A stretch of 64,000 nt of DNA from Companilactobacillus kedongensis (GTDB taxonomy: Bacteria; Bacillota; Bacilli; Lactobacillales; Lactobacillaceae): assembly GCF_003946625.1 (NCBI RefSeq), contig NZ_RHOR01000003.1, forward strand, positions 62,001-126,000. Direction: 5' to 3'. Of this stretch, positions 1 to 64,000 are shown piece after piece. Every line of letters starts with the position of its first letter. Positions within the stretch are counted from its first letter, which is position 1. Below the pieces are notes generated by a model, which ran no database searches, had not been told where the DNA came from, and was given only the letters and a program-made list of their open reading frames with translations. A program made the position numbers and the translations under genes.

Positions 1-1137
1 TAAATTTTCAGCGTCAACTTCGATTTTAATGGCCAACATATCTAAAGTATCAGCTTTAATAACGGAGTTTAGAAATTCAGGATAGGGGGCATTTTCATCA
101 TTATTTAGTTCCTTAAACTTCTTAGCGTCAAAAATAACGTAAGGATGTAGTTGAGCATTGGGAACTCTCCACTGACCATGATTTTGAATATGGCCATGTC
201 TATGGATCTCGTTTTCATCAAAATAGCGAGTTCCGTCATCTCCTACAACAAAGACACTTCCACTATGGAGTTGTGGCCAATCAAATGGCAAAAATTGTGC
301 ACGTTGGCCAGCGGCTGGCTTAGGAGTCAGGCCATGGAAGATACCATATGATTCGTAGTTTGCCATGTTATAGAGTTTTGCCCCGATGTCCTGGGCCATT
401 GATACACCCGCACCTTTGTTATACAGAGAGCCGATAGGGTGTAGACTTGTTTCTCCCAAATAGTTCTCAACCATTTCAGGATTATTTTCAAATCCACCGG
501 TGGCAAGAACAACACCATTATTAACTTTAATATCTAATAACTGGTCGTTTTGCTCAATTTGAATGCCAATGATAGTTTTGCTGTCAAAATCTTGGATAAG
601 ATGTTTGGCAGGTGTCTCATATAAAACATCAATTTTATCAGCACGGTCAGTTACTTGTTTACGTAAATTTTTCCATAGAGCTGCGTCGGCAACCCCTTCG
701 TGAACAGCTACAAGTTCATGAGTTGCTTCACCTGATAATTCCGGATACTCATGTGCCATAAAATAGAGTGCCTTTGAAACAGGGGAATCTGGATGTTTTC
801 CCATTATAAAGGGTTTAACGCCTAAATATTTTTCCAAGTATTCGGGAATTTTATATAGTCCCTCAACATATTTATTCATTAAATTTTTGTCATATGAAAG
901 TGGATCGGCAAGTGCATCATAGTAGTTTTTTAAATCATCCAAGTCGTCACCAGAGGCAATAACTTGTCCGGCATAACGAGTATTTCCACCTTCGTGGCCT
1001 TCAGGGGCAGAATCGACTAGTAATACCTTAGCACCATTATCAGCTGCAAAACGGGCAGCAGTTGCCCCGGCACCGCCGAATCCCAAAACAGCTACATCAT
1101 ATATTGCATCCCAAGCGCTGTATCTATTTTTGAACAT
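1..1137 (-). CDS. FAD-dependent reductase flavoprotein (fumarate/urocanate reductase-like), partial
   Basis: The first 379 residues are present; the C-terminus lies beyond the window start. Residues 15-30 read DVAVLGFGGAGATAAR, the dinucleotide-binding motif of the FAD_binding_2 family, followed by an acidic strand end (VLLVDS) and GGNTRYAG, which in this family contacts FAD. These features match the flavoprotein subunit of soluble fumarate, urocanate or 3-ketosteroid reductases. The substrate cannot be told from this half. An ATG exists at 1143, but AGGAG lies only 2 bases before it; the ATG at 1137 has ideal spacing (8 bases), so I use it. It is divergent from the old-yellow-enzyme gene at 1262, sharing a 124-bp promoter region. 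Relatives often carry a covalently bound FMN added by ApbE, and an apbE gene lies at 10538; that link is inference. Confidence 0.85.
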   Translation of the reverse strand, partial: MFKNRYSAWDAIYDVAVLGFGGAGATAARFAADNGAKVLLVDSAPEGHEGGNTRYAGQVIASGDDLDDLKNYYDALADPLSYDKNLMNKYVEGLYKIPEYLEKYLGVKPFIMGKHPDSPVSKALYFMAHEYPELSGEATHELVAVHEGVADAALWKNLRKQVTDRADKIDVLYETPAKHLIQDFDSKTIIGIQIEQNDQLLDIKVNNGVVLATGGFENNPEMVENYLGETSLHPIGSLYNKGAGVSMAQDIGAKLYNMANYESYGIFHGLTPKPAAGQRAQFLPFDWPQLHSGSVFVVGDDGTRYFDENEIHRHGHIQNHGQWRVPNAQLHPYVIFDAKKFKELNNDENAPYPEFLNSVIKADTLDMLAIKIEVDAENL

Positions 1138-1261
1138 TTCCATCACTCCTTTATTTCTAGTATAGAGCTTATAAACGATTAAATATATTCCAAATTAAAT
1201 ATTTCACAATATCTATTATTAGAGTTATCATAATCGTATTAAGATAATTGGAGGGGTATGA

Positions 1262-2449
1262 ATGACAAAATATAAATTTTTGGAACCATATACTTTTGCA
1301 AAAAAGGGTATTACTGTGAAAAACAGGATCGTAATACCACCAATGACTGAAATGATGAGCTTCTCAAATGGTGAGGTCACGAGAGACGAGCTTAGATATT
1401 ACAATATTCACACTGGTGGAGCTGGTATGTTCATTACCGCTGTTGCCAATGTAAACGATGAGGGTAAAGGCTTTGAGGGTGAATTAAGTGCCGCCGATGA
1501 TAAATTTATTCCTAGTTTGACTAGTTTAGCTGACACTATGCACAAGAATGGTACTAAAGCTATTTTACAAATTTTCAGTGCCGGACGAATGACTTTTAAG
1601 TCAGTACTTCGTGGCAAACAACCAGTTAGTGCCAGTGCTGTCACAGCTTTACGTAATAATTCTGAGGAACCAAGAGCTTTGAGTGAAGAAGAAGTTGAAC
1701 AAACTATCAAAGACTTTGGACAAGCAACTAGACGTGCTATTCAAGCTGGATTTGATGGCGTTGAAATTCATGGTGCAAATACTTACTTGATCCAACAATT
1801 CTTCTCACCACACAGTAATCGCCGTGATGACAGATGGGGTGGCAGTCTTGAAAAGAGAATGGCCTTTCCATTTGCTGTGATCGATGAAGCACAAAAAGCT
1901 ATTGATAAATATGCTAAAACACCATTTATTCTTGGTTATCGCCTCTCACCTGAGGAAGTCGAAAAGCCAGGTATTAGAATAGAAGATACTTTAGCATTTG
2001 TTGATGCAATTAAGAATAAACCAATCGATTACTTACATGTATCAATGGGTGATGTATGGCGCAAGTCACTCAATGATAAGTCGATCGATACACCATTAAA
2101 CCTATTGATCAAGGAACACTTGGGCAAAGATATTCCATTGATCGGTGTTGGAGACATTCAATCACCAGCAGATGCTGAAAAAGTGCTCGATAATGGTATC
2201 GAATTTGCAGCTATCGGACGTGAAAGCTTACGTGAACCAAATTGGGTTCAGAAGGTTGAGTCTGGTGATGAAAATGCCATTCGTTATACATTATCGTTGT
2301 CAGATCACGATTCTCTTGGACTTTCAGGAACATTCTGGGAGTTCTTATTAGCATCATTTAGACCTGGATTACAAATCAGCAGTGATGCTCAAACGGACCG
2401 TTCATTGTTTAATAACGCTTTGGATGGCATATTTGCTGGGGCAAAATAG
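1262..2449 (+). CDS. NADH-dependent flavin oxidoreductase, old yellow enzyme family
   Basis: A 395-residue FMN-binding TIM barrel of the OYE/YqjM/2,4-dienoyl-CoA reductase-like group. It would use NAD(P)H to reduce activated C=C bonds or related electrophiles in the cytosol. Visible motifs: NRIVIPPMT at about 21-29 (FMN site), the H170-x2-N173 pair in GVEIHGAN that binds the substrate carbonyl, and SNRRDDRWGGS at 185-195. The phosphate-binding end is GVGDIQSP...FAAIGR. The length is normal for the single-domain form, and no 4Fe-4S or second flavin domain follows. The start has GGAGGGG 5 bases upstream. It is divergent from the FAD reductase at 1137. Its 3' end runs into structured repeat A1 and then a terminator. 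The physiological substrate is unknown. Confidence 0.9.
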   Translation: MTKYKFLEPYTFAKKGITVKNRIVIPPMTEMMSFSNGEVTRDELRYYNIHTGGAGMFITAVANVNDEGKGFEGELSAADDKFIPSLTSLADTMHKNGTKAILQIFSAGRMTFKSVLRGKQPVSASAVTALRNNSEEPRALSEEEVEQTIKDFGQATRRAIQAGFDGVEIHGANTYLIQQFFSPHSNRRDDRWGGSLEKRMAFPFAVIDEAQKAIDKYAKTPFILGYRLSPEEVEKPGIRIEDTLAFVDAIKNKPIDYLHVSMGDVWRKSLNDKSIDTPLNLLIKEHLGKDIPLIGVGDIQSPADAEKVLDNGIEFAAIGRESLREPNWVQKVESGDENAIRYTLSLSDHDSLGLSGTFWEFLLASFRPGLQISSDAQTDRSLFNNALDGIFAGAK

Positions 2450-2459
2450 TAGTTTTTTT

Positions 2460-2632
2460 GCCGCCTACGAGCACGAGGATGTTGGCCTGCTGTGCGACCG
2501 ACACGAACCAAGGTTTCGTGTCTCGATTTCAAGCTCTGCTGTCGCAAATCTCGAAATCGTCGGTTCCGTAAGCACAGCTACGCTGTACTAACGCAACTTT
2601 CACTGCTGGCCAACATCCTCGTGCTCTCCGGC
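2460..2632 (+). repeat. Family A 3'-end element, copy A1 (forward)
   Basis: A multi-stem palindromic element 10 bases after the stop of the OYE gene. The closing stem is a perfect 19-bp pairing of 2469-2487 with 2608-2626, plus GCCG (2460) with CGGC (2632). Inside are three hairpins: CACGAA/TTCGTG around the loop CCAAGG, the core CGATTTCAAG/CTCGAAATCG, and AGCACAGC/GCTGTACT. It has the same layout as 13 other copies in the window. It is oriented like the upstream gene and lies between its stop codon and the terminator at 2658. Confidence 0.9.
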
Positions 2633-2657
2633 TAGTTTTAAATAGTATATGAAAAAA

Positions 2658-2704
2658 GATCCCTAAATATACAAGATTTATGAAAATCTGTATATCTAGG
2701 GATC
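2658..2704. terminator. Bidirectional Rho-independent terminator
   Basis: A long hairpin (GATCCCTA.ATATACA.GATTT paired with AAATCTGTATATCTAGGGATC) flanked by an A-run on the left and TTTATTT on the right. It can end transcription of both the OYE gene and asnA, and separates elements A1 and A2. Confidence 0.8.
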
Positions 2705-2737
2705 TTTATTTCCTATCATAAATTATATAGGACATAG

Positions 2738-2800
2738 AGCTGGAGATTTTGAGTAATGGAACCAGTTGCGCAGGTGGAATTACTCAAAATCGGAAGCGGC
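2738..2800 (-). repeat. Family A element, reduced copy A2 (reverse)
   Basis: Only the outer part of the element is present. GATTTTGAGTAAT pairs with ATTACTCAAAATC, and a short central GTTGCGCA replaces the three inner hairpins. It keeps the GCCGC and AGCT ends of full copies. It begins 13 bases after the asnA stop codon, in asnA orientation. It looks like a deletion derivative or minimal form of subtype 2. Confidence 0.75.
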
Positions 2801-2813
2801 AATAAACGACAGA

Positions 2814-3821
2814 TTACAAAATTTGAATCTTGTTTTCATAACATTTGTCGATCATGTCTTGTGGCCAAACACTAGCTTGAACTTCACCAACGTGAGCCTT
2901 GCCAAGTAATAGCATACATAGACGTGATTGTCCGATACCACCACCGATAGTGTATGGCAATTCACCGTTTTCTAGCATTTGGTGATATGGAAGTTTAAGA
3001 CGATCTTCAGCATCAGCTTCTTTTAATTGAGCCTTCATTGATTCTTCGCTGACACGGATACCCATACTTGAGATTTCTAAAGCCATTTGTAGAGGTTCAT
3101 ACCAGAAGAGGATATCACCATTTAATTTCCAGTCATCATAGTCAGGGGCACGACCGTCATGACGTTTACCTGATTTCATTTTGCCACCGATTTGCATTAA
3201 GAAGACACAGCCTAATTCTTTAGTAATGGCATTTTCACGTTCTTTAGGTGTCATGTCTGGGAATCTGTCTTCAAGTTCTTGGGTTGTAACAAAGTGGATT
3301 TCATCAGGTAAGTGATAAACAGCTTCTGGGAATTTGTACCAAACTTCGTGTTCCATATGTTTGATAACTTTGAAAATTGTCTTAACAGTAGCTTTAAGAG
3401 TTTCAGTTGTACGTTCTTCTTTAGAAATAACTTTCTCCCAATCCCATTGGTCAACATAGATGGAATGGATGTTATCAAGATCTTCGTCTTTTCTGATAGC
3501 GTTCATATTTGTATAGAGACCTGTATGCATGCCGAAGCCGTAACGTTTCAAAGCAACACGTTTCCACTTAGCTAGTGAGTGAACGATTTCGATTGTTTGG
3601 TCAGGAATATCTTTCATAGTGAATGAAACTGGAGTTTCAACACCGTTCAAGTTATCGTTTAGACCTGTTGATTTTTCAACAAACATAGGAGCTGATAAAC
3701 GTGATAGATTGAGTTCCTTACCGAATTCGTCTTGAAAAGTTTCACGAATGTAACGAATTGCTTTTTGTGTTTCGATGATTGATAGTTTTGGATCGTATGA
3801 TTCAGGAATTGTTAAATGCAT
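2814..3821 (-). CDS. asnA: Aspartate--ammonia ligase (asparagine synthetase A)
   Basis: A 335-residue enzyme making asparagine from aspartate, ammonia and ATP in the cytosol. The whole length matches the AsnA family (about 330 aa, class II aminoacyl-tRNA synthetase-like fold). Characteristic segments are [15 protein letters not shown] near residue 45, [12 protein letters not shown] near 87, and the C-terminal [23 protein letters not shown] with the motif-3-like arginine. The start has AAGGAG 8 bases upstream. A T-box leader (3871-4152) precedes it, so expression should rise when tRNA-Asn is uncharged. A glutamine-dependent AsnB is encoded at 13432, so the cell has two asparagine routes. A reduced family A element and a bidirectional terminator follow the gene. 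Confidence 0.97.
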
Positions 3822-3870
3822 AGGTAGGTCTCCTTCATTTTTTTAAATTTAGTCGATAAAAGACAGGCAA

Positions 3871-4152
3871 CAAAAAAAGTCTTTCATCCCTAATAAAAGG
3901 GACGAAAGACTTTCGCGGTACCACCCAAGTTGCTTATCAAAAATAAGCCACCTCAATAAGAGTACAAAGAAACTATACTCTGCCGATGGTAACGTATCGG
4001 TTACGTCTAAACTTACTTTGGAAAATCCATTTCGGCCAGAAACATAAGAAAGGGTTATTCAGAAAATTCAACGCTGCTTGGGTTCTCACCAATCCCAATT
4101 CACTGTCAGGTTGAGTAAACTTACTCTTCTTTCTTGTCGTCTTTATCTTGTG
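3871..4152 (-). promoter_or_regulatory. T-box riboswitch, predicted tRNA-Asn specific
   Basis: The leader of asnA. On the minus strand the conserved T-box sequence GGGTGGTACCGCG (3914-3926) is followed by the terminator hairpin AAGTCTTTCGTCCC...GGGATGAAAGACTT with a T-run ending at about 3872. Upstream is a stem I region with GGTGAGA at its apex and the stretch GAATAACC, where AAC (4056-4054), an asparagine codon, is the likely specifier. A promoter fits at TTTACA (4186-4181) and TAGTAT (4164-4159), 16 bp apart. The specifier position is read by eye. Confidence 0.9.
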
Positions 4153-4214
4153 ACATTTATACTAGCATTATTTCTGAAAATGTAAATAGTTTTTTTAAAA
4201 TAATGTTCAGAAGA

Positions 4215-4823
4215 TTAAATTATGGTTAGAAAACTATATAGTAGTTTTAATCCATAGATAATAATTATAATTCCACAGACCAAGTTGATAGATTTCAATA
4301 CTTTGGCGTTGAACCAATTACTAAACATCGAGATAACTAAGGTCAAACTAGTAAACCAGATCAATGATGCTGAAGCTACTCCGGTGATGAATGGTGTTGC
4401 GCTGGTTGCTGGAAGTGTTGCGTTGAAGGCACCAAGCATCATTGTTCCGTCGATAATTGCTTGAGGATTGGCCCAAGTGACCACAAAGGCTGTGGTAGTA
4501 GTTTTTTTGAGTGAAGTGGGAGATTTCGAACTTTTAAGATTAGATTTATGAGGACGTAATAAACCGATCCCAATATAGATAACAATTAGGCTACCAAAAA
4601 AGAGAATTGCCAACTGTACCCATTTGTAGTGTTTCATCACGACGCCGATCCCAAAAAAGCAGCTAATGGATAACGCAATATCAAAGAAAATTACTATTAA
4701 AGCTGTCAATAGAGCTCGTTTTTTCGTGTGTGTTAAAGCTGAATCGATCACAAAAAGGTTTTGCATGCCAATTGGAGCAACATAAGCTAATCCCATTGTT
4801 AATCCTTGAATAAAAAAATTCAT
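4215..4823 (-). CDS. LysE-family amino acid exporter
   Basis: A 202-residue membrane protein of the LysE/ArgO/RhtB superfamily, which exports basic or other amino acids using the proton gradient. The N-terminus (about residues 5-25) carries the family signature GLAYVAPIGMQNLFVI, and WANPQAIIDG near residue 115 matches the conserved second half. About six hydrophobic segments are visible, separated by a basic loop at 90-105. ATG at 4823 has AAGGAG 8 bases upstream. It is divergent from the MocR-type regulator at 4947; such pairing suggests that the regulator controls the exporter. The substrate is not known. Closest in length and motifs to the LysE/ArgO branch. Confidence 0.9.
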   Translation of the reverse strand: MNFFIQGLTMGLAYVAPIGMQNLFVIDSALTHTKKRALLTALIVIFFDIALSISCFFGIGVVMKHYKWVQLAILFFGSLIVIYIGIGLLRPHKSNLKSSKSPTSLKKTTTTAFVVTWANPQAIIDGTMMLGAFNATLPATSATPFITGVASASLIWFTSLTLVISMFSNWFNAKVLKSINLVCGIIIIIYGLKLLYSFLTII

Positions 4824-4946
4824 CTAGATTTACTCCTTACCAACCAAGTTACGCATAATTAAGATTGCTTAAATGATTATATGGCGATTATTGTGCTTTG
4901 TAACCAGCCAATAGCAAAATACATACCCAGCCAAAAGGAGATAAAA

Positions 4947-6401
4947 ATGCAAAAAATCTCACCAATTCAAATAGAATGGCGTCCTGAAAAAAATGGTCAT
5001 ACTCCAGTCTATAAACAAATAGTCCAATTTGTTTGCGACAAGGTAGCTGCAGGTGAGTGGACCGTTGGAACTAAATTACCATCGCAACGTGCTTTAGCAG
5101 AATTATTTGAAGTTAATCGCAGTACGATAACCACGGCTATCGATGAATTGACTTCTTATGGGATAGTTTCTGGAAGACACGGTGCCGGAACTCAAATTTC
5201 GAGTAATACTTGGTCGTTATTTTTACCGAAATCAAACTGGAATGAATATTTGAAATCTGGATCATTCCAAGAGAACAACGTCATGATCCAAGCTATCAAT
5301 CGATTAGAATTTGAACCTAGTGTTATTAGAATTGGAACTGGAGAAATTGATCCCAGACTATTTTCACAAAGTATGTGGAGTAAAACATTACAAAAAGTCG
5401 GCTCCAAATTGACATCCTTAGGTTACTTAGAAAATTTAGGATTATTGGAATTACGTCAAGCAATAGCTAAACATTTAGAAGATTCGGGGATAAGAGCTGA
5501 TCCAGAAAATATTTTGATAACTTCGGGATCGTTACAGGCTCTCCAGTTGATTGCTGTATGTTTATTACAAAAAGGTAGTACAGTTTTTACAGAAGCTCCG
5601 AGTTATCTGAAATCTTTACAGATGTTTCAATCAGCTGGCATGAACTTAAAAGGAATACCGATGGATGAAAATGGAATAGAATATTGGAAATTATCTTCAG
5701 GTGAGACAGTTGATTCTAGTGTTCTCTATACGATACCGACTAATCAAAATCCTACTGGTACGACTATGTCAGAAAATCGTCGTCAAGAATTGATGAAGTA
5801 CTGCATTGATAATCAATTGCCAATTATTGAAGATGGCGCCTATCAGGAACTGTCTTATAACGGCGTTATATCTAAAACACTAAAGTCAATGGATGAAAAT
5901 GGAATGGTTATTTATCTTGGCACAGCCTCTAAGACGTTAGCACCGGGACTAAGAATCGGCTGGGTCGTTGCTTCCAAACCGATTGTTGAACGTTTAGGCG
6001 ATGTGAAAATGCAGATGGACTATGGTGCGAGTTCTTTATCACAGTGGGCATTGACTGAATTTTTAAATAGCGGAGCGTATGATGAGTACTTGTCAGATCT
6101 AAAGATAGAGCTGAAGAATCGTCGAGATAATGCCTTGAAAAGTTTAGAAAAGTATTTTAAAGATTTGGCTAGTTGGAATAAACCTGATGGCGGCTTTTAC
6201 ATCTGGTTAACTTTTAAAAACAATATAAGAATTGAACAACTTTTTGATGCGGCTATCAAAGAAAAAATCCTGCTTAATCCTGGAGACATCTATGATTTTA
6301 AGGAGGATCACTCATTAAGATTATCTTTTGCCTATGTTAATAGTGACGAATTCAATCGAGCAATCAGGGAACTATCTGAAATAATAAAAGAATTGAACTA
6401 G
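4947..6401 (+). CDS. MocR-type transcriptional regulator (GntR HTH fused to aminotransferase fold)
   Basis: A 484-residue regulator. Residues about 15-85 form a GntR winged helix (YKQIVQFVCDKVAAGEW...LPSQRALAELFEVNRSTI). Residues about 110-480 are a fold-type I aminotransferase domain with PLP lysine at about 329 in GTASKTLAPGLRIGW and the NQNPTG motif. Such proteins sense PLP or amino acids and usually control a neighbouring gene. Here that is the divergent LysE exporter, with a 123-bp shared region. An upstream in-frame start at 4881 would add 22 residues, but AAGGAG at 4935-4940 fits the ATG at 4947. Catalysis is not expected in most family members. Confidence 0.9.
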   Translation: MQKISPIQIEWRPEKNGHTPVYKQIVQFVCDKVAAGEWTVGTKLPSQRALAELFEVNRSTITTAIDELTSYGIVSGRHGAGTQISSNTWSLFLPKSNWNEYLKSGSFQENNVMIQAINRLEFEPSVIRIGTGEIDPRLFSQSMWSKTLQKVGSKLTSLGYLENLGLLELRQAIAKHLEDSGIRADPENILITSGSLQALQLIAVCLLQKGSTVFTEAPSYLKSLQMFQSAGMNLKGIPMDENGIEYWKLSSGETVDSSVLYTIPTNQNPTGTTMSENRRQELMKYCIDNQLPIIEDGAYQELSYNGVISKTLKSMDENGMVIYLGTASKTLAPGLRIGWVVASKPIVERLGDVKMQMDYGASSLSQWALTEFLNSGAYDEYLSDLKIELKNRRDNALKSLEKYFKDLASWNKPDGGFYIWLTFKNNIRIEQLFDAAIKEKILLNPGDIYDFKEDHSLRLSFAYVNSDEFNRAIRELSEIIKELN

Positions 6402-6420
6402 AAATTTTATAACTACAAAA

Positions 6421-6448
6421 AACCTCTTACTTTTCAAAGTAAGAGGTT
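6421..6448. terminator. Bidirectional Rho-independent terminator
   Basis: AACCTCTTAC / GTAAGAGGTT hairpin with A-run before and T8 after. It serves the MocR gene and the metalloprotease gene, which converge here. Confidence 0.9.
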
Positions 6449-6478
6449 TTTTTTGCTTTCAGATGTCAACTAAATTCA

Positions 6479-7207
6479 TTAGTAAATGTTTTTTAAACCA
6501 GCAATATCGCCATCGGATAATTGAGTGACGTTTTGATTGGTAGGATACATGACAGAATTCATATCATCACTGTGATCCAGACCTAGTGCGTGGCCAACTT
6601 CATGCATCGCTACGGATACTGTAACGGATTCTGAATAGTTCATGTTTATAGATGCAGTCGCGTGATTTATCGCATGTTTGTTAACATCGTTAGTGTTATA
6701 AATCAATTTAGGACCGCCATTTCCTAATTCAATTGAAGAAGCTTTGTAACCTTCATTTTTGTGGTATATGGAGAAGGTGATACGGTTTTGTTTTGCGGTA
6801 CCAGTACCGGCAACTAAATTAACTAGTCCAGTATCGTTATAGGAATCTATGGCTGTTTCAAAGACTTGTTTAACCGATTCTGGTGTCTTGTTGGTGAAAT
6901 GGTAGTAGTAGGTATTATCAACTGAAAAACCATTCATTATAGATAAGATCGGCGTTTGATTAGATGGAGTGGTTTGATTCTCTGAAGCAGTTTTAGTTTT
7001 TTCTCCAGTGGGATCTTTAACAGTAGTACTTTGAATGCTCTTCTCGTTTTGAACGAAACTGTTTACTTTAGATTGGAGATAGTTTGTCGTATTGGTTACA
7101 TGACCGATAACTTGAGCCTTAATATTGTCGGCGGGTTTACTATCAGATTGATCTATAGCCACACCTCCAATAATAAGCAAGCCAAGTAAAATGATACTTC
7201 TCTTCAT
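6479..7207 (-). CDS. Secreted matrixin-like zinc metalloprotease
   Basis: A 242-residue protein with an N-terminal basic-hydrophobic export segment (MKRSIILLGLLIIGGVA), a Ser/Thr/Lys-rich spacer to about residue 95, and a C-terminal catalytic domain. The zinc motif is HEVGHALGLDH (H202, E203, H206, H212), followed by a Met-turn SVMYP (M220). This is the HExxHxxGxxH signature of M10 metzincins. The domain is small and lacks visible hemopexin or propeptide cysteine-switch motifs. No clear signal peptidase I site is obvious, so it may be anchored by its N-terminal helix. Lactobacilli have few metzincins. Substrate unknown; extracellular or surface peptide or protein cleavage is expected. Its start has AAGAAG upstream. 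Confidence 0.85.
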   Translation of the reverse strand: MKRSIILLGLLIIGGVAIDQSDSKPADNIKAQVIGHVTNTTNYLQSKVNSFVQNEKSIQSTTVKDPTGEKTKTASENQTTPSNQTPILSIMNGFSVDNTYYYHFTNKTPESVKQVFETAIDSYNDTGLVNLVAGTGTAKQNRITFSIYHKNEGYKASSIELGNGGPKLIYNTNDVNKHAINHATASINMNYSESVTVSVAMHEVGHALGLDHSDDMNSVMYPTNQNVTQLSDGDIAGLKNIY

Positions 7208-7369
7208 ATAAAACTTCTTTCTGTAATTAGAGTTATCTTAGTTTACAATCAAAACGGCGTGATGTCTATTACAACTTAATGAATTTTCTTCATTTAAAAT
7301 GATAATAACTTAATACTTGAGTATAATTAAAAGATATTAATATTTTGCATTAAACTGAGGGGAATTAAA

Positions 7370-8440
7370 TTGAACGATTTATTACACCGTTATAGGTCTA
7401 TAAGAAATTTTAATTTGATATTGCTAATAGGACTGTTTTTGTTTGCTAATTTGGCCGTTATGATAATTGTTTATTCCTATGTGAGCTTAATAATGATTTT
7501 TAAAACACTTATGTCTACTTTTAAGAAACGTATCAAAGTAAGTATGATCATCTTTTATGGATTCATCTTAGCGATACAGGTTGTATATGCTAGTGTAGCT
7601 GTATTTCCACTGCATAACGTGAATTTAATGTATTATCCGGCAAAAATGTTTGCTGTGATCCTCCTTAGTCTGCCTTTTTTCGTAGAAAGGTTTGTTACTA
7701 ATTCTGATCATCAGGAATTTAGATTACCGACGGCAGGAGAGGCTGCCACGATCAGTTTTGAGGAGTTGAGAGACAATTCAAGTGAAATAAAATCAATGAT
7801 GCAGGTTATGGCGAGGGTCAAAGAGAATGTTTCAGTAGATAATATCAAAACAGTTTTGGAAGACATTCCACGCCACAGCGCTATCAGATATATTAATCAT
7901 GGTTCATTGACTGAGGATTACTTTAAAAAGGCTGAAGCATCATTAGTTGATGAGCACCTATACTTAGTTGTTTCTAATACTGGAAGTCCAGCAAGTGAGA
8001 TTATCTCGACATTTACTCAAAAACAATATAATCATATTTCTCTGTCGTTTGATCGTGATCTTGATACGATAATCAGTTATAACGGTGGTAACAATGTTTA
8101 TCCTCCAGGTATGAATGCTGAAGTCGTTGAATATTTTCATCAAAAGGAAGATGCATCTGTTTTGGTTTATAGTTTGCCAGTCACAGTTAAGCAGAAGCAA
8201 TTTATTCTTGATGAGATAATTGAAATAAATCAAGAAGGCAGTGCCTATAATATGGTCGGTTTGGTTGCAAAACATTCTTATAAACCTAATATAATGTTTT
8301 GTTCTCAGTTTGTTTATAAAATGTTAGAGATGGCGGATCTGACCTTTTTTGATAAGAAGCCAGGAGAAGTTAGACCAACTGATTTTATAGAACTCGATTA
8401 TTATAAGAAATTGAAGTTTGAATATGAAATTAGATTTTAA
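7370..8440 (+). CDS. Membrane-anchored NlpC/P60-like (YiiX-type) papain-fold protein
   Basis: A 356-residue protein with three hydrophobic segments in the first 105 residues (about 15-45, 57-75, 85-102). A helical linker to about 195 leads to a C-terminal domain resembling permuted papain-like NlpC/P60 proteins (YiiX/YebB group). The candidate catalytic pair is H222 in YNHISLSF and C311 in MFCSQFVYKML; the order His before Cys is that of the permuted fold. Such domains act as amidases, acyltransferases or peptidases. The start is TTG with GAGGGG 7-8 bases upstream; no ATG fits. The CPBP protease gene starts 12 bases after its stop, so the two are likely co-transcribed. The true substrate is unknown. 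Confidence 0.7.
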   Translation: MNDLLHRYRSIRNFNLILLIGLFLFANLAVMIIVYSYVSLIMIFKTLMSTFKKRIKVSMIIFYGFILAIQVVYASVAVFPLHNVNLMYYPAKMFAVILLSLPFFVERFVTNSDHQEFRLPTAGEAATISFEELRDNSSEIKSMMQVMARVKENVSVDNIKTVLEDIPRHSAIRYINHGSLTEDYFKKAEASLVDEHLYLVVSNTGSPASEIISTFTQKQYNHISLSFDRDLDTIISYNGGNNVYPPGMNAEVVEYFHQKEDASVLVYSLPVTVKQKQFILDEIIEINQEGSAYNMVGLVAKHSYKPNIMFCSQFVYKMLEMADLTFFDKKPGEVRPTDFIELDYYKKLKFEYEIRF

Positions 8441-8452
8441 GGGAGTATTTTA

Positions 8453-9133
8453 ATGCAACGTAGTCGTGTACAACAATTATTTGGTTCATTAGTGGTTTAC
8501 TTTATATCGGCAGAATTTTTATATTCTTGGTTACGACCAATAATGTCACAAAATCTGGCCAGTGATGCGGTTGTCTTATTAGAATACTTGAGTTGTGCAA
8601 TAGCTTTATTTGCCATTACAGATTCAATGATCATAGATCTTGATGCCATCAGTAAAAATCGTCGTAAATTGTGGTTGATACCATTATTTGTTGTTTTAGA
8701 TTTGGTAGTGCAAATGGTTTTGCAGAATATCTTTACGGCACAATCAGGTAATCAAGGACATGTTGAAAGCATCCTACACAATAATAGTATTTTAGGGCTC
8801 ATTCTGATGTTTATTATGATCGTGATCGTCGGTCCGATAATGGAAGAGATCATCTTTCAGTATTTCTTTCAAAAAACTATCTTCAAAGGATTATTACAAC
8901 GGTTAAATTTGAATAAGTTAACCGTCAGTATCCTAGCAATCATTCTAGCAACTGTTATGTTTATGCTCTATCACGTTACAAGTATGTCTGATTTCACCAG
9001 TCTAGCTATTTTTACGTATAGTGACCTGATACTATTTGCCATTATTTATGAATTGACTGATGACAATTTGGTCTACCCGATCGCAGTACATAGTATAGGT
9101 AATCTGATTGGTTTTATTATGGTATTTATTTAG
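8453..9133 (+). CDS. CPBP-family intramembrane metalloprotease
   Basis: A 226-residue, strongly hydrophobic protein of the CPBP (CAAX protease and bacteriocin-processing, Abi) family. Motif 1 is E131-E132 in MEEIIFQYFFQ; the usual EExxxR arginine is replaced by Q136. Motif 2 has H174 in LYHVTS, and motif 3 has H213 in HSIGNLIGF. In lactic acid bacteria these proteins are linked to bacteriocin self-immunity or protein processing, but no bacteriocin gene is next to it here. It is the second gene of a two-gene unit with the papain-fold membrane protein (12-base gap). Its 3' end overlaps the convergent mscS gene by 8 bases. Confidence 0.8.
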   Translation: MQRSRVQQLFGSLVVYFISAEFLYSWLRPIMSQNLASDAVVLLEYLSCAIALFAITDSMIIDLDAISKNRRKLWLIPLFVVLDLVVQMVLQNIFTAQSGNQGHVESILHNNSILGLILMFIMIVIVGPIMEEIIFQYFFQKTIFKGLLQRLNLNKLTVSILAIILATVMFMLYHVTSMSDFTSLAIFTYSDLILFAIIYELTDDNLVYPIAVHSIGNLIGFIMVFI

Positions 9134-9959
9134 GTAGTTTGATCCCGGCGTCATTTAGCGCAACAAGATATTTTCTCAAAAGTAAGTTTTTAACAGCGTA
9201 CTGTTCGCCGTGTTTTGTATATGCGTGGACTTGTAAGACTAGTGTGCCGTCATTTAAATTTGAAAATCCCAGTACAGTGGGAGCCTTGGTTATCTGAAGA
9301 CTTTTAATACTTAATCCAGCATTAACTTCTCGGATAACTTTTTTTATTTCTTCAAAAGGTGAGTTGCTGTACACCGGTATATTGATCAAAGCCTGCATAT
9401 CATTTCTGGATTTATTACTGACAACAGTAATATTTCTATTCGGTATGAAATTCAGTGTGCCGTCGACACTTTTTATTTGAGTGGTCCGAATGCCGACGTA
9501 AGTGACGACCCCTTCGATATTGTTGACTTGAATCGTATCACCGACACTTATTTGCTGTTCTAATAAAATGAAGAAACCATTGACCATATCGGAAACAAAT
9601 CCTTGTGCGCCAAGACCAATTGCCAAACTGAATATTCCGGCACCTGCAATCAAGGTCCCAACGGGAATACCGATAGCTGAAAGTAAAGCGTAGATCCAAA
9701 AGAACAACAAGACGTAGCGGAAAATATTTAGAACGATCGTATAGATCGTATCCATTTTGTTTTGAGGGATAGGATTCTTACTGATTTTTAGATTACTCTT
9801 GAAAATATGTCTTATGATTTTTTTGCCGATCCAATTTATCAACAGTAATACGACAGTCAAAAGAATCAGTTGGCTTACAACGGATAGTACATGTTGCGCC
9901 AAACTTTCCCAGTCGACTTTAAATAGGATGTTTTTAATGAAGGTATTGAATGAATTCAA
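9126..9959 (-). CDS. MscS-family small-conductance mechanosensitive channel
   Basis: A 277-residue membrane channel that opens under membrane tension to release solutes during osmotic downshock. The N-terminal third holds three hydrophobic helices (about 22-45, 68-90, 95-125), the last being the glycine/alanine-rich pore helix (GTLIAGAGIFSLAIGLGAQG). It is followed by the beta domain (VGDTIQVNNIEGVVTYVGIRTT, positions about 140-160) and the NRNITVVSN stretch typical of the family. The start is TTG at 9959 with AAAGGAAC upstream; an ATG is not available. It is convergent with and overlapping the CPBP gene end by 8 bases, with no room for a terminator between them. A single-gene unit. Confidence 0.93.
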   Translation of the reverse strand: MNSFNTFIKNILFKVDWESLAQHVLSVVSQLILLTVVLLLINWIGKKIIRHIFKSNLKISKNPIPQNKMDTIYTIVLNIFRYVLLFFWIYALLSAIGIPVGTLIAGAGIFSLAIGLGAQGFVSDMVNGFFILLEQQISVGDTIQVNNIEGVVTYVGIRTTQIKSVDGTLNFIPNRNITVVSNKSRNDMQALINIPVYSNSPFEEIKKVIREVNAGLSIKSLQITKAPTVLGFSNLNDGTLVLQVHAYTKHGEQYAVKNLLLRKYLVALNDAGIKLPK

Positions 9960-10044
9960 GATATTTTGTTCCTTTCTGGTAAGTCAGAACTTATTATAAT
10001 AGAATGAGATTGTGAATGATATTACAAATTAGGGAGTGGATATT

Positions 10045-10548
10045 ATGTCAGAGCCAGAATTTAAAGAAGGATACGTTAATTTTAAGACTGGAAGGTTGTC
10101 ATTAAAGGAAATTCAACAAATTTTTAATACATTACCATTTGAAGTCGACTTTATTGATCAAAGTGATCACTTTAGATATTTTTCTGATCAAAAAGAACGT
10201 GTCCATAAGCGTTCAACCGATATTTTAGGTGAAACAGTTGAAGAATGCCATCCAGCCAAAGTGTTGCCATTCGTTAAAAAGGTTATCGATTCATTCAAGA
10301 ACGGTCAAGAAGACCAGTATGAAATGTGTATGCCTTTGCACGGGAAGTTAGTTTATATTCAGTATTTTGCTATTCGTGATGAAGATAAAAATTATTTGGG
10401 TACGATGGAGTTTACGGGAGATATTAGTCATATCAAAGAATTGATGTCAGATACACCCGATGCAACTACTGGTGCTTCAGAGCACAAAGAAATCAAGAAA
10501 CCAATTCCGGATGCTATGACGGGTGCCTCGAAACACGATGATAAATAA
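10045..10548 (+). CDS. PAS-domain protein (DUF438-like C-terminal domain)
   Basis: A 167-residue soluble protein. Residues about 15-130 resemble the PAS domain found at the end of DUF438 proteins (FNTLPFEVDFIDQSDHFRYFSDQ...HPAKVLPFVKKVIDSF...GTMEFTGDIS), a fold that binds small ligands or heme. The tail (about 130-167) contains two near-identical pieces, PDATTGASEHK and PDAMTGASKHD, a short internal duplication. A GTG at 10036 is possible, but AGGGAG at 10031 is correctly spaced for ATG 10045. It overlaps the next gene, apbE, by 11 bases and probably shares its transcript. The ligand and partner are unknown. Confidence 0.8.
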   Translation: MSEPEFKEGYVNFKTGRLSLKEIQQIFNTLPFEVDFIDQSDHFRYFSDQKERVHKRSTDILGETVEECHPAKVLPFVKKVIDSFKNGQEDQYEMCMPLHGKLVYIQYFAIRDEDKNYLGTMEFTGDISHIKELMSDTPDATTGASEHKEIKKPIPDAMTGASKHDDK

Positions 10549-11473
10549 TTTAGCGAAGAAAAAAGCTCAAAAGAGTTTCTATGCTTTAGGAACTCAGATC
10601 AACCTGACGACATTTGGCACGAAAAATACTCAAGCAATAACTGCAGCAATGGATTTAATACGTCATTTTGAAGATATTCTGACAGTTAATCGAAGTAAGT
10701 CGGAAGTTATGAGTATCAATCAGGCGGCGGGGAAAGATTTTGTGCAAGTAAGCCCAGCTACATATAATTTAGTCAAAAAGGCTGTGCAGTGTAGTCGCGA
10801 AAACTTCGGATTTAATGCTGCTATTGGACCGCTAGTGAAACTATGGAAAATCGGTTTTGCTGGGGCAAATCGTCCAGATGATAAGGCAATTCAAGAAAAG
10901 TTAAAATTGATTGATCCAAAACAAATACAACTAGATGACAATAATCTAGCTATATTTTTGCGGTGTTCTGGTATGGAATTAGATCTGGGCGGTATTGCTA
11001 AAGGATATATCGCTGATAGGATCAGAGATTTGTGGAATTCTTTTGGGATCAATAGTGGGATTATTGATCTAGGCGGTAATCTTTTATTTGTTGGAGATAG
11101 TGTACATAATGATTCACAGTGGATAATTGGAATTCAAGATCCTACAAATAACCGCGGGCATGCTATTGGCAGCGTTAAACTACCAGCATGTTCTGCGGTT
11201 ACAACGGGTATTTATGAACGATATTTAGAAATTGATGGGAAAAAGTATCATCATGTCATTGATCCTAGAACTGGGTTTCCATTGCGGACAAATTTAGCCA
11301 GTGTTACGGTTTTTACTAAGGATTCAATTATTGGTGAAATTGAAGCAAAGAGATTATTCTTTGCTGGAGATAAAAAGTTAACGCACAGAAATGATTTATA
11401 TGGAGCGGTTTTTGTATATCAAGACGGCTCCTACGAGACTAGTGGCGTGAAATTAATAGGGGAAAATACATGA
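10538..11473 (+). CDS. apbE: FAD:protein FMN transferase
   Basis: A 311-residue ApbE-family enzyme. It attaches FMN from FAD to a threonine of a target flavoprotein, Mg-dependent. Motifs: FNAAIGPLVKLWKIG near 95, LDLGGIAKGYIADRI near 150 (FAD/Mg site), IIDLGGNLLFVG near 172, and HVIDPRTGFP near 240. There is no signal peptide or lipobox, so it should act in the cytosol. A GTG at 10523 would add five residues; ATG 10538, overlapping the stop of the PAS gene (ATGATAAATAA), suggests translational coupling. Its stop overlaps the next gene by 4 bases. The target is not in this cluster; the flavoprotein at 1-1137 is a possible candidate. Confidence 0.93.
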   Translation: MINNLAKKKAQKSFYALGTQINLTTFGTKNTQAITAAMDLIRHFEDILTVNRSKSEVMSINQAAGKDFVQVSPATYNLVKKAVQCSRENFGFNAAIGPLVKLWKIGFAGANRPDDKAIQEKLKLIDPKQIQLDDNNLAIFLRCSGMELDLGGIAKGYIADRIRDLWNSFGINSGIIDLGGNLLFVGDSVHNDSQWIIGIQDPTNNRGHAIGSVKLPACSAVTTGIYERYLEIDGKKYHHVIDPRTGFPLRTNLASVTVFTKDSIIGEIEAKRLFFAGDKKLTHRNDLYGAVFVYQDGSYETSGVKLIGENT

Positions 11474-11775
11474 AAAAAGATAATGAAGACGTGAAATTAA
11501 TGCTTGATCAAATCAGTAAGGCTTATTCTGATGAATCAATAAGAGCATATCCTGATATTAAAGATATGTTGCTGAGATATGCGACTCAATTGGAAAAAGA
11601 CGATTATACTGACTTGATAGCTACCAAATTATGTAAGGAAATTTCTTTATATTACTTTAAAAATGGTAGTAAATTGCCGGAAGCATTAATCGAGTTGTAT
11701 AAGTATCTGAAACCTAAGGCTATTAAATATGATGCCACAGCGGTTGCTGCTTTTATGTTGCCAATTTGGTTCTAA
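11470..11775 (+). CDS. Putative bacteriocin immunity protein (enterocin A immunity-like)
   Basis: A 101-residue, highly helical, charged protein with no membrane segment. Its length, the LLRYATQLEKDDY...LATKLCKEISLYYFK layout and the C-terminal LIELYKYLKPKA are like the four-helix-bundle immunity proteins that protect producers or bystanders from pediocin-like bacteriocins. The similarity is by eye and modest. The ATG overlaps the apbE stop (ATGA), so it is translated from the same message. No bacteriocin or export gene is nearby, so it would be an orphan immunity protein. It ends 4 bases into a convergent small gene. Confidence 0.5.
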   Translation: MKKDNEDVKLMLDQISKAYSDESIRAYPDIKDMLLRYATQLEKDDYTDLIATKLCKEISLYYFKNGSKLPEALIELYKYLKPKAIKYDATAVAAFMLPIWF

Positions 11776-11996
11776 TTCAATTGTTTGATCATAACTTTTA
11801 GATCTTCATTTAACTTTTGGTAGAGCTCACACTGTTGACCACTTGTTTGATGATTATTTTTGCATAAGGTCAAAAGGATATAGGCAGCTTTAAGGTAAAG
11901 TGTCTCATCAGTATGTTGAAAGTATTTATTGGTGGTTAATTTAATTTTGATGGCTTCGCCAGTTAATAAATTATGGGTTATACAAGTCTTTTTCAT
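11772..11996 (-). CDS. Small hypothetical protein
   Basis: A 74-residue protein I do not recognise. It is mostly helical, with two cysteines near the middle and no signal or membrane segment. The sequence GGTAGG lies 10-12 bases before the ATG, a fair ribosome site. Its stop overlaps the immunity-like gene end by 4 bases, in convergent orientation. The other strand holds no alternative gene over its 5' half, which supports it as real. Confidence 0.5.
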   Translation of the reverse strand: MKKTCITHNLLTGEAIKIKLTTNKYFQHTDETLYLKAAYILLTLCKNNHQTSGQQCELYQKLNEDLKVMIKQLN

Positions 11997-12075
11997 TTGA
12001 GTTTTCCTACCTTTTAAATATTGATATAATTAAATTACGATTATTTTTCGGAAATAGACTGAAAAGAGGAAAAGT

Positions 12076-12657
12076 ATGTATCCACAATTAGATTTAGATA
12101 ATGCAACTGGTACAAAAATTACTATTAAAACTAACCACGGCGATATCAAGATTCAACTGTTTGATGAATTAGTTCCAAAGACAGTTAAAAACTTTGTTGA
12201 ATTAGCTAAGAAGGAATATTACAACGGAATTATTTTTCATCGTGTGATCCCTGATTTCATGATTCAAGGCGGCGATCCAACTGGAACTGGTATGGGTGGC
12301 GAAAGTATCTATGGAGAAGCATTTGAAGACGAATTCTCAGATCAACTTTATAATTTAGATGGTGCACTATCAATGGCCAATTCAGGTCCAAATACTAATG
12401 GTAGTCAATTTTTCATTGTTTCAAACCAGAATTTACCTAAGAGAATGGTAAAACAAATGGCACCAGCTGGTTATCCAGAAGAGATTATTGCTGCCTATAA
12501 GAACGGTGGAACTCCTTGGCTAGATCACAGACATACTGTTTTCGGCCAAGTTATTGATGGCATGGATGTTGTTAGAGAAATCGCACGTGCTAAACGTGAT
12601 CGTAATGACAAGCCCAATGAAGATATTGTTATGGAATCAGTTGAAGTGGAAGATTAA
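12076..12657 (+). CDS. Peptidyl-prolyl cis-trans isomerase, cyclophilin type
   Basis: A 193-residue cytosolic cyclophilin, a proline isomerase assisting protein folding. Core motifs are clear: [15 protein letters not shown], then [20 protein letters not shown] at about 57-77 (catalytic arginine in FHR), NTNGSQFFI near 115, and [18 protein letters not shown] near 155. An insertion (residues about 125-150, with [20 protein letters not shown]) is typical of the longer lactobacillus versions. The start has AGAGGAAAAGT ATG. A terminator hairpin at 12669 closes this single-gene unit. Confidence 0.95.
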
Positions 12658-12668
12658 GTTACTAAAAA

Positions 12669-12690
12669 AGAATGTGCAATCGCACATTCT
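12669..12690. terminator. Rho-independent terminator
   Basis: AGAATGTGC / GCACATTCT hairpin with A6 before and TTTTTATTT after. It can serve the cyclophilin gene and the convergent DUF2200 gene. Confidence 0.85.
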
Positions 12691-12692
12691 TT

Positions 12693-13043
12693 TTATTTAC
12701 GTAAAATTTTTTCCATTTTCTTACCCTTGGCCACTTCATCGACAAGTTTATCTAGGTAACGGATCTTTTGCATCAGTGGATCTGTTATATCTTCAACTCT
12801 GATGCCGCAGATCACGCCGGTAATTAAATTGGCATTTTCATTAAAATGTGGAGCTTGGTCAAAGAATTCTTGAAGAGTAGTTTCTTGATCAATTTGATTT
12901 TTCATAGAGCTTTCGTCATATCCGGTCAGCCAAAAAATAACTTTGTTGAGATCTTCCACTGATTTATTTTTACGTTCGACTTTTTGAACATACATCGGAT
13001 AAATACTGCTGAAAGTCATCTTTAAAATTCTGTCACTAGCCAT
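12693..13043 (-). CDS. DUF2200-family protein
   Basis: A 116-residue soluble protein matching the DUF2200 family (FSSIYPMYVQKVERKNKS near the start, then VIFWLTGYDE and ITGVICGIRVEDITDPLMQKIRYLDKLVDE). These small, conserved proteins of unknown role occur as single genes in lactobacilli and other bacteria. A longer start at 13073 is possible, but GGAGG at 13051-13055 matches the ATG at 13043. Convergent with the cyclophilin gene. No function can be inferred from the context. Confidence 0.85.
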   Translation of the reverse strand: MASDRILKMTFSSIYPMYVQKVERKNKSVEDLNKVIFWLTGYDESSMKNQIDQETTLQEFFDQAPHFNENANLITGVICGIRVEDITDPLMQKIRYLDKLVDEVAKGKKMEKILRK

Positions 13044-13431
13044 AATCCATCCTCCAAAAATGTTGTAACTCAATTATAGTGGATAAAAGTAAACTTTTCA
13101 GTTCATTAGGCTAGACAAAAATAATACGAACGTGTCAAAATATGTTTATACATATTTCTCTTAGAAACTTGCTATTCTTTGTATTCATAAAACCGACTAA
13201 TAAGTTTTAGATAATGAATAAAATACGAATATCACATTTTTTCCGAAATTAAAAGGTTTTCATAGTAAAAAGTTGCTTGGATAAGTATGACGAATCGTCT
13301 ATCATTAATTAAGGAATTTTACAGGTCACAATTTTATAGATGTTATAATGAAGTTTCATGAATTAAGAACTGTATATAATAGAAATCAAATTTTTTATAG
13401 ATTTAGGTACTAAAGATGGAGGAAACAAATA
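13044..13431 (+). promoter_or_regulatory. Long upstream region of asnB
   Basis: About 390 bases without a gene, AT-rich. -10-like TATAAT hexamers occur at 13344-13349 and 13375-13380, but neither has a good -35. GGAGG at 13420 is the asnB ribosome site. I see no T-box motif here, unlike at asnA. Nothing else can be assigned. Confidence 0.4.
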
Positions 13432-15390
13432 ATGTGTGGAATTATTGCCTTTAGCGATATTGCAACTATGCAAAAAGAATCAACGATTGAATCAATGATG
13501 GAAATGATTCGTCACCGTGGTCCCAATGTAGATGGTGGTGGTCATTACGTTAAAGATCAGATTGCTATGGGATTTTGCCGATTGAGTATTATTGATTTAA
13601 ACGGTGGGGCCCAGCCTTTATCAAACGAAGATGGATCGATAGTTATCACTTTTAATGGTGAGATCTATAACTTTAAAGAACTTCGTGAAGAGCTGATAGA
13701 AAAAGGTCACACATTTAAAACTAAAGCAGATACAGAAGTATTATTACATGGCTATGAAGAATGGGGCATGGAAGGTACCTTGAATCGAGTTCGTGGTATG
13801 TTTGCCTATCTCATTTGGGATGACAACAAGAAGGCACTTTATGGTGCTAGAGATTTCTTCGGAATCAAACCGTTATACTATTACAAACGTGGCGATACAT
13901 TTATTGTTGGTTCAGAGATCAAATCTTTCTTGGAACACCCTCATTTTAAAAAAGAATTTAACAAACGAGCTTTGAAATCATATTTAATGAATCAATATAA
14001 TGATTTGAACGAAACTTTCTTCAAGGGAGTTTATCGTTTCCCAGCGGGACACTGGTTTGAGTTGCGTGATAATGAATTTACAACTCATAAATATTGGGAT
14101 GCTAAATACGATATCAACAAAACTAGAACTGAAGAAGAAACGATCGATGAGATTGATAAAACGGTTCAAGAATCAATTAAGATGCACAACGTTGCCGATG
14201 TTCCTGTCGGAAGCTTTCTATCTGAAGGTGTCGACTCAAGTTATGTGACATCTGTTTTGAAACCTCATGAAGTTTTTAGTGTTAATTTTGACAATGGACC
14301 TTATGATGAAGCCACTGCGGCTGAGGAATTAGCTGATCGAGAGGGCTTGAACTTCAATAAGACAACCGTTACAGGTGACGAGGCTTTTGAAGACTTTGCT
14401 GAAATTCAATATCATATGGATGAACCAGATGGTAATCCATCAGTTATCCCATTGTGGTATCTATGTCGTTTGGCACGTAAAAAAGTTACCGTTGTTTTAT
14501 CAGGTGAAGGTGCTGACGAATTATTTGCCGGATATATAAATTATGGTATGCACACTCAAAGTAAGATCGTTAAGCATTTTTCAAGTGCTTTAAAGAAATT
14601 GCCTAAGGGTGCTCGCTATACTTTGGCCAAAGGTATCAGTAAGTTGCCAGCTTTCCCAGGTAAGGTGCATATGTTTACTTGGTTAGCTAATCCAGCTAGC
14701 TATTATACTGGTGAATCAGTTGTTTATGACTTAGACCAACCAGTTATCTTCACTTCACGTCAGGCTAATGACATTTTGAAACCTGCCTATCATAATAATA
14801 GAACGGTTAAAGATGCATATTACGACGATTTCCAACGTGTAAAAGATGTTGATAGTGTTAAGCAGATGCAGTATATCGATTTACATCACTTTATGCTAAA
14901 CGATATTTTGCAAAAAGCCGATAAGATCTCAATGGCACATTCATTGGAACTACGTGTTCCATTCTTAGATAAAAAGGTTGCTGAACTAGCAAATACTATC
15001 CCAACAGATATGCTATTTAATAGTAAGGGTACTAAATGGGCCTTGCGTCAAGCAGCTCTAAAGCATTTACCTGAAGATTGGGCCAACCGTCCTAAATTAG
15101 GTTTCCCAGTACCAATCAAAACTTGGTTGCGCGAGGAAAAGTACTGCAACAAGGTTCGTGAATTGTTCAGTGAAGATTGGGTCAGCGAATTGTTTGATCA
15201 AAATAAACTTCTAAAAATGCTTCGTAACAATTTTGATGGTAAAATTGATGCTCGCCGCCAAATCTGGACTATTTTTACATTCCTAACTTGGTATAAGCTA
15301 TATTTCATTGATTTTGAAGGTGCACGCGATAAATATGAACATGTCCAACCAGATGTTAAAAACTTTATGGATAATGGTAAATTAGTATAG
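13432..15390 (+). CDS. asnB: Asparagine synthase, glutamine-hydrolysing
   Basis: A 652-residue two-domain enzyme. Residues 1 to about 210 form the class II glutaminase domain with the N-terminal nucleophile Cys2 (MCGIIAF), RHRGPN near 29 and NGEIYNF near 74. The rest is the ATP-dependent synthetase domain. The pyrophosphate loop reads SFLSEGVDSS near 262, with E where many enzymes have G, as in several Gram-positive AsnB proteins. SGEGADELFAGY is near 360. The product is asparagine, usable for growth; some Gram-positive homologues instead amidate cell-wall diaminopimelate, so this alternative remains. It is a single-gene unit with its own long upstream region and a terminator at 15393. Confidence 0.95.
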   Translation: MCGIIAFSDIATMQKESTIESMMEMIRHRGPNVDGGGHYVKDQIAMGFCRLSIIDLNGGAQPLSNEDGSIVITFNGEIYNFKELREELIEKGHTFKTKADTEVLLHGYEEWGMEGTLNRVRGMFAYLIWDDNKKALYGARDFFGIKPLYYYKRGDTFIVGSEIKSFLEHPHFKKEFNKRALKSYLMNQYNDLNETFFKGVYRFPAGHWFELRDNEFTTHKYWDAKYDINKTRTEEETIDEIDKTVQESIKMHNVADVPVGSFLSEGVDSSYVTSVLKPHEVFSVNFDNGPYDEATAAEELADREGLNFNKTTVTGDEAFEDFAEIQYHMDEPDGNPSVIPLWYLCRLARKKVTVVLSGEGADELFAGYINYGMHTQSKIVKHFSSALKKLPKGARYTLAKGISKLPAFPGKVHMFTWLANPASYYTGESVVYDLDQPVIFTSRQANDILKPAYHNNRTVKDAYYDDFQRVKDVDSVKQMQYIDLHHFMLNDILQKADKISMAHSLELRVPFLDKKVAELANTIPTDMLFNSKGTKWALRQAALKHLPEDWANRPKLGFPVPIKTWLREEKYCNKVRELFSEDWVSELFDQNKLLKMLRNNFDGKIDARRQIWTIFTFLTWYKLYFIDFEGARDKYEHVQPDVKNFMDNGKLV

Positions 15391-15392
15391 TA

Positions 15393-15425
15393 AAAATGCG
15401 ATAACCCACTTGGTTATCGCATTTT
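15393..15425. terminator. Bidirectional Rho-independent terminator
   Basis: AAATGCGATAACC / GGTTATCGCATTT hairpin with a T-run, between asnB and the convergent tetR-type gene. Confidence 0.9.
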
Positions 15426-16067
15426 TTATTTACTTATAATGTCTAGAATGATTTTTTTGATCGATTTTAAACTTTTTTGTTCGTCTTCAATTGTAGAAGG
15501 AAGAAAGTGCATCTGAAGAAAGAAGGGTACGAGTTGACCAACAATTGTTCGGATAATTTCGACAGGTTCTAAATCATCTTTAATAGAATTTGTAGATTTG
15601 AGGGTTTTTAATACTGTATCAGCAAAGGCCGGCTGAGAATCTTTGATCAATTTAACGATTAATTTACGGATATCTTCATTGGTCAATAGCTGAGAGAGAA
15701 GGATCAAAATTGAATCGGCATTTTCCTTGAGGAATTTGTAACGATCATCAACAACGAAATTTATTAGTCCTGGAAGGTCATTTTCAAATCCATTAAATTT
15801 TGCAAAGAAGTCGTCGCGATAAACTGGTATCAGATTTTCAATTATTGGACTTAGGATGGCGATTAGTAAGTCATACTTAGTTTTAAAATATTTAAAAATA
15901 GTTGCCTGACTAATACCAGCGGTTTCAGCAATTTGAGCAGTTGAAGTTCCATCATAGCCGTTTTTGGCAAATAGTTCTAATCCTGCCATGAGAGCTGACC
16001 GTTTACCTTTAGGCATTTTCTGTCCGTCTAGCCAATCACGATAATTTTTGAAAATATTACTTTCCAT
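15426..16067 (-). CDS. TetR/AcrR-family transcriptional regulator
   Basis: A 213-residue repressor. The N-terminal HTH spans about 23-70 (LMAGLELFAKNGYDGTSTAQIAETAGISQATIFKYFKTKYDLL). The C-terminal ligand domain is helical and unspecific. It is the third gene of a minus-strand operon after an ABC ATPase and permease, 11 bases downstream of the permease stop. It probably represses this operon. A perfect palindrome, GTGAGTAGTTACTCAC, lies at 17955-17970 just past the predicted transcription start and is the likely operator. The start has AAAGGAG. Confidence 0.93.
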   Translation of the reverse strand: MESNIFKNYRDWLDGQKMPKGKRSALMAGLELFAKNGYDGTSTAQIAETAGISQATIFKYFKTKYDLLIAILSPIIENLIPVYRDDFFAKFNGFENDLPGLINFVVDDRYKFLKENADSILILLSQLLTNEDIRKLIVKLIKDSQPAFADTVLKTLKSTNSIKDDLEPVEIIRTIVGQLVPFFLQMHFLPSTIEDEQKSLKSIKKIILDIISK

Positions 16068-16078
16068 AATAGACTCCT

Positions 16079-17212
16079 TTACACTTTACGATAACGTTTT
16101 AATCCTACCACGTTGAGAATAGTTAGAATGATTAGGAAGATGAATAAAACACCAAAATCTGATCCTAGTGAACTTAATCCGCCACCTTGCATGATAACTC
16201 TTGTAGCGGCGTCACCAGAATACTTAATTGGGATTATGTATGAAATATCCTTTACCCATCCGGCCATAGAGTCTAGTGGGATAATACCTGAGAAGAAGAT
16301 TTGAGGGATGACCAAAATAGGGATGAACTGCATCATCTGGAATTCTGAATTGGCGAAGGTTGAGATCAAGATACCAAAGGCTAATGCTACTAAAGCTAAT
16401 ACTAGATTGATCAGGATCACATAGAAGATATTTCCGACCACTTGGATACCGAGTAACCAGACCGTTACCATAACAATAATGATAGTTTGGATAACGGCTA
16501 GGATACCATAACTAGCCATGTACCCAAAGACGATTTCGTATCTTTTAACAGGTGTGGCTAGTAGACGATCTAATGTTCCACTGGTACGTTCCTTTAATAG
16601 AGCCATACCGGAAATCAAGAAAACGAAGAAGAAGACGAAGAACCCCATCAGAATTGGGAGTATCTTATCAAAGAATCCGGTATTTGAGTCACCGTAAACG
16701 TAATGATTAGTGATCTTTGGCTTTACAGTGGTTTGCTTTTTTTGAGCCATACTTGAGGATGCGTTAGGCATCTGACTCTGAACCTTGGCTAAAGCAGTTG
16801 AAGCAACAGTTAATTTAGATTTAAGTGTCTCGATAGTAGTATTTGTCATGGCGTTCTTAAAAGCCATTTTAACGACTGTTGTTTTCGTTGAATCTGTATT
16901 GGCATACGTCAAATTATAATTACTACCTTTTTGTTGAATGATGGCATCAACTTTGTCGTCTTTCAAAGCCCTTTTAGCAGCTTCTTTAGTGTTGTATTTA
17001 GTCACACTAACATGCTTAGTGTTATCAAGATTAGCACTGATATTTGATGGCATTGAAACAGTCGCTATATCAACATCGGTGGTTGAATTGGAATTAAAAA
17101 TAAAACTCAGTAGTAGTAATATTAAAACTGGAGCTAAAAACATCAATGCTAAGGTTCTCTTGTCTCTGAATAGTTCTTTTAGAACTCTATTCATAATTGA
17201 TATTATTCGCAT
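16079..17212 (-). CDS. ABC-2 type exporter permease
   Basis: A 377-residue membrane protein of the ABC-2/YhgE-like type. One N-terminal helix (about 22-40) is followed by a large extracytoplasmic region (about 45-180, rich in K, T and S). The C-terminal block has five or six helices (about 185-375) and the GTLDRLLATPVKRYEIVFGY loop that contacts the ATPase. The ATG overlaps the ATPase stop (TAATG), which indicates translational coupling. Together they form a drug, lipid or peptide exporter controlled by the TetR protein. Substrate unknown. Confidence 0.92.
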   Translation of the reverse strand: MRIISIMNRVLKELFRDKRTLALMFLAPVLILLLLSFIFNSNSTTDVDIATVSMPSNISANLDNTKHVSVTKYNTKEAAKRALKDDKVDAIIQQKGSNYNLTYANTDSTKTTVVKMAFKNAMTNTTIETLKSKLTVASTALAKVQSQMPNASSSMAQKKQTTVKPKITNHYVYGDSNTGFFDKILPILMGFFVFFFVFLISGMALLKERTSGTLDRLLATPVKRYEIVFGYMASYGILAVIQTIIIVMVTVWLLGIQVVGNIFYVILINLVLALVALAFGILISTFANSEFQMMQFIPILVIPQIFFSGIIPLDSMAGWVKDISYIIPIKYSGDAATRVIMQGGGLSSLGSDFGVLFIFLIILTILNVVGLKRYRKV

Positions 17213-17934
17213 TATAAAACACCTTCTGCCTTCAAGAATACATTTTCAATTGAATCAACATCGTATTGCATTTTAAGAACGTCTGGTTTATCAAAAGCCA
17301 TTACTTTTCCATCGAGTAATAATGCAACTTTATCGGTTAATTCGGCTTCGTCCATTACGTGAGTAGTGATCAGGATGCCTCTTACTTCATTGCGGATATG
17401 TTGTAATTCCTTCCATATCTGTCTACGCAAAGCGGGATCGATACCAACGGTAGGCTCATCCAAAATTAATAACTTGGGCTTACCTAGTAGTGCGATTGCT
17501 AATGATAAACGACGCATCATACCACCAGAATATCCACTGACCCGTTTGTCCAGATCATCAGTTAAATCAACAACTTTGGAAACATGTTCGATTTCGTTGA
17601 TGGTTTCTTTGCGAGACAACCCCTTCATGACTGCAAAAAACTTCAGGTTTTCTCTCCCTGATAGGTCATCATATAAAGCGTCAGTTTGAGCCATGTAGCC
17701 GATGTTTGCTAGTAGTTCACGATTAGGCATGGTTGTGTTGAAGACTTTGGCAGAACCGCCATCGGCTACTTCCATTCCTAATGCCGTTTTGATAACAGTC
17801 GACTTACCGGCACCTGATGGTCCGATCAATCCAACAATTTCACTAGTGTGGACATCAAAGTTAATATCTTTTAGAACGGTTTGATTACCAAATTTTTTTA
17901 CTAAGTGTTTTAGGGAGATGATTGAATCAGCCAT
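17212..17934 (-). CDS. ABC transporter ATP-binding protein
   Basis: A 240-residue nucleotide-binding subunit. Walker A GPSGAGKST near residue 37, Q-loop YMAQTD near 80, signature YSGGMMRRLS near 135, Walker B LLILDEPTVG near 155, and H-switch TTHVMDEAE near 192 are all intact. An in-frame ATG at 17970 would add 12 residues, but it lies inside the operator palindrome; AGGAGG at 17942-17947 fits ATG 17934. It is the first gene of the operon ATPase-permease-TetR. Confidence 0.95.
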   Translation of the reverse strand: MADSIISLKHLVKKFGNQTVLKDINFDVHTSEIVGLIGPSGAGKSTVIKTALGMEVADGGSAKVFNTTMPNRELLANIGYMAQTDALYDDLSGRENLKFFAVMKGLSRKETINEIEHVSKVVDLTDDLDKRVSGYSGGMMRRLSLAIALLGKPKLLILDEPTVGIDPALRRQIWKELQHIRNEVRGILITTHVMDEAELTDKVALLLDGKVMAFDKPDVLKMQYDVDSIENVFLKAEGVL

Positions 17935-17954
17935 AGAAGTTCCTCCTTCAGTAA

Positions 17955-18010
17955 GTGAGTAGTTACTCACCTTTTGGAAATTAGTATAGCATGATTTGAC
18001 TTACTGTCAA
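17955..18010 (-). promoter_or_regulatory. Promoter with TetR-type operator
   Basis: On the minus strand, TTGACA (18010-18005) and TATACT (17988-17983) are 16 bp apart. The perfect palindrome GTGAGTAGTTACTCAC (17955-17970) covers the predicted start region. A bound repressor would block the exporter operon. Assignment to the operon's own TetR gene is inference. Confidence 0.7.
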
Positions 18011-18074
18011 TCGTTTTTCTTAAGATATTTTGAGTATGATAAAATACCAATAGCACATAAGAAGGAGGACACTA

Positions 18075-18296
18075 ATGACATTTGAAAAGATTTTACCTAG
18101 TATCAAGAATGGTGAAAAAGCTGTTCGTACTGGTTGGGAAGGTACAGAATTATTTGTTATCTTACAACAAGAAGGCAAGTTTGAAGGCGATGTTTTGAAC
18201 CCATACTTTTTGATCAAGACTGAAGATGAAGCTTACAGTATGTGGTCACCAACAGATTGTGATATTTTGGCTGATGACTGGGAACTAGTTAAATAA
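18075..18296 (+). CDS. DUF2829 (Tad2-like) small protein
   Basis: A 73-residue protein matching DUF2829: a basic GxR-GW motif near residues 18-21 (VRTGWEG), a middle PYFLIKTEDEAYSMWSP, and the end motif DILADDWELV. Phage members of this family (Tad2) sequester the signalling nucleotide of the Thoeris defence system. Chromosomal members are common in lactobacilli and their role is unknown. The start has AAGGAGG. Its stop shares one base with the start of the SDR gene (TAATG), so the two are one translational unit. No Thoeris genes or phage genes are visible nearby. Confidence 0.8.
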   Translation: MTFEKILPSIKNGEKAVRTGWEGTELFVILQQEGKFEGDVLNPYFLIKTEDEAYSMWSPTDCDILADDWELVK

Positions 18297-19021
18297 TGGC
18301 CGAAGATTTTACTGATAAAGTGGTCCTTGTGACTGGTGCAGCATCTGGAATAGGGCTGGCTCAAGCTAAATTATTTAAAGATAATGGTGCTATCGTAATT
18401 GCGGTTGATAAGAATGATATTTCTTTGGATGTTGAAACGTTTAAAGGGGATGTCAGTCAGGCTGATTTTATTGAGAATCTGTTTACTAAGATCAAAACTA
18501 AATTTGGTCGGATCGATATTGTCTGCAATACGGCTGGTATTCTAGATGGTTATAGTCCGGTGACTGAAACTAGTTTGGATCAGTGGCAAAACATCTTGAA
18601 TGTTAATTTGACTAGCCAATTTATGGTTATCAAAAAGGCCTTACCGATGATGCTGGTACAAGGCAAAGGTGTGTTTGTTAATATGGCATCTATTGCTGGG
18701 TTGGTCGCTGATGGTGGTGGTGTTGCCTATACGGCTTCTAAACATGCGGTTATTGGAATGACTAAGCAACTCGATGTAGACTATGCAGCACGCGGTATTA
18801 GAGCCAATTGTATTGCTCCCGGAGCTATCAATACGCCAATGAATGCGGCCGATTTTGCTGGAGACGGTAAGATGGCCAACTGGGTGGCAGAACAAACTCC
18901 TGCTAAACGATGGGCGAAACCCGAAGAGGTAGCCGAATTGGCTCTTTTCTTAGCCAGTGACAGATCTGATTATATTCATGGCAGTGTGGTGCCGATCGAT
19001 GGTGGCTGGACTGCTAAGTAA
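18296..19021 (+). CDS. Short-chain dehydrogenase/reductase (SDR)
   Basis: A 241-residue classical SDR. The cofactor motif is TGAASGIG (about 14-21), NTAGIL is near 80, and the catalytic triad is S-Y-K (S near 132, YTASK near 148). The C-terminus PIDGGW is typical of FabG-like enzymes. The acidic residue after strand 2 (VDKND) suggests NAD(H) preference. Its substrate is unknown; many such genes are annotated as 3-oxoacyl-ACP reductases without proof. It is translationally coupled to the DUF2829 gene. Confidence 0.92.
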   Translation: MAEDFTDKVVLVTGAASGIGLAQAKLFKDNGAIVIAVDKNDISLDVETFKGDVSQADFIENLFTKIKTKFGRIDIVCNTAGILDGYSPVTETSLDQWQNILNVNLTSQFMVIKKALPMMLVQGKGVFVNMASIAGLVADGGGVAYTASKHAVIGMTKQLDVDYAARGIRANCIAPGAINTPMNAADFAGDGKMANWVAEQTPAKRWAKPEEVAELALFLASDRSDYIHGSVVPIDGGWTAK

Positions 19022-19048
19022 AACTAAATAAAATGTGAAAAACATTCA

Positions 19049-19110
19049 CTACGACACTTAATCTACCTTTGGTCGTAGTTATTACTAACCAAATATGGTT
19101 ACAAAGGGGA
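19049..19110 (+). promoter_or_regulatory. preQ1-II riboswitch
   Basis: The stem CTACGAC (19049-19055) pairs with GTCGTAG (19072-19078). Its loop contains CTTAATCTACCTTTG, and CCTTTG can pair with CAAAGG (19102-19107) to form a pseudoknot. A small hairpin AACC-AAATAT-GGTT lies in the junction after TTATTACT. This is the layout of the class II preQ1 riboswitch known from Lactobacillales, ending at the ribosome site of queT. Binding preQ1 would hide AAAGGGG and stop translation. Confidence 0.85.
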
Positions 19111-19116
19111 ACAATA

Positions 19117-19620
19117 ATGAAAAACTTTTCTAAGACATCAGGAATTTCGATCCAAGATATTGTAAGTACAGCGGTTGTCGCGGCGTTATATGTGGCAATG
19201 ACGGTAGTTTTTACTCCACTGAGTTTTGGAGTGGTACAGATCCGGTTTTCGGAAATGTTCAACTACTTAGTGCTGTATAACAAACGATATATTTGGGGAG
19301 TTACCCTTGGTGTCTTTTTATCTAACTTCATGTCACCAACGTGGACATTGGATGTACCGGTCGGAACAATTGCTACGCTGTTAGTGCTATTCTTTGTTTT
19401 ATGGCTTACTAAAATGACTAAGGATATGCGTCTTAAATTTATAATTACGGGAATTATTTTTGCATTTTCAATGTTTACCGTTGCTGGACAACTATATTTT
19501 GTTTTTAAAACTCCATTTTGGATCAGCTGGTTTACGATCGGGATTGGGGAACTGTTGTCTATGGCGATCGGTGGTTTGATTATTTATGCGTTGGGTAAGA
19601 GGTTCGATTTGAGTCGTTAA
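19117..19620 (+). CDS. queT: QueT-type preQ1/queuosine precursor transporter
   Basis: A 167-residue integral membrane protein of the QueT (DUF988) family, the energy-coupling-factor substrate subunit thought to import preQ1-type precursors of queuosine. Five or six helices are visible, with the typical VQIRFSEMFNYLVLYNKRYIWGV (about 42-64) and GVFLSNFMSPTW segments. A longer in-frame start at 19069 lies inside the riboswitch and is rejected; AAAGGGG fits ATG 19117. Riboswitch control and family agree. Element A3 and a terminator follow. The ECF ATPases that it would need are not in this window. Confidence 0.92.
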   Translation: MKNFSKTSGISIQDIVSTAVVAALYVAMTVVFTPLSFGVVQIRFSEMFNYLVLYNKRYIWGVTLGVFLSNFMSPTWTLDVPVGTIATLLVLFFVLWLTKMTKDMRLKFIITGIIFAFSMFTVAGQLYFVFKTPFWISWFTIGIGELLSMAIGGLIIYALGKRFDLSR

Positions 19621-19626
19621 AGGGTT

Positions 19627-19798
19627 GCCGCCTACGGTCACGAGGGATGATGCCTGCTGTGCGAACTACGTGAGCCTCGGTCTCACGTATCGATCTTTAG
19701 CTTTGCTGCGCAAATCTCAGAATCGTCGATGCTGTAAGGACGGCCTTGCCGTACTAACAGCCTTTGCACTGCTGGCATCTTCCCTCGTGACCTCCGGC
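19627..19798 (+). repeat. Family A 3'-end element, copy A3 (forward)
   Basis: Begins 7 bases after the queT stop. The closing stem GGTCACGAGGGA.GATGCC pairs with GGCATCTTCCCTCGTGACC (one mismatch). Inner hairpins are ACGTGAG/CTCACGT with loop CCTCGG, the core, and AGGACGGC/GCCGTACT framed by CTGT/ACAG. Terminator at 19811. Confidence 0.9.
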
Positions 19799-19810
19799 TC
19801 GATATCGTTA

Positions 19811-19839
19811 TAGCTATATCTCTTTTTGGGGATATGGCT
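19811..19839 (+). terminator. Rho-independent terminator of queT
   Basis: AGCTATATC / GATATGGCT hairpin followed by T7, just after element A3. Confidence 0.7.
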
Positions 19840-19858
19840 TTTTTTATGCAATAAAAAG

Positions 19859-19884
19859 GCCTCTCATCTTATTTGATGAAAGGC
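19859..19884 (-). terminator. Rho-independent terminator of the TVP38 gene
   Basis: On the minus strand GCCTTTCATC / GATGAGAGGC followed by CTTTTTAT. It starts one base after the TVP38-family stop codon. Confidence 0.85.
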
Positions 19885-20577
19885 TTATTCAGCGTTTTCT
19901 TGAAGTTTAGATTTAATGATTCTTTGATCTCGGCGAATGATTTCATATAGGCTAAATAGTAATACGATCAGAATTAAGGTAGTGATAACTGTTTTTGTAT
20001 TTCCTAATAGTAGAGCATTACCACCAAAGGCGTATAGAAATGAGACTGGGATTGATCCGATGAAAATGCACAGAGCTTTATTACGTAGTGACATGTGCAT
20101 TTCTATGGCGGCGTAATTTACTAATAGGGTTGGCAACATGGGAACTGCATATCCAATACTTAGGCCCAGTCTTGGATGATTCATGTTTTTCAAATGGTCA
20201 GCTATTGGACGAAATTTGCTGGGTTTTACTTTGTGGGGAAACTTGCCGAGAATATAGACAGCTAATAAATTTCCCAAGAAAATACCAATAATGTTGATAA
20301 ATACTCCGGTCCAATTACCGAAACAAACACCTGTCAGTACGGCTACTGCCGCGATTGGCATTCCGGGAATGGCTGAACCAATAGCTATTACGGCTATAAA
20401 TAAAATCACATTATGTTTACCTTGGTGCCTCAATAAATTGATCAGGGTTTGACGGTCGAAGGCATAAGCGGCAAATCTCTCAATGACTTCACGATAGCTG
20501 TTCCAGATGGCAAAACATAGTCCAATCAATATTAAAATGCCTAATGTAGTCAAAGTTACTTTATGCCAAAGTTTCAT
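19885..20577 (-). CDS. TVP38/TMEM64-family membrane protein (VTT domain)
   Basis: A 230-residue membrane protein with about five helices and the SNARE-associated/DedA-like (VTT) core: GSAIPGMPIAAVAVLTGVCFGNWTGVFINIIG near 68-100, then LGLSIGYAVPMLPTLLVNYAAI near 138. Relatives are lipid scramblases or flippases or have unknown envelope roles. The start has GGGGGATC. A single-gene unit whose promoter lies between it and the small RNA terminator at 20674. The specific role cannot be told. Confidence 0.85.
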   Translation of the reverse strand: MKLWHKVTLTTLGILILIGLCFAIWNSYREVIERFAAYAFDRQTLINLLRHQGKHNVILFIAVIAIGSAIPGMPIAAVAVLTGVCFGNWTGVFINIIGIFLGNLLAVYILGKFPHKVKPSKFRPIADHLKNMNHPRLGLSIGYAVPMLPTLLVNYAAIEMHMSLRNKALCIFIGSIPVSFLYAFGGNALLLGNTKTVITTLILIVLLFSLYEIIRRDQRIIKSKLQENAE

Positions 20578-20673
20578 TAACGATCCCCCAAGATTTTTGT
20601 GTCTAATTTCAACTTAGCATAGTCGCTTGTGAAAGTAACTAAAAATATTATCAATGCTAATTTCTATAGAACT

Positions 20674-20866
20674 AAAAAAACACCACATATGTGGTGTTTT
20701 GAGGATTAAAGGTTCATCGGGAAATGGACTTTAATCTATTAGTATTGGTATGGCCAGCAAGGTTAAAAACAAAGTTCCAAAATAGGAGTGAATCTGTACC
20801 AAAAGGACTAAGTATTTTTATCCATACCAACATGACAAATATAGCATTGTACTTTTTTTATGACAA
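20674..20866 (-). ncRNA. Candidate small RNA with own promoter and terminator
   Basis: On the minus strand, TTGTCA (20866-20861) and TATATT (20843-20838) are 17 bp apart, predicting a start at about 20831. The RNA would open with TTGGTATGG (20830-20822), which pairs with CCATACCAA (20753-20745). Then comes the hairpin GATTAAAG/CTTTAATC (20735-20704), and it ends with the terminator ACACCACATATGTGGTGT plus T7 at 20674. The length is about 158 nt with no convincing reading frame. It lies downstream of the LTA-synthase-like gene and could also be its 3' UTR. I do not recognise an Rfam family; it does not look like 6S, SRP or tmRNA. Confidence 0.6.
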
Positions 20867-20884
20867 ATAATTAGTTTTAAAATT

Positions 20885-23827
20885 TTATTTTGGTGTCTGC
20901 ATTAGACCATTCTTTAAGGAGTATTGCTTACCGGCCGTAATGTCGTATTGGATCAATTGATAATCGTGCATGATCTCTTTTTGATGTTTATTTAAGTTGG
21001 TAACCAATTTACCATTGTTATCGACATATTCTGAACTTGAGTTAACAGTATTATTTTTAGCAGAGTTGAATGAATCTAAAGTCATCGCTGGAAGGTCAGT
21101 ATAAACCTTAGTCTGCAAGGCATAATATGGAGAAACCTTCATATTCATTTTATAAAGTGCCATTGCCGCAAAGTTGTTTGGACTGACAATTTTTGTCTTA
21201 GGTAAACTAGAATTTTGCTGACGACTGTATTTATTACTATAAACAAAGTAATCAGTTTCGTGCAATTGTAAACCGTACTTCTGCATTGAATCACCGTTAT
21301 ATAGACCTGGCAAGTGATCACCATACCAGATAAAGGTTACTGGTCGGTCCATCTTATCGATTTCTTCAATGAATTGTTTCAAAGCAACATCAGTATAGTG
21401 AATTCCTTGTGTATAGTTCTCGATCTGTTGTTTATGACTGTTATTTGTATAAGCAGTGCCACTGACAGAATAGTCATTATTCTTATAGTAATCGTCAAAA
21501 GGCATGTGGTTTTGCATAGTTACCAAGTTGATGAACTGTCCACCTTGGTGATCCTGCATGACTTTCAATGTTTGCTTATAAGCTGATTCATCTGAGATGT
21601 ATGGACTCTTTTCGATTTTATCAGTATAAGTTAATTTATCGCCATCGACCAGATGATAAAATTTGTTGAAACCGAATTTCTTATAAACTTGTTTACGACT
21701 GTATAGGTTAGCAGAGAAGGGATGAATACCTGTCTTGTAATCGAATAAGTCAGTAAAAGCAGGGGCTACTTTTTGATAAGGAACTAATTGAGAATAAGGC
21801 GTCGGTAAAGTTGGCGAGAAGTTATTGATGGCAAGTCCAGTCAGAGTTTGATATTCAATATTGGCTGTACCACCACCGTAACCACTTGTCAGCATTTCAC
21901 CAGCAGGAGTGCGCTGTTTCATCTGACGAATAAAGGGAATTGGATTACCATGTAGCGTCAAATTAGGCACACGTGCTGGATCAGAGAAACTCTCACTAAG
22001 ATTAAAGATGACAGTTTGTTTACTCATATCACTGTTATTACGTGTTTTGTTGATATTATTAGCGACATTTTGGTATTTCTTAGAAAGTTGTGCCATCTTC
22101 TCTTTAGAATATCCATCAGGCTTTTGCATGATAGTAACATCTAAATTGTTAGCAAATTGCAACAGAGTACCATTTAACTTAGCACCACGTAATTGGGCGT
22201 AGAAATATGGTTTATCCTCGATATCTTCTAGTAGTAATGCAATAGGAGTTTTGGGATGATTGGCGGTAAAAAAGCTACCCAATGAAAGTAAAGCCAGTAC
22301 TAGGATAAGACCGCGCATCCTGAATCCAAGATGAATCTTATTTTTATCTTTATGCTGAATAATGACTGCCAAAATTGCCAGTATAATTATTCCGATGATT
22401 GCACCGATAATTAATTTAGGAGAAACCATGTTTAATAATTCAGATATGGAAGTGACCATCGACATATCTGATGGCAAAATTGGTTCAGCTCTGAAGTCGA
22501 TTTTGATAAATGTGGTGATCAACCAGATAGTATAGGCCGTCATTGTGATGATCAGTGAATACCAGTAACGATTTAAAATTGACCAGAAAATACCAAAAAT
22601 TGCTATTAGAATGATGACATTGATGAAGATGATCGGTTCACGATGAATAATGATCCATTGGGTCATATTGATATCCCAATTCCACAATTTACTCATCGAT
22701 ATAACGGTCGTCAGCCATGATAAACCGAGTAATAACCAGAAGTGCCAGGCTGTAGCAATACGTTTTAAGTATTTATTGGCATGTGTTAAATCAAAACTGA
22801 AATTTTTAAATGGTTTAAAGCCATTATTAAAAATAATTAGTTTGGCATAGATAAATTGAACCAATAAGACTATTACAGCCGCTAAAATAATAATTGCAAG
22901 TAGTCCTAAGAAAGCAGGGACCTTACTAATAAAGTCTTGCATCCAAGAGAAACTAAAGATCATTAGCTTAGGATTGTTGGCTAAAATCAAAACTAAACCA
23001 AAAGTGAAAAGATTAGAAACCTTTAAGTAGACGGTTTGCTTTAATATCTTGTTTAAAATAATTAAACTTAAAACCGCTGTGATCAAGAACAAAGGCTGAC
23101 TGCTGATAATACTTCCCAAGTAGTGTGAGGTTAGAGTCATACCGTGATGAGGATCATAATTTACCTTATTAGTAGTTAACCAAGACGAGATAAATGAACC
23201 GATCAAAGAAAGTAACCAAAATAATGATAATTTTAACTTAGAAAAATTTGACCAGTCTTCGTTTCTGATCCAATAACCTATAACGAATAAGTAAAGATAC
23301 CAGATAAGATTTTGACCATGACTGAATCCCATAATATCTTGGCCAAGTATCATGTTGGCAGCTATGAAAATAATAAAAATAATTATTAAAATCCGTCTGA
23401 TTTTTTGAATCGAATGCTTTTGAATGATACCTATTATAAAAGGACCAATCAAAAGAATACCGATATAAGATAAGAAAATACCAGTACTGCTGCGGAGTAA
23501 ATACATTTCCGGACGTGAAAGTATCTGATTACTAAAAATCGGAGTAGTCAGCTGAATCAAAAGATCCAGGATCAAAAGAAACAGAATACTTCGATTTGGA
23601 ACTTTGGAGCTCTTCTTGTAATCCATACCGATCAGTATTGGAATGAACAGAGTGGCTATTACCGTAACGGTCTTAAATAACCAAACGCCCCAAAAGCCAG
23701 TGTTCATATAGGTTTGATCACTTAGAAGATGGAACGATGTTACAAATACTCCACTTAGTATAACGATGGATAAAACTGAAAAAACTTTTGACCAGGTTAA
23801 ACTGGTCTTTTGCCTCAAAGAACTCAT
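20885..23827 (-). CDS. Large LTA-synthase-like membrane protein (alkaline phosphatase/sulfatase superfamily)
   Basis: A 980-residue protein, far longer than LtaS (about 650). The first roughly 590 residues hold about 14 or more membrane helices in two blocks, divided by a hydrophilic stretch. The extracellular C-terminal domain is sulfatase-like: a metal-binding Glu in LSESFSDP near 610, the candidate nucleophile Thr in GYGGGTANIEYQ near 649, and a metal site WYGDHLPGLY near 834. It probably transfers glycerol-phosphate or phosphoethanolamine units to an envelope glycan or lipid. A GTG at 23866 is in frame, but ATG 23827 after GGGGGATG is preferred, although the spacing is long. An attenuator-like hairpin lies directly upstream. 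A canonical LtaS is not in the window. Confidence 0.8.
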   Translation of the reverse strand: MSSLRQKTSLTWSKVFSVLSIVILSGVFVTSFHLLSDQTYMNTGFWGVWLFKTVTVIATLFIPILIGMDYKKSSKVPNRSILFLLILDLLIQLTTPIFSNQILSRPEMYLLRSSTGIFLSYIGILLIGPFIIGIIQKHSIQKIRRILIIIFIIFIAANMILGQDIMGFSHGQNLIWYLYLFVIGYWIRNEDWSNFSKLKLSLFWLLSLIGSFISSWLTTNKVNYDPHHGMTLTSHYLGSIISSQPLFLITAVLSLIILNKILKQTVYLKVSNLFTFGLVLILANNPKLMIFSFSWMQDFISKVPAFLGLLAIIILAAVIVLLVQFIYAKLIIFNNGFKPFKNFSFDLTHANKYLKRIATAWHFWLLLGLSWLTTVISMSKLWNWDINMTQWIIIHREPIIFINVIILIAIFGIFWSILNRYWYSLIITMTAYTIWLITTFIKIDFRAEPILPSDMSMVTSISELLNMVSPKLIIGAIIGIIILAILAVIIQHKDKNKIHLGFRMRGLILVLALLSLGSFFTANHPKTPIALLLEDIEDKPYFYAQLRGAKLNGTLLQFANNLDVTIMQKPDGYSKEKMAQLSKKYQNVANNINKTRNNSDMSKQTVIFNLSESFSDPARVPNLTLHGNPIPFIRQMKQRTPAGEMLTSGYGGGTANIEYQTLTGLAINNFSPTLPTPYSQLVPYQKVAPAFTDLFDYKTGIHPFSANLYSRKQVYKKFGFNKFYHLVDGDKLTYTDKIEKSPYISDESAYKQTLKVMQDHQGGQFINLVTMQNHMPFDDYYKNNDYSVSGTAYTNNSHKQQIENYTQGIHYTDVALKQFIEEIDKMDRPVTFIWYGDHLPGLYNGDSMQKYGLQLHETDYFVYSNKYSRQQNSSLPKTKIVSPNNFAAMALYKMNMKVSPYYALQTKVYTDLPAMTLDSFNSAKNNTVNSSSEYVDNNGKLVTNLNKHQKEIMHDYQLIQYDITAGKQYSLKNGLMQTPK

Positions 23828-23856
23828 ATTAAAAAAAACATCCCCCAATAATAAAA

Positions 23857-23893
23857 ATTCCAGCACTAATAACTTTGCATTCTAGTGTTGGAA
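23857..23893 (-). promoter_or_regulatory. Leader hairpin before the LTA-synthase-like gene
   Basis: On the minus strand ATTCCAACACTA pairs with TAGTGCTGGAAT and is followed by TTTTATTATT, then GGGGG and the start codon. It has terminator form but sits in the 5' leader. It may be an attenuator, or the terminator of an unseen upstream transcript. Confidence 0.5.
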
Positions 23894-24027
23894 TTGGTTA
23901 TTTATTAATTATCGATTTATATCATGTAAGTATATTACTATTGTAATAATTATCAAACCGCAAATCAAAAGTATTTTGTTTTATGAACAAATGGTCTACA
24001 AACGGGGGATTAGTGGGTAGTAATTCC

Positions 24028-24199
24028 GTCTGCGGTAGTGAGGCTGCCGGCCTGCTGTGCGATCGACATGAGCCTTGGTCTCATGTCTCGATTTTGAGCT
24101 TTGCTTGCGCAAATCTCGAAATCGTCGATTCCGTAACGCCGGTAGACCACCGTCATAACGGAATTCTCACTGCTGGCTGGCAACCTCACTGCCGCAGGC
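24028..24199 (+). repeat. Family A element, copy A4 (forward), without an upstream gene
   Basis: The closing stem TGCGGTAGTGAGG pairs with CCTCACTGCCGCA. Hairpins are GACATGAG/CTCATGTC (loop CCTTGG), the core CGATTTTGAG/CTCGAAATCG, and an arm framed by CCGT/ACGG. The nearest gene on the left (LTA-synthase-like) points away. So this is the only copy not placed behind a stop codon in its own orientation. The 130 bases before it contain no supported gene. Confidence 0.88.
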
Positions 24200-24245
24200 T
24201 AGTTTGGTATTTAGTACATTTAGTAGTGTAAATTCAAGAGAAAAA

Positions 24246-24293
24246 AATACTTCCTAGATATACGTTTTTAAACAGTATACTCTAAGAAGTATT
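24246..24293. terminator. Bidirectional terminator hairpin
   Basis: AATACTTC.TAGA / TCTA.GAAGTATT long hairpin flanked by A7 and TTTTC, between elements A4 and A5. Confidence 0.75.
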
Positions 24294-24313
24294 TTCAATT
24301 TTATATATATTTA

Positions 24314-24468
24314 GCCGGAGAGAATGAGTAATGGAACCAGTTGTGCAAGTGGAGTTTTACTCCACCGACGATTCTGAGATTTGCGCAAGCAAAGCTCAAA
24401 ATCGAGACACAAGACCCAGACTTGCGTTGGTCGCATAACAGGTGGAATTACTCATTTTCGTAGGCGGC
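24314..24468 (-). repeat. Family A element, copy A5 (reverse)
   Basis: Starts 14 bases after the stop of the YraQ-type permease gene, in its orientation. It is subtype 2: outer stem AATGAGTAAT / ATTACTCATT, inner arm AGTGGAGT/ACTCCACC, the core CGATTTTGAG/CTCAGAATCG, and an imperfect variable hairpin ACACAAG/CTTGCGT. Confidence 0.88.
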
Positions 24469-24482
24469 CCAGGAATGTATGA

Positions 24483-25541
24483 CTATAAAATAAATGCACC
24501 AACTAATCCGGCAACTAAACCGAAAGCAAAGACACTGGCAGCTGTGATTCCTAAACTCTTCCAACTAAGAACAGGTTTTAGTAGTGCCAATGAAACGATA
24601 CTTACAGCTGGTAAGGTCATAAGGAGTGCTGCTGTAGGACCAGCAGTTAGACCTAATGCCATTAGAGCTTGAATAATTGGAATTTCTCCAGCGGTTGGGA
24701 TAACGAAGATTGTTCCAACAAGTGCAAACAGGATAACGGCACCAACACCACCGCTAAGTCCGCCTTGAATTGCTGGGAACAAAACGCCTTCAAAAGTACC
24801 TAAGATAAAGACAATAACAACGTAAGCAGGAATACTGTCAATTACTAATATGTAAAAGGCCTTCCACCAACGTTTTAGTAAACCTTCGGTATTTTCTTCA
24901 ACAGGGTCAAAATCGACACCTTCTGGAACCTCAACTTGTTTCTTTGTACTTAAACGTCCTACTAAAGTAGCGATGCAAAGTACCATTAGGATACCAAAGA
25001 CAATTCTAAAGAATGTGAATTTCCATCCTAATACCAGTCCCATAAAGATCAAAGTGGCTGGATTTAGTAGTGGGTTCGCTAAGAAAAAGGCCATGATACT
25101 GTTTACTGAAGCCTTTGATTTAGCTAATCCAACTGTAACTGGTGCAGAACAGCAAGTACACATCATAGTTGGAACACCCATCAATGTACCAATTAGTGTA
25201 TTTCTGAACTTTGTACCTCCCAGATAACGACGGATCCAACGTACAGGTAATAAAACTTGTACTAATGAACCAACAATAAGTGCAACAACTAATGCTTTCC
25301 AAACAGATAAGAAGTAAGCTATCGTGAATGAAAATCCAGTTTTAAGCGATACGCCCCCAGTGGCAGTACCGACTCCTGCGATGATAGAATCACCTACTGA
25401 ATGTGTTGAAGCAGCGGCGATTGCCTTTTGATAGTAAGGCCACCACTTTACGTAGGAGATTCCGGCAACTAAGATAACAAAGAATAAAATGGCAAAAAAT
25501 ACTTGCTGTTTATTCCGATTATGCGAAATCTGTGTGTCCAT
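24483..25541 (-). CDS. YraQ/ArsP-type permease (DUF318)
   Basis: A 352-residue membrane protein with about eight to ten helices. It belongs to the predicted permease family that includes the methylarsenite exporter ArsP. The family hallmark is the cysteine motif MMCTCCSAPV near residue 118, followed by ANPLLNPATL near 148; a second repeat (IPTAGEIPIIQALMALG) lies near 285. A cytoplasmic acidic loop spans about 200-225. ATG 25541 has GGAAAGAA upstream. No ars operon is attached; arsC lies 21 kb away. The substrate is unknown; a thiol-metalloid role is only a possibility. Element A5 follows it. Confidence 0.88.
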   Translation of the reverse strand: MDTQISHNRNKQQVFFAILFFVILVAGISYVKWWPYYQKAIAAASTHSVGDSIIAGVGTATGGVSLKTGFSFTIAYFLSVWKALVVALIVGSLVQVLLPVRWIRRYLGGTKFRNTLIGTLMGVPTMMCTCCSAPVTVGLAKSKASVNSIMAFFLANPLLNPATLIFMGLVLGWKFTFFRIVFGILMVLCIATLVGRLSTKKQVEVPEGVDFDPVEENTEGLLKRWWKAFYILVIDSIPAYVVIVFILGTFEGVLFPAIQGGLSGGVGAVILFALVGTIFVIPTAGEIPIIQALMALGLTAGPTAALLMTLPAVSIVSLALLKPVLSWKSLGITAASVFAFGLVAGLVGAFIL

Positions 25542-25754
25542 ATTTCTTTCCTTCTTCCCTCAAAGAATGTTTATGTAAATGTATGCCCTTGCATACAATG
25601 GTTATTATAAACTAAATTATTACGTGATTCCGAAAAAACGTGTACTTTTTCACAAATTTAGGGAATTAGCCAATATTTTAGAAATACTCTTTGACTTGGA
25701 GTGGGCTCGAAGGTGTTTAATAAATGTAACGATAAACTAGAAGGAGGCTGTTCA

Positions 25755-26903
25755 ATGTACGATTTTAAAAATACAATTGATCGTCGTAAAACTGATTCAG
25801 TAAAATGGGACGTTAAACCTAATGAATTACCAATGTGGGTCGCAGATATGGACTTTAAAACTGCTCCAGAAATTGTTGAAGCAATGCATAAAAAGGCAGA
25901 TCAGGCCATTTTTGGTTATGAAGAACCTCAAAGTGACTACTTTAATGCCGTAGCTGATTGGTATGAAAGTGAACACAATGCACGTCCACAAACTGATTGG
26001 ATGATGTTTGTAACTGGAGTAGTTCCAGCAATTTCTTCAATTGTTAGACGAGTTACGTCTGTGGGCGATAATGTTTTAGTTCAGGCACCCGTTTATAATA
26101 TTTTCTATAATTCAATCGTAAATAATGGTCGTCATGTTGTTTCTAATGATTTGGTTTTTGATAACTTAGCTTATCAAATTGATTTCAAAGATCTGGAAGA
26201 AAAATTATCAGATCCATTAACAACTTTGATGATCTTATGTAATCCTCATAATCCAGTTGGTAAAGTCTGGAGTAGGGATGAATTAGTAAAAATTGCTGAA
26301 TTGTGTAATAAATATCATGTTAAATTGTTGAGTGATGAGATTCATGGTGATATTACTTTTAGTCCATATACACCAGCTTTTTCATTGGACAAAGACTTGA
26401 TTAAAAACCTGATGGTCTGTGTTTCGCCAAGTAAGACTTTTAATGTAGCTGCAATTCATGCTGCAACGATCATTGTGCCTAATGAAAATCTTCGTAACCA
26501 AGTCAGTCGCGGGATCAACACGGAAGAGCTAGCTGAACCCAACTCTATGGCAATTCCAGTCACTATTGCTGCATATGAAAAAGGACATGCTTGGGTCGCT
26601 GAATTGAAGCAACAAATATTGAAGAACAAGGAATTAGTTCAAAGCTTTTTGGAAAAAGAATTACCAGAGGTGAAATTGGTGCCTTCAGATGCGACATATT
26701 TGTTATGGATGGACACTAAAGCTGTTTCTGATGATTCTAAAGATTTAGCAGATTTTATTAGATCGGAAACAGGATTGTACCTTTCTTCGGGTGATGTTTA
26801 TCGTGGTGATGGGCATGACTTCTTGAGATTGAATATTGCTTGTCCGATAAGTACTGTGGAAGATGGGTTGAATCGTTTGAAGGCAGGTATTAGAGCGTAC
26901 TAA
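25755..26903 (+). CDS. PLP-dependent C-S lyase, MalY/PatB family (cystathionine beta-lyase)
   Basis: A 382-residue fold-type I aminotransferase-like lyase that cleaves cystathionine or cysteine conjugates to homocysteine or thiol, pyruvate and ammonia. Motifs: WVADMDFKTAPEI near 27, YGYEEP-like FGYEEP near 54, NPHNPVGKVW near 165, LLSDEIHGDI near 192, and the PLP lysine in VSPSKTFNVAA near 228. An in-frame start at 25701 lacks a ribosome site; GAAGGAGG at 25740-25747 fits ATG 25755. Its likely role is transsulfuration toward methionine, together with metA/metY at 60-62 kb. Element A6 begins directly at the stop codon. Confidence 0.93.
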   Translation: MYDFKNTIDRRKTDSVKWDVKPNELPMWVADMDFKTAPEIVEAMHKKADQAIFGYEEPQSDYFNAVADWYESEHNARPQTDWMMFVTGVVPAISSIVRRVTSVGDNVLVQAPVYNIFYNSIVNNGRHVVSNDLVFDNLAYQIDFKDLEEKLSDPLTTLMILCNPHNPVGKVWSRDELVKIAELCNKYHVKLLSDEIHGDITFSPYTPAFSLDKDLIKNLMVCVSPSKTFNVAAIHAATIIVPNENLRNQVSRGINTEELAEPNSMAIPVTIAAYEKGHAWVAELKQQILKNKELVQSFLEKELPEVKLVPSDATYLLWMDTKAVSDDSKDLADFIRSETGLYLSSGDVYRGDGHDFLRLNIACPISTVEDGLNRLKAGIRAY

Positions 26904-27080
26904 TTGCGTCTCCGAGCGTGAGGGAGTTGGTCTGCTGTGCGGCCGACATGAGCCTTGGTCTCATGTCTCAATTTTGAGCTTTGCTGTCGCAAATCTCGAA
27001 ATCGCCTATTCCGTAACGACGGAAAACCGTGTCGTAACGGAATCTTCACTGCTGACTAACTCCCCCAAGCTCTCCGGCTC
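26904..27080 (+). repeat. Family A element, copy A6 (forward)
   Basis: Directly abuts the MalY-type stop codon. The closing stem GAGC.TG.GGGAGTT.GTC pairs imperfectly with GACTAACTCCCCCAAGCTC. Inner hairpins are GACATGAG/CTCATGTC (loop CCTTGG), the core, and ACGACGG/CCGTGTCGT framed by CCGT/ACGG. This is the most degenerate closing stem in the window. Confidence 0.85.
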
Positions 27081-27104
27081 GATTTGTTTTATATATAAAA
27101 TATA

Positions 27105-27146
27105 AATACCTTCCAAATTCGCAAAACTATGCGGTTGGAAGGTATT
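27105..27146. terminator. Bidirectional Rho-independent terminator
   Basis: AATACCTTCCAA / TTGGAAGGTATT hairpin, A-rich before and T6 after, between the MalY-type gene and mntH. Confidence 0.9.
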
Positions 27147-27158
27147 TTTTAATCGATA

Positions 27159-28475
27159 TTAAACAATAGAGCTGATCAATCTAAGGTTTAATAAAGTAAT
27201 AATAGTAGTTAAAACAATTCCCACTATTAAGGTGAGTTTACTATTAACATGTTTTCCCATTAACTTTTTGTTGCTAGTCAAGAATATCATTGGAAAAAGT
27301 GTAAACGGTAAGGCAATACTCAAAGCAATTTGAGCATAAACGATCATATTTTCAAAATCCTGTTCGTTGAAGCCAACGGCAAAACCTATAAATAATATTG
27401 GGATCAAAGTTACAAAACGGGTCAAAAGTCGTCTTTGCCATAAGGGTAAACGAATATTGAGATATCCTTCCATAACTATTTGACCAGATAAAGTACTGGT
27501 AATTGATGAGATCAACCCTGTTATGAGAAGTGCGAAAGCAAATAATCCACTCATGATAGGGCTTGCCAATGTTCCAACAATATGAGAATTATTCAAACCA
27601 TTGAAGACATCTTCAAAATTAGTTAGCTGACTATTGGCATGGAAAAATAGCGTACCGCCGAGGATCAACAATAAAGCATTGATGAAAAAAGCAGCTATTA
27701 GGTGGACATTTGAATCCCATTTAGCAAAGCGCAGAGCTTCATCTACTTGTGCGGGATCATTATGATCGTAGCGCCTGCTTTGAGCCAGTGATGAATGTAA
27801 ATAGATATTATGTGGCATGATCGTTGCTCCCATAATTCCTAAACTGATAACTAATTTTTTATGATTCTGCCAAAGATCATTTGTTGGAAGCAATCCATTC
27901 ATTATGGAGGCTGTATTAGGATGAGCTCTGAAAACCTCAATTCCAAAGATGACGCCGACTGTCAAAATGGCAAGTAAAACAATAAATTCAATTCGTCTAA
28001 TCCCGAATCTTAAGAATAGCAGGACGATTAGGACGTCTAAAATGGTCAATAATACTCCGTAAAGTAGTGGTAAACCAAATAATAATTTTAAGGCCACAGC
28101 GGTACCGATAACGCCGGTCATATCGGTCGCTACCATTGCTAGTTCGTTGATGATCCAAAGTGTATAACGACCTATCTTGGGTATTTTAGCAGAAATTGCT
28201 TGAGCTAAATCTTGTCTTGCAACAACGCCAAGTTTGATCGATAAAATTTGCATAAACATAGCCACGATTATTGACATTAAAAGAACTGATAGCAGTTCAT
28301 AACGATACTCTGATCCACCGGAAAGAGAAGTCAGCCAGTTTCCTGGGTCCATATATCCGACTGCTACTAATGCTCCGGGACCACTGTATGCTAAAAACTT
28401 TTGAAAAAATGACGCTTCATAAACACTGGGAACTTTGACACTTTCATTTATTTCTTCAAGACTTTTCTTCTCCAT
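27159..28475 (-). CDS. mntH: Nramp-family Mn2+/H+ symporter
   Basis: A 438-residue divalent-metal importer with about 11 helices. The two metal-binding motifs are intact: MDPGNW near residue 42 and GATIMPHNIYLHS near 214. Lactobacilli accumulate manganese through such carriers. It starts 1 base after the hemH stop (TAAATG) and uses GAGGCAAAG within the hemH end as its ribosome site, so it is co-translated with ferrochelatase. No separate promoter is seen. Confidence 0.95.
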   Translation of the reverse strand: MEKKSLEEINESVKVPSVYEASFFQKFLAYSGPGALVAVGYMDPGNWLTSLSGGSEYRYELLSVLLMSIIVAMFMQILSIKLGVVARQDLAQAISAKIPKIGRYTLWIINELAMVATDMTGVIGTAVALKLLFGLPLLYGVLLTILDVLIVLLFLRFGIRRIEFIVLLAILTVGVIFGIEVFRAHPNTASIMNGLLPTNDLWQNHKKLVISLGIMGATIMPHNIYLHSSLAQSRRYDHNDPAQVDEALRFAKWDSNVHLIAAFFINALLLILGGTLFFHANSQLTNFEDVFNGLNNSHIVGTLASPIMSGLFAFALLITGLISSITSTLSGQIVMEGYLNIRLPLWQRRLLTRFVTLIPILFIGFAVGFNEQDFENMIVYAQIALSIALPFTLFPMIFLTSNKKLMGKHVNSKLTLIVGIVLTTIITLLNLRLISSIV

Positions 28476-29408
28476 TTACTTTGCCTCATAGGCTAGGTTG
28501 GCGATAAATTGACTGAATTTTGGATCATCGTTCATTGGCTCGACTAATTTGAAACGGTCACCGCCACTAGCTTTAAAACTTTGATAATTTTGAACATTGT
28601 CTTCTTCTAAAGTTTCTAGACAATCGGCTATAAATGATGGTGTAACGATGAGAACGTTACGTTTACCGACAGCGACTAATTGAGAAAGTTCATTTTTTAA
28701 ATATGGTTTTAACCAAGGCATAGGTCCAAACTTAGACTGATAAACGGTTTTTATTTTTTCATCTGGAAAATTTATCAGCTTTGAAACTGCGGTGGTAGTT
28801 TCTTCACATTGTTTTTGATAGGGATCACCGTTTTTTACCATAGCGGTAGGAATACCATGATAGCTGAATAATAATTGATCATATTCAAATTCATTGATGG
28901 ACTTTTGAATGTGTTGCGCTAGTATTTTTTGATATTCAATTTTTTCATAAAAATGTTCGATTATCTTTATGGGTACATTAGCCGATTTAGCTTTATCGAT
29001 GATCGTCTTATGAGTGCTCTGTGTGTATTGGGGGAATAAGGGGATGACAACTGTCTGGTTACAACCGTTATCGTGCATTTTTTTTAAAGTATCGACGATT
29101 TTTGGTGTGCCATAAGTCATAGCCATTTCGACTTCCCAGTCGGGCAATAAATTTTGGACTTGATCACGAATGATCTGAGTATAGGCGACCAGAGGAGAAC
29201 CACTTTTGGTCCAAATATGCTTGTAAAATGTGGCAGAACGCCACGATCTTGTTGGCAAGATCATGCCTTTTAGTATCGGCTGCCAAATGGCCTTTGGCAT
29301 TTCGATAACATTCTGGTCACTCAAAAATTCCTTGAGATAAGTTTTTACATCATCTGTCTTTGGTGAAGAAGGTGAGCCTAAGTTAACTAATAGAAGACCA
29401 TTTTTCAT
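28476..29408 (-). CDS. hemH: Ferrochelatase (coproporphyrin-type)
   Basis: A 310-residue class II chelatase inserting Fe2+ into a porphyrin. VNLGSPSSP lies near residue 9, the catalytic histidine in LLFSYHGIP near 178, and KFGPMPWLKPY with the acidic partner region near 240-262. There is no Fe-S cluster cysteine tail. Gram-positive enzymes usually act on coproporphyrin III. No other heme-synthesis gene is in the window, so the porphyrin may be taken up. GGAGGG at 29419-29424 fixes ATG 29408 rather than 29426. It is the first gene of an operon with mntH. A DyP heme peroxidase at 62.5 kb is a potential consumer of the heme. Confidence 0.94.
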   Translation of the reverse strand: MKNGLLLVNLGSPSSPKTDDVKTYLKEFLSDQNVIEMPKAIWQPILKGMILPTRSWRSATFYKHIWTKSGSPLVAYTQIIRDQVQNLLPDWEVEMAMTYGTPKIVDTLKKMHDNGCNQTVVIPLFPQYTQSTHKTIIDKAKSANVPIKIIEHFYEKIEYQKILAQHIQKSINEFEYDQLLFSYHGIPTAMVKNGDPYQKQCEETTTAVSKLINFPDEKIKTVYQSKFGPMPWLKPYLKNELSQLVAVGKRNVLIVTPSFIADCLETLEEDNVQNYQSFKASGGDRFKLVEPMNDDPKFSQFIANLAYEAK

Positions 29409-29479
29409 ATTTATCAAACCCTCCATATCTATAAATCAATTATAAACTATTATTTTATAAAATTTGATGGTAATAAAAT

Positions 29480-29515
29480 AAGAACCCGGACCTGCATTTG
29501 CAAGTCCGGGTTCTT
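29480..29515 (-). terminator. Rho-independent terminator of the zinc-lipoprotein operon
   Basis: AAGAACCCGGAC / GTCCGGGTTCTT hairpin with A- and T-rich flanks; the strongest GC stem in the region. Follows the 36-residue protein gene. Confidence 0.9.
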
Positions 29516-29517
29516 AT

Positions 29518-29628
29518 TTACTTCTTACGTTTAATATCGTTTAAAATTTTCTTAGCACGTCGTCTAGTTTTGATGTTTTTAGATTTTAAACGACGTAATG
29601 AACTAGCTCTATCGAATTTTTCTGCCAT
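29518..29628 (-). CDS. Small basic protein, 'putative metal homeostasis protein' type
   Basis: A 36-residue, lysine/arginine-rich protein (MAEKFDRASSLRRLKSKNI at the start, then KTRRRAKKIL). It resembles short lactobacillus proteins annotated as putative metal homeostasis proteins; the role is unproven. GGAGC, 7 bases upstream, lies across the stop region of the zinc-lipoprotein gene, which ends 3 bases before this start. So it is translated from the same Zur-box-controlled message. A strong terminator follows at once. Confidence 0.75.
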   Translation of the reverse strand: MAEKFDRASSLRRLKSKNIKTRRRAKKILNDIKRKK

Positions 29629-29630
29629 GA

Positions 29631-30533
29631 TTATTGCTCCTCAATAAGAATTTTATTTAGTTGTTTATATTGCGACAACATCCATTCTTTATACGTTTTA
29701 TTAGCGGGTAATGTTTCGGTTACTTTTAAAACGGGGATGTTATTTTTATTGGCCAATTTCACCATATTATCAACGGTTTTGCTGTCGGACTGTGAATTAT
29801 ACACTAGAAAGGAAATTTTTTGTTCTATTATACCTTGGCGCATATTTTTGACTACTCGGGGTGAAGGATCTGTTCCATTTTCAATTGCTTTTTCAAAATC
29901 TTTATTGCCTATTTTGAACCCCATATCTGCAATAGAGTAGTCAAAAACGGGTTCACTAACATATACATCCTTATCATTAGTGGCTTTTGCGGTTTGCTTC
30001 AAGTTATCCAATTCATTTTGGACTGGTTTAAGTGATTTGATATATTTTTCGGCATTATTTTTAAAGTAGGCTTTATTCTTAGGTTGTTTTTTACCAAGTT
30101 CTTTAGCTAAATAAGTAGCTAGTTTTGGCATAGTTTGTGGATCATACCAAAGATGTGGATTAGCTCCAGATTTCTTTTTCATGATATTTTCACCAACTAG
30201 AATATCCGTTGCTGAATCATTTTTAGTAAGCTTGTTCATCCATGAATCATATCCAAGACCATTAGCAATCGTTACGTCAGCTCCAGATACATCTTTGGCA
30301 ATTCCAGTAGTTGGTTCATAATCGTGCGGATCAATACCGGGCTTATCAATGATCGATTGAACGGACCCCTTGTTGCCAACGACTGCTTTAGCAACCTCAC
30401 CGTAAAAATCGGTGGTAGTGATGACTTTTATTTTTCCATTGCTGGATTGCTTGTTGCTGCAGGCGGTCAGGTTAAACATTAAAAGTATCGCCCCAATAAT
30501 AGTGAACAAAAATTTGAATCTCTTTGAAAACAT
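29631..30533 (-). CDS. Zn/Mn ABC transporter substrate-binding lipoprotein (ZnuA/AdcA-like), copy 1
   Basis: A 300-residue solute-binding protein. The signal peptide ends in the lipobox LTAC (C25), so it is a lipoprotein on the outer face of the membrane. Metal-ligand regions are visible: DPHDYEP near 68, NPHLWYDP near 125, and a C-terminal acidic site in DPSP. The long His-rich loop of many ZnuA proteins is absent. Two Zur-like boxes flank its promoter, which points to zinc. No permease or ATPase is adjacent, so it may feed a transporter encoded elsewhere. It is about two-thirds identical by eye to the copy at 35647. Confidence 0.92.
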   Translation of the reverse strand: MFSKRFKFLFTIIGAILLMFNLTACSNKQSSNGKIKVITTTDFYGEVAKAVVGNKGSVQSIIDKPGIDPHDYEPTTGIAKDVSGADVTIANGLGYDSWMNKLTKNDSATDILVGENIMKKKSGANPHLWYDPQTMPKLATYLAKELGKKQPKNKAYFKNNAEKYIKSLKPVQNELDNLKQTAKATNDKDVYVSEPVFDYSIADMGFKIGNKDFEKAIENGTDPSPRVVKNMRQGIIEQKISFLVYNSQSDSKTVDNMVKLANKNNIPVLKVTETLPANKTYKEWMLSQYKQLNKILIEEQ

Positions 30534-30547
30534 ATATGCTTCTCCTC

Positions 30548-30619
30548 TAAACAGTAATTATTACTATTTAATAATATATAAAATCAGCAGATTTGTAAAT
30601 AGTAATTATTATCCTTTAC
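30548..30619 (-). promoter_or_regulatory. Promoter with two Zur-like boxes
   Basis: Box 1 (30548-30570) has half-sites TAAACAGTAAT and ATTACTATTTA around a central T. Box 2 (30595-30619) runs GTAAATAGTAAT to the degenerate half TATCCTTTAC. Both fit the Gram-positive Zur pattern TAAA..GTAAT.ATTAC..TTTA. On the minus strand TTTACA (inside box 2) and TATTAT are 17 bp apart, so bound repressor would cover -35 and the start region. Confidence 0.75.
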
Positions 30620-30639
30620 AATTTAAGAGTATTAAAAAA

Positions 30640-30665
30640 CCGATACCTGGATGAATAGGTATCGG
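30640..30665 (-). terminator. Rho-independent terminator beyond the family B repeats
   Basis: On the minus strand CCGATACCT / AGGTATCGG followed by TTTTTTAAT. It closes the ppdK-regulator transcript after the repeat array. Confidence 0.88.
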
Positions 30666-30687
30666 CTATTGTGGATGTTGTACATTG

Positions 30688-30967
30688 TAATGCTCGAGAG
30701 CTAAGCGCCTGTTACGCTCTCTAATCAAAACGAGCTACGCAAGGCAACTCTCTGCGCTTACTACGAATAATGATAATAGCATGGACCGCTATTTTCATTA
30801 TCCTAGGTAATGCTCGAGAGCTAAGCGCCTTGCTACGCTCTCTAATCGAAATGAGCTACGCAAGGCAACTCTCTGCGCTTACTACGAATAATGATAATAG
30901 CATGGACCGCTATTTTCATTATCCTAGGTAATGCTCGAGAGTTAAGCGCCTTGCTACGCTCTCTAAT
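30688..30967 (-). repeat. Family B 3'-end element, 2.3 tandem units
   Basis: Two full units of about 120 bases (30688-30807 and 30808-30928) and a partial one (30929-30967) follow the CcpN-like gene. Units differ at only a few bases. On the minus strand each unit folds into GATAATGA.AATAGC/GCTATT.TCATTAT, flanked by CTCTC/GAGAG, and GCCTTGC.GCTC/GAGC.GCAAGGC across the unit border. The partial unit provides the TAG stop of the gene. A related single copy lies at 52812. Confidence 0.88.
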
Positions 30968-31589
30968 TTTCGTATTTGAGTCCTAATTCAACAAAGTATT
31001 GGAAAATGCGATTTTTGGTTATTTTTCCAACGACTTGTTTTGGATCATCTTTTTCTGTAACTGGTAATGAGTCAACTTCATGTTGGAAGAGCAGTTTTCC
31101 AACTTCTATTATCGTCATATCGGAAGTTACGGTTATAAGGTTAGGCATTCTTGTCATGACCATGCTGGCTACCATTGAATCGGTATCAGCGTTATTTACG
31201 GTTACTGATAGCAGATCTTTTCTGGAAATCAGGCCTAGTAGATTTTTGTCATCATCTACGACGTAAAGTGAGCCAGAGTCCTTTAAAAATAGAATGTTGA
31301 CGCATTCCTGCAGGGTAGTGTTTGCTTGAACGAAAGTGGGTTTCTTTAGGATATTTGCGATAGAACTGTCATAAAGTTCTTCAAAATTTAAACTGGACTT
31401 TGGCATCTGAGAAAATTCGTAGCCTACTTTAGGACGTGATTTTAATATTTCAACGGCGGTCAGTAAGCGCAGATCTCCACGGATCGTTGGGACATGAACA
31501 TCGAGTCTTTCAGCAATTTGTTCGCTGGTCATGGGGCTTTGTTCTTTTGTTAGTTCAATTATTTGTTTCTGTCTTTTTGTTAAGTACAT
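30963..31589 (-). CDS. CcpN-like HTH/CBS-domain regulator
   Basis: A 208-residue regulator with an N-terminal winged helix (about 1-60, LTKRQKQIIELTKEQSPMTSEQIAERL) and two CBS domains (about 75-205) for nucleotide sensing. B. subtilis CcpN has this layout and represses gluconeogenic genes. The frame extends upstream to 31754 inside ppdK, but GGAGAA at 31595-31600 fits ATG 31589. It lies 86 bases downstream of ppdK and probably controls it. In relatives, a PPDK regulatory kinase often follows; here the gene runs into family B repeats instead. The stop codon is part of the repeat. Confidence 0.88.
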   Translation of the reverse strand: MYLTKRQKQIIELTKEQSPMTSEQIAERLDVHVPTIRGDLRLLTAVEILKSRPKVGYEFSQMPKSSLNFEELYDSSIANILKKPTFVQANTTLQECVNILFLKDSGSLYVVDDDKNLLGLISRKDLLSVTVNNADTDSMVASMVMTRMPNLITVTSDMTIIEVGKLLFQHEVDSLPVTEKDDPKQVVGKITKNRIFQYFVELGLKYEN

Positions 31590-31674
31590 GATATTTCTCC
31601 AAAATTTTCTGGTAAGTAAATTTATACTCATTATATATATAATTATATTTACTAGCAATATCACGTTATATTTC

Positions 31675-34287
31675 TTATTGACCTTCTTTATTGATAGTTG
31701 CTTGGGCTGCAGCAATTCTAGCAATAGGAATACGATATGGTGAACAAGATACATACGTTACGCCGATCTTATCAAAGAATTGGATCGACTTAGGATCGCC
31801 ACCAACTTCACCGCAGACGCCGATAGGTAGTTGATTGTTAGTTTGACGTCCACGATCTACGGCCATTTTCATTAATTCTCCAACGCCTTCGATATCGACT
31901 GATTGGAAAGGATCGTTAGGTAGGATACCTTGTTTGATATATTCAGGCATGAATGAACCGACGTCATCACGAGAATATCCGAAGGTCAATTGAGTTAAAT
32001 CGTTAGTACCGAAGCTGAAGAAGTCTGATACTTCAGCAATTTGGTTGGCGGTTACGCAGGCTCTAGGCATTTCCATCATCGTACCAACTTGATAGTCAAC
32101 TTCAGTGGATAATTCTTTTATCTGGTTTTCAACCAAGTTTCTGACCCATTGCATTTCAGCCTTAGAATCTGTTAAAGGAATCATGATATGTGGTTTGATC
32201 TCAATTCCTTCGTCTTTTAGACGTAAGACAGCATTGATGATTGCACGGACCTGCATTTGATAAATATCGGGGAAGGTGACTGCTAAACGATCACCACGAT
32301 GTCCCAACATAGGGTTGAGTTCCTTGAGTGAGTCAATGCGATTCTCGAGATTTTCAGTTGTTTCGTTTAATTCATCGGCTACTAATTTGATCTCTTTAGC
32401 ATCGTGAGGTAAAAATTCATGTAATGGTGGGTCCAAAAGTCTTACGGTAACTGATTTGCCGGCGGATAATTTATAAATTTCATAGAAGTCGTTTTGTTGC
32501 ATAGCAAGTAATTTTTCAAGTGGATCTTTTCTACCGGTAGCATCTTTAGCCAAAATGAGACGTCTCATTTGTAGAAGTCTTTCGGCCTTAAAGAACATGT
32601 GCTCAGTTCTAGTCAAACCAATTCCGTCAGCGTCAAAGTCGAGAGCTTTTTGGAAATCCGCTGGGGTATCAGCGTTAGTATAAACGCCCATATCGCTGAT
32701 TTCTTTGGCCCAATCTAGTAAAATCGAAAGATCACCTTTAATTACGGATTCACTAGTAGAAATTTGACCAGAGTAGATTTTACCTTTGGTACCGTCAACT
32801 GAGATCCAATCACCTGGTTTGAGGACTGTATCGTTGATCTTAGCAACTTTATTCTTATAATCAACTTGCAGTTCATGCGCACCGACAACGCCGGTAGAAC
32901 CCATTCCTCTAGCTACAACGGCCGCGTGCGATGTCATACCGCCACGTGAAGTAACGATAGCTTCACTAACGACCATACCTTCGATATCTTCAGGAGAAGT
33001 ATCTTGGCGAACTAAGATTACTTTTTGATGTTTGTCATCGTGAGCATTTTTGGCCTCTTCAGCTGTGAAATAAATCTGTCCACTGGCAGCGCCTGGTGAG
33101 GCTGGTAGCCCAGTCGTTAGGGAATTATGCTTCTTCAATTCTGCTTTGTCAAAGTCAGCATGAAGCATGGCTGAGATTGATTCTGGATCAATGCGTTTAA
33201 TGGCAGTTTTCTTGTTGATCAAGCCTTCATTAACGAGGTCAACGGCAATCTTAACGGCTGCTTCCGGAGTACGTTTACCATCACGTGCTTGTAATAGGAA
33301 AAGTTCTCCATGTTCGATCGTAAATTCTAGATCTTGCATATCTTGATAGTGGTCTTCAAGCTTTTGAGCTATGTCGGCGAATTGATCGTATATTTCTGGC
33401 ATTGATGATTTTAAAGTGTCGATTGGCTTAGGGGTCCTGACACCAGAAACAACATCTTCACCCTGAGCGTTTAATAGATATTCACCAAAGAGATCCTTGT
33501 CTCCAGTAGCAGGATTTCTAGTAAAGGCAACGCCAGTACCACAGTCCTCGCCAGCATTACCGAAGACCATTGTTTGGACATTTACAGCTGTTCCTAAAGT
33601 TTCAGGGATGTTATTTTGTTTTCGATAAACACGAGCACGATTGTTGTCCCAAGATTCGAAAACCGAGTTGACCGCCGCTAGCAGTTGTTCTTCTGGATTT
33701 TGAGGAAAGGCCTTGTGAGCATCTTGGGTGTAAATCTCTTTGAAACGCTCTACAATGGATTTTAGATCGTCTGTAGTTAATTCAATGTCGGATTTGTAAT
33801 TATTGTCCTTTTTAGTATCAGTTAAAACTTGATCAAAGATATCTTCAGAAATACCGTAGACTACATTACCAAACATAGCTAACAGACGGCGATAACTGTC
33901 ATAAGCGAAGCGTTCATTGTTAGTTATTTTTGCTAAAGCAACAACGGATTCGTCATTCAAGCCGATATTTAAAATAGTATCCATCATTCCAGGCATAGAA
34001 ATTGCAGCACCAGAACGAACTGAGATCAAAAGGGGATTAACCTTATCATTAAAGTTTTTATTTGTGTATTTGCTTAATTTAATCAATGCATTATCAATTT
34101 CTTGGATGAGACTGTCGCTGAGTTCGTTATTATTTCTTTGGTATGCGTGACAAGCTTCAGTGGTGATCGTAAAACCCGCTGGAACGGGGAGTTTTAATCT
34201 AGTCATTTCGGCTAAATTTGCTCCTTTACCACCTAAAAGCTGGCGCATGTCTTTGTTACCCTCGGAAAAGAAATAAATTTGTTTCAT
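31675..34287 (-). CDS. ppdK: Pyruvate, phosphate dikinase
   Basis: An 870-residue three-domain enzyme interconverting pyruvate, ATP and Pi with PEP, AMP and PPi. The N-terminal ATP-grasp domain has GGKGANLAEM near 20; the swivelling phospho-His domain has GGMTSHAAVVARGMG near 450. The C-terminal PEP/pyruvate barrel carries GTNDLTQLTFG near 760 and the catalytic cysteine in GVCGEVGGDP near 825. AAGGAGA at 34296-34302 fits ATG 34287. In lactobacilli it can make PEP from pyruvate for gluconeogenic growth. Its partner regulator is the CcpN-like gene downstream. The promoter region contains ACATCATAT twice (34343-34312), a possible operator. Confidence 0.96.
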   Translation of the reverse strand: MKQIYFFSEGNKDMRQLLGGKGANLAEMTRLKLPVPAGFTITTEACHAYQRNNNELSDSLIQEIDNALIKLSKYTNKNFNDKVNPLLISVRSGAAISMPGMMDTILNIGLNDESVVALAKITNNERFAYDSYRRLLAMFGNVVYGISEDIFDQVLTDTKKDNNYKSDIELTTDDLKSIVERFKEIYTQDAHKAFPQNPEEQLLAAVNSVFESWDNNRARVYRKQNNIPETLGTAVNVQTMVFGNAGEDCGTGVAFTRNPATGDKDLFGEYLLNAQGEDVVSGVRTPKPIDTLKSSMPEIYDQFADIAQKLEDHYQDMQDLEFTIEHGELFLLQARDGKRTPEAAVKIAVDLVNEGLINKKTAIKRIDPESISAMLHADFDKAELKKHNSLTTGLPASPGAASGQIYFTAEEAKNAHDDKHQKVILVRQDTSPEDIEGMVVSEAIVTSRGGMTSHAAVVARGMGSTGVVGAHELQVDYKNKVAKINDTVLKPGDWISVDGTKGKIYSGQISTSESVIKGDLSILLDWAKEISDMGVYTNADTPADFQKALDFDADGIGLTRTEHMFFKAERLLQMRRLILAKDATGRKDPLEKLLAMQQNDFYEIYKLSAGKSVTVRLLDPPLHEFLPHDAKEIKLVADELNETTENLENRIDSLKELNPMLGHRGDRLAVTFPDIYQMQVRAIINAVLRLKDEGIEIKPHIMIPLTDSKAEMQWVRNLVENQIKELSTEVDYQVGTMMEMPRACVTANQIAEVSDFFSFGTNDLTQLTFGYSRDDVGSFMPEYIKQGILPNDPFQSVDIEGVGELMKMAVDRGRQTNNQLPIGVCGEVGGDPKSIQFFDKIGVTYVSCSPYRIPIARIAAAQATINKEGQ

Positions 34288-34311
34288 CAGATATATCTCC
34301 TTAGTCATCAA

Positions 34312-34370
34312 TATGATGTATTAAATAACAATTAGACTATATATGATGTTTTATATTAATGCAAGGGGTT
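34312..34370 (-). promoter_or_regulatory. ppdK promoter region with repeated ACATCATAT
   Basis: On the minus strand TTGCAT and TATAGT are about 17 bp apart. The word ACATCATAT occurs twice, once overlapping the -10 and once downstream. It could be the site of the co-encoded CcpN-like regulator; this is inference. Confidence 0.4.
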
Positions 34371-34430
34371 ACATAAATAAAGACTTTAGATATGTTAAAC
34401 TTATAAAAATAATTAGAACGGGTGAATATT

Positions 34431-34871
34431 TTGAAAGAAGCACTTCAAATTTTAAAAAATAACAATTATAAAGTGACCAAACAACGAATCGATTTGATCG
34501 ATTATTTGAGTAAGTTTATTTCAAGTTACGTTCAGATCAGCGTTGTTGATGCCTATATGCGCTCATTGTATCCAGGCATCAGTCACAATACGGTTTATCG
34601 AAATATTAAAGAGTTTTCAGATATTGGCTTAGTAGAGTATCAAGAGAAGAATAAGACGATGATCAAGTTTCAATGTGATTTTGAACAACCACATCATCAT
34701 CATTTTATTTGTTCTAATTGCGGTAAAGTGATTGAATTAAAGGAGTGTCCTATGGATTTCTTCACTAAACAATTACCAGGCTGCCAAGTCGACACACATG
34801 CTATTGAGATCTATGGTTTGTGCCCCGATTGCGTAAAAGCACAAAATGAAAAAGCCAAACCTCTTGAATAG
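34431..34871 (+). CDS. Fur-family metalloregulator, Zur-like
   Basis: A 146-residue repressor. Its winged helix (about 1-75) holds SHNTVYRNIKEF. The metal domain has HHHHFICSNCGKVIEL near 87-100 and the second pair CPDC near 132, the structural zinc site. The histidine cluster and the nearby zinc-lipoprotein genes, each with a Zur-like box, suggest a zinc sensor. Start choice: GTG 34422 or TTG 34431; CGGGTG fits TTG better but this is uncertain. A terminator hairpin overlaps its last codons. Confidence 0.85.
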   Translation: MKEALQILKNNNYKVTKQRIDLIDYLSKFISSYVQISVVDAYMRSLYPGISHNTVYRNIKEFSDIGLVEYQEKNKTMIKFQCDFEQPHHHHFICSNCGKVIELKECPMDFFTKQLPGCQVDTHAIEIYGLCPDCVKAQNEKAKPLE

Positions 34872-34883
34872 AAGTTTGGCTTT
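34851..34883 (+). terminator. Rho-independent terminator overlapping the Fur-family 3' end
   Basis: AAAGCCAAAC / GTTTGGCTTT hairpin followed by TTGTATCTTT; its left arm encodes the last residues of the Zur-like protein. Confidence 0.8.
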
Positions 34884-34950
34884 TTGTATCTTTATTTAGA
34901 ATAAAAACTTATTTTTTGTACCCAAAAATATCCCCCGTATAAATGGGGTG

Positions 34951-35166
34951 TTAGATCGGAGCTTCTTCATCATCGCTATTGTGGAAGAAGACTTCAAAGG
35001 GAATATCATAGGTATCGTGAAGCTTGATAATTTCCTGTTGAGTAAAGCCAAGATCCCTGTTCTTGCGATGAACAGTCGATTTAGATTTCTCTAACAAGTC
35101 GGCAATGTCACTTTGTTTGATTTGGTGCATAATACAGAAAGTTTTTAGACACTGATTATCATACAT
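34951..35166 (-). CDS. Small XRE-type HTH protein
   Basis: A 71-residue protein that is little more than one helix-turn-helix (IKQSDIADLLEKSKSTVHRKNRDLGFTQ... at about 16-45) with an acidic tail. AAGGAAAA precedes the ATG. It faces another small HTH gene (35322) across a 155-bp region and may be part of a small regulatory pair. Targets are unknown. No phage genes are adjacent. Confidence 0.7.
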   Translation of the reverse strand: MYDNQCLKTFCIMHQIKQSDIADLLEKSKSTVHRKNRDLGFTQQEIIKLHDTYDIPFEVFFHNSDDEEAPI

Positions 35167-35321
35167 TGCAATTTTTTCCTTCGTGGAATATATTTTCCTT
35201 CAACAAGGATTACATCTACATACTAAGTTAATTTGTGTAATATTTCAACATATTTTTTTAGCAAAGTGTCGTAATTTACGCTAAAATATCATATATGAAA
35301 GATAGAGGTTATATTTGACAC

Positions 35322-35588
35322 ATGATAACAATTGGAAGATATTTAAAAACTAAAAGATTCTTTTCAGAGCTTACATTATTGCAAGTAACCCATATTGCCA
35401 AAGATAAGTACGGTTATTCTACTTCTACATCAGTTTTGAGTGCCATTGAGACTGATAAGAATAAGATAATTGACGGTGAATTATTATTCGTTCTATCAGA
35501 TATTTACGATTTCGATTTGAACGAATTTAAAGAAGTTGTCATTGGTAACATCAGTAATATCAGAGAACGTAGAAAAATTAATAAATAA
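35322..35588 (+). CDS. Small XRE-like HTH protein
   Basis: An 88-residue protein with an HTH fold: ITIGRYLKTKRFFSELTL near the start, VLSAIETDKNKI near 40, and ELLFVLSDIYDFDLNEF near 53. It resembles the DNA-binding module of Rgg/XRE regulators without a sensor domain. AGAGG lies 13 bases before the ATG, a poor spacing; no better in-frame start exists. Divergent from the 71-residue HTH gene. The pair may regulate each other. Confidence 0.65.
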   Translation: MITIGRYLKTKRFFSELTLLQVTHIAKDKYGYSTSTSVLSAIETDKNKIIDGELLFVLSDIYDFDLNEFKEVVIGNISNIRERRKINK

Positions 35589-35633
35589 ATAAAATTTAGA
35601 GCCGAGGATAGGCTTGTTTAAACGTACACAAAA

Positions 35634-35663
35634 AAGGAGTGGAAAATTATTTTCCAACTCCTT
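35634..35663. terminator. Terminator hairpin overlapping the second zinc-lipoprotein gene end
   Basis: GGAGT.GGAAAA / TTTTCCAACTCC flanked by A6 and T5; its right arm encodes the C-terminal codons of the lipoprotein. It may act on both strands. Confidence 0.8.
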
Positions 35664-36561
35664 TTTCTTTTAGAATTTTATTAAGCTGTTTATATTGTGA
35701 AAGCATCCATTCCTTGTAAGTCTTATCTGCTGGTAAAGTTTCAGTAACTTTTAAGACGGGAATATCATTTTTGTGGGCTAGTTGGACAAGATTATTTACA
35801 GTCTTACTTTCAGCTTGCTCATTATAAACTAAGAAGGAAATCCTCTTATCATGAAGACCGTCACGCATATCTTTGACAACTTTAGGTGAAGGATCAGTTC
35901 CGTTTTCGATAGCTTTTTCAAAGTTTTTATCACCGATCGTGAAACCCATGGCTCTAATAGAGTAATCGAAGACAGGTTCGCTAACGTAAACGTCTTTATT
36001 CTTAGTATTTTTAGCAGTTTTCTTCAGTTTAGTTAATTCACCTCGAACTGGTTTCAATGAGGCAATATACTTTTTGGCGTTGTTCTTAAAATATTTTTTG
36101 TTTTTGGGTTGTTTTTTAGCTAATTCAGCTGCCAAATAGTTGGCGTATTTAGGCATAGTTTTGGGGTTGTACCAAAGATGAGGATTGTCGCCACTTTTTT
36201 TATGCATAATGTTTTCACCAACTCTGATGAAAACAGCGTCGCTAGAATCACTGGATAATTTATTCATCCATGAATCGTAGCCGATCCCGTTGGCGACGGT
36301 GATATCAGCACGGCTAACTTTTTTAGCAATTTCAGTTGTCGGCTCGTAATCATGTGGATCAATAGCGGGATTGTTGATGATAGAAGTGACGTTTCCCTTA
36401 TTTCCAACAACCGCCTTGGCGACTTCACCGTAAAAATCAGTTGTCGTTACGATATTTATTTTACCGTTATGATGTGTAGTTGTTTTAGCGGAACAGCTGG
36501 CTAAGAAGATGCTTAGCAAGGCCACACTCAAAGTCAAAATTATTCTTTTTGATTTATTCAT
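35647..36561 (-). CDS. Zn/Mn ABC transporter substrate-binding lipoprotein, copy 2
   Basis: A 304-residue paralogue of the lipoprotein at 29631. Signal peptide with lipobox LASC (C23). It shares DPHDYEP, NPHLWYNP and the ENGTDPSP segment with the first copy, and is lysine-rich in its central helix. One Zur-like box lies upstream. As with copy 1, no permease or ATPase genes are next to it. Two duplicated binding proteins about 6 kb apart with a Fur-family gene between them form a small zinc-response island. Confidence 0.92.
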   Translation of the reverse strand: MNKSKRIILTLSVALLSIFLASCSAKTTTHHNGKINIVTTTDFYGEVAKAVVGNKGNVTSIINNPAIDPHDYEPTTEIAKKVSRADITVANGIGYDSWMNKLSSDSSDAVFIRVGENIMHKKSGDNPHLWYNPKTMPKYANYLAAELAKKQPKNKKYFKNNAKKYIASLKPVRGELTKLKKTAKNTKNKDVYVSEPVFDYSIRAMGFTIGDKNFEKAIENGTDPSPKVVKDMRDGLHDKRISFLVYNEQAESKTVNNLVQLAHKNDIPVLKVTETLPADKTYKEWMLSQYKQLNKILKEKGVGK

Positions 36562-36574
36562 TTTTTTTCCTCAA

Positions 36575-36637
36575 TAGATAATACTATCTACAATAAATGA
36601 TTATTTAAAATTTGTAAACGGTAATACTTACTGTTTA
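36575..36637 (-). promoter_or_regulatory. Zur-like box and a second palindrome
   Basis: The box at 36615-36637 has half-sites TAAACGGTAAT and CTTACTGTTTA, matching those upstream of copy 1. A second palindrome, TAGATA-ATAC-TATCTA (36575-36590), lies between it and the start codon. Zinc-dependent repression is likely. Confidence 0.7.
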
Positions 36638-36750
36638 CAGTTATACGTTATTTTATAGAAAAGAAAAGGCTTCCATTAAGTGACGAATAGGTTCTATAAT
36701 TATTATTACTGATTAATATTTATAGTTTATGTATAGGAAAGGTAATTGAT

Positions 36751-37776
36751 ATGAAAAATGTATTAACACTTGGTGAAATGATGTTGCGTTTAAAACCATC
36801 AGCCAATAATAGGATCGTTCAATCAAACTCATTTGAGGCATCTTATGGAGGAGCAGAAGCCAATGTGGCTGTATCTTTGGCACTTCAAGGTGATTCGGCG
36901 ACTTATTTAACGAAGTTTCCTGATAATTTGCTAGGCGATACAGCTTTAGGAACATTGAGAAAATATGGCGTCAATACTGATAAAATCTTACGTGGTGGAC
37001 CAAGATTAGGGATCTATTTCTTTGAAAAGGGTGCTAGTGTACGTGGCACAACTGTTGTTTATGATCGTGCTGGAAGCTCTTTAGCCGTTTCTAAAGCATC
37101 TGAATATGATTGGAAGAGTATTTTTTCTGGGATCGATTACTTCTACTTTTCAGGAATAACTCCAGCCATTTCAACTGAGCTACAGACCGCAGTATTAGAG
37201 GCTTGCCAGTATTGTAAAGATAATAATATTCAAATCGTTTGTGATATGAACTACCGTGGAAAAATGTGGACTCCAGAAGAAGCACAGGCTTTCAGCAAAA
37301 AGGTCATGCCATTTGTAAATATCTGTTTAGTTCATGATGAAGATTTTGAAGCTAGTTTAGGGATCAAGAGTTTTGACGGAGATATGAGTCGTGGTATCGA
37401 ACAAAAGGATAGTTTCAAAAAAGCTATGAAGCAAGTTTCTGAACTGTACCCTAATTGTCATACAGTCGCTAGTGTATTGAGAAATATTTATTCGGTCGAA
37501 GATAGTCAGTGGTCAGCCCTTATGCTCAGAGATAATGAATTTTATGAAAGCTCAGTTTACCAAGTTCATGTTTATGAAGGTGTCGCTGGTGGGGATGCTT
37601 TTGGTGCTGGCTTAATGCATGGATTTTTGAACAATTTTGATGGACAAGAGCAAGTCAACTATGCGATTGCTGCTAGTGTATTGAAATTGACGATCGGTGG
37701 CGATCTCAACCTAGTCAGCGAGTCGGAGATCCGTGACGTTATGAAAAAAGACAGCGCTACAGCGATGAAAAGATAA
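36751..37776 (+). CDS. kdgK: PfkB-family sugar kinase, 2-keto-3-deoxygluconate kinase-like
   Basis: A 341-residue ribokinase-family enzyme. GGAEANVAVSLA (about 31-42) and the catalytic GVAGGDAFGAGLMHGF (about 273-288, Asp base) are intact. The N-terminal LTLGEMMLRLKP and sequence layout match KdgK-type kinases, which phosphorylate KDG to KDPG. Other 2-dehydro or simple sugars cannot be ruled out. ATG 36751 has GGAAAGG upstream. The next genes, a GRP sugar transporter and a sugar isomerase-like protein, suggest a small sugar (acid) module, but no aldolase is visible. Confidence 0.88.
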   Translation: MKNVLTLGEMMLRLKPSANNRIVQSNSFEASYGGAEANVAVSLALQGDSATYLTKFPDNLLGDTALGTLRKYGVNTDKILRGGPRLGIYFFEKGASVRGTTVVYDRAGSSLAVSKASEYDWKSIFSGIDYFYFSGITPAISTELQTAVLEACQYCKDNNIQIVCDMNYRGKMWTPEEAQAFSKKVMPFVNICLVHDEDFEASLGIKSFDGDMSRGIEQKDSFKKAMKQVSELYPNCHTVASVLRNIYSVEDSQWSALMLRDNEFYESSVYQVHVYEGVAGGDAFGAGLMHGFLNNFDGQEQVNYAIAASVLKLTIGGDLNLVSESEIRDVMKKDSATAMKR

Positions 37777-37943
37777 CCCAAATATTATATAACACACAGG
37801 ATTATGAAAGTGTTACCATATATATCATGTATTTTGTTATTGTAGTTAATTAAAACAAAGTATATAATTTTTTGGTCTAGACAACTAGAAACCATATCAG
37901 AATGGTTAAGTAATTTGAAATTTTTGAAGAAAAGAGTGATTTT

Positions 37944-38801
37944 TTGGGTGTCTTGTTAGCGCTTATTCCAGCTTTAGGTTGGGGAATACAACCCCTGATA
38001 GCTAGTAAAGTTGGAGGAAGCCCTTCGAATCAAATTTTTGGTACAGGATTTGGTTCATTAATTATTGGTTTGTTTATTTATGCTATGTATGGAAGTGTAT
38101 CCGGAATTAATTTTTGGATTAGTTTCGGAGCTGGATTCTTGTGGTCATTAGGTCAGGTAGGACAATATATTTCCTTTACTCAGATTGGTGTCACGAGAAC
38201 AATGCCGATCACAACAGGCCTACAAGTTGTTGGTACGTCATTGATCGGAGTTATTATTTTCGGTGAATGGAGCGGCGATATAGCTAAATTGATTGGTCTT
38301 TTGGCTATTATCTTGGTAGTTATTGGTGTTACATTTACTGCCATCACAGATAAAAAAGCTGGCAAGTCAGCATCCGGTTCTTTAGCTAAAGGATTAGCTG
38401 TTTTAGTGCCGACCACTGTTGGTTATTGGGCATATGGAGCACTTCCAAAAGCAGTTTCCGCTTCTGGATTACATCTATTTTTCCCAGAAATGCTAGGTAT
38501 TTTTGTAGGGGCAATTATTTATAATTTAGTTATGACTAAAGGTAAGAGTTTCGTTCAAAAAGAGAGCTGGTTAAATGGATTGATCGGATTAGACTTCGGT
38601 ATTTCGTCCTTAGCGTATATTTTTGCAGCCCAAGCAGCTGGTGTAGCATCCGCTTTTGTTATTACACAATTAAACGTAGTTGTAGCAACGTTGGGTGGTT
38701 TGTTGATCTTACACGAGACCAAGACACCAAGAGAACTTAAATTTACACTATCCGGGTTAGTATTGATCGTTGTAGGTAGTGTTATGACAGCATTCTTATA
38801 G
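37944..38801 (+). CDS. GRP-family sugar uptake protein (GlcU/RbsU-like)
   Basis: A 285-residue protein with ten hydrophobic helices of the glucose/ribose uptake (GRP) family, part of the drug/metabolite superfamily. Family traits include the N-terminal ALIPALGWGIQPL, GQVGQYISFTQIGVTRTMPI near 70, and the C-terminal GGLLILHETKTPREL. The start is TTG 37944 with AAGAGTG upstream; no ATG fits. It imports a monosaccharide with protons. A terminator (38811) and element A7 follow. It lies 167 bases after kdgK and may have its own promoter. Confidence 0.9.
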   Translation: MGVLLALIPALGWGIQPLIASKVGGSPSNQIFGTGFGSLIIGLFIYAMYGSVSGINFWISFGAGFLWSLGQVGQYISFTQIGVTRTMPITTGLQVVGTSLIGVIIFGEWSGDIAKLIGLLAIILVVIGVTFTAITDKKAGKSASGSLAKGLAVLVPTTVGYWAYGALPKAVSASGLHLFFPEMLGIFVGAIIYNLVMTKGKSFVQKESWLNGLIGLDFGISSLAYIFAAQAAGVASAFVITQLNVVVATLGGLLILHETKTPRELKFTLSGLVLIVVGSVMTAFL

Positions 38802-38810
38802 AAAATAACT

Positions 38811-38843
38811 GACAAATCCTGGAATGGGGTTTGTCTTTTTTTT
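38811..38843 (+). terminator. Rho-independent terminator before element A7
   Basis: GACAAATCC / GGGGTTTGTC hairpin followed by T8, directly between the sugar transporter stop and element A7. So A7 lies beyond a strong terminator. Confidence 0.85.
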
Positions 38844-39022
38844 GCCGCCTACGTGCGAGATGGATGGTGGCCTGCTGTGGGATCGCCCTTCAGCCAAGGT
38901 CTGAAGGCTCGATTTTGAGCTTTGCTGCGCAAATCTCGAAATCGTCCATTCTGTAAGAGCAGCACGAATCGCTACTCTAACAGAATTTTCACTGCTGGCC
39001 ACCGTCCATCTCGCTCTCCGGC
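38844..39022 (+). repeat. Family A element, copy A7 (forward)
   Basis: The closing stem GCGAGATGGATGGTGGCC pairs with GGCCACCGTCCATCTCGC (one G-T pair), plus GCCG/CGGC ends. Hairpins are CCTTCAG/CTGAAGG (loop CCAAGG), the core CGATTTTGAG/CTCGAAATCG, and AGAGCAGC/GCTACTCT framed by CTGT/ACAG. One of the best-preserved copies. Confidence 0.92.
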
Positions 39023-39050
39023 TCGTTTGGGTTTTAGTACATAAAGGAAA

Positions 39051-39098
39051 AATCCCTGAGTATACAGATTTATAATCAATTCTGTATATTCAGGGATT
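39051..39098. terminator. Bidirectional terminator hairpin
   Basis: AATCCCTGAGTATACAGA / TCTGTATATTCAGGGATT, flanked by A- and T-rich tracts, in the middle between elements A7 and A8. Confidence 0.88.
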
Positions 39099-39127
39099 CT
39101 TATTTTTTCATAATAATCATGTTATAG

Positions 39128-39282
39128 ATCTGGAGATTTTGAGTAATGGAGTCAGTTGTGAAAGTGGAGTTTTACTCCACTGACGATTCTGAGATTTGCG
39201 TAGCAAAGCTCAAAATCGAGTTTCCAGACCTTGGCTGGAAACGGTTGCACAACAGGCGGAATTACCCAAAATTGGAAGCGGC
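39128..39282 (-). repeat. Family A element, copy A8 (reverse)
   Basis: Subtype 2, 11 bases after the stop of the sugar-isomerase-like gene and in its orientation. Outer stem ATTTTGAGTAAT / ATTACCCAAAAT; inner arm AGTGGAGT/ACTCCACT; core CGATTTTGAG/CTCAGAATCG; variable hairpin GTTTCCAG/CTGGAAAC. Confidence 0.9.
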
Positions 39283-39292
39283 AAAAGAAACA

Positions 39293-40030
39293 CTATGCAT
39301 GTTCTTCAATTGCATCTTGAACCAGTTTAAATTCACTCTTCAATTCGTCAAGTGTCATTGGATATTCGATAGCAACAGGAATATCAGGTGTAACGGCATT
39401 GATAAGATTCTTCCAATTTGTAGCACCTTTATCTAAAAGAACGGTTCCTTTGTTTTGAATGTTCTTTAAGTGAAGAATTGTAACGTAGCTGCTTAATTTA
39501 GCCATGGCTTCTTCAGGATCTTCATCGATCCAATACCAGTTACCAGCATCAAAAGTATATCCAATAGGCAAGTTTGCTTGTTGAATTTCTTTGTTGATAG
39601 CTAGTACGTGATCCATGTGACCGTGGTCATTTTGTTCGTTTTCAATTGTTAATTGAACTGAATAAGGTTTTAGAATGTTCTTTAATTCAGCGACTAACTC
39701 ATCAGTTAAAGTATCAACTTCTCCCAAGCTGATCTTTAATGAACCAATTGAGTATTTTGTCGCTAAATCAAGATAGCTGATTAAATTTTCGTTGACTTTA
39801 TTGTCTACGAATAACTGTTCAGGAATTGAGAAGTACAATACCCAGTTTTGTGCTTGTGCAAGTGCTTTTAAATCCGATAATTCTTGGTCTCGGTCATCGC
39901 CGAAAAATTCTCCACGAACTTCAATACCATCGATACCCAAGTCAGTGATTTTCTTGATCATGTCTAATTGTGATGCGCCATTCTTTACATCATTTTCAAA
40001 TACGGCTGTATTAACCAAAAGTTTTGTCAT
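39293..40030 (-). CDS. Sugar phosphate isomerase/epimerase-like TIM barrel protein
   Basis: A 245-residue protein of the AP-endonuclease-2 (xylose isomerase-like) barrel family. Visible features are DLGIDGIEVRGEFF near 27-40, the metal-type pattern TIENEQNDHGHMDHV near 127-141, and TFDAGNWYW near 160. Members isomerise or epimerise keto-sugars or act on inositol derivatives. GGAGGGAA before ATG 40030 fixes the start. A perfect CcpA cre match (40096-40110) lies upstream, so it is probably under carbon catabolite repression. It is convergent with the sugar transporter. The substrate is unknown. Confidence 0.85.
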   Translation of the reverse strand: MTKLLVNTAVFENDVKNGASQLDMIKKITDLGIDGIEVRGEFFGDDRDQELSDLKALAQAQNWVLYFSIPEQLFVDNKVNENLISYLDLATKYSIGSLKISLGEVDTLTDELVAELKNILKPYSVQLTIENEQNDHGHMDHVLAINKEIQQANLPIGYTFDAGNWYWIDEDPEEAMAKLSSYVTILHLKNIQNKGTVLLDKGATNWKNLINAVTPDIPVAIEYPMTLDELKSEFKLVQDAIEEHA

Positions 40031-40095
40031 TGTAATTCCCTCCAAGTTGCTTGATAAAAAAGTTAATAGACTAACTTTATACCAAGAAAACGTTG

Positions 40096-40110
40096 ATGTA
40101 AACGCTTTCT
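40096..40110 (-). promoter_or_regulatory. CcpA cre site
   Basis: ATGTAAACGCTTTCT matches the catabolite-responsive element pattern WTGNAANCGNWNNCW at every defined position, 66 bases before the isomerase-like start codon. Confidence 0.75.
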
Positions 40111-40255
40111 GTTAAATCGGTTTAGTTTTCGTGAAAAGTTTCTCAATGATAAACTTTTTCGGGCAATTTCTACTTTACATTGTTTAATGCAACCAGCAGG
40201 TGCTACTATTTTAAGATAGCGCCATCTAAACTGTGAGTAGTTAAAGGAGATTATT

Positions 40256-40774
40256 ATGCAGATAGGGGAACAGTTACAAAGACAACGTAAGGAACATGGA
40301 ATGTCTCAAGAAAATCTAGCTAAGCACTTACATATTTCAAGGCAATCTATTTCTAAATGGGAGAATGGAACATCACTGCCAAGTTTTGCCAACGTCGTTG
40401 CCATTAGTGAACTATTTGAAGTCTCTTTAGACGAATTAATCAAAGGAGATTCACAACTTATGGATCAATTAGAACACAGTACAAAATTAAATAAGGCTTA
40501 TATAATGGTCGTTACAAGTATCACTTTAGCCGTTATAGCGTATGCAGTATCGACTGGCATATATTCTGTCTCACAAGCAAAACTTGAAGATATTTTGTTT
40601 TTACCACTTATGGCTAGTTTCATCTGTTTGATGTTCAGTATCAAATGGAAAGAGTTAGAAAAAGCCATTACTAAATGGACAATGTTATTTGGAATTATTT
40701 GGCTAACATTATTATTGTGGCCGGAATTTTATGATTTTATTGCTGGCTTTGTAGCAGGATGGAATGCGCATTAA
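40256..40774 (+). CDS. XRE-family regulator with membrane tail
   Basis: A 172-residue protein. An HTH_3 domain fills residues 1-65 (IGEQLQRQRKEHGMSQENLAKHLHISRQSISKWENG). Three hydrophobic helices follow (about 82-100, 108-128, 140-165). Such membrane-tethered XRE proteins are common in lactobacilli and respond to envelope or other signals, but targets are mostly unknown. AAAGGAG precedes the ATG. It is convergent with a small membrane protein gene. Confidence 0.9.
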   Translation: MQIGEQLQRQRKEHGMSQENLAKHLHISRQSISKWENGTSLPSFANVVAISELFEVSLDELIKGDSQLMDQLEHSTKLNKAYIMVVTSITLAVIAYAVSTGIYSVSQAKLEDILFLPLMASFICLMFSIKWKELEKAITKWTMLFGIIWLTLLLWPEFYDFIAGFVAGWNAH

Positions 40775-40777
40775 AAA

Positions 40778-40798
40778 AGTCAGGAATATGTCCTGACT
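40778..40798 (-). terminator. Rho-independent terminator
   Basis: AGTCAGGA / TCCTGACT hairpin; on the minus strand it is followed by TTTTTTAAT. It ends the 74-residue membrane protein gene. Confidence 0.85.
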
Positions 40799-41021
40799 AA
40801 TGTGGTGTCTTATTATTCAATAGTAGATTGTAAACTGTATAAGCGACTGTTTGTACGACGGCTATTAGAATAAAGATTCCTACCCAGATAACTAGACTGC
40901 CTAATTTTAACGATGATGCACTATTTGCTCCGGCAGAGTTTATAGAATGAACAAAGATAACGACCACTCCGATAGCAAAAATAACGATCCAACTTAGACT
41001 TAAAATACGCCATTTTGACAT
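40797..41021 (-). CDS. Small two-helix membrane protein
   Basis: A 74-residue protein with two hydrophobic helices (about 8-26 and 42-62). No family is recognised. GAGGGATAATC precedes the ATG, a good ribosome site. It is convergent with the membrane-tailed XRE regulator and may be related to it, but this is only proximity. Confidence 0.65.
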   Translation of the reverse strand: MSKWRILSLSWIVIFAIGVVVIFVHSINSAGANSASSLKLGSLVIWVGIFILIAVVQTVAYTVYNLLLNNKTPH

Positions 41022-41192
41022 GATTATCCCTCTATTAATTTTATTTACTAGTTAAATTGTAGGGTGTAACAGTAAAAAAACAAGTGCCTCATAATTTTTA
41101 TAAAATTTTAAATTCAAATTGCAGTGGTTATCCTTTGCCAAAAAAAGTAGATGGTGTAACAATGTGACCATTAAACTATTGGGAGTTTAATC

Positions 41193-41489
41193 ATGAAAAA
41201 AATATTAGCAATTTTTCCAACTTTTGTATTAATTGTTATGTTTGTGATCGGGATTCTTATGTATGGGACTAACCAGAAATTGGCTATTAATTACTTAGTG
41301 ATCAGTGTTGCTGGAACATTTATTTACGCACCAGTGGCGCTTTTCATAAGTGGAATTGCTTCAGAGGGCGCAGGGAACTTTCTTAAATGGAAACAAATAT
41401 CTACTAAATTTAAGATATATTATCTGTATCTGGCCGGAATATGGGTAGTAGATATAATTATTGCAATGTATTTTATGACTCATAACTAA
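41193..41489 (+). CDS. Small three-helix membrane protein
   Basis: A 98-residue protein with three hydrophobic helices (about 4-24, 33-54, 78-96). The family is not recognised. GGGAG precedes the ATG. It is a single-gene unit with a bidirectional terminator shared with the PerR-like gene. Confidence 0.65.
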   Translation: MKKILAIFPTFVLIVMFVIGILMYGTNQKLAINYLVISVAGTFIYAPVALFISGIASEGAGNFLKWKQISTKFKIYYLYLAGIWVVDIIIAMYFMTHN

Positions 41490-41492
41490 AAA

Positions 41493-41527
41493 AATAAAGC
41501 TGAGGGAAAATTTCTCTCGGCTTTATT
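41493..41527. terminator. Bidirectional Rho-independent terminator
   Basis: AATAAAGC.GAG / CTC.GGCTTTATT hairpin with A-run before and T8 after, between the small membrane protein gene and the Fur-family gene. Confidence 0.88.
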
Positions 41528-41987
41528 TTTTTTGCGTAATACCTAGTTTTACTTGGCATTCTGGACATAATCCATAAACTTCCATGTGATTTCCTGAGAT
41601 CATATATCCAGAAATTTCAGCAGTTTTTTCTTCTAATGTCTTTTCATCTTTGTCAAAGCCAGGGTATGTTACATCAACAATTTTGCCACAATTAGTACAT
41701 ATAGCATGATAATGTGGTGTCCCAAAGTAATCATAGTGGGTACTACCATCACCATTTTGCAATTCAACAACTAAGCGATGATCTACAAAAGTATTCAAAG
41801 TGTTATAAATCGTAGAAGAACCCATATTCGGAAGCTCTTTGCTTAGAGCGTCGCGGATAGTTTCAACTGTAGGATGATTATGATGACTGGCAAGATAGGC
41901 CAGGATAATGTGACGCTGTGGAGTGACACGTAACTTGTGGTCCTTTAACACTTTCAAAATGTCCTCCATGACAGAACTATTTGTCAT
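41523..41987 (-). CDS. Fur-family regulator, PerR-like
   Basis: A 154-residue repressor. The winged helix (about 10-80) includes RVTPQRHIILAYLASHHNHPTVETI and GSSTIYNTLNTF. The metal domain has THYDYFGTPHYHAICTNCGKIVDV near 92-113 and CPEC near 144. The His/Asp pattern before CxxC resembles PerR, the peroxide sensor using Fe or Mn. An ATG six codons in is an alternative start. It lies divergent from two VIT-family metal transporters, plausible targets for a peroxide/iron response. AGGAAG precedes the start. Confidence 0.85.
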   Translation of the reverse strand: MTNSSVMEDILKVLKDHKLRVTPQRHIILAYLASHHNHPTVETIRDALSKELPNMGSSTIYNTLNTFVDHRLVVELQNGDGSTHYDYFGTPHYHAICTNCGKIVDVTYPGFDKDEKTLEEKTAEISGYMISGNHMEVYGLCPECQVKLGITQKK

Positions 41988-42011
41988 AAGCAGTCTTCCT
42001 TTCTAGTTTGG

Positions 42012-42173
42012 AATCATTACAAGTTAATTATAATACCTATCTAATAAAAATATCAATTATTGATTCTTATTGGAATAAAGTTAGGAATCGGGTTTTAAAT
42101 GTTTACTTTCGCTTAAAAATGAATTATTATGAATTCGTTAGCAGATGAGAATCATTCCAACTTAGAAATGATT
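42012..42173. promoter_or_regulatory. PerR-VIT intergenic region with AATCATT motifs
   Basis: An inverted repeat AATCATT (42150-42156) and AATGATT (42167-42173) precedes the VIT genes. AATCATTAC occurs again before perR (42012-42020). These could be Fur/PerR-family operators, but they do not match the classical PerR box well. Confidence 0.35.
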
Positions 42174-42194
42174 ACAAAGTAAGAGGTGAATGGA

Positions 42195-42884
42195 ATGCAA
42201 AAAGCTAAAAAGACTAGAAGTTTAGCTGAAAAGATCAATGTTATGCGTGCCAGTGTTATGGGTGCCAATGATGGGATCATTTCAGTAGCCGGTATCGTTA
42301 TTGGTGTTGCGGGTGCCGGAAGCAATAATTATGCTATTTTTCTAGCTGGTATTGCAGGCATGCTGGCCGGAACTATTTCTATGGCGATGGGTGAATGGGT
42401 TTCTGTTAGTACACAGCGTGACAGTGAGAAACGTGCTATTGAGAAGGAATCAGCGGCCTTAGATGGTAATTATGATGGTGAGTTTGAATTTATTCAAAAT
42501 AAATATCAAGATACGGGGATCTCTGAAGAGCTTGCTTTAAAGGCCACTAAAGAAATGATGAGCGGTGATCCATTAGATGTTGCGGTACGTGAACGTTTTG
42601 GATTTAACCCTAAGGAAGAAACCAGTGCAATCGCAGCTGCCATTGCTTCAATGATCTCATTTCCCACTGGATCAATTCTGCCGTTAGTTTCAATTACCTT
42701 ATTTCCAGCCCAGATGCGTGTCATTGCCACAGTGATCGCAGTTGTTATCGCGCTGGTTATAACTGGATATACAGCAGCATATCTTGGTAATGCCAACAGG
42801 TTAAAAGCAGTCTTTAGAAATGTGGTTTCAGGATTATTAACAATGCTTGTGACATACCTGATCGGTACATTATTTGCACATTAA
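42195..42884 (+). CDS. VIT-family metal transporter, copy 1
   Basis: A 229-residue membrane protein of the VIT1/CCC1 family, which moves Fe2+ or Mn2+ out of the cytosol. Features are RASVMGANDGIISVAGIVIG (about 17-36), MAMGEWVSVSTQRD near 73, the acidic cytoplasmic segment (about 85-145) that binds metal, and a C-terminal helix block. GAGGTG fits ATG 42195 better than GTG 42186. A second VIT gene follows after 13 bases. Confidence 0.92.
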   Translation: MQKAKKTRSLAEKINVMRASVMGANDGIISVAGIVIGVAGAGSNNYAIFLAGIAGMLAGTISMAMGEWVSVSTQRDSEKRAIEKESAALDGNYDGEFEFIQNKYQDTGISEELALKATKEMMSGDPLDVAVRERFGFNPKEETSAIAAAIASMISFPTGSILPLVSITLFPAQMRVIATVIAVVIALVITGYTAAYLGNANRLKAVFRNVVSGLLTMLVTYLIGTLFAH

Positions 42885-42897
42885 AGGAGTGATAAGA

Positions 42898-43602
42898 ATG
42901 ATGAAAGCAGTAAACTTTCCCAAGCAAAAAAAGAGCAAAAAGACAATGGCTGAACGCTCAAACACTTTACGTGCGGGAGTTTTAGGCTCAAATGATGGAA
43001 TACTTACGGTTGTTGGTGTTCTATTCTCAGTTGCGGTCGCGACAACGAATCAATTCACAATTTTTATCGCTGGTCTATCTGACCTTATTGCATGTGCTTT
43101 TTCAATGGCTTCTGGCGAATATGCATCAGTTAGCTCCCAAAAGGATACCGAAAAAGCAGCTATTGAAAAAGAACGTGAACTAATTGAGACGGATTATCAA
43201 TCAGAATTAAGTGTTGTAGCAGATTATTACGTAGATCGTGGTGTTTCTAAGAAAACATCTTTAGAAATTGCTAGTGAATTGATGAAAAAGGATGCCTTAG
43301 GAACAGTTGTAAAAGTTAAGTATGATTTGGACTTAGGACATTATATGAATCCTTGGGATGCGGCCTTTTCTTCACTAGTCGCAGCATCATCAGGTGGTAT
43401 TTTCCCATTGGTAGCAATGACATTCTTACCAGTTTCATTGCAATGGCCGGGGACTATTTTGGCGGTTACTTTGTCGGTTGCTTTAACAGGATTCTTGAGT
43501 GCCAAATTGGGTGATGGACTTGTTAAAACGGCAATTATTAGAAATGTTATTGTAGGTATTATTACTATGATCATTCACTATTCTGTTGGTTTGATGTTGT
43601 AG
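42898..43602 (+). CDS. VIT-family metal transporter, copy 2
   Basis: A 234-residue paralogue of the preceding protein: RAGVLGSNDGILTVVGVLFS near 25, MASGEYASVSSQKD near 76, an acidic cytoplasmic segment, and a C-terminal helix block. AAAGGAG precedes ATG 42898, 13 bases after the first VIT stop, so they form an operon and may work as a hetero-oligomer. Element A9 and a terminator follow. Confidence 0.92.
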   Translation: MMKAVNFPKQKKSKKTMAERSNTLRAGVLGSNDGILTVVGVLFSVAVATTNQFTIFIAGLSDLIACAFSMASGEYASVSSQKDTEKAAIEKERELIETDYQSELSVVADYYVDRGVSKKTSLEIASELMKKDALGTVVKVKYDLDLGHYMNPWDAAFSSLVAASSGGIFPLVAMTFLPVSLQWPGTILAVTLSVALTGFLSAKLGDGLVKTAIIRNVIVGIITMIIHYSVGLML

Positions 43603-43619
43603 TTTTTTCTTTTCTTTTC

Positions 43620-43770
43620 GCCTAAAATTTTGAGTAATTCCACCTATTGTGCGACCGTCTTCGGCCAAGGTCCGAAGACTCGATTTTGAGCTTTGCTACG
43701 CAAATCTCAGAATCGTCAGTGGAGTAAAACTCCACTTTCACAACTGTTTCCATTACTCAAAATTTTAGGC
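43620..43770 (+). repeat. Family A element, copy A9 (forward)
   Basis: Subtype 2, 17 bases after the second VIT stop. The outer stem GCCTAAAATTTTGAGTAAT pairs perfectly (19 bp) with ATTACTCAAAATTTTAGGC. Inner hairpins are GTCTTCGG/CCGAAGAC, the core CGATTTTGAG/CTCAGAATCG, and GTGGAGT/ACTCCAC. Terminator at 43811. Confidence 0.92.
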
Positions 43771-43810
43771 TGGTTGGGATTTTAACTATCAATAGTAATA
43801 TAAAATATAG

Positions 43811-43850
43811 GAGTAACTTCTCACTTCATATTTGAAATGAGAAGTTGCTC
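43811..43850 (+). terminator. Rho-independent terminator of the VIT operon
   Basis: GAGTAACTTCTCA / TGAGAAGTTGCTC hairpin followed by TTTTTAGTATTT. Confidence 0.85.
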
Positions 43851-43938
43851 TTTTTAGTATTTATGAGTTTATTAGTCGGAAGGGATGGAAAATATTTATG
43901 ATAAAATTAAGCTATCATATAAGAATTCGGGTATTTAA

Positions 43939-44772
43939 ATGAATAAAGAAAAATTGCGCAGATTTAATGACAGTGAAAACTTTTTTGCATGTCCCGTCTG
44001 TGATGAAAGTCTTAGCTTGGAAAATAACAGCTTAGTTTGTTCAAATGGTCATAATTTTGATATTGCTAAACAGGGGTATGTTAATTTCTTACTCAATATG
44101 AAGCAACAGAAAAATTATGATAAGGCCAACTTTGAAAATCGTGGTTTGATTTTGAAAGATGGTTTGTACGATCATATTTTAAATAAGATAGTAGAGATCG
44201 TTAAAGATTTGCCTATTGAGACGATTCTTGATGCTGGTTGCGGTGAAGGATATTATTCACGTGAGATCCAAGAACAACTCAATAAAACTCTTTTAGCCTT
44301 TGATATTTCAAAGGATTCTGTACAATTAGCTGCTAGAAACGATACTAATAATGCTGTTAAGTGGTTTGTTGGTGATTTAGCCAATTTACCGATGCAAGAT
44401 AACAGTGTCGATAGCATTCTGGATATTTTCTCGCCAGCCAATTATCATGAGTTTCATCGTATCTTGAAGAGGGATGGTTATTTGATCAAAGTGATCCCAG
44501 GTGAAAAACATCTGACTGAATTGAGACAGCAGGCTAGTGAATATTTGAGAAGTGAAAGCTACTCTAATCAGAAAGTTCTCAGTTATTTTGAAGAACATTT
44601 CCAAACTGTAGATGAGATAAAAGCTACTAAAACGTATCCTGTTTCAGAAGAGGAAAGAAAAGCTTTTATCAATATGACACCTTTATTGTTTAATGTTGAT
44701 AAGGATAAAGTCGATTGGACCAGTGTTAATGAAATAACTGTTGATTCTACAATTTTGATCGGTAAAGCATAG
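43939..44772 (+). CDS. rlmA: 23S rRNA (guanine-N1)-methyltransferase, RlmA family
   Basis: A 277-residue SAM-dependent enzyme methylating a guanine in helix 35 of 23S rRNA (G745 or G748). The N-terminal zinc knuckle is CPVC (17-20) with CSNGH (33-37), followed by FDIAKQGYVNFLL. The SAM site is LDAGCGEGYY near 96-105, and DIFSPANYHEF near 160 is typical. TlrB-type homologues confer macrolide tolerance, but this form is widespread. It is a single-gene unit, with a weak ribosome site (GGGTATTTAA). Confidence 0.92.
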   Translation: MNKEKLRRFNDSENFFACPVCDESLSLENNSLVCSNGHNFDIAKQGYVNFLLNMKQQKNYDKANFENRGLILKDGLYDHILNKIVEIVKDLPIETILDAGCGEGYYSREIQEQLNKTLLAFDISKDSVQLAARNDTNNAVKWFVGDLANLPMQDNSVDSILDIFSPANYHEFHRILKRDGYLIKVIPGEKHLTELRQQASEYLRSESYSNQKVLSYFEEHFQTVDEIKATKTYPVSEEERKAFINMTPLLFNVDKDKVDWTSVNEITVDSTILIGKA

Positions 44773-44831
44773 GTTACTGAATACTTTATGCGTAACTATA
44801 GAAATAAAAAATGACCTGACAATTTGTCAGA

Positions 44832-45101
44832 TCATTTAGTCTTAAGTAGTAGATCAAGTGAGTTTTGTAAATTAGATAGTTGTTTTTCGTTAACACAATC
44901 AACATTGCTGCGGATATTTTGAGCAATAACTTGTTTCATAGCTTTGTCGACTCCGGATTTAACAGCTGACAGTTGCACCAAAACTTCATTGCAGGGACGA
45001 CCGTCATCCATCATACGTAAAATACCGTCCAATTGACCACGGGATCTTTTGATTTGGCTAGTTATCTTTTTGCTTACGAGTTCTTCAGATTCTTGAGACA
45101 T
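44832..45101 (-). CDS. CsoR/FrmR-family regulator with unusual ligand residues
   Basis: An 89-residue all-helical DNA-binding protein of the DUF156 family (ITSQIKRSRGQLDGILRMMDDG). In copper sensors the ligands are Cys, His and Cys (C-x24-H-x3-C). Here C37 is kept, but the other two positions are N62 and N66, and an extra C69 follows. A Cu(I) role is therefore unlikely; a two-cysteine thiol or persulfide sensor, or another ligand, is possible. AAGGAGG precedes the ATG. It is divergent from thioredoxin, with two CsoR-type operators in between. Confidence 0.88.
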   Translation of the reverse strand: MSQESEELVSKKITSQIKRSRGQLDGILRMMDDGRPCNEVLVQLSAVKSGVDKAMKQVIAQNIRSNVDCVNEKQLSNLQNSLDLLLKTK

Positions 45102-45137
45102 ATCAGCCTCCTTAAATAATTAATATAGTTGATATTA

Positions 45138-45230
45138 TACCCACACGGGTACCGTACATCAAATTATATGCTGATATTTCTTTTAAACAGTGATAAACAA
45201 ATTAATTGCCATAACTTACCCTAGGGGGTA
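45138..45230. promoter_or_regulatory. Two CsoR/CstR-type operators
   Basis: TACCCACACGGGTA (45138-45151) and TACCCTAGGGGGTA (45217-45230) are G/C-tract palindromes like known CsoR and CstR sites. One lies near each start of the divergent csoR-like and thioredoxin genes, so the regulator probably controls both. Confidence 0.75.
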
Positions 45231-45274
45231 TATTATTAATTGAAATAAGATATAGGTAAAGGGGAGACTTCTAA

Positions 45275-45598
45275 ATGAGCAATATTAAAGAGATTTCTGA
45301 CAAGACTTTTAATGACGAAACAAGCACCGGTTTAGTAATTACCGATTTTAATGCTGACTGGTGTCCTCCATGTAAGATGATGAATCCAATCTTGGAAAAG
45401 TTATCTGAAAATGATCAATTGGGCGAGAAAATCAAGTTCACATCAATGAACGTTGATAAAAATCCACAAACACCTAATAACTTTGGTATTCAGGGAATCC
45501 CAACTTTCATCGTTAAAAAAGATGGTGAAGTTGTTGGTAGAATGGTTGGATATCAACCAGAATCTAAGTTCCGCAAGGCCTTAGAACAATATATGTAA
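45275..45598 (+). CDS. trxA: Thioredoxin with CPPC active site
   Basis: A 107-residue thioredoxin fold. DFNADWCPPCKMM (about 25-37) carries CPPC in place of the usual CGPC, which should shift the redox potential. The cis-Pro motif GIPTFIV (about 77-83) is present. The genomic position opposite a CsoR-family regulator with two operators suggests induction by a reactive species rather than a housekeeping role. An arsC-type gene, which needs thioredoxin, follows 1.2 kb away. GGGGAG precedes the ATG. Confidence 0.93.
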   Translation: MSNIKEISDKTFNDETSTGLVITDFNADWCPPCKMMNPILEKLSENDQLGEKIKFTSMNVDKNPQTPNNFGIQGIPTFIVKKDGEVVGRMVGYQPESKFRKALEQYM

Positions 45599-45601
45599 GC
45601 A

Positions 45602-45629
45602 AAAACGATACTCTTGTGAGTATCGTTTT
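45602..45629. terminator. Bidirectional Rho-independent terminator
   Basis: AAAACGATACT / AGTATCGTTTT hairpin with A- and T-runs between thioredoxin and the LCP gene. Confidence 0.9.
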
Positions 45630-45630
45630 T

Positions 45631-46653
45631 TTAATATGTATTATTTGTATAGTAAGTTTTATCTAAGCCGTGAGTGTCGTAATCGGTATTATCATCATCT
45701 TCAAAGAAAGCTTTATTTTGTTTGTTTAATTTAGTTTCGGTATTAGATACGGTGTCATCTGGGAGTCCTAAATTCTTGCGCAACTTGTCGGAAGCCTTTT
45801 GCAATGTATTAGTAGATAAAACTTGATATGAGCTACCGTTTATCCAAGCAGATTTACCCTGTAGTTGATGTGATTTGATTGTTTTACCACTGTTATGATA
45901 TTTCATCGGAAATTCTTCCAATTGTTTATCAGTTAAATCAGTACTGATATCTGGTCCTAGTTCTTTGATCAATTTTGGTAAGTGGATCAAGTATTTAGGT
46001 TGAGCCATTTTTTTGGCAACGGCCTTTAGAATCTGTTGTTGTCGAATTTGTCGTCCATAATCTCCTCTTGGATCTTCATAACGCATACGAACATAGGTCA
46101 AAGCCTTGGTACCATTAAGATGGTGGGTACCTTTAGGAACAGTTACGCCATCAAAGCTAACTTTCATGTCAGATTTGATCGTCACACCTCCAACAAAGTT
46201 GACGGTTTTTTTGAGTGCGGCCATATTTACTGCCACACTGTAATCAACGGGAACATTTAGCAATTCACCGACAGTATTTTTAGCCATCTTTGACTTACCG
46301 ATATTATAAGCGGCGTTGATTTTTTGAACATTTTTAGTTTTATCTCCAACCATTTCTGCTACGGAATCTCTAGGAATGGAGTAGATAACGGTTTTCTTAG
46401 TTTTAGGGTTCAAGGTAATTAACATCATGGTATCTGAATTTCCTCGATCAACACGGCCATCGGCACCAGTATCTGCACCTAAAAGTAAAATGGAGACAGG
46501 CTTATCTTGATCAACCTTTTGCGAGACACTATTTTTACTAGTATCGACTGACTTCAAAGCTTCTTTATTTTGATGAATGTATATACCTATCATTACTGCT
46601 AGAATAGCAATGATAGCGACAATAGAAATCATAATTCGTTTAAAAATTTTCAT
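45631..46653 (-). CDS. LytR-CpsA-Psr (LCP) family protein
   Basis: A 340-residue enzyme attaching teichoic acids or capsule polymers to peptidoglycan at the outer membrane face. One N-terminal helix (about 8-27) anchors it. The catalytic domain has VSILLLGADTGADGRVDRGNSDTMM near 53-77 with pyrophosphate-binding arginines, and DSVAEM, HHLNGTKALTYVRMRYEDPRGDYGRQIRQQQIL near 180-210. A Thr/Asn/Asp-rich tail (300-340) follows. GAGGTAATTT precedes the ATG. A single-gene unit. Confidence 0.94.
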   Translation of the reverse strand: MKIFKRIMISIVAIIAILAVMIGIYIHQNKEALKSVDTSKNSVSQKVDQDKPVSILLLGADTGADGRVDRGNSDTMMLITLNPKTKKTVIYSIPRDSVAEMVGDKTKNVQKINAAYNIGKSKMAKNTVGELLNVPVDYSVAVNMAALKKTVNFVGGVTIKSDMKVSFDGVTVPKGTHHLNGTKALTYVRMRYEDPRGDYGRQIRQQQILKAVAKKMAQPKYLIHLPKLIKELGPDISTDLTDKQLEEFPMKYHNSGKTIKSHQLQGKSAWINGSSYQVLSTNTLQKASDKLRKNLGLPDDTVSNTETKLNKQNKAFFEDDDNTDYDTHGLDKTYYTNNTY

Positions 46654-46791
46654 AAATTACCTCAGTATTTAATCTTAGTATTACATTATAATATAATTAC
46701 TAAACAATACAAGGTAACTTAGTGATTATACTATCTGTTGTCGCCTGTTCTATGGTAAATTTAAAAATAACATAAAAAGGGGTTGAGAAAT

Positions 46792-47190
46792 ATGAAAAGG
46801 GTCTATTTTATTTGTACTGGTAATTCATGTCGTTCACAAATGGCAGAGGGATTCGGTGAAAAATATTTAACAGATTGGCAAGTAAAGAGTGCGGGTGTAG
46901 AAACACATGGTCTAAATCCAAAGGCTGTGCAAGTTATGGCTGAAAAGAATATCGATATTTCGGATCACACATCAGATTTGATCGACTTAGACTACTTTAA
47001 TAGTTGTGACTTGATAGTCACTCTTTGTGGGGATGCCAGAGATCGTTGCCCAGTTATTCCTCAAAGTGTGAAACATCTTCACTGGGGATTACCTGACCCC
47101 GCTCAAGCCAAAGGTTCAGAAGAAGAAATATTGAACGTCTTTAGAGAGGTTCGTGATGAGATTGAAATTAAGGTTAAGGAGTTAATCTAA
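46792..47190 (+). CDS. arsC: Arsenate reductase, thioredoxin-coupled (low-MW phosphatase fold)
   Basis: A 132-residue protein. The P-loop [13 protein letters not shown] (about 8-20) with CX5R, and the cysteine pair in [15 protein letters not shown] near 75-90 are the three catalytic cysteines of thioredoxin-type ArsC. It reduces arsenate to arsenite. A TTG at 46783 is in frame, but AAGGGG fits ATG 46792. The isochorismatase gene starts directly after its stop (TAAATG). An As(III) exporter is not adjacent; the SLC13/ArsB-like permease at 56-57 kb and the YraQ-like permease at 24.5 kb are distant. Confidence 0.9.
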
Positions 47191-47679
47191 ATGAGTAAGA
47201 TGGCGCAAGTTTTGCTGGTTATTGATATGCAAAATGACCTGAATGGTTGTTACCATTTTGATGATTTGTTGAGTGATATTAATGATCGAATTGATGATTA
47301 CCGTCAAAATGATTTACCAATAATTTTTATTCAGCATAATGATAGTGATTTGATAAAAGGTAGTGAAGAATGGGATTTTGCTAGAGGTCTTGATAAGAAA
47401 GATGATGACTTAGTAGTAGAAAAGCCACATGCTAATTCTTTTTATCATACGGAACTCAATGATCTGCTACGAGAAAATAGTTTAAAAACGATTGAAATTT
47501 GCGGAGCTCAGACTGAGTATTGTTGCGATACAACAATCAAGATGGCCCATGGATTGGGCTATAAAATTCTTATGCAGCCAGATATGACAACGACTAAGGA
47601 TAATGATTATTTGAACGCTGAAGATACGATCGCATTTTTTGAAGATATTTGGAATAAACGATTCGTTTCATTTATTTGA
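47191..47679 (+). CDS. Isochorismatase-family cysteine hydrolase
   Basis: A 162-residue protein with the catalytic triad of the family: Asp in LVIDMQNDL near 11, Lys in VEKPHANSF near 76, and Cys in CGAQTEYCCDTT near 110. Such enzymes hydrolyse amides (nicotinamide, ureido acids) or related substrates. The substrate is not predictable. AAGGAG inside the end of arsC is its ribosome site, and the genes abut, so they are co-expressed. Confidence 0.88.
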   Translation: MSKMAQVLLVIDMQNDLNGCYHFDDLLSDINDRIDDYRQNDLPIIFIQHNDSDLIKGSEEWDFARGLDKKDDDLVVEKPHANSFYHTELNDLLRENSLKTIEICGAQTEYCCDTTIKMAHGLGYKILMQPDMTTTKDNDYLNAEDTIAFFEDIWNKRFVSFI

Positions 47680-47753
47680 GATAGGCGTTTATAGCAGTCG
47701 AAAAGGTCTACAATGATACTAAATCAGAGAACCATTAATGAGGAGGAGACATT

Positions 47754-49097
47754 TTGGTTTCAAGAGATAGTTTCATTGAAAATAATAAATCTGAGTTTGA
47801 AAGTTTGTTTAAAAAGCTCATCGGACTCAAAGGTGTTAGTGCCACAGGCGAAGGTATCAACGAAACAATTACATTGTTACAGGAAAAACTAAAGGATTTG
47901 GGAGCTCATGTAGAAGTAATTCAAACTGCGGGATCACCTACCATATTGGCCGAAATAGATGGTCAAAGTGATCGCACAGTATTGTTTTATGGGCATTATG
48001 ACGTTATGACGCCAGGAATTAATGCTGATTGGGATACAGATCCTTTTACTTTGACCAAAAAAAATCATCGTTTTTACGGTCGAGGAGCTGGTGACAATAA
48101 AGGACAATTGTTAGCACAAATTTTAGGCTTATATGTTTATAAACAAGTTAACGGTAGCTTTCCGTTCAATATTAAGTTTTTGATCGAAGGCGAGGAAGAA
48201 CAAGGTAGCAAGAATCTACCTTTCACCGTCAAAGAACTGGCTGATAATAAATTGAAAGATGTTGATTTAGCCATTGTAGTAGATGGCTCTTTCAATCAAT
48301 CTGGAGAGCATGTTTTACGATTAGGTAATCGTGGTGCGTTAGGATTTCAAATTACGGCCAAAACAGGGACTCAAGATAATCATTCTGGAAACCTGGGGAA
48401 CATCATGAAGAATCCCGTGCTGGTATTGATGGAATTACTCCAAAAAATCTATGATTTTGAAAATGATAAAGTTTTGATTCCTAATTTTTATGATGGTGTT
48501 GAAGATCCTAGTCAAACAGAGATCGATTGGATGAAACAATTACCATATGACAGAGAGTCGATATCTAAACAGACTGGTGTGAAGGATCTTCCTGAAACCG
48601 GTTTGGAATATTATCAAAAATTGATGTTTAGACCAACGTTTAATATTTCAGGAATTAAGGCAGGATACACAGCCAAAGGGATGAAATCGATCATTCCTCA
48701 TACTGCCATTATGAAAGTTGAAACACGATTGGTCGGGAAACAAGATATTCAAGAGATTCAAATTGGTATCAATAACTTTTTGCAAGATGAAATAAATAAC
48801 GGCGATATCAAGGTTCACTACTTGGTTCAAGTGCCCCCATGCAAGACGGCTTCTGATGACAAGAATATTAAGCCGTTGGTTGACGCCATTAAAGAAGCAA
48901 CAGGCTCAGGTTTGATTGAGCCCACTATGCCGGGAACGGTTCCTAATTATGTGTGGTCAGATATTTTGAAAGTACCTGTGTTTACGATTCCATATGCTAA
49001 CTTCGATCAACGTAACCATGCACCTAACGAAAATATTACTGAAAAAGCTTTTTATGATGGAATTAAAATTTCTTACGAATTGTTGAAAAAATTATAG
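47754..49097 (+). CDS. M20-family metallopeptidase (dipeptidase/deacylase-like)
   Basis: A 447-residue cocatalytic zinc enzyme. The metal ligands lie in LFYGHYDVMTPG (about 77-88), GRGAGDNKGQL near 110 and EGEEEQGSKN near 145 (catalytic Glu). The lid domain is inserted at about 180-330. The size and motifs fit dipeptidases such as DapE/ArgE/CPG2 relatives. It hydrolyses short peptides or acyl-amino acids. The start is TTG 47754 with AGGAGGAG upstream. Element A10 follows 13 bases after its stop. Confidence 0.92.
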   Translation: MVSRDSFIENNKSEFESLFKKLIGLKGVSATGEGINETITLLQEKLKDLGAHVEVIQTAGSPTILAEIDGQSDRTVLFYGHYDVMTPGINADWDTDPFTLTKKNHRFYGRGAGDNKGQLLAQILGLYVYKQVNGSFPFNIKFLIEGEEEQGSKNLPFTVKELADNKLKDVDLAIVVDGSFNQSGEHVLRLGNRGALGFQITAKTGTQDNHSGNLGNIMKNPVLVLMELLQKIYDFENDKVLIPNFYDGVEDPSQTEIDWMKQLPYDRESISKQTGVKDLPETGLEYYQKLMFRPTFNISGIKAGYTAKGMKSIIPHTAIMKVETRLVGKQDIQEIQIGINNFLQDEINNGDIKVHYLVQVPPCKTASDDKNIKPLVDAIKEATGSGLIEPTMPGTVPNYVWSDILKVPVFTIPYANFDQRNHAPNENITEKAFYDGIKISYELLKKL

Positions 49098-49110
49098 GGG
49101 AGCGTTCACT

Positions 49111-49284
49111 GCCGCCTACGATCGAGAGAATGTGTGCCTGCGGTGCGACCGACATCAGCCAAGGTCTGATGTCTCGCTTTGAAGCTTTTCTTGCGCAAAT
49201 CTTCAAAGTCGTCGGTTGTGTACGAACGATGAACCTTGTTCTACGCAACTTTCACTGCTGGCGCACATTCTCTCGCTCTTCGGC
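49111..49284 (+). repeat. Family A element, copy A10 (forward) with divergent core stem
   Basis: Closing stem CGAGAGAATGTGTGCC / GGCGCACATTCTCTCG. The variable hairpin is GACATCAG/CTGATGTC (loop CCAAGG). The core stem is CTTTGAAG/CTTCAAAG, where other copies have ATTTTGAG/CTCGAAAT; three base pairs are changed on both sides and stay paired. The third arm is GTGTA.GAAC/GTTCTACGC. Confidence 0.92.
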
Positions 49285-49320
49285 TCGATTCATTTCCGTA
49301 AATAAAAGTGAAACAAAAAT

Positions 49321-49367
49321 AGCAGTTCGACATTATTAGTGATTTTTCACTAATTAGTCGAACTGCT
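49321..49367. terminator. Bidirectional Rho-independent terminator
   Basis: AGCAGTTCGAC / GTCGAACTGCT hairpin extended by TTAGTGA/TCACTAA, flanked by A5 and TATTTTAATTT. Confidence 0.88.
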
Positions 49368-49393
49368 ATTTTAATTTCAAAAACTATAACTTA

Positions 49394-49567
49394 GCCGGAG
49401 GTTGTGATGATTTATCCAGCAGCTAAGGTGGCGTTAGGGCGGTGAACTTTCCGCTCTTACACCACGGACGTATTTTGAGATTTGCGTAGCAAAGCTCAAA
49501 ATCGAGGTTCAAGACCTTGGCTTGAACCGTTCCAGCTGCAGGATGAATCATCACAACCGGAGGCGGC
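49394..49567 (-). repeat. Family A element, copy A11 (reverse)
   Basis: Outer stem GGTTGTGATGATT / AATCATCACAACC with CCGG/CCGG-type ends. Hairpins in transcript sense are GGTTCAAG/CTTGAACC (loop CCAAGG), the core, and AGAGCGG/CCGCCCT. It begins 7 bases after the stop of the LOG-family gene, in its orientation. Confidence 0.9.
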
Positions 49568-49573
49568 AACAGA

Positions 49574-50140
49574 TTACTTATTATAAGTCCGTATCTTAGG
49601 TGGCACATAGCTTTCCATAAAACTAAGAATGTCATCTAAGGAATCTGAGAAAAGTAATTTTTCTCTATCTTCAGAACTTAGAAAGCCCTTATTTGTCATT
49701 TGATCAAACATATTTTTTAGTGGATCGTAATAATCATTTACGTTAAAGAATGCACTGGGATTTTCATTATCACCAAGGCGTGCCCAAGAGAAGGCCTCAA
49801 TGATTTCTTCTAGTGTTCCTGGTCCACCGGGGAGAGCGATGCAACCGTCAGAAAGATCTAGCATTTTTTGTTTTCTAGCTGACATATTTGGAACAATTTG
49901 TAGTTCACAATCGTCAAAAGCAGTTCCGCGGTCAAATAATTCTTGAGTGATAACTCCTTGAACATTTCCACCTTCTGAACGAACTTCGGTGGCCAACATT
50001 CCCATCAAGCCAACTCGGCCACCTCCATAAACTAGTTCTAAGTTATTAGCAACTAGCCAGTCAGCTAACTCCAAAGTTGCATCTTGATAGATTTTTTCAT
50101 TTCCACTTACTGCACCACAATAAACTGCAATTCGTTTCAC
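49574..50140 (-). CDS. LOG-family (TIGR00730) nucleotide phosphoribohydrolase
   Basis: A 188-residue Rossmann protein of the lysine decarboxylase-like/LOG family, which removes the base from nucleoside 5'-monophosphates. The signature PGGPGTLEEIIE (about 95-106) and the GGGRVGLMG segment near 42 are intact. The start is GTG 50140, placed by AAAGGAG 8 bases upstream; a frame to 50185 is rejected. The cellular role in bacteria is not settled (nucleotide salvage or stress). Confidence 0.9.
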   Translation of the reverse strand: MKRIAVYCGAVSGNEKIYQDATLELADWLVANNLELVYGGGRVGLMGMLATEVRSEGGNVQGVITQELFDRGTAFDDCELQIVPNMSARKQKMLDLSDGCIALPGGPGTLEEIIEAFSWARLGDNENPSAFFNVNDYYDPLKNMFDQMTNKGFLSSEDREKLLFSDSLDDILSFMESYVPPKIRTYNK

Positions 50141-50227
50141 GTTATGATCTCCTTTATGAAAACTGTTGTGAAGATATTTTAGCATATGATGTCAAAATAG
50201 TGAAAATGTATCTGTAATCACAATTAA

Positions 50228-51256
50228 TTATTTAGAAAGTAATAAATCTACTAAAGGTTCAGCATCTATTTTGCCTAAGTTACCAGCAATATCGACACTA
50301 TCTAGACTAGCAATCAAACTATCTTTATCGAATTTAGTATTTATCAAGGCATCTTCAAGAACTGAAGGTTTACCACCAGTAATGAAATCGCCATAGATTT
50401 TAATATTTGAAATTTCGTTATTGTCATTTAATGAGAAATTGAAGGCAACAGTACCGATATCAAAATGTTTTGAAACATAGTTTGTAAATCCAGGGTTCTT
50501 ACCATAGTTCCATTCGTCAGTATCATATTTTGCGGCTAGACGAGAATCAATGATCTCCCAATCATGATCTGTCAAAGTGTAAGTTTCAATATCATCTAAT
50601 GAGTCGGCCTTGAAGATACGTTTCAATAGTTCAAGTTTGAAATGATCAGCATCCATACTCTTGAATGGTTCGTCTAAGTATTCTTTGATGTTAGTAATAC
50701 GGCTGTTAACTGATTTAACACCTTTTGATTCAAGCTTATCTTGTTCAGGTGTTAGCACTTCACTGGCTGTTTGCATATCAAGATCAAACATCAATGTACC
50801 ACCAGCAGCATATGAATCCCCAACTTTAAACATAGTCATTCCGGAGAATTTCTTACCATCAATAACGATGTCATTTCTACCACGCATTTCAGCACCAGTG
50901 GCTCCCATGTCATGTAAAGCATCAATAATAGGTTGAGCGAAGAATTTGTAATCACCAAAGTGATCGTCGTTTCCAATAATAATATTTTCAAAAATCATAT
51001 TTCCATAATCATGATAGACGGCACCACCACCAGAAGTACGTCTAACTAGTTGAATATTTTTCTCTTTTAAATAGGGAAAGTTTACTTCAGCATAGGCGTT
51101 TTGATTCACACCGACGATAACCGAAGGATTGTTGATATACATAATTAAACCGTGACCCTTTAACTTCAGATCATTTACTAAATAGTTGTCTAATGATTGA
51201 TTAACAATTGCATTGTAAACAGGTTTCTTATTCTTTGATGTATCAATAAAGAACAT
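50228..51256 (-). CDS. lplA: Lipoate--protein ligase A
   Basis: A 342-residue enzyme that activates lipoate with ATP and attaches it to E2 or GcvH lysines. RRTSGGGAVYHDYGNM (about 72-87), the catalytic lysine region DIVIDGKKFSG near 130, and the C-terminal accessory domain (about 245-340) are present. The cell appears to depend on scavenged lipoate. AGGGAG precedes the ATG. A single-gene unit with no adjacent dehydrogenase genes. Confidence 0.95.
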   Translation of the reverse strand: MFFIDTSKNKKPVYNAIVNQSLDNYLVNDLKLKGHGLIMYINNPSVIVGVNQNAYAEVNFPYLKEKNIQLVRRTSGGGAVYHDYGNMIFENIIIGNDDHFGDYKFFAQPIIDALHDMGATGAEMRGRNDIVIDGKKFSGMTMFKVGDSYAAGGTLMFDLDMQTASEVLTPEQDKLESKGVKSVNSRITNIKEYLDEPFKSMDADHFKLELLKRIFKADSLDDIETYTLTDHDWEIIDSRLAAKYDTDEWNYGKNPGFTNYVSKHFDIGTVAFNFSLNDNNEISNIKIYGDFITGGKPSVLEDALINTKFDKDSLIASLDSVDIAGNLGKIDAEPLVDLLLSK

Positions 51257-51387
51257 CTAATCACACTCCCTTTAAAAATTATGACACGTTTCAATTGTAA
51301 GCCTTAACAAGTTAAAAGAAAACGTGTTTTAATTTGATATAGATTCTGTTACCCTTAACTTGAAAACTGAATTGGAGGAAAGAAGAT

Positions 51388-52815
51388 ATGACTGATCGTT
51401 TGGAAGCATCTGCATGCACGTCAATTTTAGTTGGCAAAAAGGCAAGTATGGATGGCTCTACCTTGATTGCAAGAAATGAAGATAGACATGCCGCAATTGA
51501 AGGTAAAAGGCTTATTGCTCAACCTGCTGTTTCAGGTCGTGAGGAAACCTATGTTTCACCATATAATAAGTTAACAGTTCCATTACCAGAAAGCGGTTAC
51601 AGATATATTTCTATGCCTAACTTAGATCAAACCGCAGGACCTAATGAGGAAAACGGTTTTAACGAGAAAAATGTTGGTGAAAGTGCTACTGAAAGTATTT
51701 TCGCTAACGAACATGTATTGGCACTAGATCCGTTTATTAAAAACGGTTTAGCCGAAGATTCATTGTTAACATTGGTACTACCATTTATTGATTCAGCAAG
51801 AGATGGTGTTCGTTATTTGGGTGAATTGGTTAAGAAATACGGTTCAGCTGAAGGTAACGGAGTTCAATTTAATGATAAAGATGAAGTTTGGTACATGGAA
51901 ATTGTAACTGGACATCAATGGGTAGCCGTACGTATCCCTGATGATTGTTACGCCGTTACAGGTAACCAAACATCAATCCAAAATATTGATTTCAATGACA
52001 CCAAGAACTATATGTGGGCTGATGGCATTCAAGAATTTGTTAAAGACAACAATTTGAATCCTGATTTTGAAGGTTTCAATTTCCGTCGTATTTTTGGTAC
52101 GGACACAGAATTTGACCGTCACTACAACACACCAAGAGTTTGGTATGCACAAAAATACTTCAATCCATCAATCGAACAAGATCCTGAATCATCAGACATG
52201 CCATTTATTCGTAAGGCAGAATTCAAGATCACACCAGAGGATATCCAATTTGTTTTAGGATCACATTACAATGAAACAAAATTTGATCCGCTAGGTACAG
52301 GCTGTGAAAAAGACAAGCATATCTATCGTTCAATTTCTCTAGCACGTACAGCTCAATCACACGTATTACAAATGCGTGATTCAGACAAGAATGGTGCCGC
52401 AGCAGTTGAATGGGTCTCATTAGGTGTTCCATCATTCTGTCCATACGTACCAGTATTTGGTAATGTTACCGATATTGATTCATCATACACAGACGTTCCA
52501 GAAAAACTAGATCTAAAGAGCGCCTATTGGATTTATGAAACATTAGCAATGTTAGTTGAATCACATTATAAAGAATTTATCCAAGATGATATCGACTACA
52601 GAAAAGAATTGTCAGAGTGGGCACATAGAAAGATCGATGAAGTCGATAAAAAAGCCGTTACAATGTCAGGTGACGAATTAACAAGTTACTTAACAGAACA
52701 AAATAAAGAAATTGTAAAACACTACAACGATAAGACTAAAGAATTAATGGCAAGCCTTGTTACTAAGGGAACAGAGTTGTCTAAGTTACAATTTGTTGCC
52801 GGACAATGGCTTTAG
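51388..52815 (+). CDS. pepD: C69-family dipeptidase
   Basis: A 475-residue N-terminal nucleophile hydrolase. After a short propeptide (MTDRLEASA) the mature N-terminus is C10 in ACTSILVG, then STLIARNED. This is the lactobacillus PepD family, broad-specificity dipeptidases active in the cytosol. GGAGGAAAG precedes the ATG. Its TAG stop codon forms part of a family B element (52812 onward), as seen at the other family B location. Confidence 0.94.
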   Translation: MTDRLEASACTSILVGKKASMDGSTLIARNEDRHAAIEGKRLIAQPAVSGREETYVSPYNKLTVPLPESGYRYISMPNLDQTAGPNEENGFNEKNVGESATESIFANEHVLALDPFIKNGLAEDSLLTLVLPFIDSARDGVRYLGELVKKYGSAEGNGVQFNDKDEVWYMEIVTGHQWVAVRIPDDCYAVTGNQTSIQNIDFNDTKNYMWADGIQEFVKDNNLNPDFEGFNFRRIFGTDTEFDRHYNTPRVWYAQKYFNPSIEQDPESSDMPFIRKAEFKITPEDIQFVLGSHYNETKFDPLGTGCEKDKHIYRSISLARTAQSHVLQMRDSDKNGAAAVEWVSLGVPSFCPYVPVFGNVTDIDSSYTDVPEKLDLKSAYWIYETLAMLVESHYKEFIQDDIDYRKELSEWAHRKIDEVDKKAVTMSGDELTSYLTEQNKEIVKHYNDKTKELMASLVTKGTELSKLQFVAGQWL

Positions 52816-52975
52816 AGCGTGTCAATTGGCTGGTTAGACCTTGAGCATTACCCAGGTTAAAGATAATGGCGATTTATGCCATTGTCTTTAACCGTAGTAA
52901 GCGCAGAGGTTTGCCAATTGTAAACGCGTTTAGTAAGCGCAGAAAGTTGCCTTGTGCAGCTCGTTTAATAAGAGC
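52812..52975 (+). repeat. Family B 3'-end element, single copy
   Basis: It starts at the pepD stop codon (TTTAGAGCGTG). It shares with the array at 30688 the words GAGCATTACC.AGG, CGTAGTAAGCGCAGA and GTTGCCTTG.G.AGCTCGTTT, in the same order. The central hairpin GTTAAAGA.AATGGC/GCCATTGTCTTTAAC differs in sequence but stays paired. A GTAAGCGCAGA segment is duplicated within it. Confidence 0.82.
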
Positions 52976-53011
52976 AAATCCAAATCTTTAAATCTAAAAT
53001 CACCATAAATA

Positions 53012-53045
53012 AAGGGGAACATATCTGTATAAGATATGCTCCCTT
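53012..53045 (+). terminator. Rho-independent terminator beyond the family B copy
   Basis: AAGGGGAACATATC / GATATGCTCCCTT hairpin followed by ATTTTG. It ends the pepD transcript after the repeat. The next 210 bases up to sdaAB show no further feature I can support. Confidence 0.82.
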
Positions 53046-53259
53046 ATTTTGTGCAAATAATAGAACAAAAACAGTCAAGAATCATTGATATAAATATCTG
53101 TGATTTTTTTCACACGTTCTGTTGTTTTCGGCTCAACCAAGCGGTAATATGACTAAGGAGTGGTAAATTCAAAGGCTATTTTGCGTGAACATATGTCTAA
53201 TAAATTTATCTAAAATGGGGAAAATGATTTGCCAGAAATATGAAATAAGGGAGTAAATT

Positions 53260-53931
53260 ATGAAAGATTTACGTTTTAATAGTGTTTTTGACATTATAGG
53301 TCCTGTTATGGTCGGACCAAGCAGTTCGCATACAGCGGGTGCCGCTAGAATTGGTAAAGTGGTACGCAGTATTTTTGGCGAAGAGCCTGAAAAAATAACG
53401 ATCGATCTGTATGAGTCGTTTGCTAAAACTTACCGTGGTCATGGAACTGATGTGGCTATCGTCGGAGGTTTATTAGGCATGGAGCCTGACGATGAGCGAT
53501 TGGCGGATTCCCTAAAAATTGCTTATGACAAAGGTATAAAAGTTGCCTTTGTTCCTAAGAGCGACAAGGTCGATCATCCTAATACAACTAAAATAACAAT
53601 GGTCAAAGGTGACCGTAAATTAACCGTTACAGGTGTTTCGATCGGTGGCGGTAATATTCAGATTTCTGAGATCAATGGTTTCAAGATCTCACTAAGTATG
53701 GGTACACCGACTTACATAACGATTCATCAAGACGTGGCTGGTATGATCGCCAAAGTAACAGATGTCTTTTCTAACCGTGATATCAATATCGGTACGATGA
53801 CTGTTACCCGTGAATCTAAAGGTGAGAAAGCTATTATGATCATTGAAGTTGACGACCGCAAAGATCATGAAGAAATTTTGGAAAAATTAAAATCACTAAA
53901 AAATATGGACAATGTTACGTTCTTTGAATAG
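53260..53931 (+). CDS. sdaAB: L-serine dehydratase, beta subunit
   Basis: A 223-residue subunit of the iron-sulfur L-serine deaminase, which makes pyruvate and ammonia. DIIGPVMVGPSSSHTAGAARIG (about 10-31) is the family signature; the C-terminal ACT domain begins near 150 (YITIHQDVAGMIAKVTDVF). AGGGAG precedes the ATG. The alpha subunit gene follows after 11 bases. Confidence 0.96.
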   Translation: MKDLRFNSVFDIIGPVMVGPSSSHTAGAARIGKVVRSIFGEEPEKITIDLYESFAKTYRGHGTDVAIVGGLLGMEPDDERLADSLKIAYDKGIKVAFVPKSDKVDHPNTTKITMVKGDRKLTVTGVSIGGGNIQISEINGFKISLSMGTPTYITIHQDVAGMIAKVTDVFSNRDINIGTMTVTRESKGEKAIMIIEVDDRKDHEEILEKLKSLKNMDNVTFFE

Positions 53932-53942
53932 GAGGATATATT

Positions 53943-54809
53943 ATGTTTTATACAGTTAAGGATTTAATTGAACAAAGTCATGACTATCCTTCAATCGCAG
54001 ATCTGATGATCACTGTTGAGGCTGAAAATACTGGTCGCAGTAAGGATAAGATCCGTTCTTTGATGGAGCGTAATCTTGAAGCCATGGAGCATTCTGTTAA
54101 ACAAGGAATAGCTGGAGTTAAATCAGTTACCGGATTGACAGGCGGGGATGCCAAAAGAATGGACGCATATATTGATGACGGTGATTTCTTGAGTGGTAAA
54201 CCGATTCTTGAAGCCGTGAGAAATGCTATTGCGGTCAATGAAGTTAATGCCAAAATGGGTTTGATCTGTGCAACGCCAACTGCTGGTAGTGCCGGAGTTT
54301 TGGCTGGAGTTTTGATGGCAGTTCGTGATCGTTTGAAGATGACCAGAGATGAACAAGTAGATTTCTTGTTTGTTGCCGGTGCATTTGGCCTTGCGATTGC
54401 CAATAATTCGTCGATTGCTGGAGCTGAAGGCGGTTGCCAAGCAGAAGTAGGATCAGCCAGTGCAATGGCTGCAGCAGCCTTAGTTTGCGCTAAAGGTGGT
54501 ACTGCTGATCAAGCAGGATATGCTGTTGCAATAACTTTGCAAAATATGATGGGCTTGATTTGTGATCCAGTAGCTGGATTAGTTGAAGTTCCTTGTGTTA
54601 AAAGAAATGCCTTAGGATCATCTCAAGCAATGATTTCTGCCGATATGGCTTTGGCTGGAATTAAGAATGTTATTCCAGTCGATGAAGTTGTAGAAGCAAT
54701 GCATCGAGTTGGACAACAGATGCCATCGATCTTCAAAGAAACTGCTGAAGGTGGTTTAGCAACTACGCCAACTGCCTTGAAATTGAAGAAAGAAATTTTT
54801 GGAGATTAA
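53943..54809 (+). CDS. sdaAA: L-serine dehydratase, alpha subunit
   Basis: A 288-residue subunit carrying the 4Fe-4S cluster. Conserved parts are CATPTAGSAGVLAGVLM (about 108-124), GAEGGCQAEVGSASAMAAA (about 160-178), and CDPVAGLVEVPCVKRN (about 213-228), with the cluster cysteines. AGGAGG overlaps the end of sdaAB; the two genes are co-translated. A terminator follows at 54828. Confidence 0.96.
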   Translation: MFYTVKDLIEQSHDYPSIADLMITVEAENTGRSKDKIRSLMERNLEAMEHSVKQGIAGVKSVTGLTGGDAKRMDAYIDDGDFLSGKPILEAVRNAIAVNEVNAKMGLICATPTAGSAGVLAGVLMAVRDRLKMTRDEQVDFLFVAGAFGLAIANNSSIAGAEGGCQAEVGSASAMAAAALVCAKGGTADQAGYAVAITLQNMMGLICDPVAGLVEVPCVKRNALGSSQAMISADMALAGIKNVIPVDEVVEAMHRVGQQMPSIFKETAEGGLATTPTALKLKKEIFGD

Positions 54810-54827
54810 TAATAGATAATTTAACTA

Positions 54828-54861
54828 GGAATATGCCGAAAAATATAAATCGGTATATTCC
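54828..54861 (+). terminator. Rho-independent terminator of sdaAB-sdaAA
   Basis: GGAATATGCCGA / TCGGTATATTCC hairpin followed by T7. Confidence 0.9.
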
Positions 54862-55052
54862 TTTTTTTATTCCATGATAATTTATCATTTAAGCTTGTCG
54901 TACCAGCATATATAGGAAGAAAAACACTTTACAAATATCTTTCGTGAAATTTTTCATAAGTTCTTTTATAACTCTTGTGACATTTTGAGGTCTATAATGA
55001 ATATTGGAGAAGTCCCGAGTAGGGCTCAAAATCAATGAAAGGTAGCGAAGGT

Positions 55053-55574
55053 ATGCGGGGATATAAAAATTCAGAAGAATTAATTGACCAAATAAAAGAG
55101 AGTTATCATAAATTCATTGATGAATATCAGGGTATTACAGATGGTGTTGCAGATGACAGAATAGAACAAGTTGAGAAGACACCACGAGAAATGCTCTCTT
55201 ATCAAGTCGGGTGGATTAACATGATTCTTTCTTGGGAAAAGATGGAAGAAGGCGGTGGAGAGATCACAACTCCAACACCTGGATATAAGTGGGATCAAAT
55301 GCGTGAGTTGTATCATGACTTCAACGTAAAGTATGGTTCTGATGGTTTGAATAATGAGGAAGAAGAACTCAAAAAGGTCGTTACAGAATTGATTGCTTGG
55401 GTAGATCACATGTCTGCAGACGAGTTGTTCAAACCAGGTGAAAGAAAGTGGGCTACAACTAAAGCAATGTGGCCAGTAGCAAAATGGATCAGGATCAATA
55501 CTATTTCACCATTTACTAACTATAGTCGTCAGGTTAGAAAGTGGAAGAATTATAATTTAAGACAAAGAGCATAG
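55053..55574 (+). CDS. ClbS/DfsB-family protein (DUF1706)
   Basis: A 173-residue helical protein of the DinB-like ClbS/DfsB family: MRGYKNSEELIDQIKESY at the start, QVGWINMILSWE near 50, ATTKAMWPVAKWIRINTISPF near 133. ClbS protects colibactin producers by hydrolysing the toxin's cyclopropane, but most members have no known role. ATG 55035 would add six residues; AAAGG before ATG 55053 is a better fit, though neither is ideal. A single-gene unit followed by element A12. Confidence 0.85.
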   Translation: MRGYKNSEELIDQIKESYHKFIDEYQGITDGVADDRIEQVEKTPREMLSYQVGWINMILSWEKMEEGGGEITTPTPGYKWDQMRELYHDFNVKYGSDGLNNEEEELKKVVTELIAWVDHMSADELFKPGERKWATTKAMWPVAKWIRINTISPFTNYSRQVRKWKNYNLRQRA

Positions 55575-55587
55575 TGTTTGTGTTTCC

Positions 55588-55749
55588 GGTATCGAAGGAT
55601 TCGACCTGTGGTAGGACCGTCTTCAGCCAAGGTCTGAAGACTCGATTTTGAACTTTGCACAGTACGCAAATTTCAAAATACGTCCATTCTGTAAGAACGA
55701 CTTCGTCGTCCTAACAGAATTATCACCACTGGTCGCATCCTTCGATACC
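55588..55749 (+). repeat. Family A element, copy A12 (forward)
   Basis: The closing stem GGTATCGAAGGATTCGACC pairs with GGTCGCATCCTTCGATACC (one mismatch). Hairpins are GTCTTCAG/CTGAAGAC (loop CCAAGG), a core ATTTTGAA/TTCAAAAT (G-C changed to A-T against other copies), and ACGAC/GTCGT framed by CTGT/ACAG. Confidence 0.9.
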
Positions 55750-55776
55750 TCTTTGTTTATACGTATACAAATTAAT

Positions 55777-55817
55777 ATCTCCACAGTAATCGGATTTTAT
55801 CTGAATGCTGTGGAGAT
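55777..55817. terminator. Bidirectional Rho-independent terminator
   Basis: ATCTCCACAG / CTGTGGAGAT hairpin with internal ATC.GA pairs, followed by T7 and preceded by an A/T-rich run. Confidence 0.85.
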
Positions 55818-55848
55818 TTTTTTATTTTAAAATATAAAATGATATCTA

Positions 55849-56020
55849 GCCAAAGGATGAGAGTAATGGAACCAGTTGTGCAAGTGGAGTAGAACGGTGT
55901 AACCGTTCGTACTCCACCGACGATTCTGAGATTTGCGTAAGCAAAGCTCAAAATCGAGCCGAGAGACCGAGGCTCTCGGCGTTCGCATAACAGGTGGAAT
56001 TACTCCCATCCTTTAGCGGC
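55849..56020 (-). repeat. Family A element, copy A13 (reverse)
   Basis: Subtype 2. Outer stem AAAGGATG.GAGTAAT / ATTACTC.CATCCTTT. An extended arm GGAGTA.AACGGT/ACCGTT.GTACTCC replaces the short AGTGGAGT arm of sister copies. Variable hairpin GCCGAGAG/CTCTCGGC. It lies beyond the terminator of the anion permease gene. Confidence 0.9.
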
Positions 56021-56024
56021 ACAT

Positions 56025-56055
56025 AAAAAGCCACCAAACAAAAAAGTTTGATGGC
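56025..56055 (-). terminator. Rho-independent terminator of the anion permease gene
   Basis: On the minus strand GCCATCAAAC / GTTTGGTGGC followed by TTTTTATG, 6 bases after the stop. Element A13 begins just beyond it. Confidence 0.85.
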
Positions 56056-56061
56056 ATATAC

Positions 56062-57171
56062 TTATTGGAATAGGTCGATCATAAAGTAACCGATCGTTCC
56101 GATGATTATTAGCATTGTAAAGTTAATGATTGAGAATGCAAGTAAATACTTGCCAGGATTCTTTTTAAAGAAGAATTTGTATTGCTTAAAAGCCAATAAG
56201 TTAGCTAATGATGCAACAACAGTTCCCAGACCACCAATATTTGTACCTAAGAAGATAGCATGAACATAAGTAGAAAACTTGGAAACTAAGATAGTGGTTG
56301 GAACGTTACTGATAAATTGGCTGGTGATGATCGAAGTTAGGTAAGCACTTGTTCTTGTTTGAATGAAACCTGACAAGTGACTTACGATCTGCGGATCACG
56401 ATTAATATTTCCCACCGCGATGAAGAAGCACATGAAAATCAACACGATGGAGTAATCAACCGACTTTAAAATATTCGGATTTATAAAAACTACTAGCAAA
56501 AGAGCCGCAACCAGTGATCCCCACATAGGGATAACTGAGAAAATTCCTAGGAAAATGATAACTGTAACGAAGGCTGAAAGAGCCAAACTAGGAATATTCA
56601 ATTCAACTGCAGTCAATTGTGACAACTCGATTTTATCCTTTGGAAAGAAGCGAGTTATTGCAAAAATTGCTAGAAAGTTGACGATAGTTATTGGCGCTGA
56701 CATAACGAAGAACTGCATGATCCCTAAATTATAGTGAGTCAATAAGAACAAGTTATGTGTATTACCAAAGGGAGTAAATATACTTCCTAGGTTAGCTGCC
56801 ATAGCTATAATTATGACTGGATAAATCGGATTTATCTTTATGTGCTTAGATAGTTCATAGAATAATGGTACTAATGTCAAAATAGTAACATCGTTTGTTA
56901 AGAACATAGCTCCGAAGAATGCCAGTGATGCTAAAGTTAGCATCATTTGTTGTGTGGTCTTAGCTTTGTTAGTTAAGTAAGCCGCATAATATTTCAAGAA
57001 ATCCAGATAATCATAAATTTGAATGATTATCATCATTGAAAGTAAAGACGCAATCGTCTTCCAATTTATATCCATTAGTCGCGGCGGACTGATGAAAATT
57101 GAGGTAAGGATCGCCGCAGTACCGGCGATCCACAGCACCTTATCTGAAAATACTCGTTTCAAAACTGACAT
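56062..57171 (-). CDS. SLC13/ArsB-NhaD-type ion transporter
   Basis: A 369-residue membrane protein with about ten helices of the ion-transporter superfamily (ArsB, NhaD, citrate/succinate carriers). Conserved half-repeats are AMFLTNDVTILTLVPL near 92-107 and SQFISNVPTTILVSKF near 282, plus NLGSIFTPFGNTHNL near 132 and GTNIGGLGTVVASLANLLAF near 310. Which ion it carries (arsenite, Na+ or an organic anion) cannot be told. AGGGG precedes the ATG. Confidence 0.88.
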   Translation of the reverse strand: MSVLKRVFSDKVLWIAGTAAILTSIFISPPRLMDINWKTIASLLSMMIIIQIYDYLDFLKYYAAYLTNKAKTTQQMMLTLASLAFFGAMFLTNDVTILTLVPLFYELSKHIKINPIYPVIIIAMAANLGSIFTPFGNTHNLFLLTHYNLGIMQFFVMSAPITIVNFLAIFAITRFFPKDKIELSQLTAVELNIPSLALSAFVTVIIFLGIFSVIPMWGSLVAALLLVVFINPNILKSVDYSIVLIFMCFFIAVGNINRDPQIVSHLSGFIQTRTSAYLTSIITSQFISNVPTTILVSKFSTYVHAIFLGTNIGGLGTVVASLANLLAFKQYKFFFKKNPGKYLLAFSIINFTMLIIIGTIGYFMIDLFQ

Positions 57172-57361
57172 TAACGTTTCCCCTAATAAAAGAAATACCT
57201 CTAACTAGTATAAAGAATATTTGTTGTTTGAAAAAGGTAAATATGTAACTTTTTAATATTTTACCGTTTAAATCTTAAATTTTAAGAAAATATTGCCTAT
57301 TAAAAACCTTATTCATTGTAACTTAGTTATACTAGATAGCAATAACAAGGAGGTAGATAAA

Positions 57362-57514
57362 ATGTATCTATTATTAATATTCTTAACGTTTATTGTCGGA
57401 ATTGCCATTGCCACAGTATCATTTAAAGCTAAGAAAGAATCATTATATTACCTTCTCCTATCAACAGGGACTATGATGTTCTTTTTAGGAATTTATATGG
57501 TGATCCCGCAATAA
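57362..57514 (+). CDS. Small two-helix membrane protein
   Basis: A 50-residue protein with two hydrophobic helices (about 2-20 and 29-47) separated by KAKKES. AAGGAGG, 9 bases before ATG 57362, is a very good ribosome site and rejects the longer frame from 57293. Family unknown. The next small membrane gene follows after 64 bases. Confidence 0.7.
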   Translation: MYLLLIFLTFIVGIAIATVSFKAKKESLYYLLLSTGTMMFFLGIYMVIPQ

Positions 57515-57578
57515 AAGTAGTGCGCTTTTAGACTCATCTTGGTATAATTCTCTTAATTTAAATGTGGGGGAAACGCCT

Positions 57579-57779
57579 ATGATGAAAATACGCATAGCGC
57601 TTTTAATTTTAGTATCAATGCTCATAACAATTACTGAAATGACAATTAATCCGATGTTCTACTTGGGAAGGATCTTCTTGGTATTTTCAGTAGCAGTCGC
57701 AGTTCTTGCAGGATTTAATTTTATAAAAGCAAATTGGCAAATGACTAATGAAGATGATGATTTACCTGATCCAGAATAG
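57579..57779 (+). CDS. Small two-helix membrane protein
   Basis: A 66-residue protein with two hydrophobic helices (about 4-20 and 26-50) and an acidic C-terminus (NEDDDLPDPE). GTGGGGG precedes ATG 57579. TATAAT at 57543-57548 could be its own promoter. Family unknown. Confidence 0.65.
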   Translation: MMKIRIALLILVSMLITITEMTINPMFYLGRIFLVFSVAVAVLAGFNFIKANWQMTNEDDDLPDPE

Positions 57780-57787
57780 AATGAATA

Positions 57788-57819
57788 AACCACGTGTTTG
57801 CGTATGCAGATGCGTGGTT
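57788..57819 (+). terminator. Probable Rho-independent terminator
   Basis: AACCACG / CGTGGTT hairpin with a long loop that can form inner pairs, followed by TTTTAGTAGTATTT. Weaker than the other terminators here. Confidence 0.6.
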
Positions 57820-57872
57820 TTTAGTAGTATTTAGGTAGTATGATGATTTCAAAATTATTTAAGGGGAGCAAT

Positions 57873-58358
57873 ATGGATAAAATTGAGAAATTACCCAAAG
57901 ATATAAAAACAATTTGGCGCATAAATGTATTTATAGATTTTCTTCTTTTTTTAATTGTTTTATCGGCATTAGTTATCATTGCAGTTTTTCTTCCTGAAGA
58001 GGGGCAGCACCTTGTTGAAATAGGTCAGATGATTGTAGGTATTGTGGCAATCGTCGTGTTGGCTGGAGAACTTATATTGATACCTTATCGCTGGAATTTT
58101 TGGACGTATTATATTGATGAACGACAAGTTGAACTACATAAAGGATTCTTTTTTAGAAAACAAATAATTATTCCGATTGCTAGGGTCCAGAATGTGACCT
58201 TGAAGCAAGGACCGATTTTACGGATCAAGGATCTACAAAAGGTGATCGTAGTGACTGCCGCCGGTAAAAGCGAGATCGAAGGTATTAAAGCATCTCAAGC
58301 TGAAACATTAAAGGAACTACTGATGAAGCTGGCTCAGGAGGCAAAAAATGATGTCTAA
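57873..58358 (+). CDS. YdbS-like membrane protein with bacterial PH domain
   Basis: A 161-residue protein with two helices (about 18-40 and 52-72), then a bPH2 domain (about 78-155) with YYIDERQVELHKGFFFRKQIIIPIARVQNVTLKQGP. This matches YdbS of B. subtilis, whose ydbS-ydbT pair gives resistance to some bacteriocins and antimicrobials. AAGGGGAG fits ATG 57873. It overlaps the following ydbT-like gene by 11 bases, so the two are coupled. Confidence 0.88.
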   Translation: MDKIEKLPKDIKTIWRINVFIDFLLFLIVLSALVIIAVFLPEEGQHLVEIGQMIVGIVAIVVLAGELILIPYRWNFWTYYIDERQVELHKGFFFRKQIIIPIARVQNVTLKQGPILRIKDLQKVIVVTAAGKSEIEGIKASQAETLKELLMKLAQEAKNDV

Positions 58359-59784
58359 AGCACATAGATTGCATCCAGCGGCAATTATGTTTTACCTATA
58401 TAAAGAGCTTAGATCAATCATTTTACCGGCATTTTTTATGTTGATTGCTTTATTGAATAGTTCAGTAATGATAATGATATTAGTGATAACACTGTTAATA
58501 TTAGTAGTCATCACCAAGTGTTTATTAAGGTATTTTACTTTCAGTTATCAGTTGTTGGACCACGAGATTTTGGTCAAAAGTGGTATTTTTGTTAAAAAAG
58601 TTAATCATGTTCCGTACGATCGGATTCAAAATATTACTTCTAATCAATGGTTCTTTCTAAAACCGTTTGGTTTAGAGGAACTGGAAATAGAAACTGCGGG
58701 GCATTCTGAAGGTCCAGAGGTCAGTTTGGCAGCCGTTTCTGTGAAACTAAAGGACGAACTAAATAAGTATCGATCGGAAGTTGATACGGCAGATAAATCT
58801 AAAAATGTTTCACGGGAAACTTTTTCGGGGGAATCGTATTCGATCACTTGGAGAGAGTTATTAAAATTTTCGCTAACTTCACCAGCATTCTTGTCAGGTC
58901 TTTTGGCAATTTTGGCGATTTATGGAAAAGTTCAAAACGGTATCAGTAAGAAGTTTTATGCATTAGCCGCGAATGAGATGCAGCATTTGGGAGTTATTCT
59001 GATCGTAGTTGGATTATTTCTTGTAATGTTGATTTTCTATATTGTTTCAGTGCTGATATTGATTGCTAAGTACTATCACTTCAATCTGGTTAAAGTTAAT
59101 AATAAATTGCAGATGCAATATGGGTTATTTAAAACAAAGAAAACATCCATTGCTACTAGTCGTGTTCAAGCAGTAGTTGTAAAACAAGCATTACTTCGTA
59201 GGTTTTTAAAAATTGCGACAGTCAAGTTAGTGATCATTTCCAATTCTAAAAAAGAAGATACCGAAAAAGATATTATTATCATGCCCGTGATCGAAACGGC
59301 ACAATTGGAAGAATTTCTAAATAGATTTTTCCCTGACATTGCCGTGGACAAATTAAAAATTAAAGATCCGTTACCCAAAACTTATTACTATGATTTGCGT
59401 AATGCACTTATCTTCGCAGTTATAGGGGATGTTATTTTCGGAATCCTATTTTATGCAATCGTTTGGTTAGTACTAAGTTTTGTTTTATTATCACTAATAT
59501 TCTGTATGGTTCCTGCTTATTTAAGAGCTAGACGCTCGAATCTTTCTATTATAGATAAGAATTATTTATATTTAACCAATAATCATTTGTTTACTAAAAA
59601 CAGCTATTTTATTCCTAAAAGTAGTATTCAATTAGTTGAAAGGCGGCAAAGTATTTGGTTAGAGAAAAATTTATTTGCACATTTACGGATTAATTGTCGT
59701 TCTGGAGTTGGAGAACGGGTGATTATGGTTAAGTATTTATCTGCGGATTGGGTTGATGAGGTTGTTAGATGGTATAAGAGTTAA
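58348..59784 (+). CDS. YdbT-like membrane protein with multiple PH domains
   Basis: A 478-residue membrane protein with paired helices followed by bPH2 domains three times: residues about 60-130 (VKKVNHVPYDRIQNITSNQWF), 245-320 (TKKTSIATSRVQAVVVKQALLRRF), and 400-475 (TKNSYFIPKSSIQLVERRQSIW). The arrangement is that of YdbT, partner of YdbS. Probably an envelope stress or antimicrobial-tolerance complex. CAGGAGG precedes the ATG. Element A14 follows 4 bases after its stop. Confidence 0.88.
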   Translation: MMSKAHRLHPAAIMFYLYKELRSIILPAFFMLIALLNSSVMIMILVITLLILVVITKCLLRYFTFSYQLLDHEILVKSGIFVKKVNHVPYDRIQNITSNQWFFLKPFGLEELEIETAGHSEGPEVSLAAVSVKLKDELNKYRSEVDTADKSKNVSRETFSGESYSITWRELLKFSLTSPAFLSGLLAILAIYGKVQNGISKKFYALAANEMQHLGVILIVVGLFLVMLIFYIVSVLILIAKYYHFNLVKVNNKLQMQYGLFKTKKTSIATSRVQAVVVKQALLRRFLKIATVKLVIISNSKKEDTEKDIIIMPVIETAQLEEFLNRFFPDIAVDKLKIKDPLPKTYYYDLRNALIFAVIGDVIFGILFYAIVWLVLSFVLLSLIFCMVPAYLRARRSNLSIIDKNYLYLTNNHLFTKNSYFIPKSSIQLVERRQSIWLEKNLFAHLRINCRSGVGERVIMVKYLSADWVDEVVRWYKS

Positions 59785-59788
59785 ATAT

Positions 59789-59964
59789 GCCGCCGAAGGT
59801 TTTGAGTAATTCCACCTGTTGCGGGGACCGCCTTTAGTCAAGGTCTAAAGGCTCGATTTTGAGCTTTGCTGGCGCAAATCTCAGAATCGTCCATGGTGTA
59901 AGGATGGAAAATCACCATCCAACATCATTTTCGCAACTGGTTCCATTACTCAAAATCTTCAGCT
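59789..59964 (+). repeat. Family A element, copy A14 (forward)
   Basis: Subtype 2, starting 4 bases after the ydbT-like stop. Outer stem GAAG.TTTTGAGTAAT / ATTACTCAAAA.CTTC. Hairpins are GCCTTTAG/CTAAAGGC (loop TCAAGG), the core CGATTTTGAG/CTCAGAATCG, and GGATGG/CCATCC. Confidence 0.9.
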
Positions 59965-59998
59965 AGTTATCCCTAGCACTTTTTGTAGATGATAAAAA

Positions 59999-60037
59999 AT
60001 ACCCCTTAAGTATACAAATTTGTATATTTGAGGGGTA
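59999..60037. terminator. Bidirectional Rho-independent terminator
   Basis: ATACCCCT.AA.TATACAAA / TTTGTATA.TT.AGGGGTAT, flanked by A6 and TTTGGTTGTTT; between the ydbT-like gene and metY. Only a doubtful trace of a reverse element follows at about 60065. Confidence 0.85.
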
Positions 60038-60094
60038 TTTGGTTGTTTAAATGTATATCAAAATTAGCCGTAGGGAGAGAGGAAAGCACTAAAT

Positions 60095-61378
60095 CTAGTC
60101 GCTAACCTTATCCAATCCTTGTTTGAGATCAGCTATCAAATCATCAGCATTTTCGATACCAATTGAGATTCTGATCAAATCAGGTGTGATACCAGTTGCT
60201 AAGAGTTCTTTTTCATTTAATTGAGCATGTGTTGTTGAAGCAGGATGAATGATCAATGATTTAGCGTCACCAACATTTGCTAACAAAGAGAAGATATTTA
60301 AATTAGAGATAAGTTCTTTACCGGCTTTTTCACCACCAGTTAAACCGATCGTAAAGATTGAACCGACACCTTTCTTGAAATCTCTCTTAGCCAAATCATA
60401 GTAAGGGCTGTCTTCTTGTTCAGGATACTTGATCCATGCAACTTTAGGAGAATCTTGGAGAAATTTGATAACTTTACGAGTGTTTGAAACGTGACGTTCG
60501 ATTCTGAGTGACAGTGTTTCCAATCCTTGAATCAATAGGAATGAGTTGAAAGGACTGATGGCACCACCGACATCACGTAAAACTTCAGAACGAACTTTAG
60601 TTGTAAAGGCGCCACCTTTTAGATCGGCGAAAACTAAACCGTTGTATTGTGGATTTGGTGTGATGAATTCAGGATAGCGGTCAGATTTACGATAATCAAA
60701 CTTACCATTTTCAGCAATGACGCCACCCATGCTTGTACCATGACCACCGATAAACTTAGTAGCTGATTCAACAACGATATCAGCGCCTAATTCTAATGGC
60801 TTGTATAGATATGGTGAAGCAAAAGTATTATCGACGATCAATAGTAGTCCATGTTTATGAGCAATTGCGGCAATGGCTGGAAGGTCAGATAAATTTATAT
60901 CTGGATTACCGATACTTTCTAGATAAAGGGCCTTTGTGTGTTCGTTGATTTCTTTTTCAAAATTTTCAGGATCGTCTGAATTAACAAAGTGTGTCTTGAT
61001 GCCTAGCTTTGGGAAAGTAACATTGAATAAATTGTAAGTACCACCATAGAGAGTACTTGCTGAAACGATCTCGTCACCTGCACCAGCAATGTTTTGAATT
61101 GCAGCGGCAATTGCAGCAGCACCGGTTGCCAAAGCTACACCAGCGGTACCGCCTTCTAGTTTAGCAACACGTTTTTCCAAGACATCAGTTGTGGGGTTAG
61201 TCAAACGAGTATAAATATTACCTGGATCTTTTAATGCAAAACGATCGGCTGCTTGTTGTGGATCTTTAAAAACGTATGAAGTTGTTTGATAAATTGGAAC
61301 AGCACGTGATCCAGTTTCATCGACAGTTTGTCCTGCATGTACTTGTAATGTCTCAAAGCTATATTTTTGTTCACTCAT
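60095..61378 (-). CDS. metY: O-acetylhomoserine aminocarboxypropyltransferase (sulfhydrylase)
   Basis: A 427-residue PLP enzyme of the Cys/Met metabolism family, making homocysteine from O-acylhomoserine and sulfide. Motifs: [23 protein letters not shown] near 56-78, [10 protein letters not shown] near 178, the PLP lysine in [16 protein letters not shown] near 205, and the long C-terminal loop typical of MetY. GGAGGAATT fits ATG 61378. The gene overlaps the end region of metA (2 bases apart), forming one operon behind a Met T-box. Confidence 0.95.
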
Positions 61379-61380
61379 AA

Positions 61381-62202
61381 TTATAATTCCTCCAAAATTT
61401 TGTTTAACCAATTGTGATATAGATACTGTCCATTGCTATGCCAAACTTGATAGTCCTTATTAGGGTTCGTCAGTGATAAGTTATTGGGTTCTCTTATTTC
61501 TTTTCCTTTTGATAAATCTCTGCGATACTCATTGATCAATGTTTGAGCACTGTATTCTGGATGTCCCAGATTATAGAAGGCTCGATTTGATTTTAATAAA
61601 AAGGGACCGGTTTGTTGGTTGTCGCATAGTATTTGTAGTGCCTGATTATGTTGGATGATTCTTCTCTCAACGCCGCTCATTCGCGACTGCGGCATTCGAA
61701 AACCACTCGTAAATTCTGAATTTGAAAGTTGATTCTGATATACTCCGAAGATTTTTTTATTCAAATTGATCTTTGGAATATTAAAATCTAGATAAAGTCC
61801 AGCTAGTGCTGCCCAGCAGGTAAACAATTGATATTTAGTATGTGTTTTGCTCCAATCACGGATCGCTATGAATTCTGGCCAAAAATCTACATCGGAATAA
61901 TTCAATTGTTCTAAGGGAGCTCCGGTTATGATCAAACCATCGAAATATTGAGACTTTATTTGATCTAGCGTCACGTAATTATTCTTTAGAGCCTGTACAT
62001 TTCCATGTTTCCATTTATGAGATGCTGGATACATGAAGGTCAATTTAACGTATTCAGGTAATTTTTCAAAAAGATCGTTCAACTGATTCTCAGCCTCAAT
62101 TTTATTTGGCATGATATTCAAAACTAGAATTGATAGATAATCAATATTTTCTAAAGCATTATTTTTTAAATTACTTAAACCATTTGTTCGATAAACAACC
62201 AT
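61381..62202 (-). CDS. metA: Homoserine O-acyltransferase, MetA family
   Basis: A 273-residue enzyme of the MetA (HTS) family that acylates homoserine, probably with acetyl-CoA given the partner met[17 protein letters not shown] near 27-42, the catalytic cysteine in FTCWAALAG near 138, [10 protein letters not shown] near 182, and NLGHPEYSA near 221 with the catalytic histidine. GGAGGTGATTTTG places the start at ATG 62202. A T-box leader with an AUG specifier precedes it. Confidence 0.94.
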
Positions 62203-62229
62203 CAAAATCACCTCCGTTAAATTAAAAAA

Positions 62230-62556
62230 GTATAAAAAAAGTCCCCATGCTGACTAATGTCAACATGGGGACGATGTGGTCGTGGTACCACCCCAATTCG
62301 TAGAAAAAACTCTACCTCAACAACTCAATATAAATAAATATAATAAGTTCGGGATGATATCGCATCCTTGCGTACCATTGGCTTTCACCTAGGTAAGACT
62401 CCAAGCTCATCTTCAATCAAGTTTTCGTTCCGCCTTTTCACTATCTAGCGGTCACTATCCAAACTACTCATTGATCTACTCTTCTTATCAACGTCTAAAT
62501 TAAATTTTCTTTAATGAAATTAGTGATTATTATAGGCGTTGAATTATAAAAGTCAA
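62230..62556 (-). promoter_or_regulatory. T-box riboswitch, predicted tRNA-Met specific, with promoter
   Basis: On the minus strand: promoter TTGACT (62556-62551) and TATAAT (62534-62529), 16 bp apart; a stem I region; the stretch GAAGATGAGC with specifier ATG (62410-62408); the T-box GGGGTGGTACCACG near 62297-62284; and the terminator GTCCCCATGTTGA...TCAGCATGGGGAC with T7 near 62234. It controls metA-metY by methionine starvation. Confidence 0.92.
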
Positions 62557-62569
62557 GCTCGATTTAAAA

Positions 62570-63514
62570 TTAATATTCACTCTCAGCAATTTTTTCTAAA
62601 GTTTCTTTTGAAGGGATGAAGAATAGATTACCAGTGATCGGTGTACTGAAGTCCAATAGGCGATCACTCTTAGTAAACATATTTGTCAGCATTCTATTAG
62701 TAATAGCGAAGTCTTTTGAATAACCGATAAAGTAAGTTCCAGTAATATCTTTAGCGGGATCTGAAAATGGCACATTCATTCTGACGATTTTGTGTTCAAC
62801 ACCGTCTTTTTCGTCTTTAGAGGCGATGTTATGAGCGTTTGGTAGTTTCTCATCATCATCTAATTCACGATCAGAAAACTTATGACGACCGATAGATTTT
62901 TCCTGGTCTTCGGTCTTTAGAGCGTTCCAAGCTGCCATATTGTGATTGTACTTTTGAGCAAAGGCATAAGATCCGTTAACAAATTCTGGATCTTGTTCTT
63001 CGTCAATCAAAGTGTAATCCATTGATTCGATACCAGCGGGATTTTCAGTCCCATCAATAAATCCGACGATAGCACGACCTTCAAAGTATCTGAAACCGTG
63101 TGTTTCATCTTCAACGGTTGTGATTGGTCTTAGGATACCCATAAATTGGTCGATGATTTCGTAACAAACTGACATTTTAGAAGCACGAACATGAATAAAT
63201 AGATCTCCAGGTGTAGAAACAGCAGTATATTTAGGACCTTTGATCTCTTTGAAAGGTGCTAGTTCCTTAGGCTTTGGTGCGTCCGGGAAAAGATAATCCC
63301 AAGCATTTGAACCAAATCCCCAAGCTACATGTACTTGGGCTTCGGGATCTCGAACACGCATACTGTTAATGATAGAGTTTGACATATCTGAGAATTCTGC
63401 AATAGTGTCTTTTTCAACAGTTTGATCTTCACGTTTCAACATCAAAGTCGTAAAAATGACACTTTCGCCGGCGTCCTTATAAACGTCTTGAGCTTTTTTA
63501 ATATCAATAGTCAT
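62570..63514 (-). CDS. Dye-decolorizing (DyP-type) heme peroxidase
   Basis: A 314-residue peroxidase. The family motif GxxDG is present as VGFIDGTENPAG near 150-161 (distal Asp). The proximal heme histidine is probably in SIGRHKFSD near 210, and the distal arginine region is in HKIVRMNVPFSDP near 240. There is no Tat signal, so it is cytosolic. It needs heme; a ferrochelatase is at 28476. The substrate could be porphyrins or phenolics. GGAGG precedes the ATG. Confidence 0.93.
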   Translation of the reverse strand: MTIDIKKAQDVYKDAGESVIFTTLMLKREDQTVEKDTIAEFSDMSNSIINSMRVRDPEAQVHVAWGFGSNAWDYLFPDAPKPKELAPFKEIKGPKYTAVSTPGDLFIHVRASKMSVCYEIIDQFMGILRPITTVEDETHGFRYFEGRAIVGFIDGTENPAGIESMDYTLIDEEQDPEFVNGSYAFAQKYNHNMAAWNALKTEDQEKSIGRHKFSDRELDDDEKLPNAHNIASKDEKDGVEHKIVRMNVPFSDPAKDITGTYFIGYSKDFAITNRMLTNMFTKSDRLLDFSTPITGNLFFIPSKETLEKIAESEY

Positions 63515-63676
63515 CTGTTTACCTCCAAGGCTTGTTTATCCAAATGGTAACATATGGATCTATATCTTTTTGATTTAAAATTCGTAAATTTAAATTGTTG
63601 ATTTTGTTGTTAATTTAGGATAATAATTAATCATTGAATAAAAAAATTAATAATTGATCCGAAAGGGAGCATTACA

Positions 63677-64000
63677 ATGTGCACAAGTATAAGTTACGAA
63701 GCCTTAGATGGGGCCAAATTTTTATCAAGGACGATGGATTTTGCTTTTGAATTAAATGGTAAGCCAACATTTTTACCTAGAAAATATGAGTGGATATCAT
63801 CATTCGATAAGAAAACTTATCAAGCCGATTATGCGATCCTGGGAACGGGTGCTAAATACGGAAATAATTATATGGTAGCCGATGGATTCAATGAATACGG
63901 ATTATCAGCCGCCGAATTATATTTTGCACACATGTCAGAATATGATCACGAACCAACTGAAGGGGCAATTAATTTAGTTTCTGAAGAATTACTACTATGG
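63677..64000 (+). CDS. Choloylglycine hydrolase-family protein, partial
   Basis: The first 108 residues of a linear amide C-N hydrolase; the gene runs off the window. The nucleophile is C2, exposed after removal of Met1 (MCTSISYEA). It is followed by FLSRTMDFAF near 16 (Arg and Asp of the active site) and NYMVADGFNEYGLSAAEL near 75. Members are bile salt hydrolases or penicillin V acylases; these cannot be separated without the remaining sequence. AAAGGGAG precedes the ATG. Confidence 0.9.
   Translation, partial: MCTSISYEALDGAKFLSRTMDFAFELNGKPTFLPRKYEWISSFDKKTYQADYAILGTGAKYGNNYMVADGFNEYGLSAAELYFAHMSEYDHEPTEGAINLVSEELLLW

What the first reader, a model, noticed from the sequence alone, without database searches (positions are those of the whole stretch)
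2460..59964. Fourteen copies of one multi-stem element placed just after stop codons
The family A element occurs about every 4.6 kb. Thirteen of 14 copies lie within roughly 45 bases of a stop codon, in the same orientation as that gene; none lies in a divergent promoter region apart from the orphan A4. All share a closing stem, a variable hairpin with loop CC(A/T)(A/T/C)GG, a conserved core hairpin (CGATTTTGAG / CTC.GAAATCG type) and a third arm. I recognise no described family. It may be a structured 3'-UTR RNA, a REP-like mobile element without its own transposase, or a transcription or topology barrier.
Basis: seen in the sequence. Interest (0 to 1): 0.9.

Follow-up and report, generated by a model that had tools for sequence, protein, structure and literature searches.

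The report
Paired folding repeats bracketing gene terminators
A lactic acid bacterium carries well over a hundred copies of a foldable 175-base DNA element, mostly as facing pairs on either side of the stop signals at gene ends; relatives occur in other genera, in one of them inside a small mobile element, and the most variable folds look maintained in the DNA itself rather than in the messenger RNA.

Summary
Confirmed: 14 copies (13 full, 156-182 nt; one 65-nt remnant), 13 of them 2-42 nt after a stop codon in the gene's sense. The own genome (a Companilactobacillus) holds at least 149; 28 of 36 genomes of the genus and 46 of 301 of the family match; Rfam searches found no family for it. 55 of 61 base pairs show two-sided changes across 30 copies of five genera.

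Copies face each other in pairs (57 of 58 close neighbours), mostly around a terminator-like hairpin (41 of 57). In another genus the pair sits inside a MITE with inverted ends and 6-9 bp duplications. Sites differ between species.

The two variable stems pair equally well whether or not they lie in a gene's sense, and tolerate A.C as readily as G.T, unlike terminators of the same genome. I favour a DNA-level, non-autonomous mobile hairpin that settles beside terminators over a selected 3'-UTR RNA. Closest kinds: YPAL/RU-2 and REPIN/BIME. How it moves in the own genome is unknown (no target duplication, inverted ends or transposase found).

The parts
2460..2635 (+). full module; left mate of pair 1
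   Evidence: 189 bits; 10 nt after stop of 1262-2449
2636..2735 (.). spacer of pair 1 with terminator-like hairpin
   Evidence: sequence; hairpin
2736..2800 (-). closing-stem-only remnant; right mate of pair 1; after the asnA-like gene 2814-3821 (-)
   Evidence: 47.7 bits
19627..19801 (+). full module, no mate found by the model
24203..24310 (.). spacer of pair 2 with terminator-like hairpin
24311..24468 (-). module, right mate of pair 2; 14 nt after stop of 24483-25541 (-)
26906..27081 (+). full module, no mate found by the model; 2 nt after stop
38844..39025 (+). full module, left mate of pair 3
39026..39125 (.). spacer of pair 3 with terminator-like hairpin
39126..39282 (-). module, right mate of pair 3
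43618..43773 (+). module with short third arm, no mate found by the model; hairpin about 35 nt downstream
49111..49287 (+). full module, left mate of pair 4
49288..49390 (.). spacer of pair 4 with terminator-like hairpin
49391..49567 (-). full module, right mate of pair 4
55585..55755 (+). full module, left mate of pair 5
55756..55845 (.). spacer of pair 5 with terminator-like hairpin
55846..56020 (-). full module, right mate of pair 5
59789..59966 (+). full module, no mate found by the model; hairpin about 30 nt downstream

Best explanation
Each copy is one module of a non-autonomous, DNA-level mobile hairpin element of Lactobacillaceae. A module is a closing stem that carries three hairpins (four-way junction) and could extrude from one strand as a cruciform or single-stranded hairpin. 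Modules settle beside intrinsic terminators at gene ends, on either side of the terminator hairpin and mostly with their 3' ends toward it, which yields facing pairs; sense copies start a median of 12 nt after stop codons. The folded DNA is what is kept: stems stay complementary by hairpin-templated repair, gene conversion between copies, or recognition of the hairpin by a protein that moves it. Shown: family, covarying structure, facing pairs, enrichment of terminator-like hairpins between mates, site differences between species, a MITE context with duplications in one other genus, no G.U preference in the two variable stems. Inferred: that a trans-acting transposase or recombinase moves modules in Companilactobacillus, that the terminator hairpin is the target, and that effects on transcripts (blocking exonucleases or read-through) are a by-product that makes the site tolerable.
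For: At least 149 copies in the own genome; 0 to at least 76 (that call's scoring cap) per species of the genus. Paralogs up to 94.1% identical have unrelated flanks, their likeness ending at the module ends, and their pair mates are 56-72% alike in seven of eight comparisons (85% in one), so single modules spread. At purR the pair is present in the own genome; 7 of 8 relatives have no module and a plain terminator, the eighth one module in the other orientation. At asnA, of 14 genomes searched, only the own (a pair) and G046 (one module) have matches. 57 of 58 close neighbours face inward; 41 of 57 spacers hold a hairpin with T-run against 1-7 of 57 in five simple shuffles. In G333 the facing pair lies in a MITE of about 510-550 bp with inverted ends (132 ends with up to 1 mismatch, 0 in the reversed control) and 6-9 bp direct repeats (13 of 23 candidates, two of them fetched twice). 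Variable stems: G.T 45 against A.C 69; terminators of the same genome 37 against 17; P 0.0005. Paired cells 86.7% in sense copies, 87.2% in the others.
Against: No target duplication and no inverted ends in the own genome. No transposase found: the Y1 family does not track copy number, and ORFs of 18 stretches around MITE ends in G333 showed none by eye (not scanned against Pfam). The more conserved stems HP2 and HP3 do show G.T excess (80:33 and 39:4), so an RNA role for them is not excluded. Several species differences look like deletions, not gains. The terminator link is not universal: 16 of 57 spacers scored none; by the stricter T-count only 33 of 94 paired and 15 of 55 unpaired copies have a T- or A-run beside the best hairpin; 14 of 55 unpaired copies have a hairpin on their 5' side; in G008 the module at purR points the other way.
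Confidence: 0.6

Rival explanations
1. Selected structured 3'-UTR RNA: the module folds in the mRNA between stop codon and terminator, protecting the 3' end from exonucleases or recruiting a protein.
For: 111 of 149 copies are in the sense of the upstream gene, 92 of them within 49 nt of its stop (5 of these overlap its end); terminator-like hairpins follow; folding is strong and covarying; G.T excess in HP2 and HP3.
Against: 35 of 149 copies are not in the sense of the upstream gene, and such copies are equally well paired; no G.U preference in HP1 and the distal stem or over all 61 pairs of A3 (36 against 50, P 0.16); 8 of 36 genomes of the genus have no match; sites differ between close species.
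Confidence: 0.2
2. Terminator-associated repeats kept by the host as two-sided transcription insulators or topology sites (gyrase or nucleoid-protein sites), spread by ordinary gene conversion rather than transposition.
For: Facing pairs around terminator-like hairpins; highest use in convergent gaps (7 of 16); replacement of most of one hairpin stem between orthologous copies.
Against: No match in 8 of 36 genomes of the genus; pair at purR with plain terminators in 7 of 8 relatives.
Confidence: 0.12
3. Module pairs are decayed MITEs: the ancestral unit is the composite seen in G333, and Companilactobacillus copies are old remnants that lost their inverted ends.
For: Facing pairs in both; MITE with duplications in G333; remnants and a fusion seen in G036.
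Against: Sense copies begin a median of 12 nt after stop codons, leaving little room for lost ends; near-identical paralogs share no flanks and mostly have unlike mates; the inverted end is not enriched in own stretches (11 against 11 in the control).
Confidence: 0.08

Closest known systems
YPAL / RU-2 repeats of Yersinia
   Same: About 168 bp, internal inverted repeats, insertion across or beside dyad symmetry, empty and filled sites between species (passages of PMC2229807).
   Different: Here facing pairs, three inner hairpins, no target duplication in the own genome; YPAL duplicates 3-26 bp. No sequence comparison was made.
REPIN / BIME (REP doublets)
   Different: Modules are about 175 nt against 20-40 bp for REPs (abstract of PMC3733652 as listed); copy number does not follow Y1/RAYT genes.
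BOX, RUP and SPRITE repeats of Streptococcus pneumoniae
   Same: Composite boxA/boxB/boxC element with a foldable inner unit, over-representation between convergent genes, terminator-like SPRITE (passages of PMC3049150).
   Different: No facing-pair rule in the passages read. No sequence comparison was made.
Bacterial MITEs
   Same: In G333 the pair lies between inverted ends with 6-9 bp direct repeats.
   Different: Own-genome copies have neither.

Membership tests
MITE | terminal inverted repeats | tested here: not met
   Own genome: 6 of 46 pairs with a 9-bp outer inverted repeat, shuffled mean 5.7; met in G333.
MITE | target site duplication | tested here: not met
   Own genome: no convincing signal for single modules or pairs; in G333 13 of 23 candidates.
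REPIN/BIME | linked to a RAYT (Y1) transposase | tested here: not met
   PF01797 in 18 of 36 genomes; no match in high-copy G002, G005, G008; own genome only a 36-position piece at a contig end.
REPIN/BIME | inverted doublet | tested here: met
   57 inward pairs holding 114 of 163 copies, 1 other close neighbour.
YPAL/RU-2 | about 168 bp, internal inverted repeats | tested here: met
   156-182 nt full copies in the window.
YPAL/RU-2 | target duplications of 3-26 bp | tested here: not met
   No convincing signal in the own genome.
YPAL/RU-2 | insertion at or beside dyad symmetry | tested here: met
   41 of 57 spacers with terminator-like hairpin.
YPAL/RU-2 | sequence homology to YPAL | not tested
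   No YPAL sequence was compared.
Rfam RNA families | score above a family's gathering threshold | tested here: not met
   Whole window: only a T-box. Looser limits on nine relative loci and on window 38600-49700 gave only hits below gathering scores.

The most novel reading that the evidence does not exclude
A new class of DNA-hairpin element that homes to the two flanks of intrinsic terminators: two subtypes of a four-way-junction module pair face to face across the terminator, recognised as folded DNA through the AGCC(AA/TT)GGTCT-capped hairpin, while the stem of that hairpin is rewritten on both strands by a templated process. This would be a mobile element for which terminator hairpins are the target.
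Probability: 0.27. Interest if true: 0.85.

Novelty: new variant of a known kind. Interest (0 to 1): 0.68.

Why it matters
Strongly covarying folds are usually taken as proof of a functional RNA. Here a family seen in at least five genera covaries at 55 of 61 pairs, yet its variable stems lack the G.U bias that terminators of the same genome show, which points to folding at the DNA level. If right, it warns against reading covariation alone as RNA, gives a mobile repeat that marks terminators in lactic acid bacteria, and offers a hypervariable but complementary stem as a natural record of templated hairpin repair.

Tried and rejected
Known RNA family: Rfam gave only a T-box in the window; looser searches of nine relative loci and of window 38600-49700 gave only hits below gathering scores.

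Y1/RAYT transposase as driver: presence does not track copy number.

HP1 or distal stem as a guide for the insertion site: no enrichment in flanks.

Kissing loops between mates (CCAAGG with CCTTGG): loop types were tallied in pairs (15 AA-AA, 9 AA-TT or TT-AA, 1 TT-TT, rest other or unread) and not tested further.

Target duplications of single modules or pairs in the own genome: no convincing signal. The 2-base excess lies inside the module ends; a few 3- and 4-base offsets slightly exceeded 200 shuffles among hundreds of offsets tried.

An autonomous element in the 849-base gap at G000:C22: only broken frames by eye. An autonomous element with the G333 ends: none evident among ORFs of 18 stretches, read by eye.

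Plasmids and phages: no match to one own module, nor in plasmids to the G333 MITE or one module of genus g26.

Two-subtype rule: strong by distal-stem class (37 of 50 pairs, null 24.4, P 0.00015), weaker by other features (23 of 35, 27 of 39, 16 of 19; P 0.06, 0.013, 0.003), and NOT recovered by unsupervised two-way clustering, where mates were more alike than expected (7 of 50 discordant, null 14.3) and average linkage split off one copy only; in G034 6 of 7, P 0.15. One search gave 36 of 43 with the first classifier. So it is a tendency, not a law.

Literature: the listings (titles and starts of abstracts, top 5 to 20 rows each) showed no paper on this family; only passages of PMC3049150, PMC3716772, PMC3116915, PMC2229807 and PMC2817692 were read.
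Full report
Observation. The 14 copies are real. Full copies are 156-182 nt and fold into a closing stem with three hairpins; one (2736-2800, -) keeps only the closing stem. Thirteen lie 2-42 nt after a stop codon in the same sense; the other, 24025-24202, lies on the far side of a terminator and is the mate of 24311-24468. Gaps of 30 bp or more occupied in the window: 7 of 16 convergent, 2 of 14 tandem, 0 of 18 divergent. Folding of one copy is far outside shuffles as RNA and as DNA on both strands.

Family. A covariance model from 13 copies finds 149 matches among 150 scored candidates in the 2.27 Mb own genome (781 first-look candidates, so a lower bound; one match is the reverse reading of another). 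A search of 569,548 bases of own stretches and window adds 15 weaker or shortened copies, picked by me from the table and including the remnant at 2736-2800. Matches per genome range from 0 (8 of 36) to at least 76, the scoring cap of that call; some genomes have only weak ones. In the family 46 of 301 species and 8 of 40 genera, own included, match at E 1e-8 or better. An alignment of 30 copies from five genera (11 rows Companilactobacillus, 19 others) has 61 consensus pairs, 55 with two-sided changes. Weaker relatives with an AGCC..GGTCT-type hairpin cap, in two of them on two arms, occur in two other families of the order (caps read by eye). Rfam gave no family; one own module has no match in plasmid and phage records.

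Placement. Of 149 copies 111 follow a gene in the same sense (median 12 nt, 92 within 49 nt), 35 do not, 3 have no gene in view. The stronger rule is pairing: 47 of 49 neighbours under 700 bp face inward, one of the other two being two readings of one place; with weak copies 57 inward pairs hold 114 of 163 copies, against one other close arrangement (that double reading dropped). Of 47 pairs 23 lie between genes that both point in, 21 have one such gene, 1 has none, 2 lack a gene on one side. Of 57 spacers 55 are 75-224 bases, and 41 of 57 hold a hairpin with T-run on either strand against 1-7 of 57 in five simple shuffles. An earlier, differently cut count was weaker: a hairpin on the 3' side in 77 of 94 paired and 42 of 55 unpaired copies, with a T- or A-run right beside it in 33 and 15. 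Copies in tandem gaps include a far-side mate antisense to both genes, which a 3'-UTR role does not predict. Mates tend to be of two subtypes (37 of 50 by distal stem, P 0.00015), but unsupervised clustering does not show it. In nine pairs that I read off the G333 part of the table, one mate scores 50.7-115.4 bits and the other 24.1-42.4.

Evolution. Nearest paralogs reach 94.1% identity (median 82%, 139 copies). In six groups shown, flanks are unrelated and likeness stops at the module ends. Of 12 paralog pairs at 87% or more, eight have both mates known; those mates are 56-72% alike in seven and 85% in one, so spread is mainly of single modules. No target duplication was found. Against G036, whose asnA product is 99% identical, 33 own copies have both flanks in the stretches fetched; of the 14 chosen for alignment some sites are shared, some empty, and some carry deletion remnants, among them what looks like two half-modules fused into one hairpin. 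At purR the own genome has a pair where 7 of 8 relatives have a plain terminator and no match; the eighth has one module, pointing the other way. At asnA, of 14 genomes searched only the own and G046 have matches. The first hairpin is hypervariable yet complementary: 85 different 7-nt arms in the 136 of 139 copies where it was found; at 80-85% identity of the rest its arm already differs at 3.28 of 7 bases, near the 3.58 of copies under 65%, while the third arm differs at 1.50 against 3.26. Between orthologous copies at C12_34091 five of seven arm bases are replaced, with the partner arm changed to match; of five other orthologous comparisons one arm is unchanged and the rest changed less or less cleanly.

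RNA or DNA. If the sense RNA were selected, G.U should outnumber A.C. In HP1 and the distal stem G.T is 14 and 31, A.C 17 and 52 (copies with poor pairing or no anchor were left out, so that 868 HP1 cells, 124 of 146 copies, remain). Seventy-three terminator-like hairpins of the same stretches give 37 and 17, Fisher P 0.0005. HP2 and HP3 run the other way (80:33 and 39:4), largely T.G, which I take to be subtype-fixed positions; pooled over all four stems G.T is 164 and A.C 106, and this is the best remaining sign of an RNA role. Over all 61 pairs of the five-genus alignment it is 36 against 50 (P 0.16). In the two variable stems, copies in sense within 150 nt of a stop and the other copies are paired alike, 86.7% and 87.2%. 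I conclude that upkeep of the variable stems is at the DNA level, and leave HP2 and HP3 open.

Mobility elsewhere. In G333, of another genus, the facing pair with a spacer of 27-44 nt lies in a MITE with 14-bp inverted ends (132 occurrences with up to 1 mismatch, 0 in the reversed control). Of 23 candidates, long and short forms together (two were fetched twice, so 21 distinct), 13 have direct repeats of 6-9 bp at or within 3 bases of the ends; 9 of 23 match at 6 or more of 7 bases against a shuffled mean of 0.67, maximum 5. The end motif is not enriched in the own stretches (11 against 11). No transposase was found.

Mechanism. Most likely a non-autonomous DNA hairpin element, recognised in folded form, that inserts beside terminator hairpins, where it does least harm. 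Because a terminator hairpin is nearly palindromic, its two sides look alike on the two strands; insertion at a fixed orientation to it gives facing pairs. This step is inferred. In kind it works like YPAL/RU-2 and REPIN/BIME repeats (passages) but meets neither family's full test.

Verdict. A real and large family, undescribed as far as the listings named in Tried and rejected show; a new variant of the known kind of structured interspersed repeat, with an unusual signature of DNA-level structural upkeep.

Noticed in passing
window 3895-4146 (-): T-box leader upstream of the gene at 2814-3821, whose protein looks like aspartate-ammonia ligase (name from my own reading of the sequence, no search).
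   Followed up: partly
window 30710-30951 and 52834-52915: A second repeat kind: two 121-bp tandem copies 97% alike and an inverted relative elsewhere.
   Followed up: no
window 29631-30533 and 35647-36561: Two similar genes of about 300 codons on the same strand, 6 kb apart (DNA 74% alike over 300 nt).
   Followed up: no
G000 contigs C10, C14, C16, C19: Modules lie within about 500 bases of the first base of these contigs, so the repeats probably broke the assembly and the copy count is low.
   Followed up: no
spacers of own pairs: Some spacers resemble each other (45 similar pairs of 1596 at E 0.01), as if their terminator hairpins were repeats themselves.
   Followed up: partly
L225, L226, L227, L237: Short 193-319 bp elements in G333 share the MITE ends but are too short for the module pair.
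   Followed up: partly
L043, L047, L122: Elements in two other families of the order carry one or two hairpins capped by AGCC..GGTCT-like loops (by eye).
   Followed up: partly
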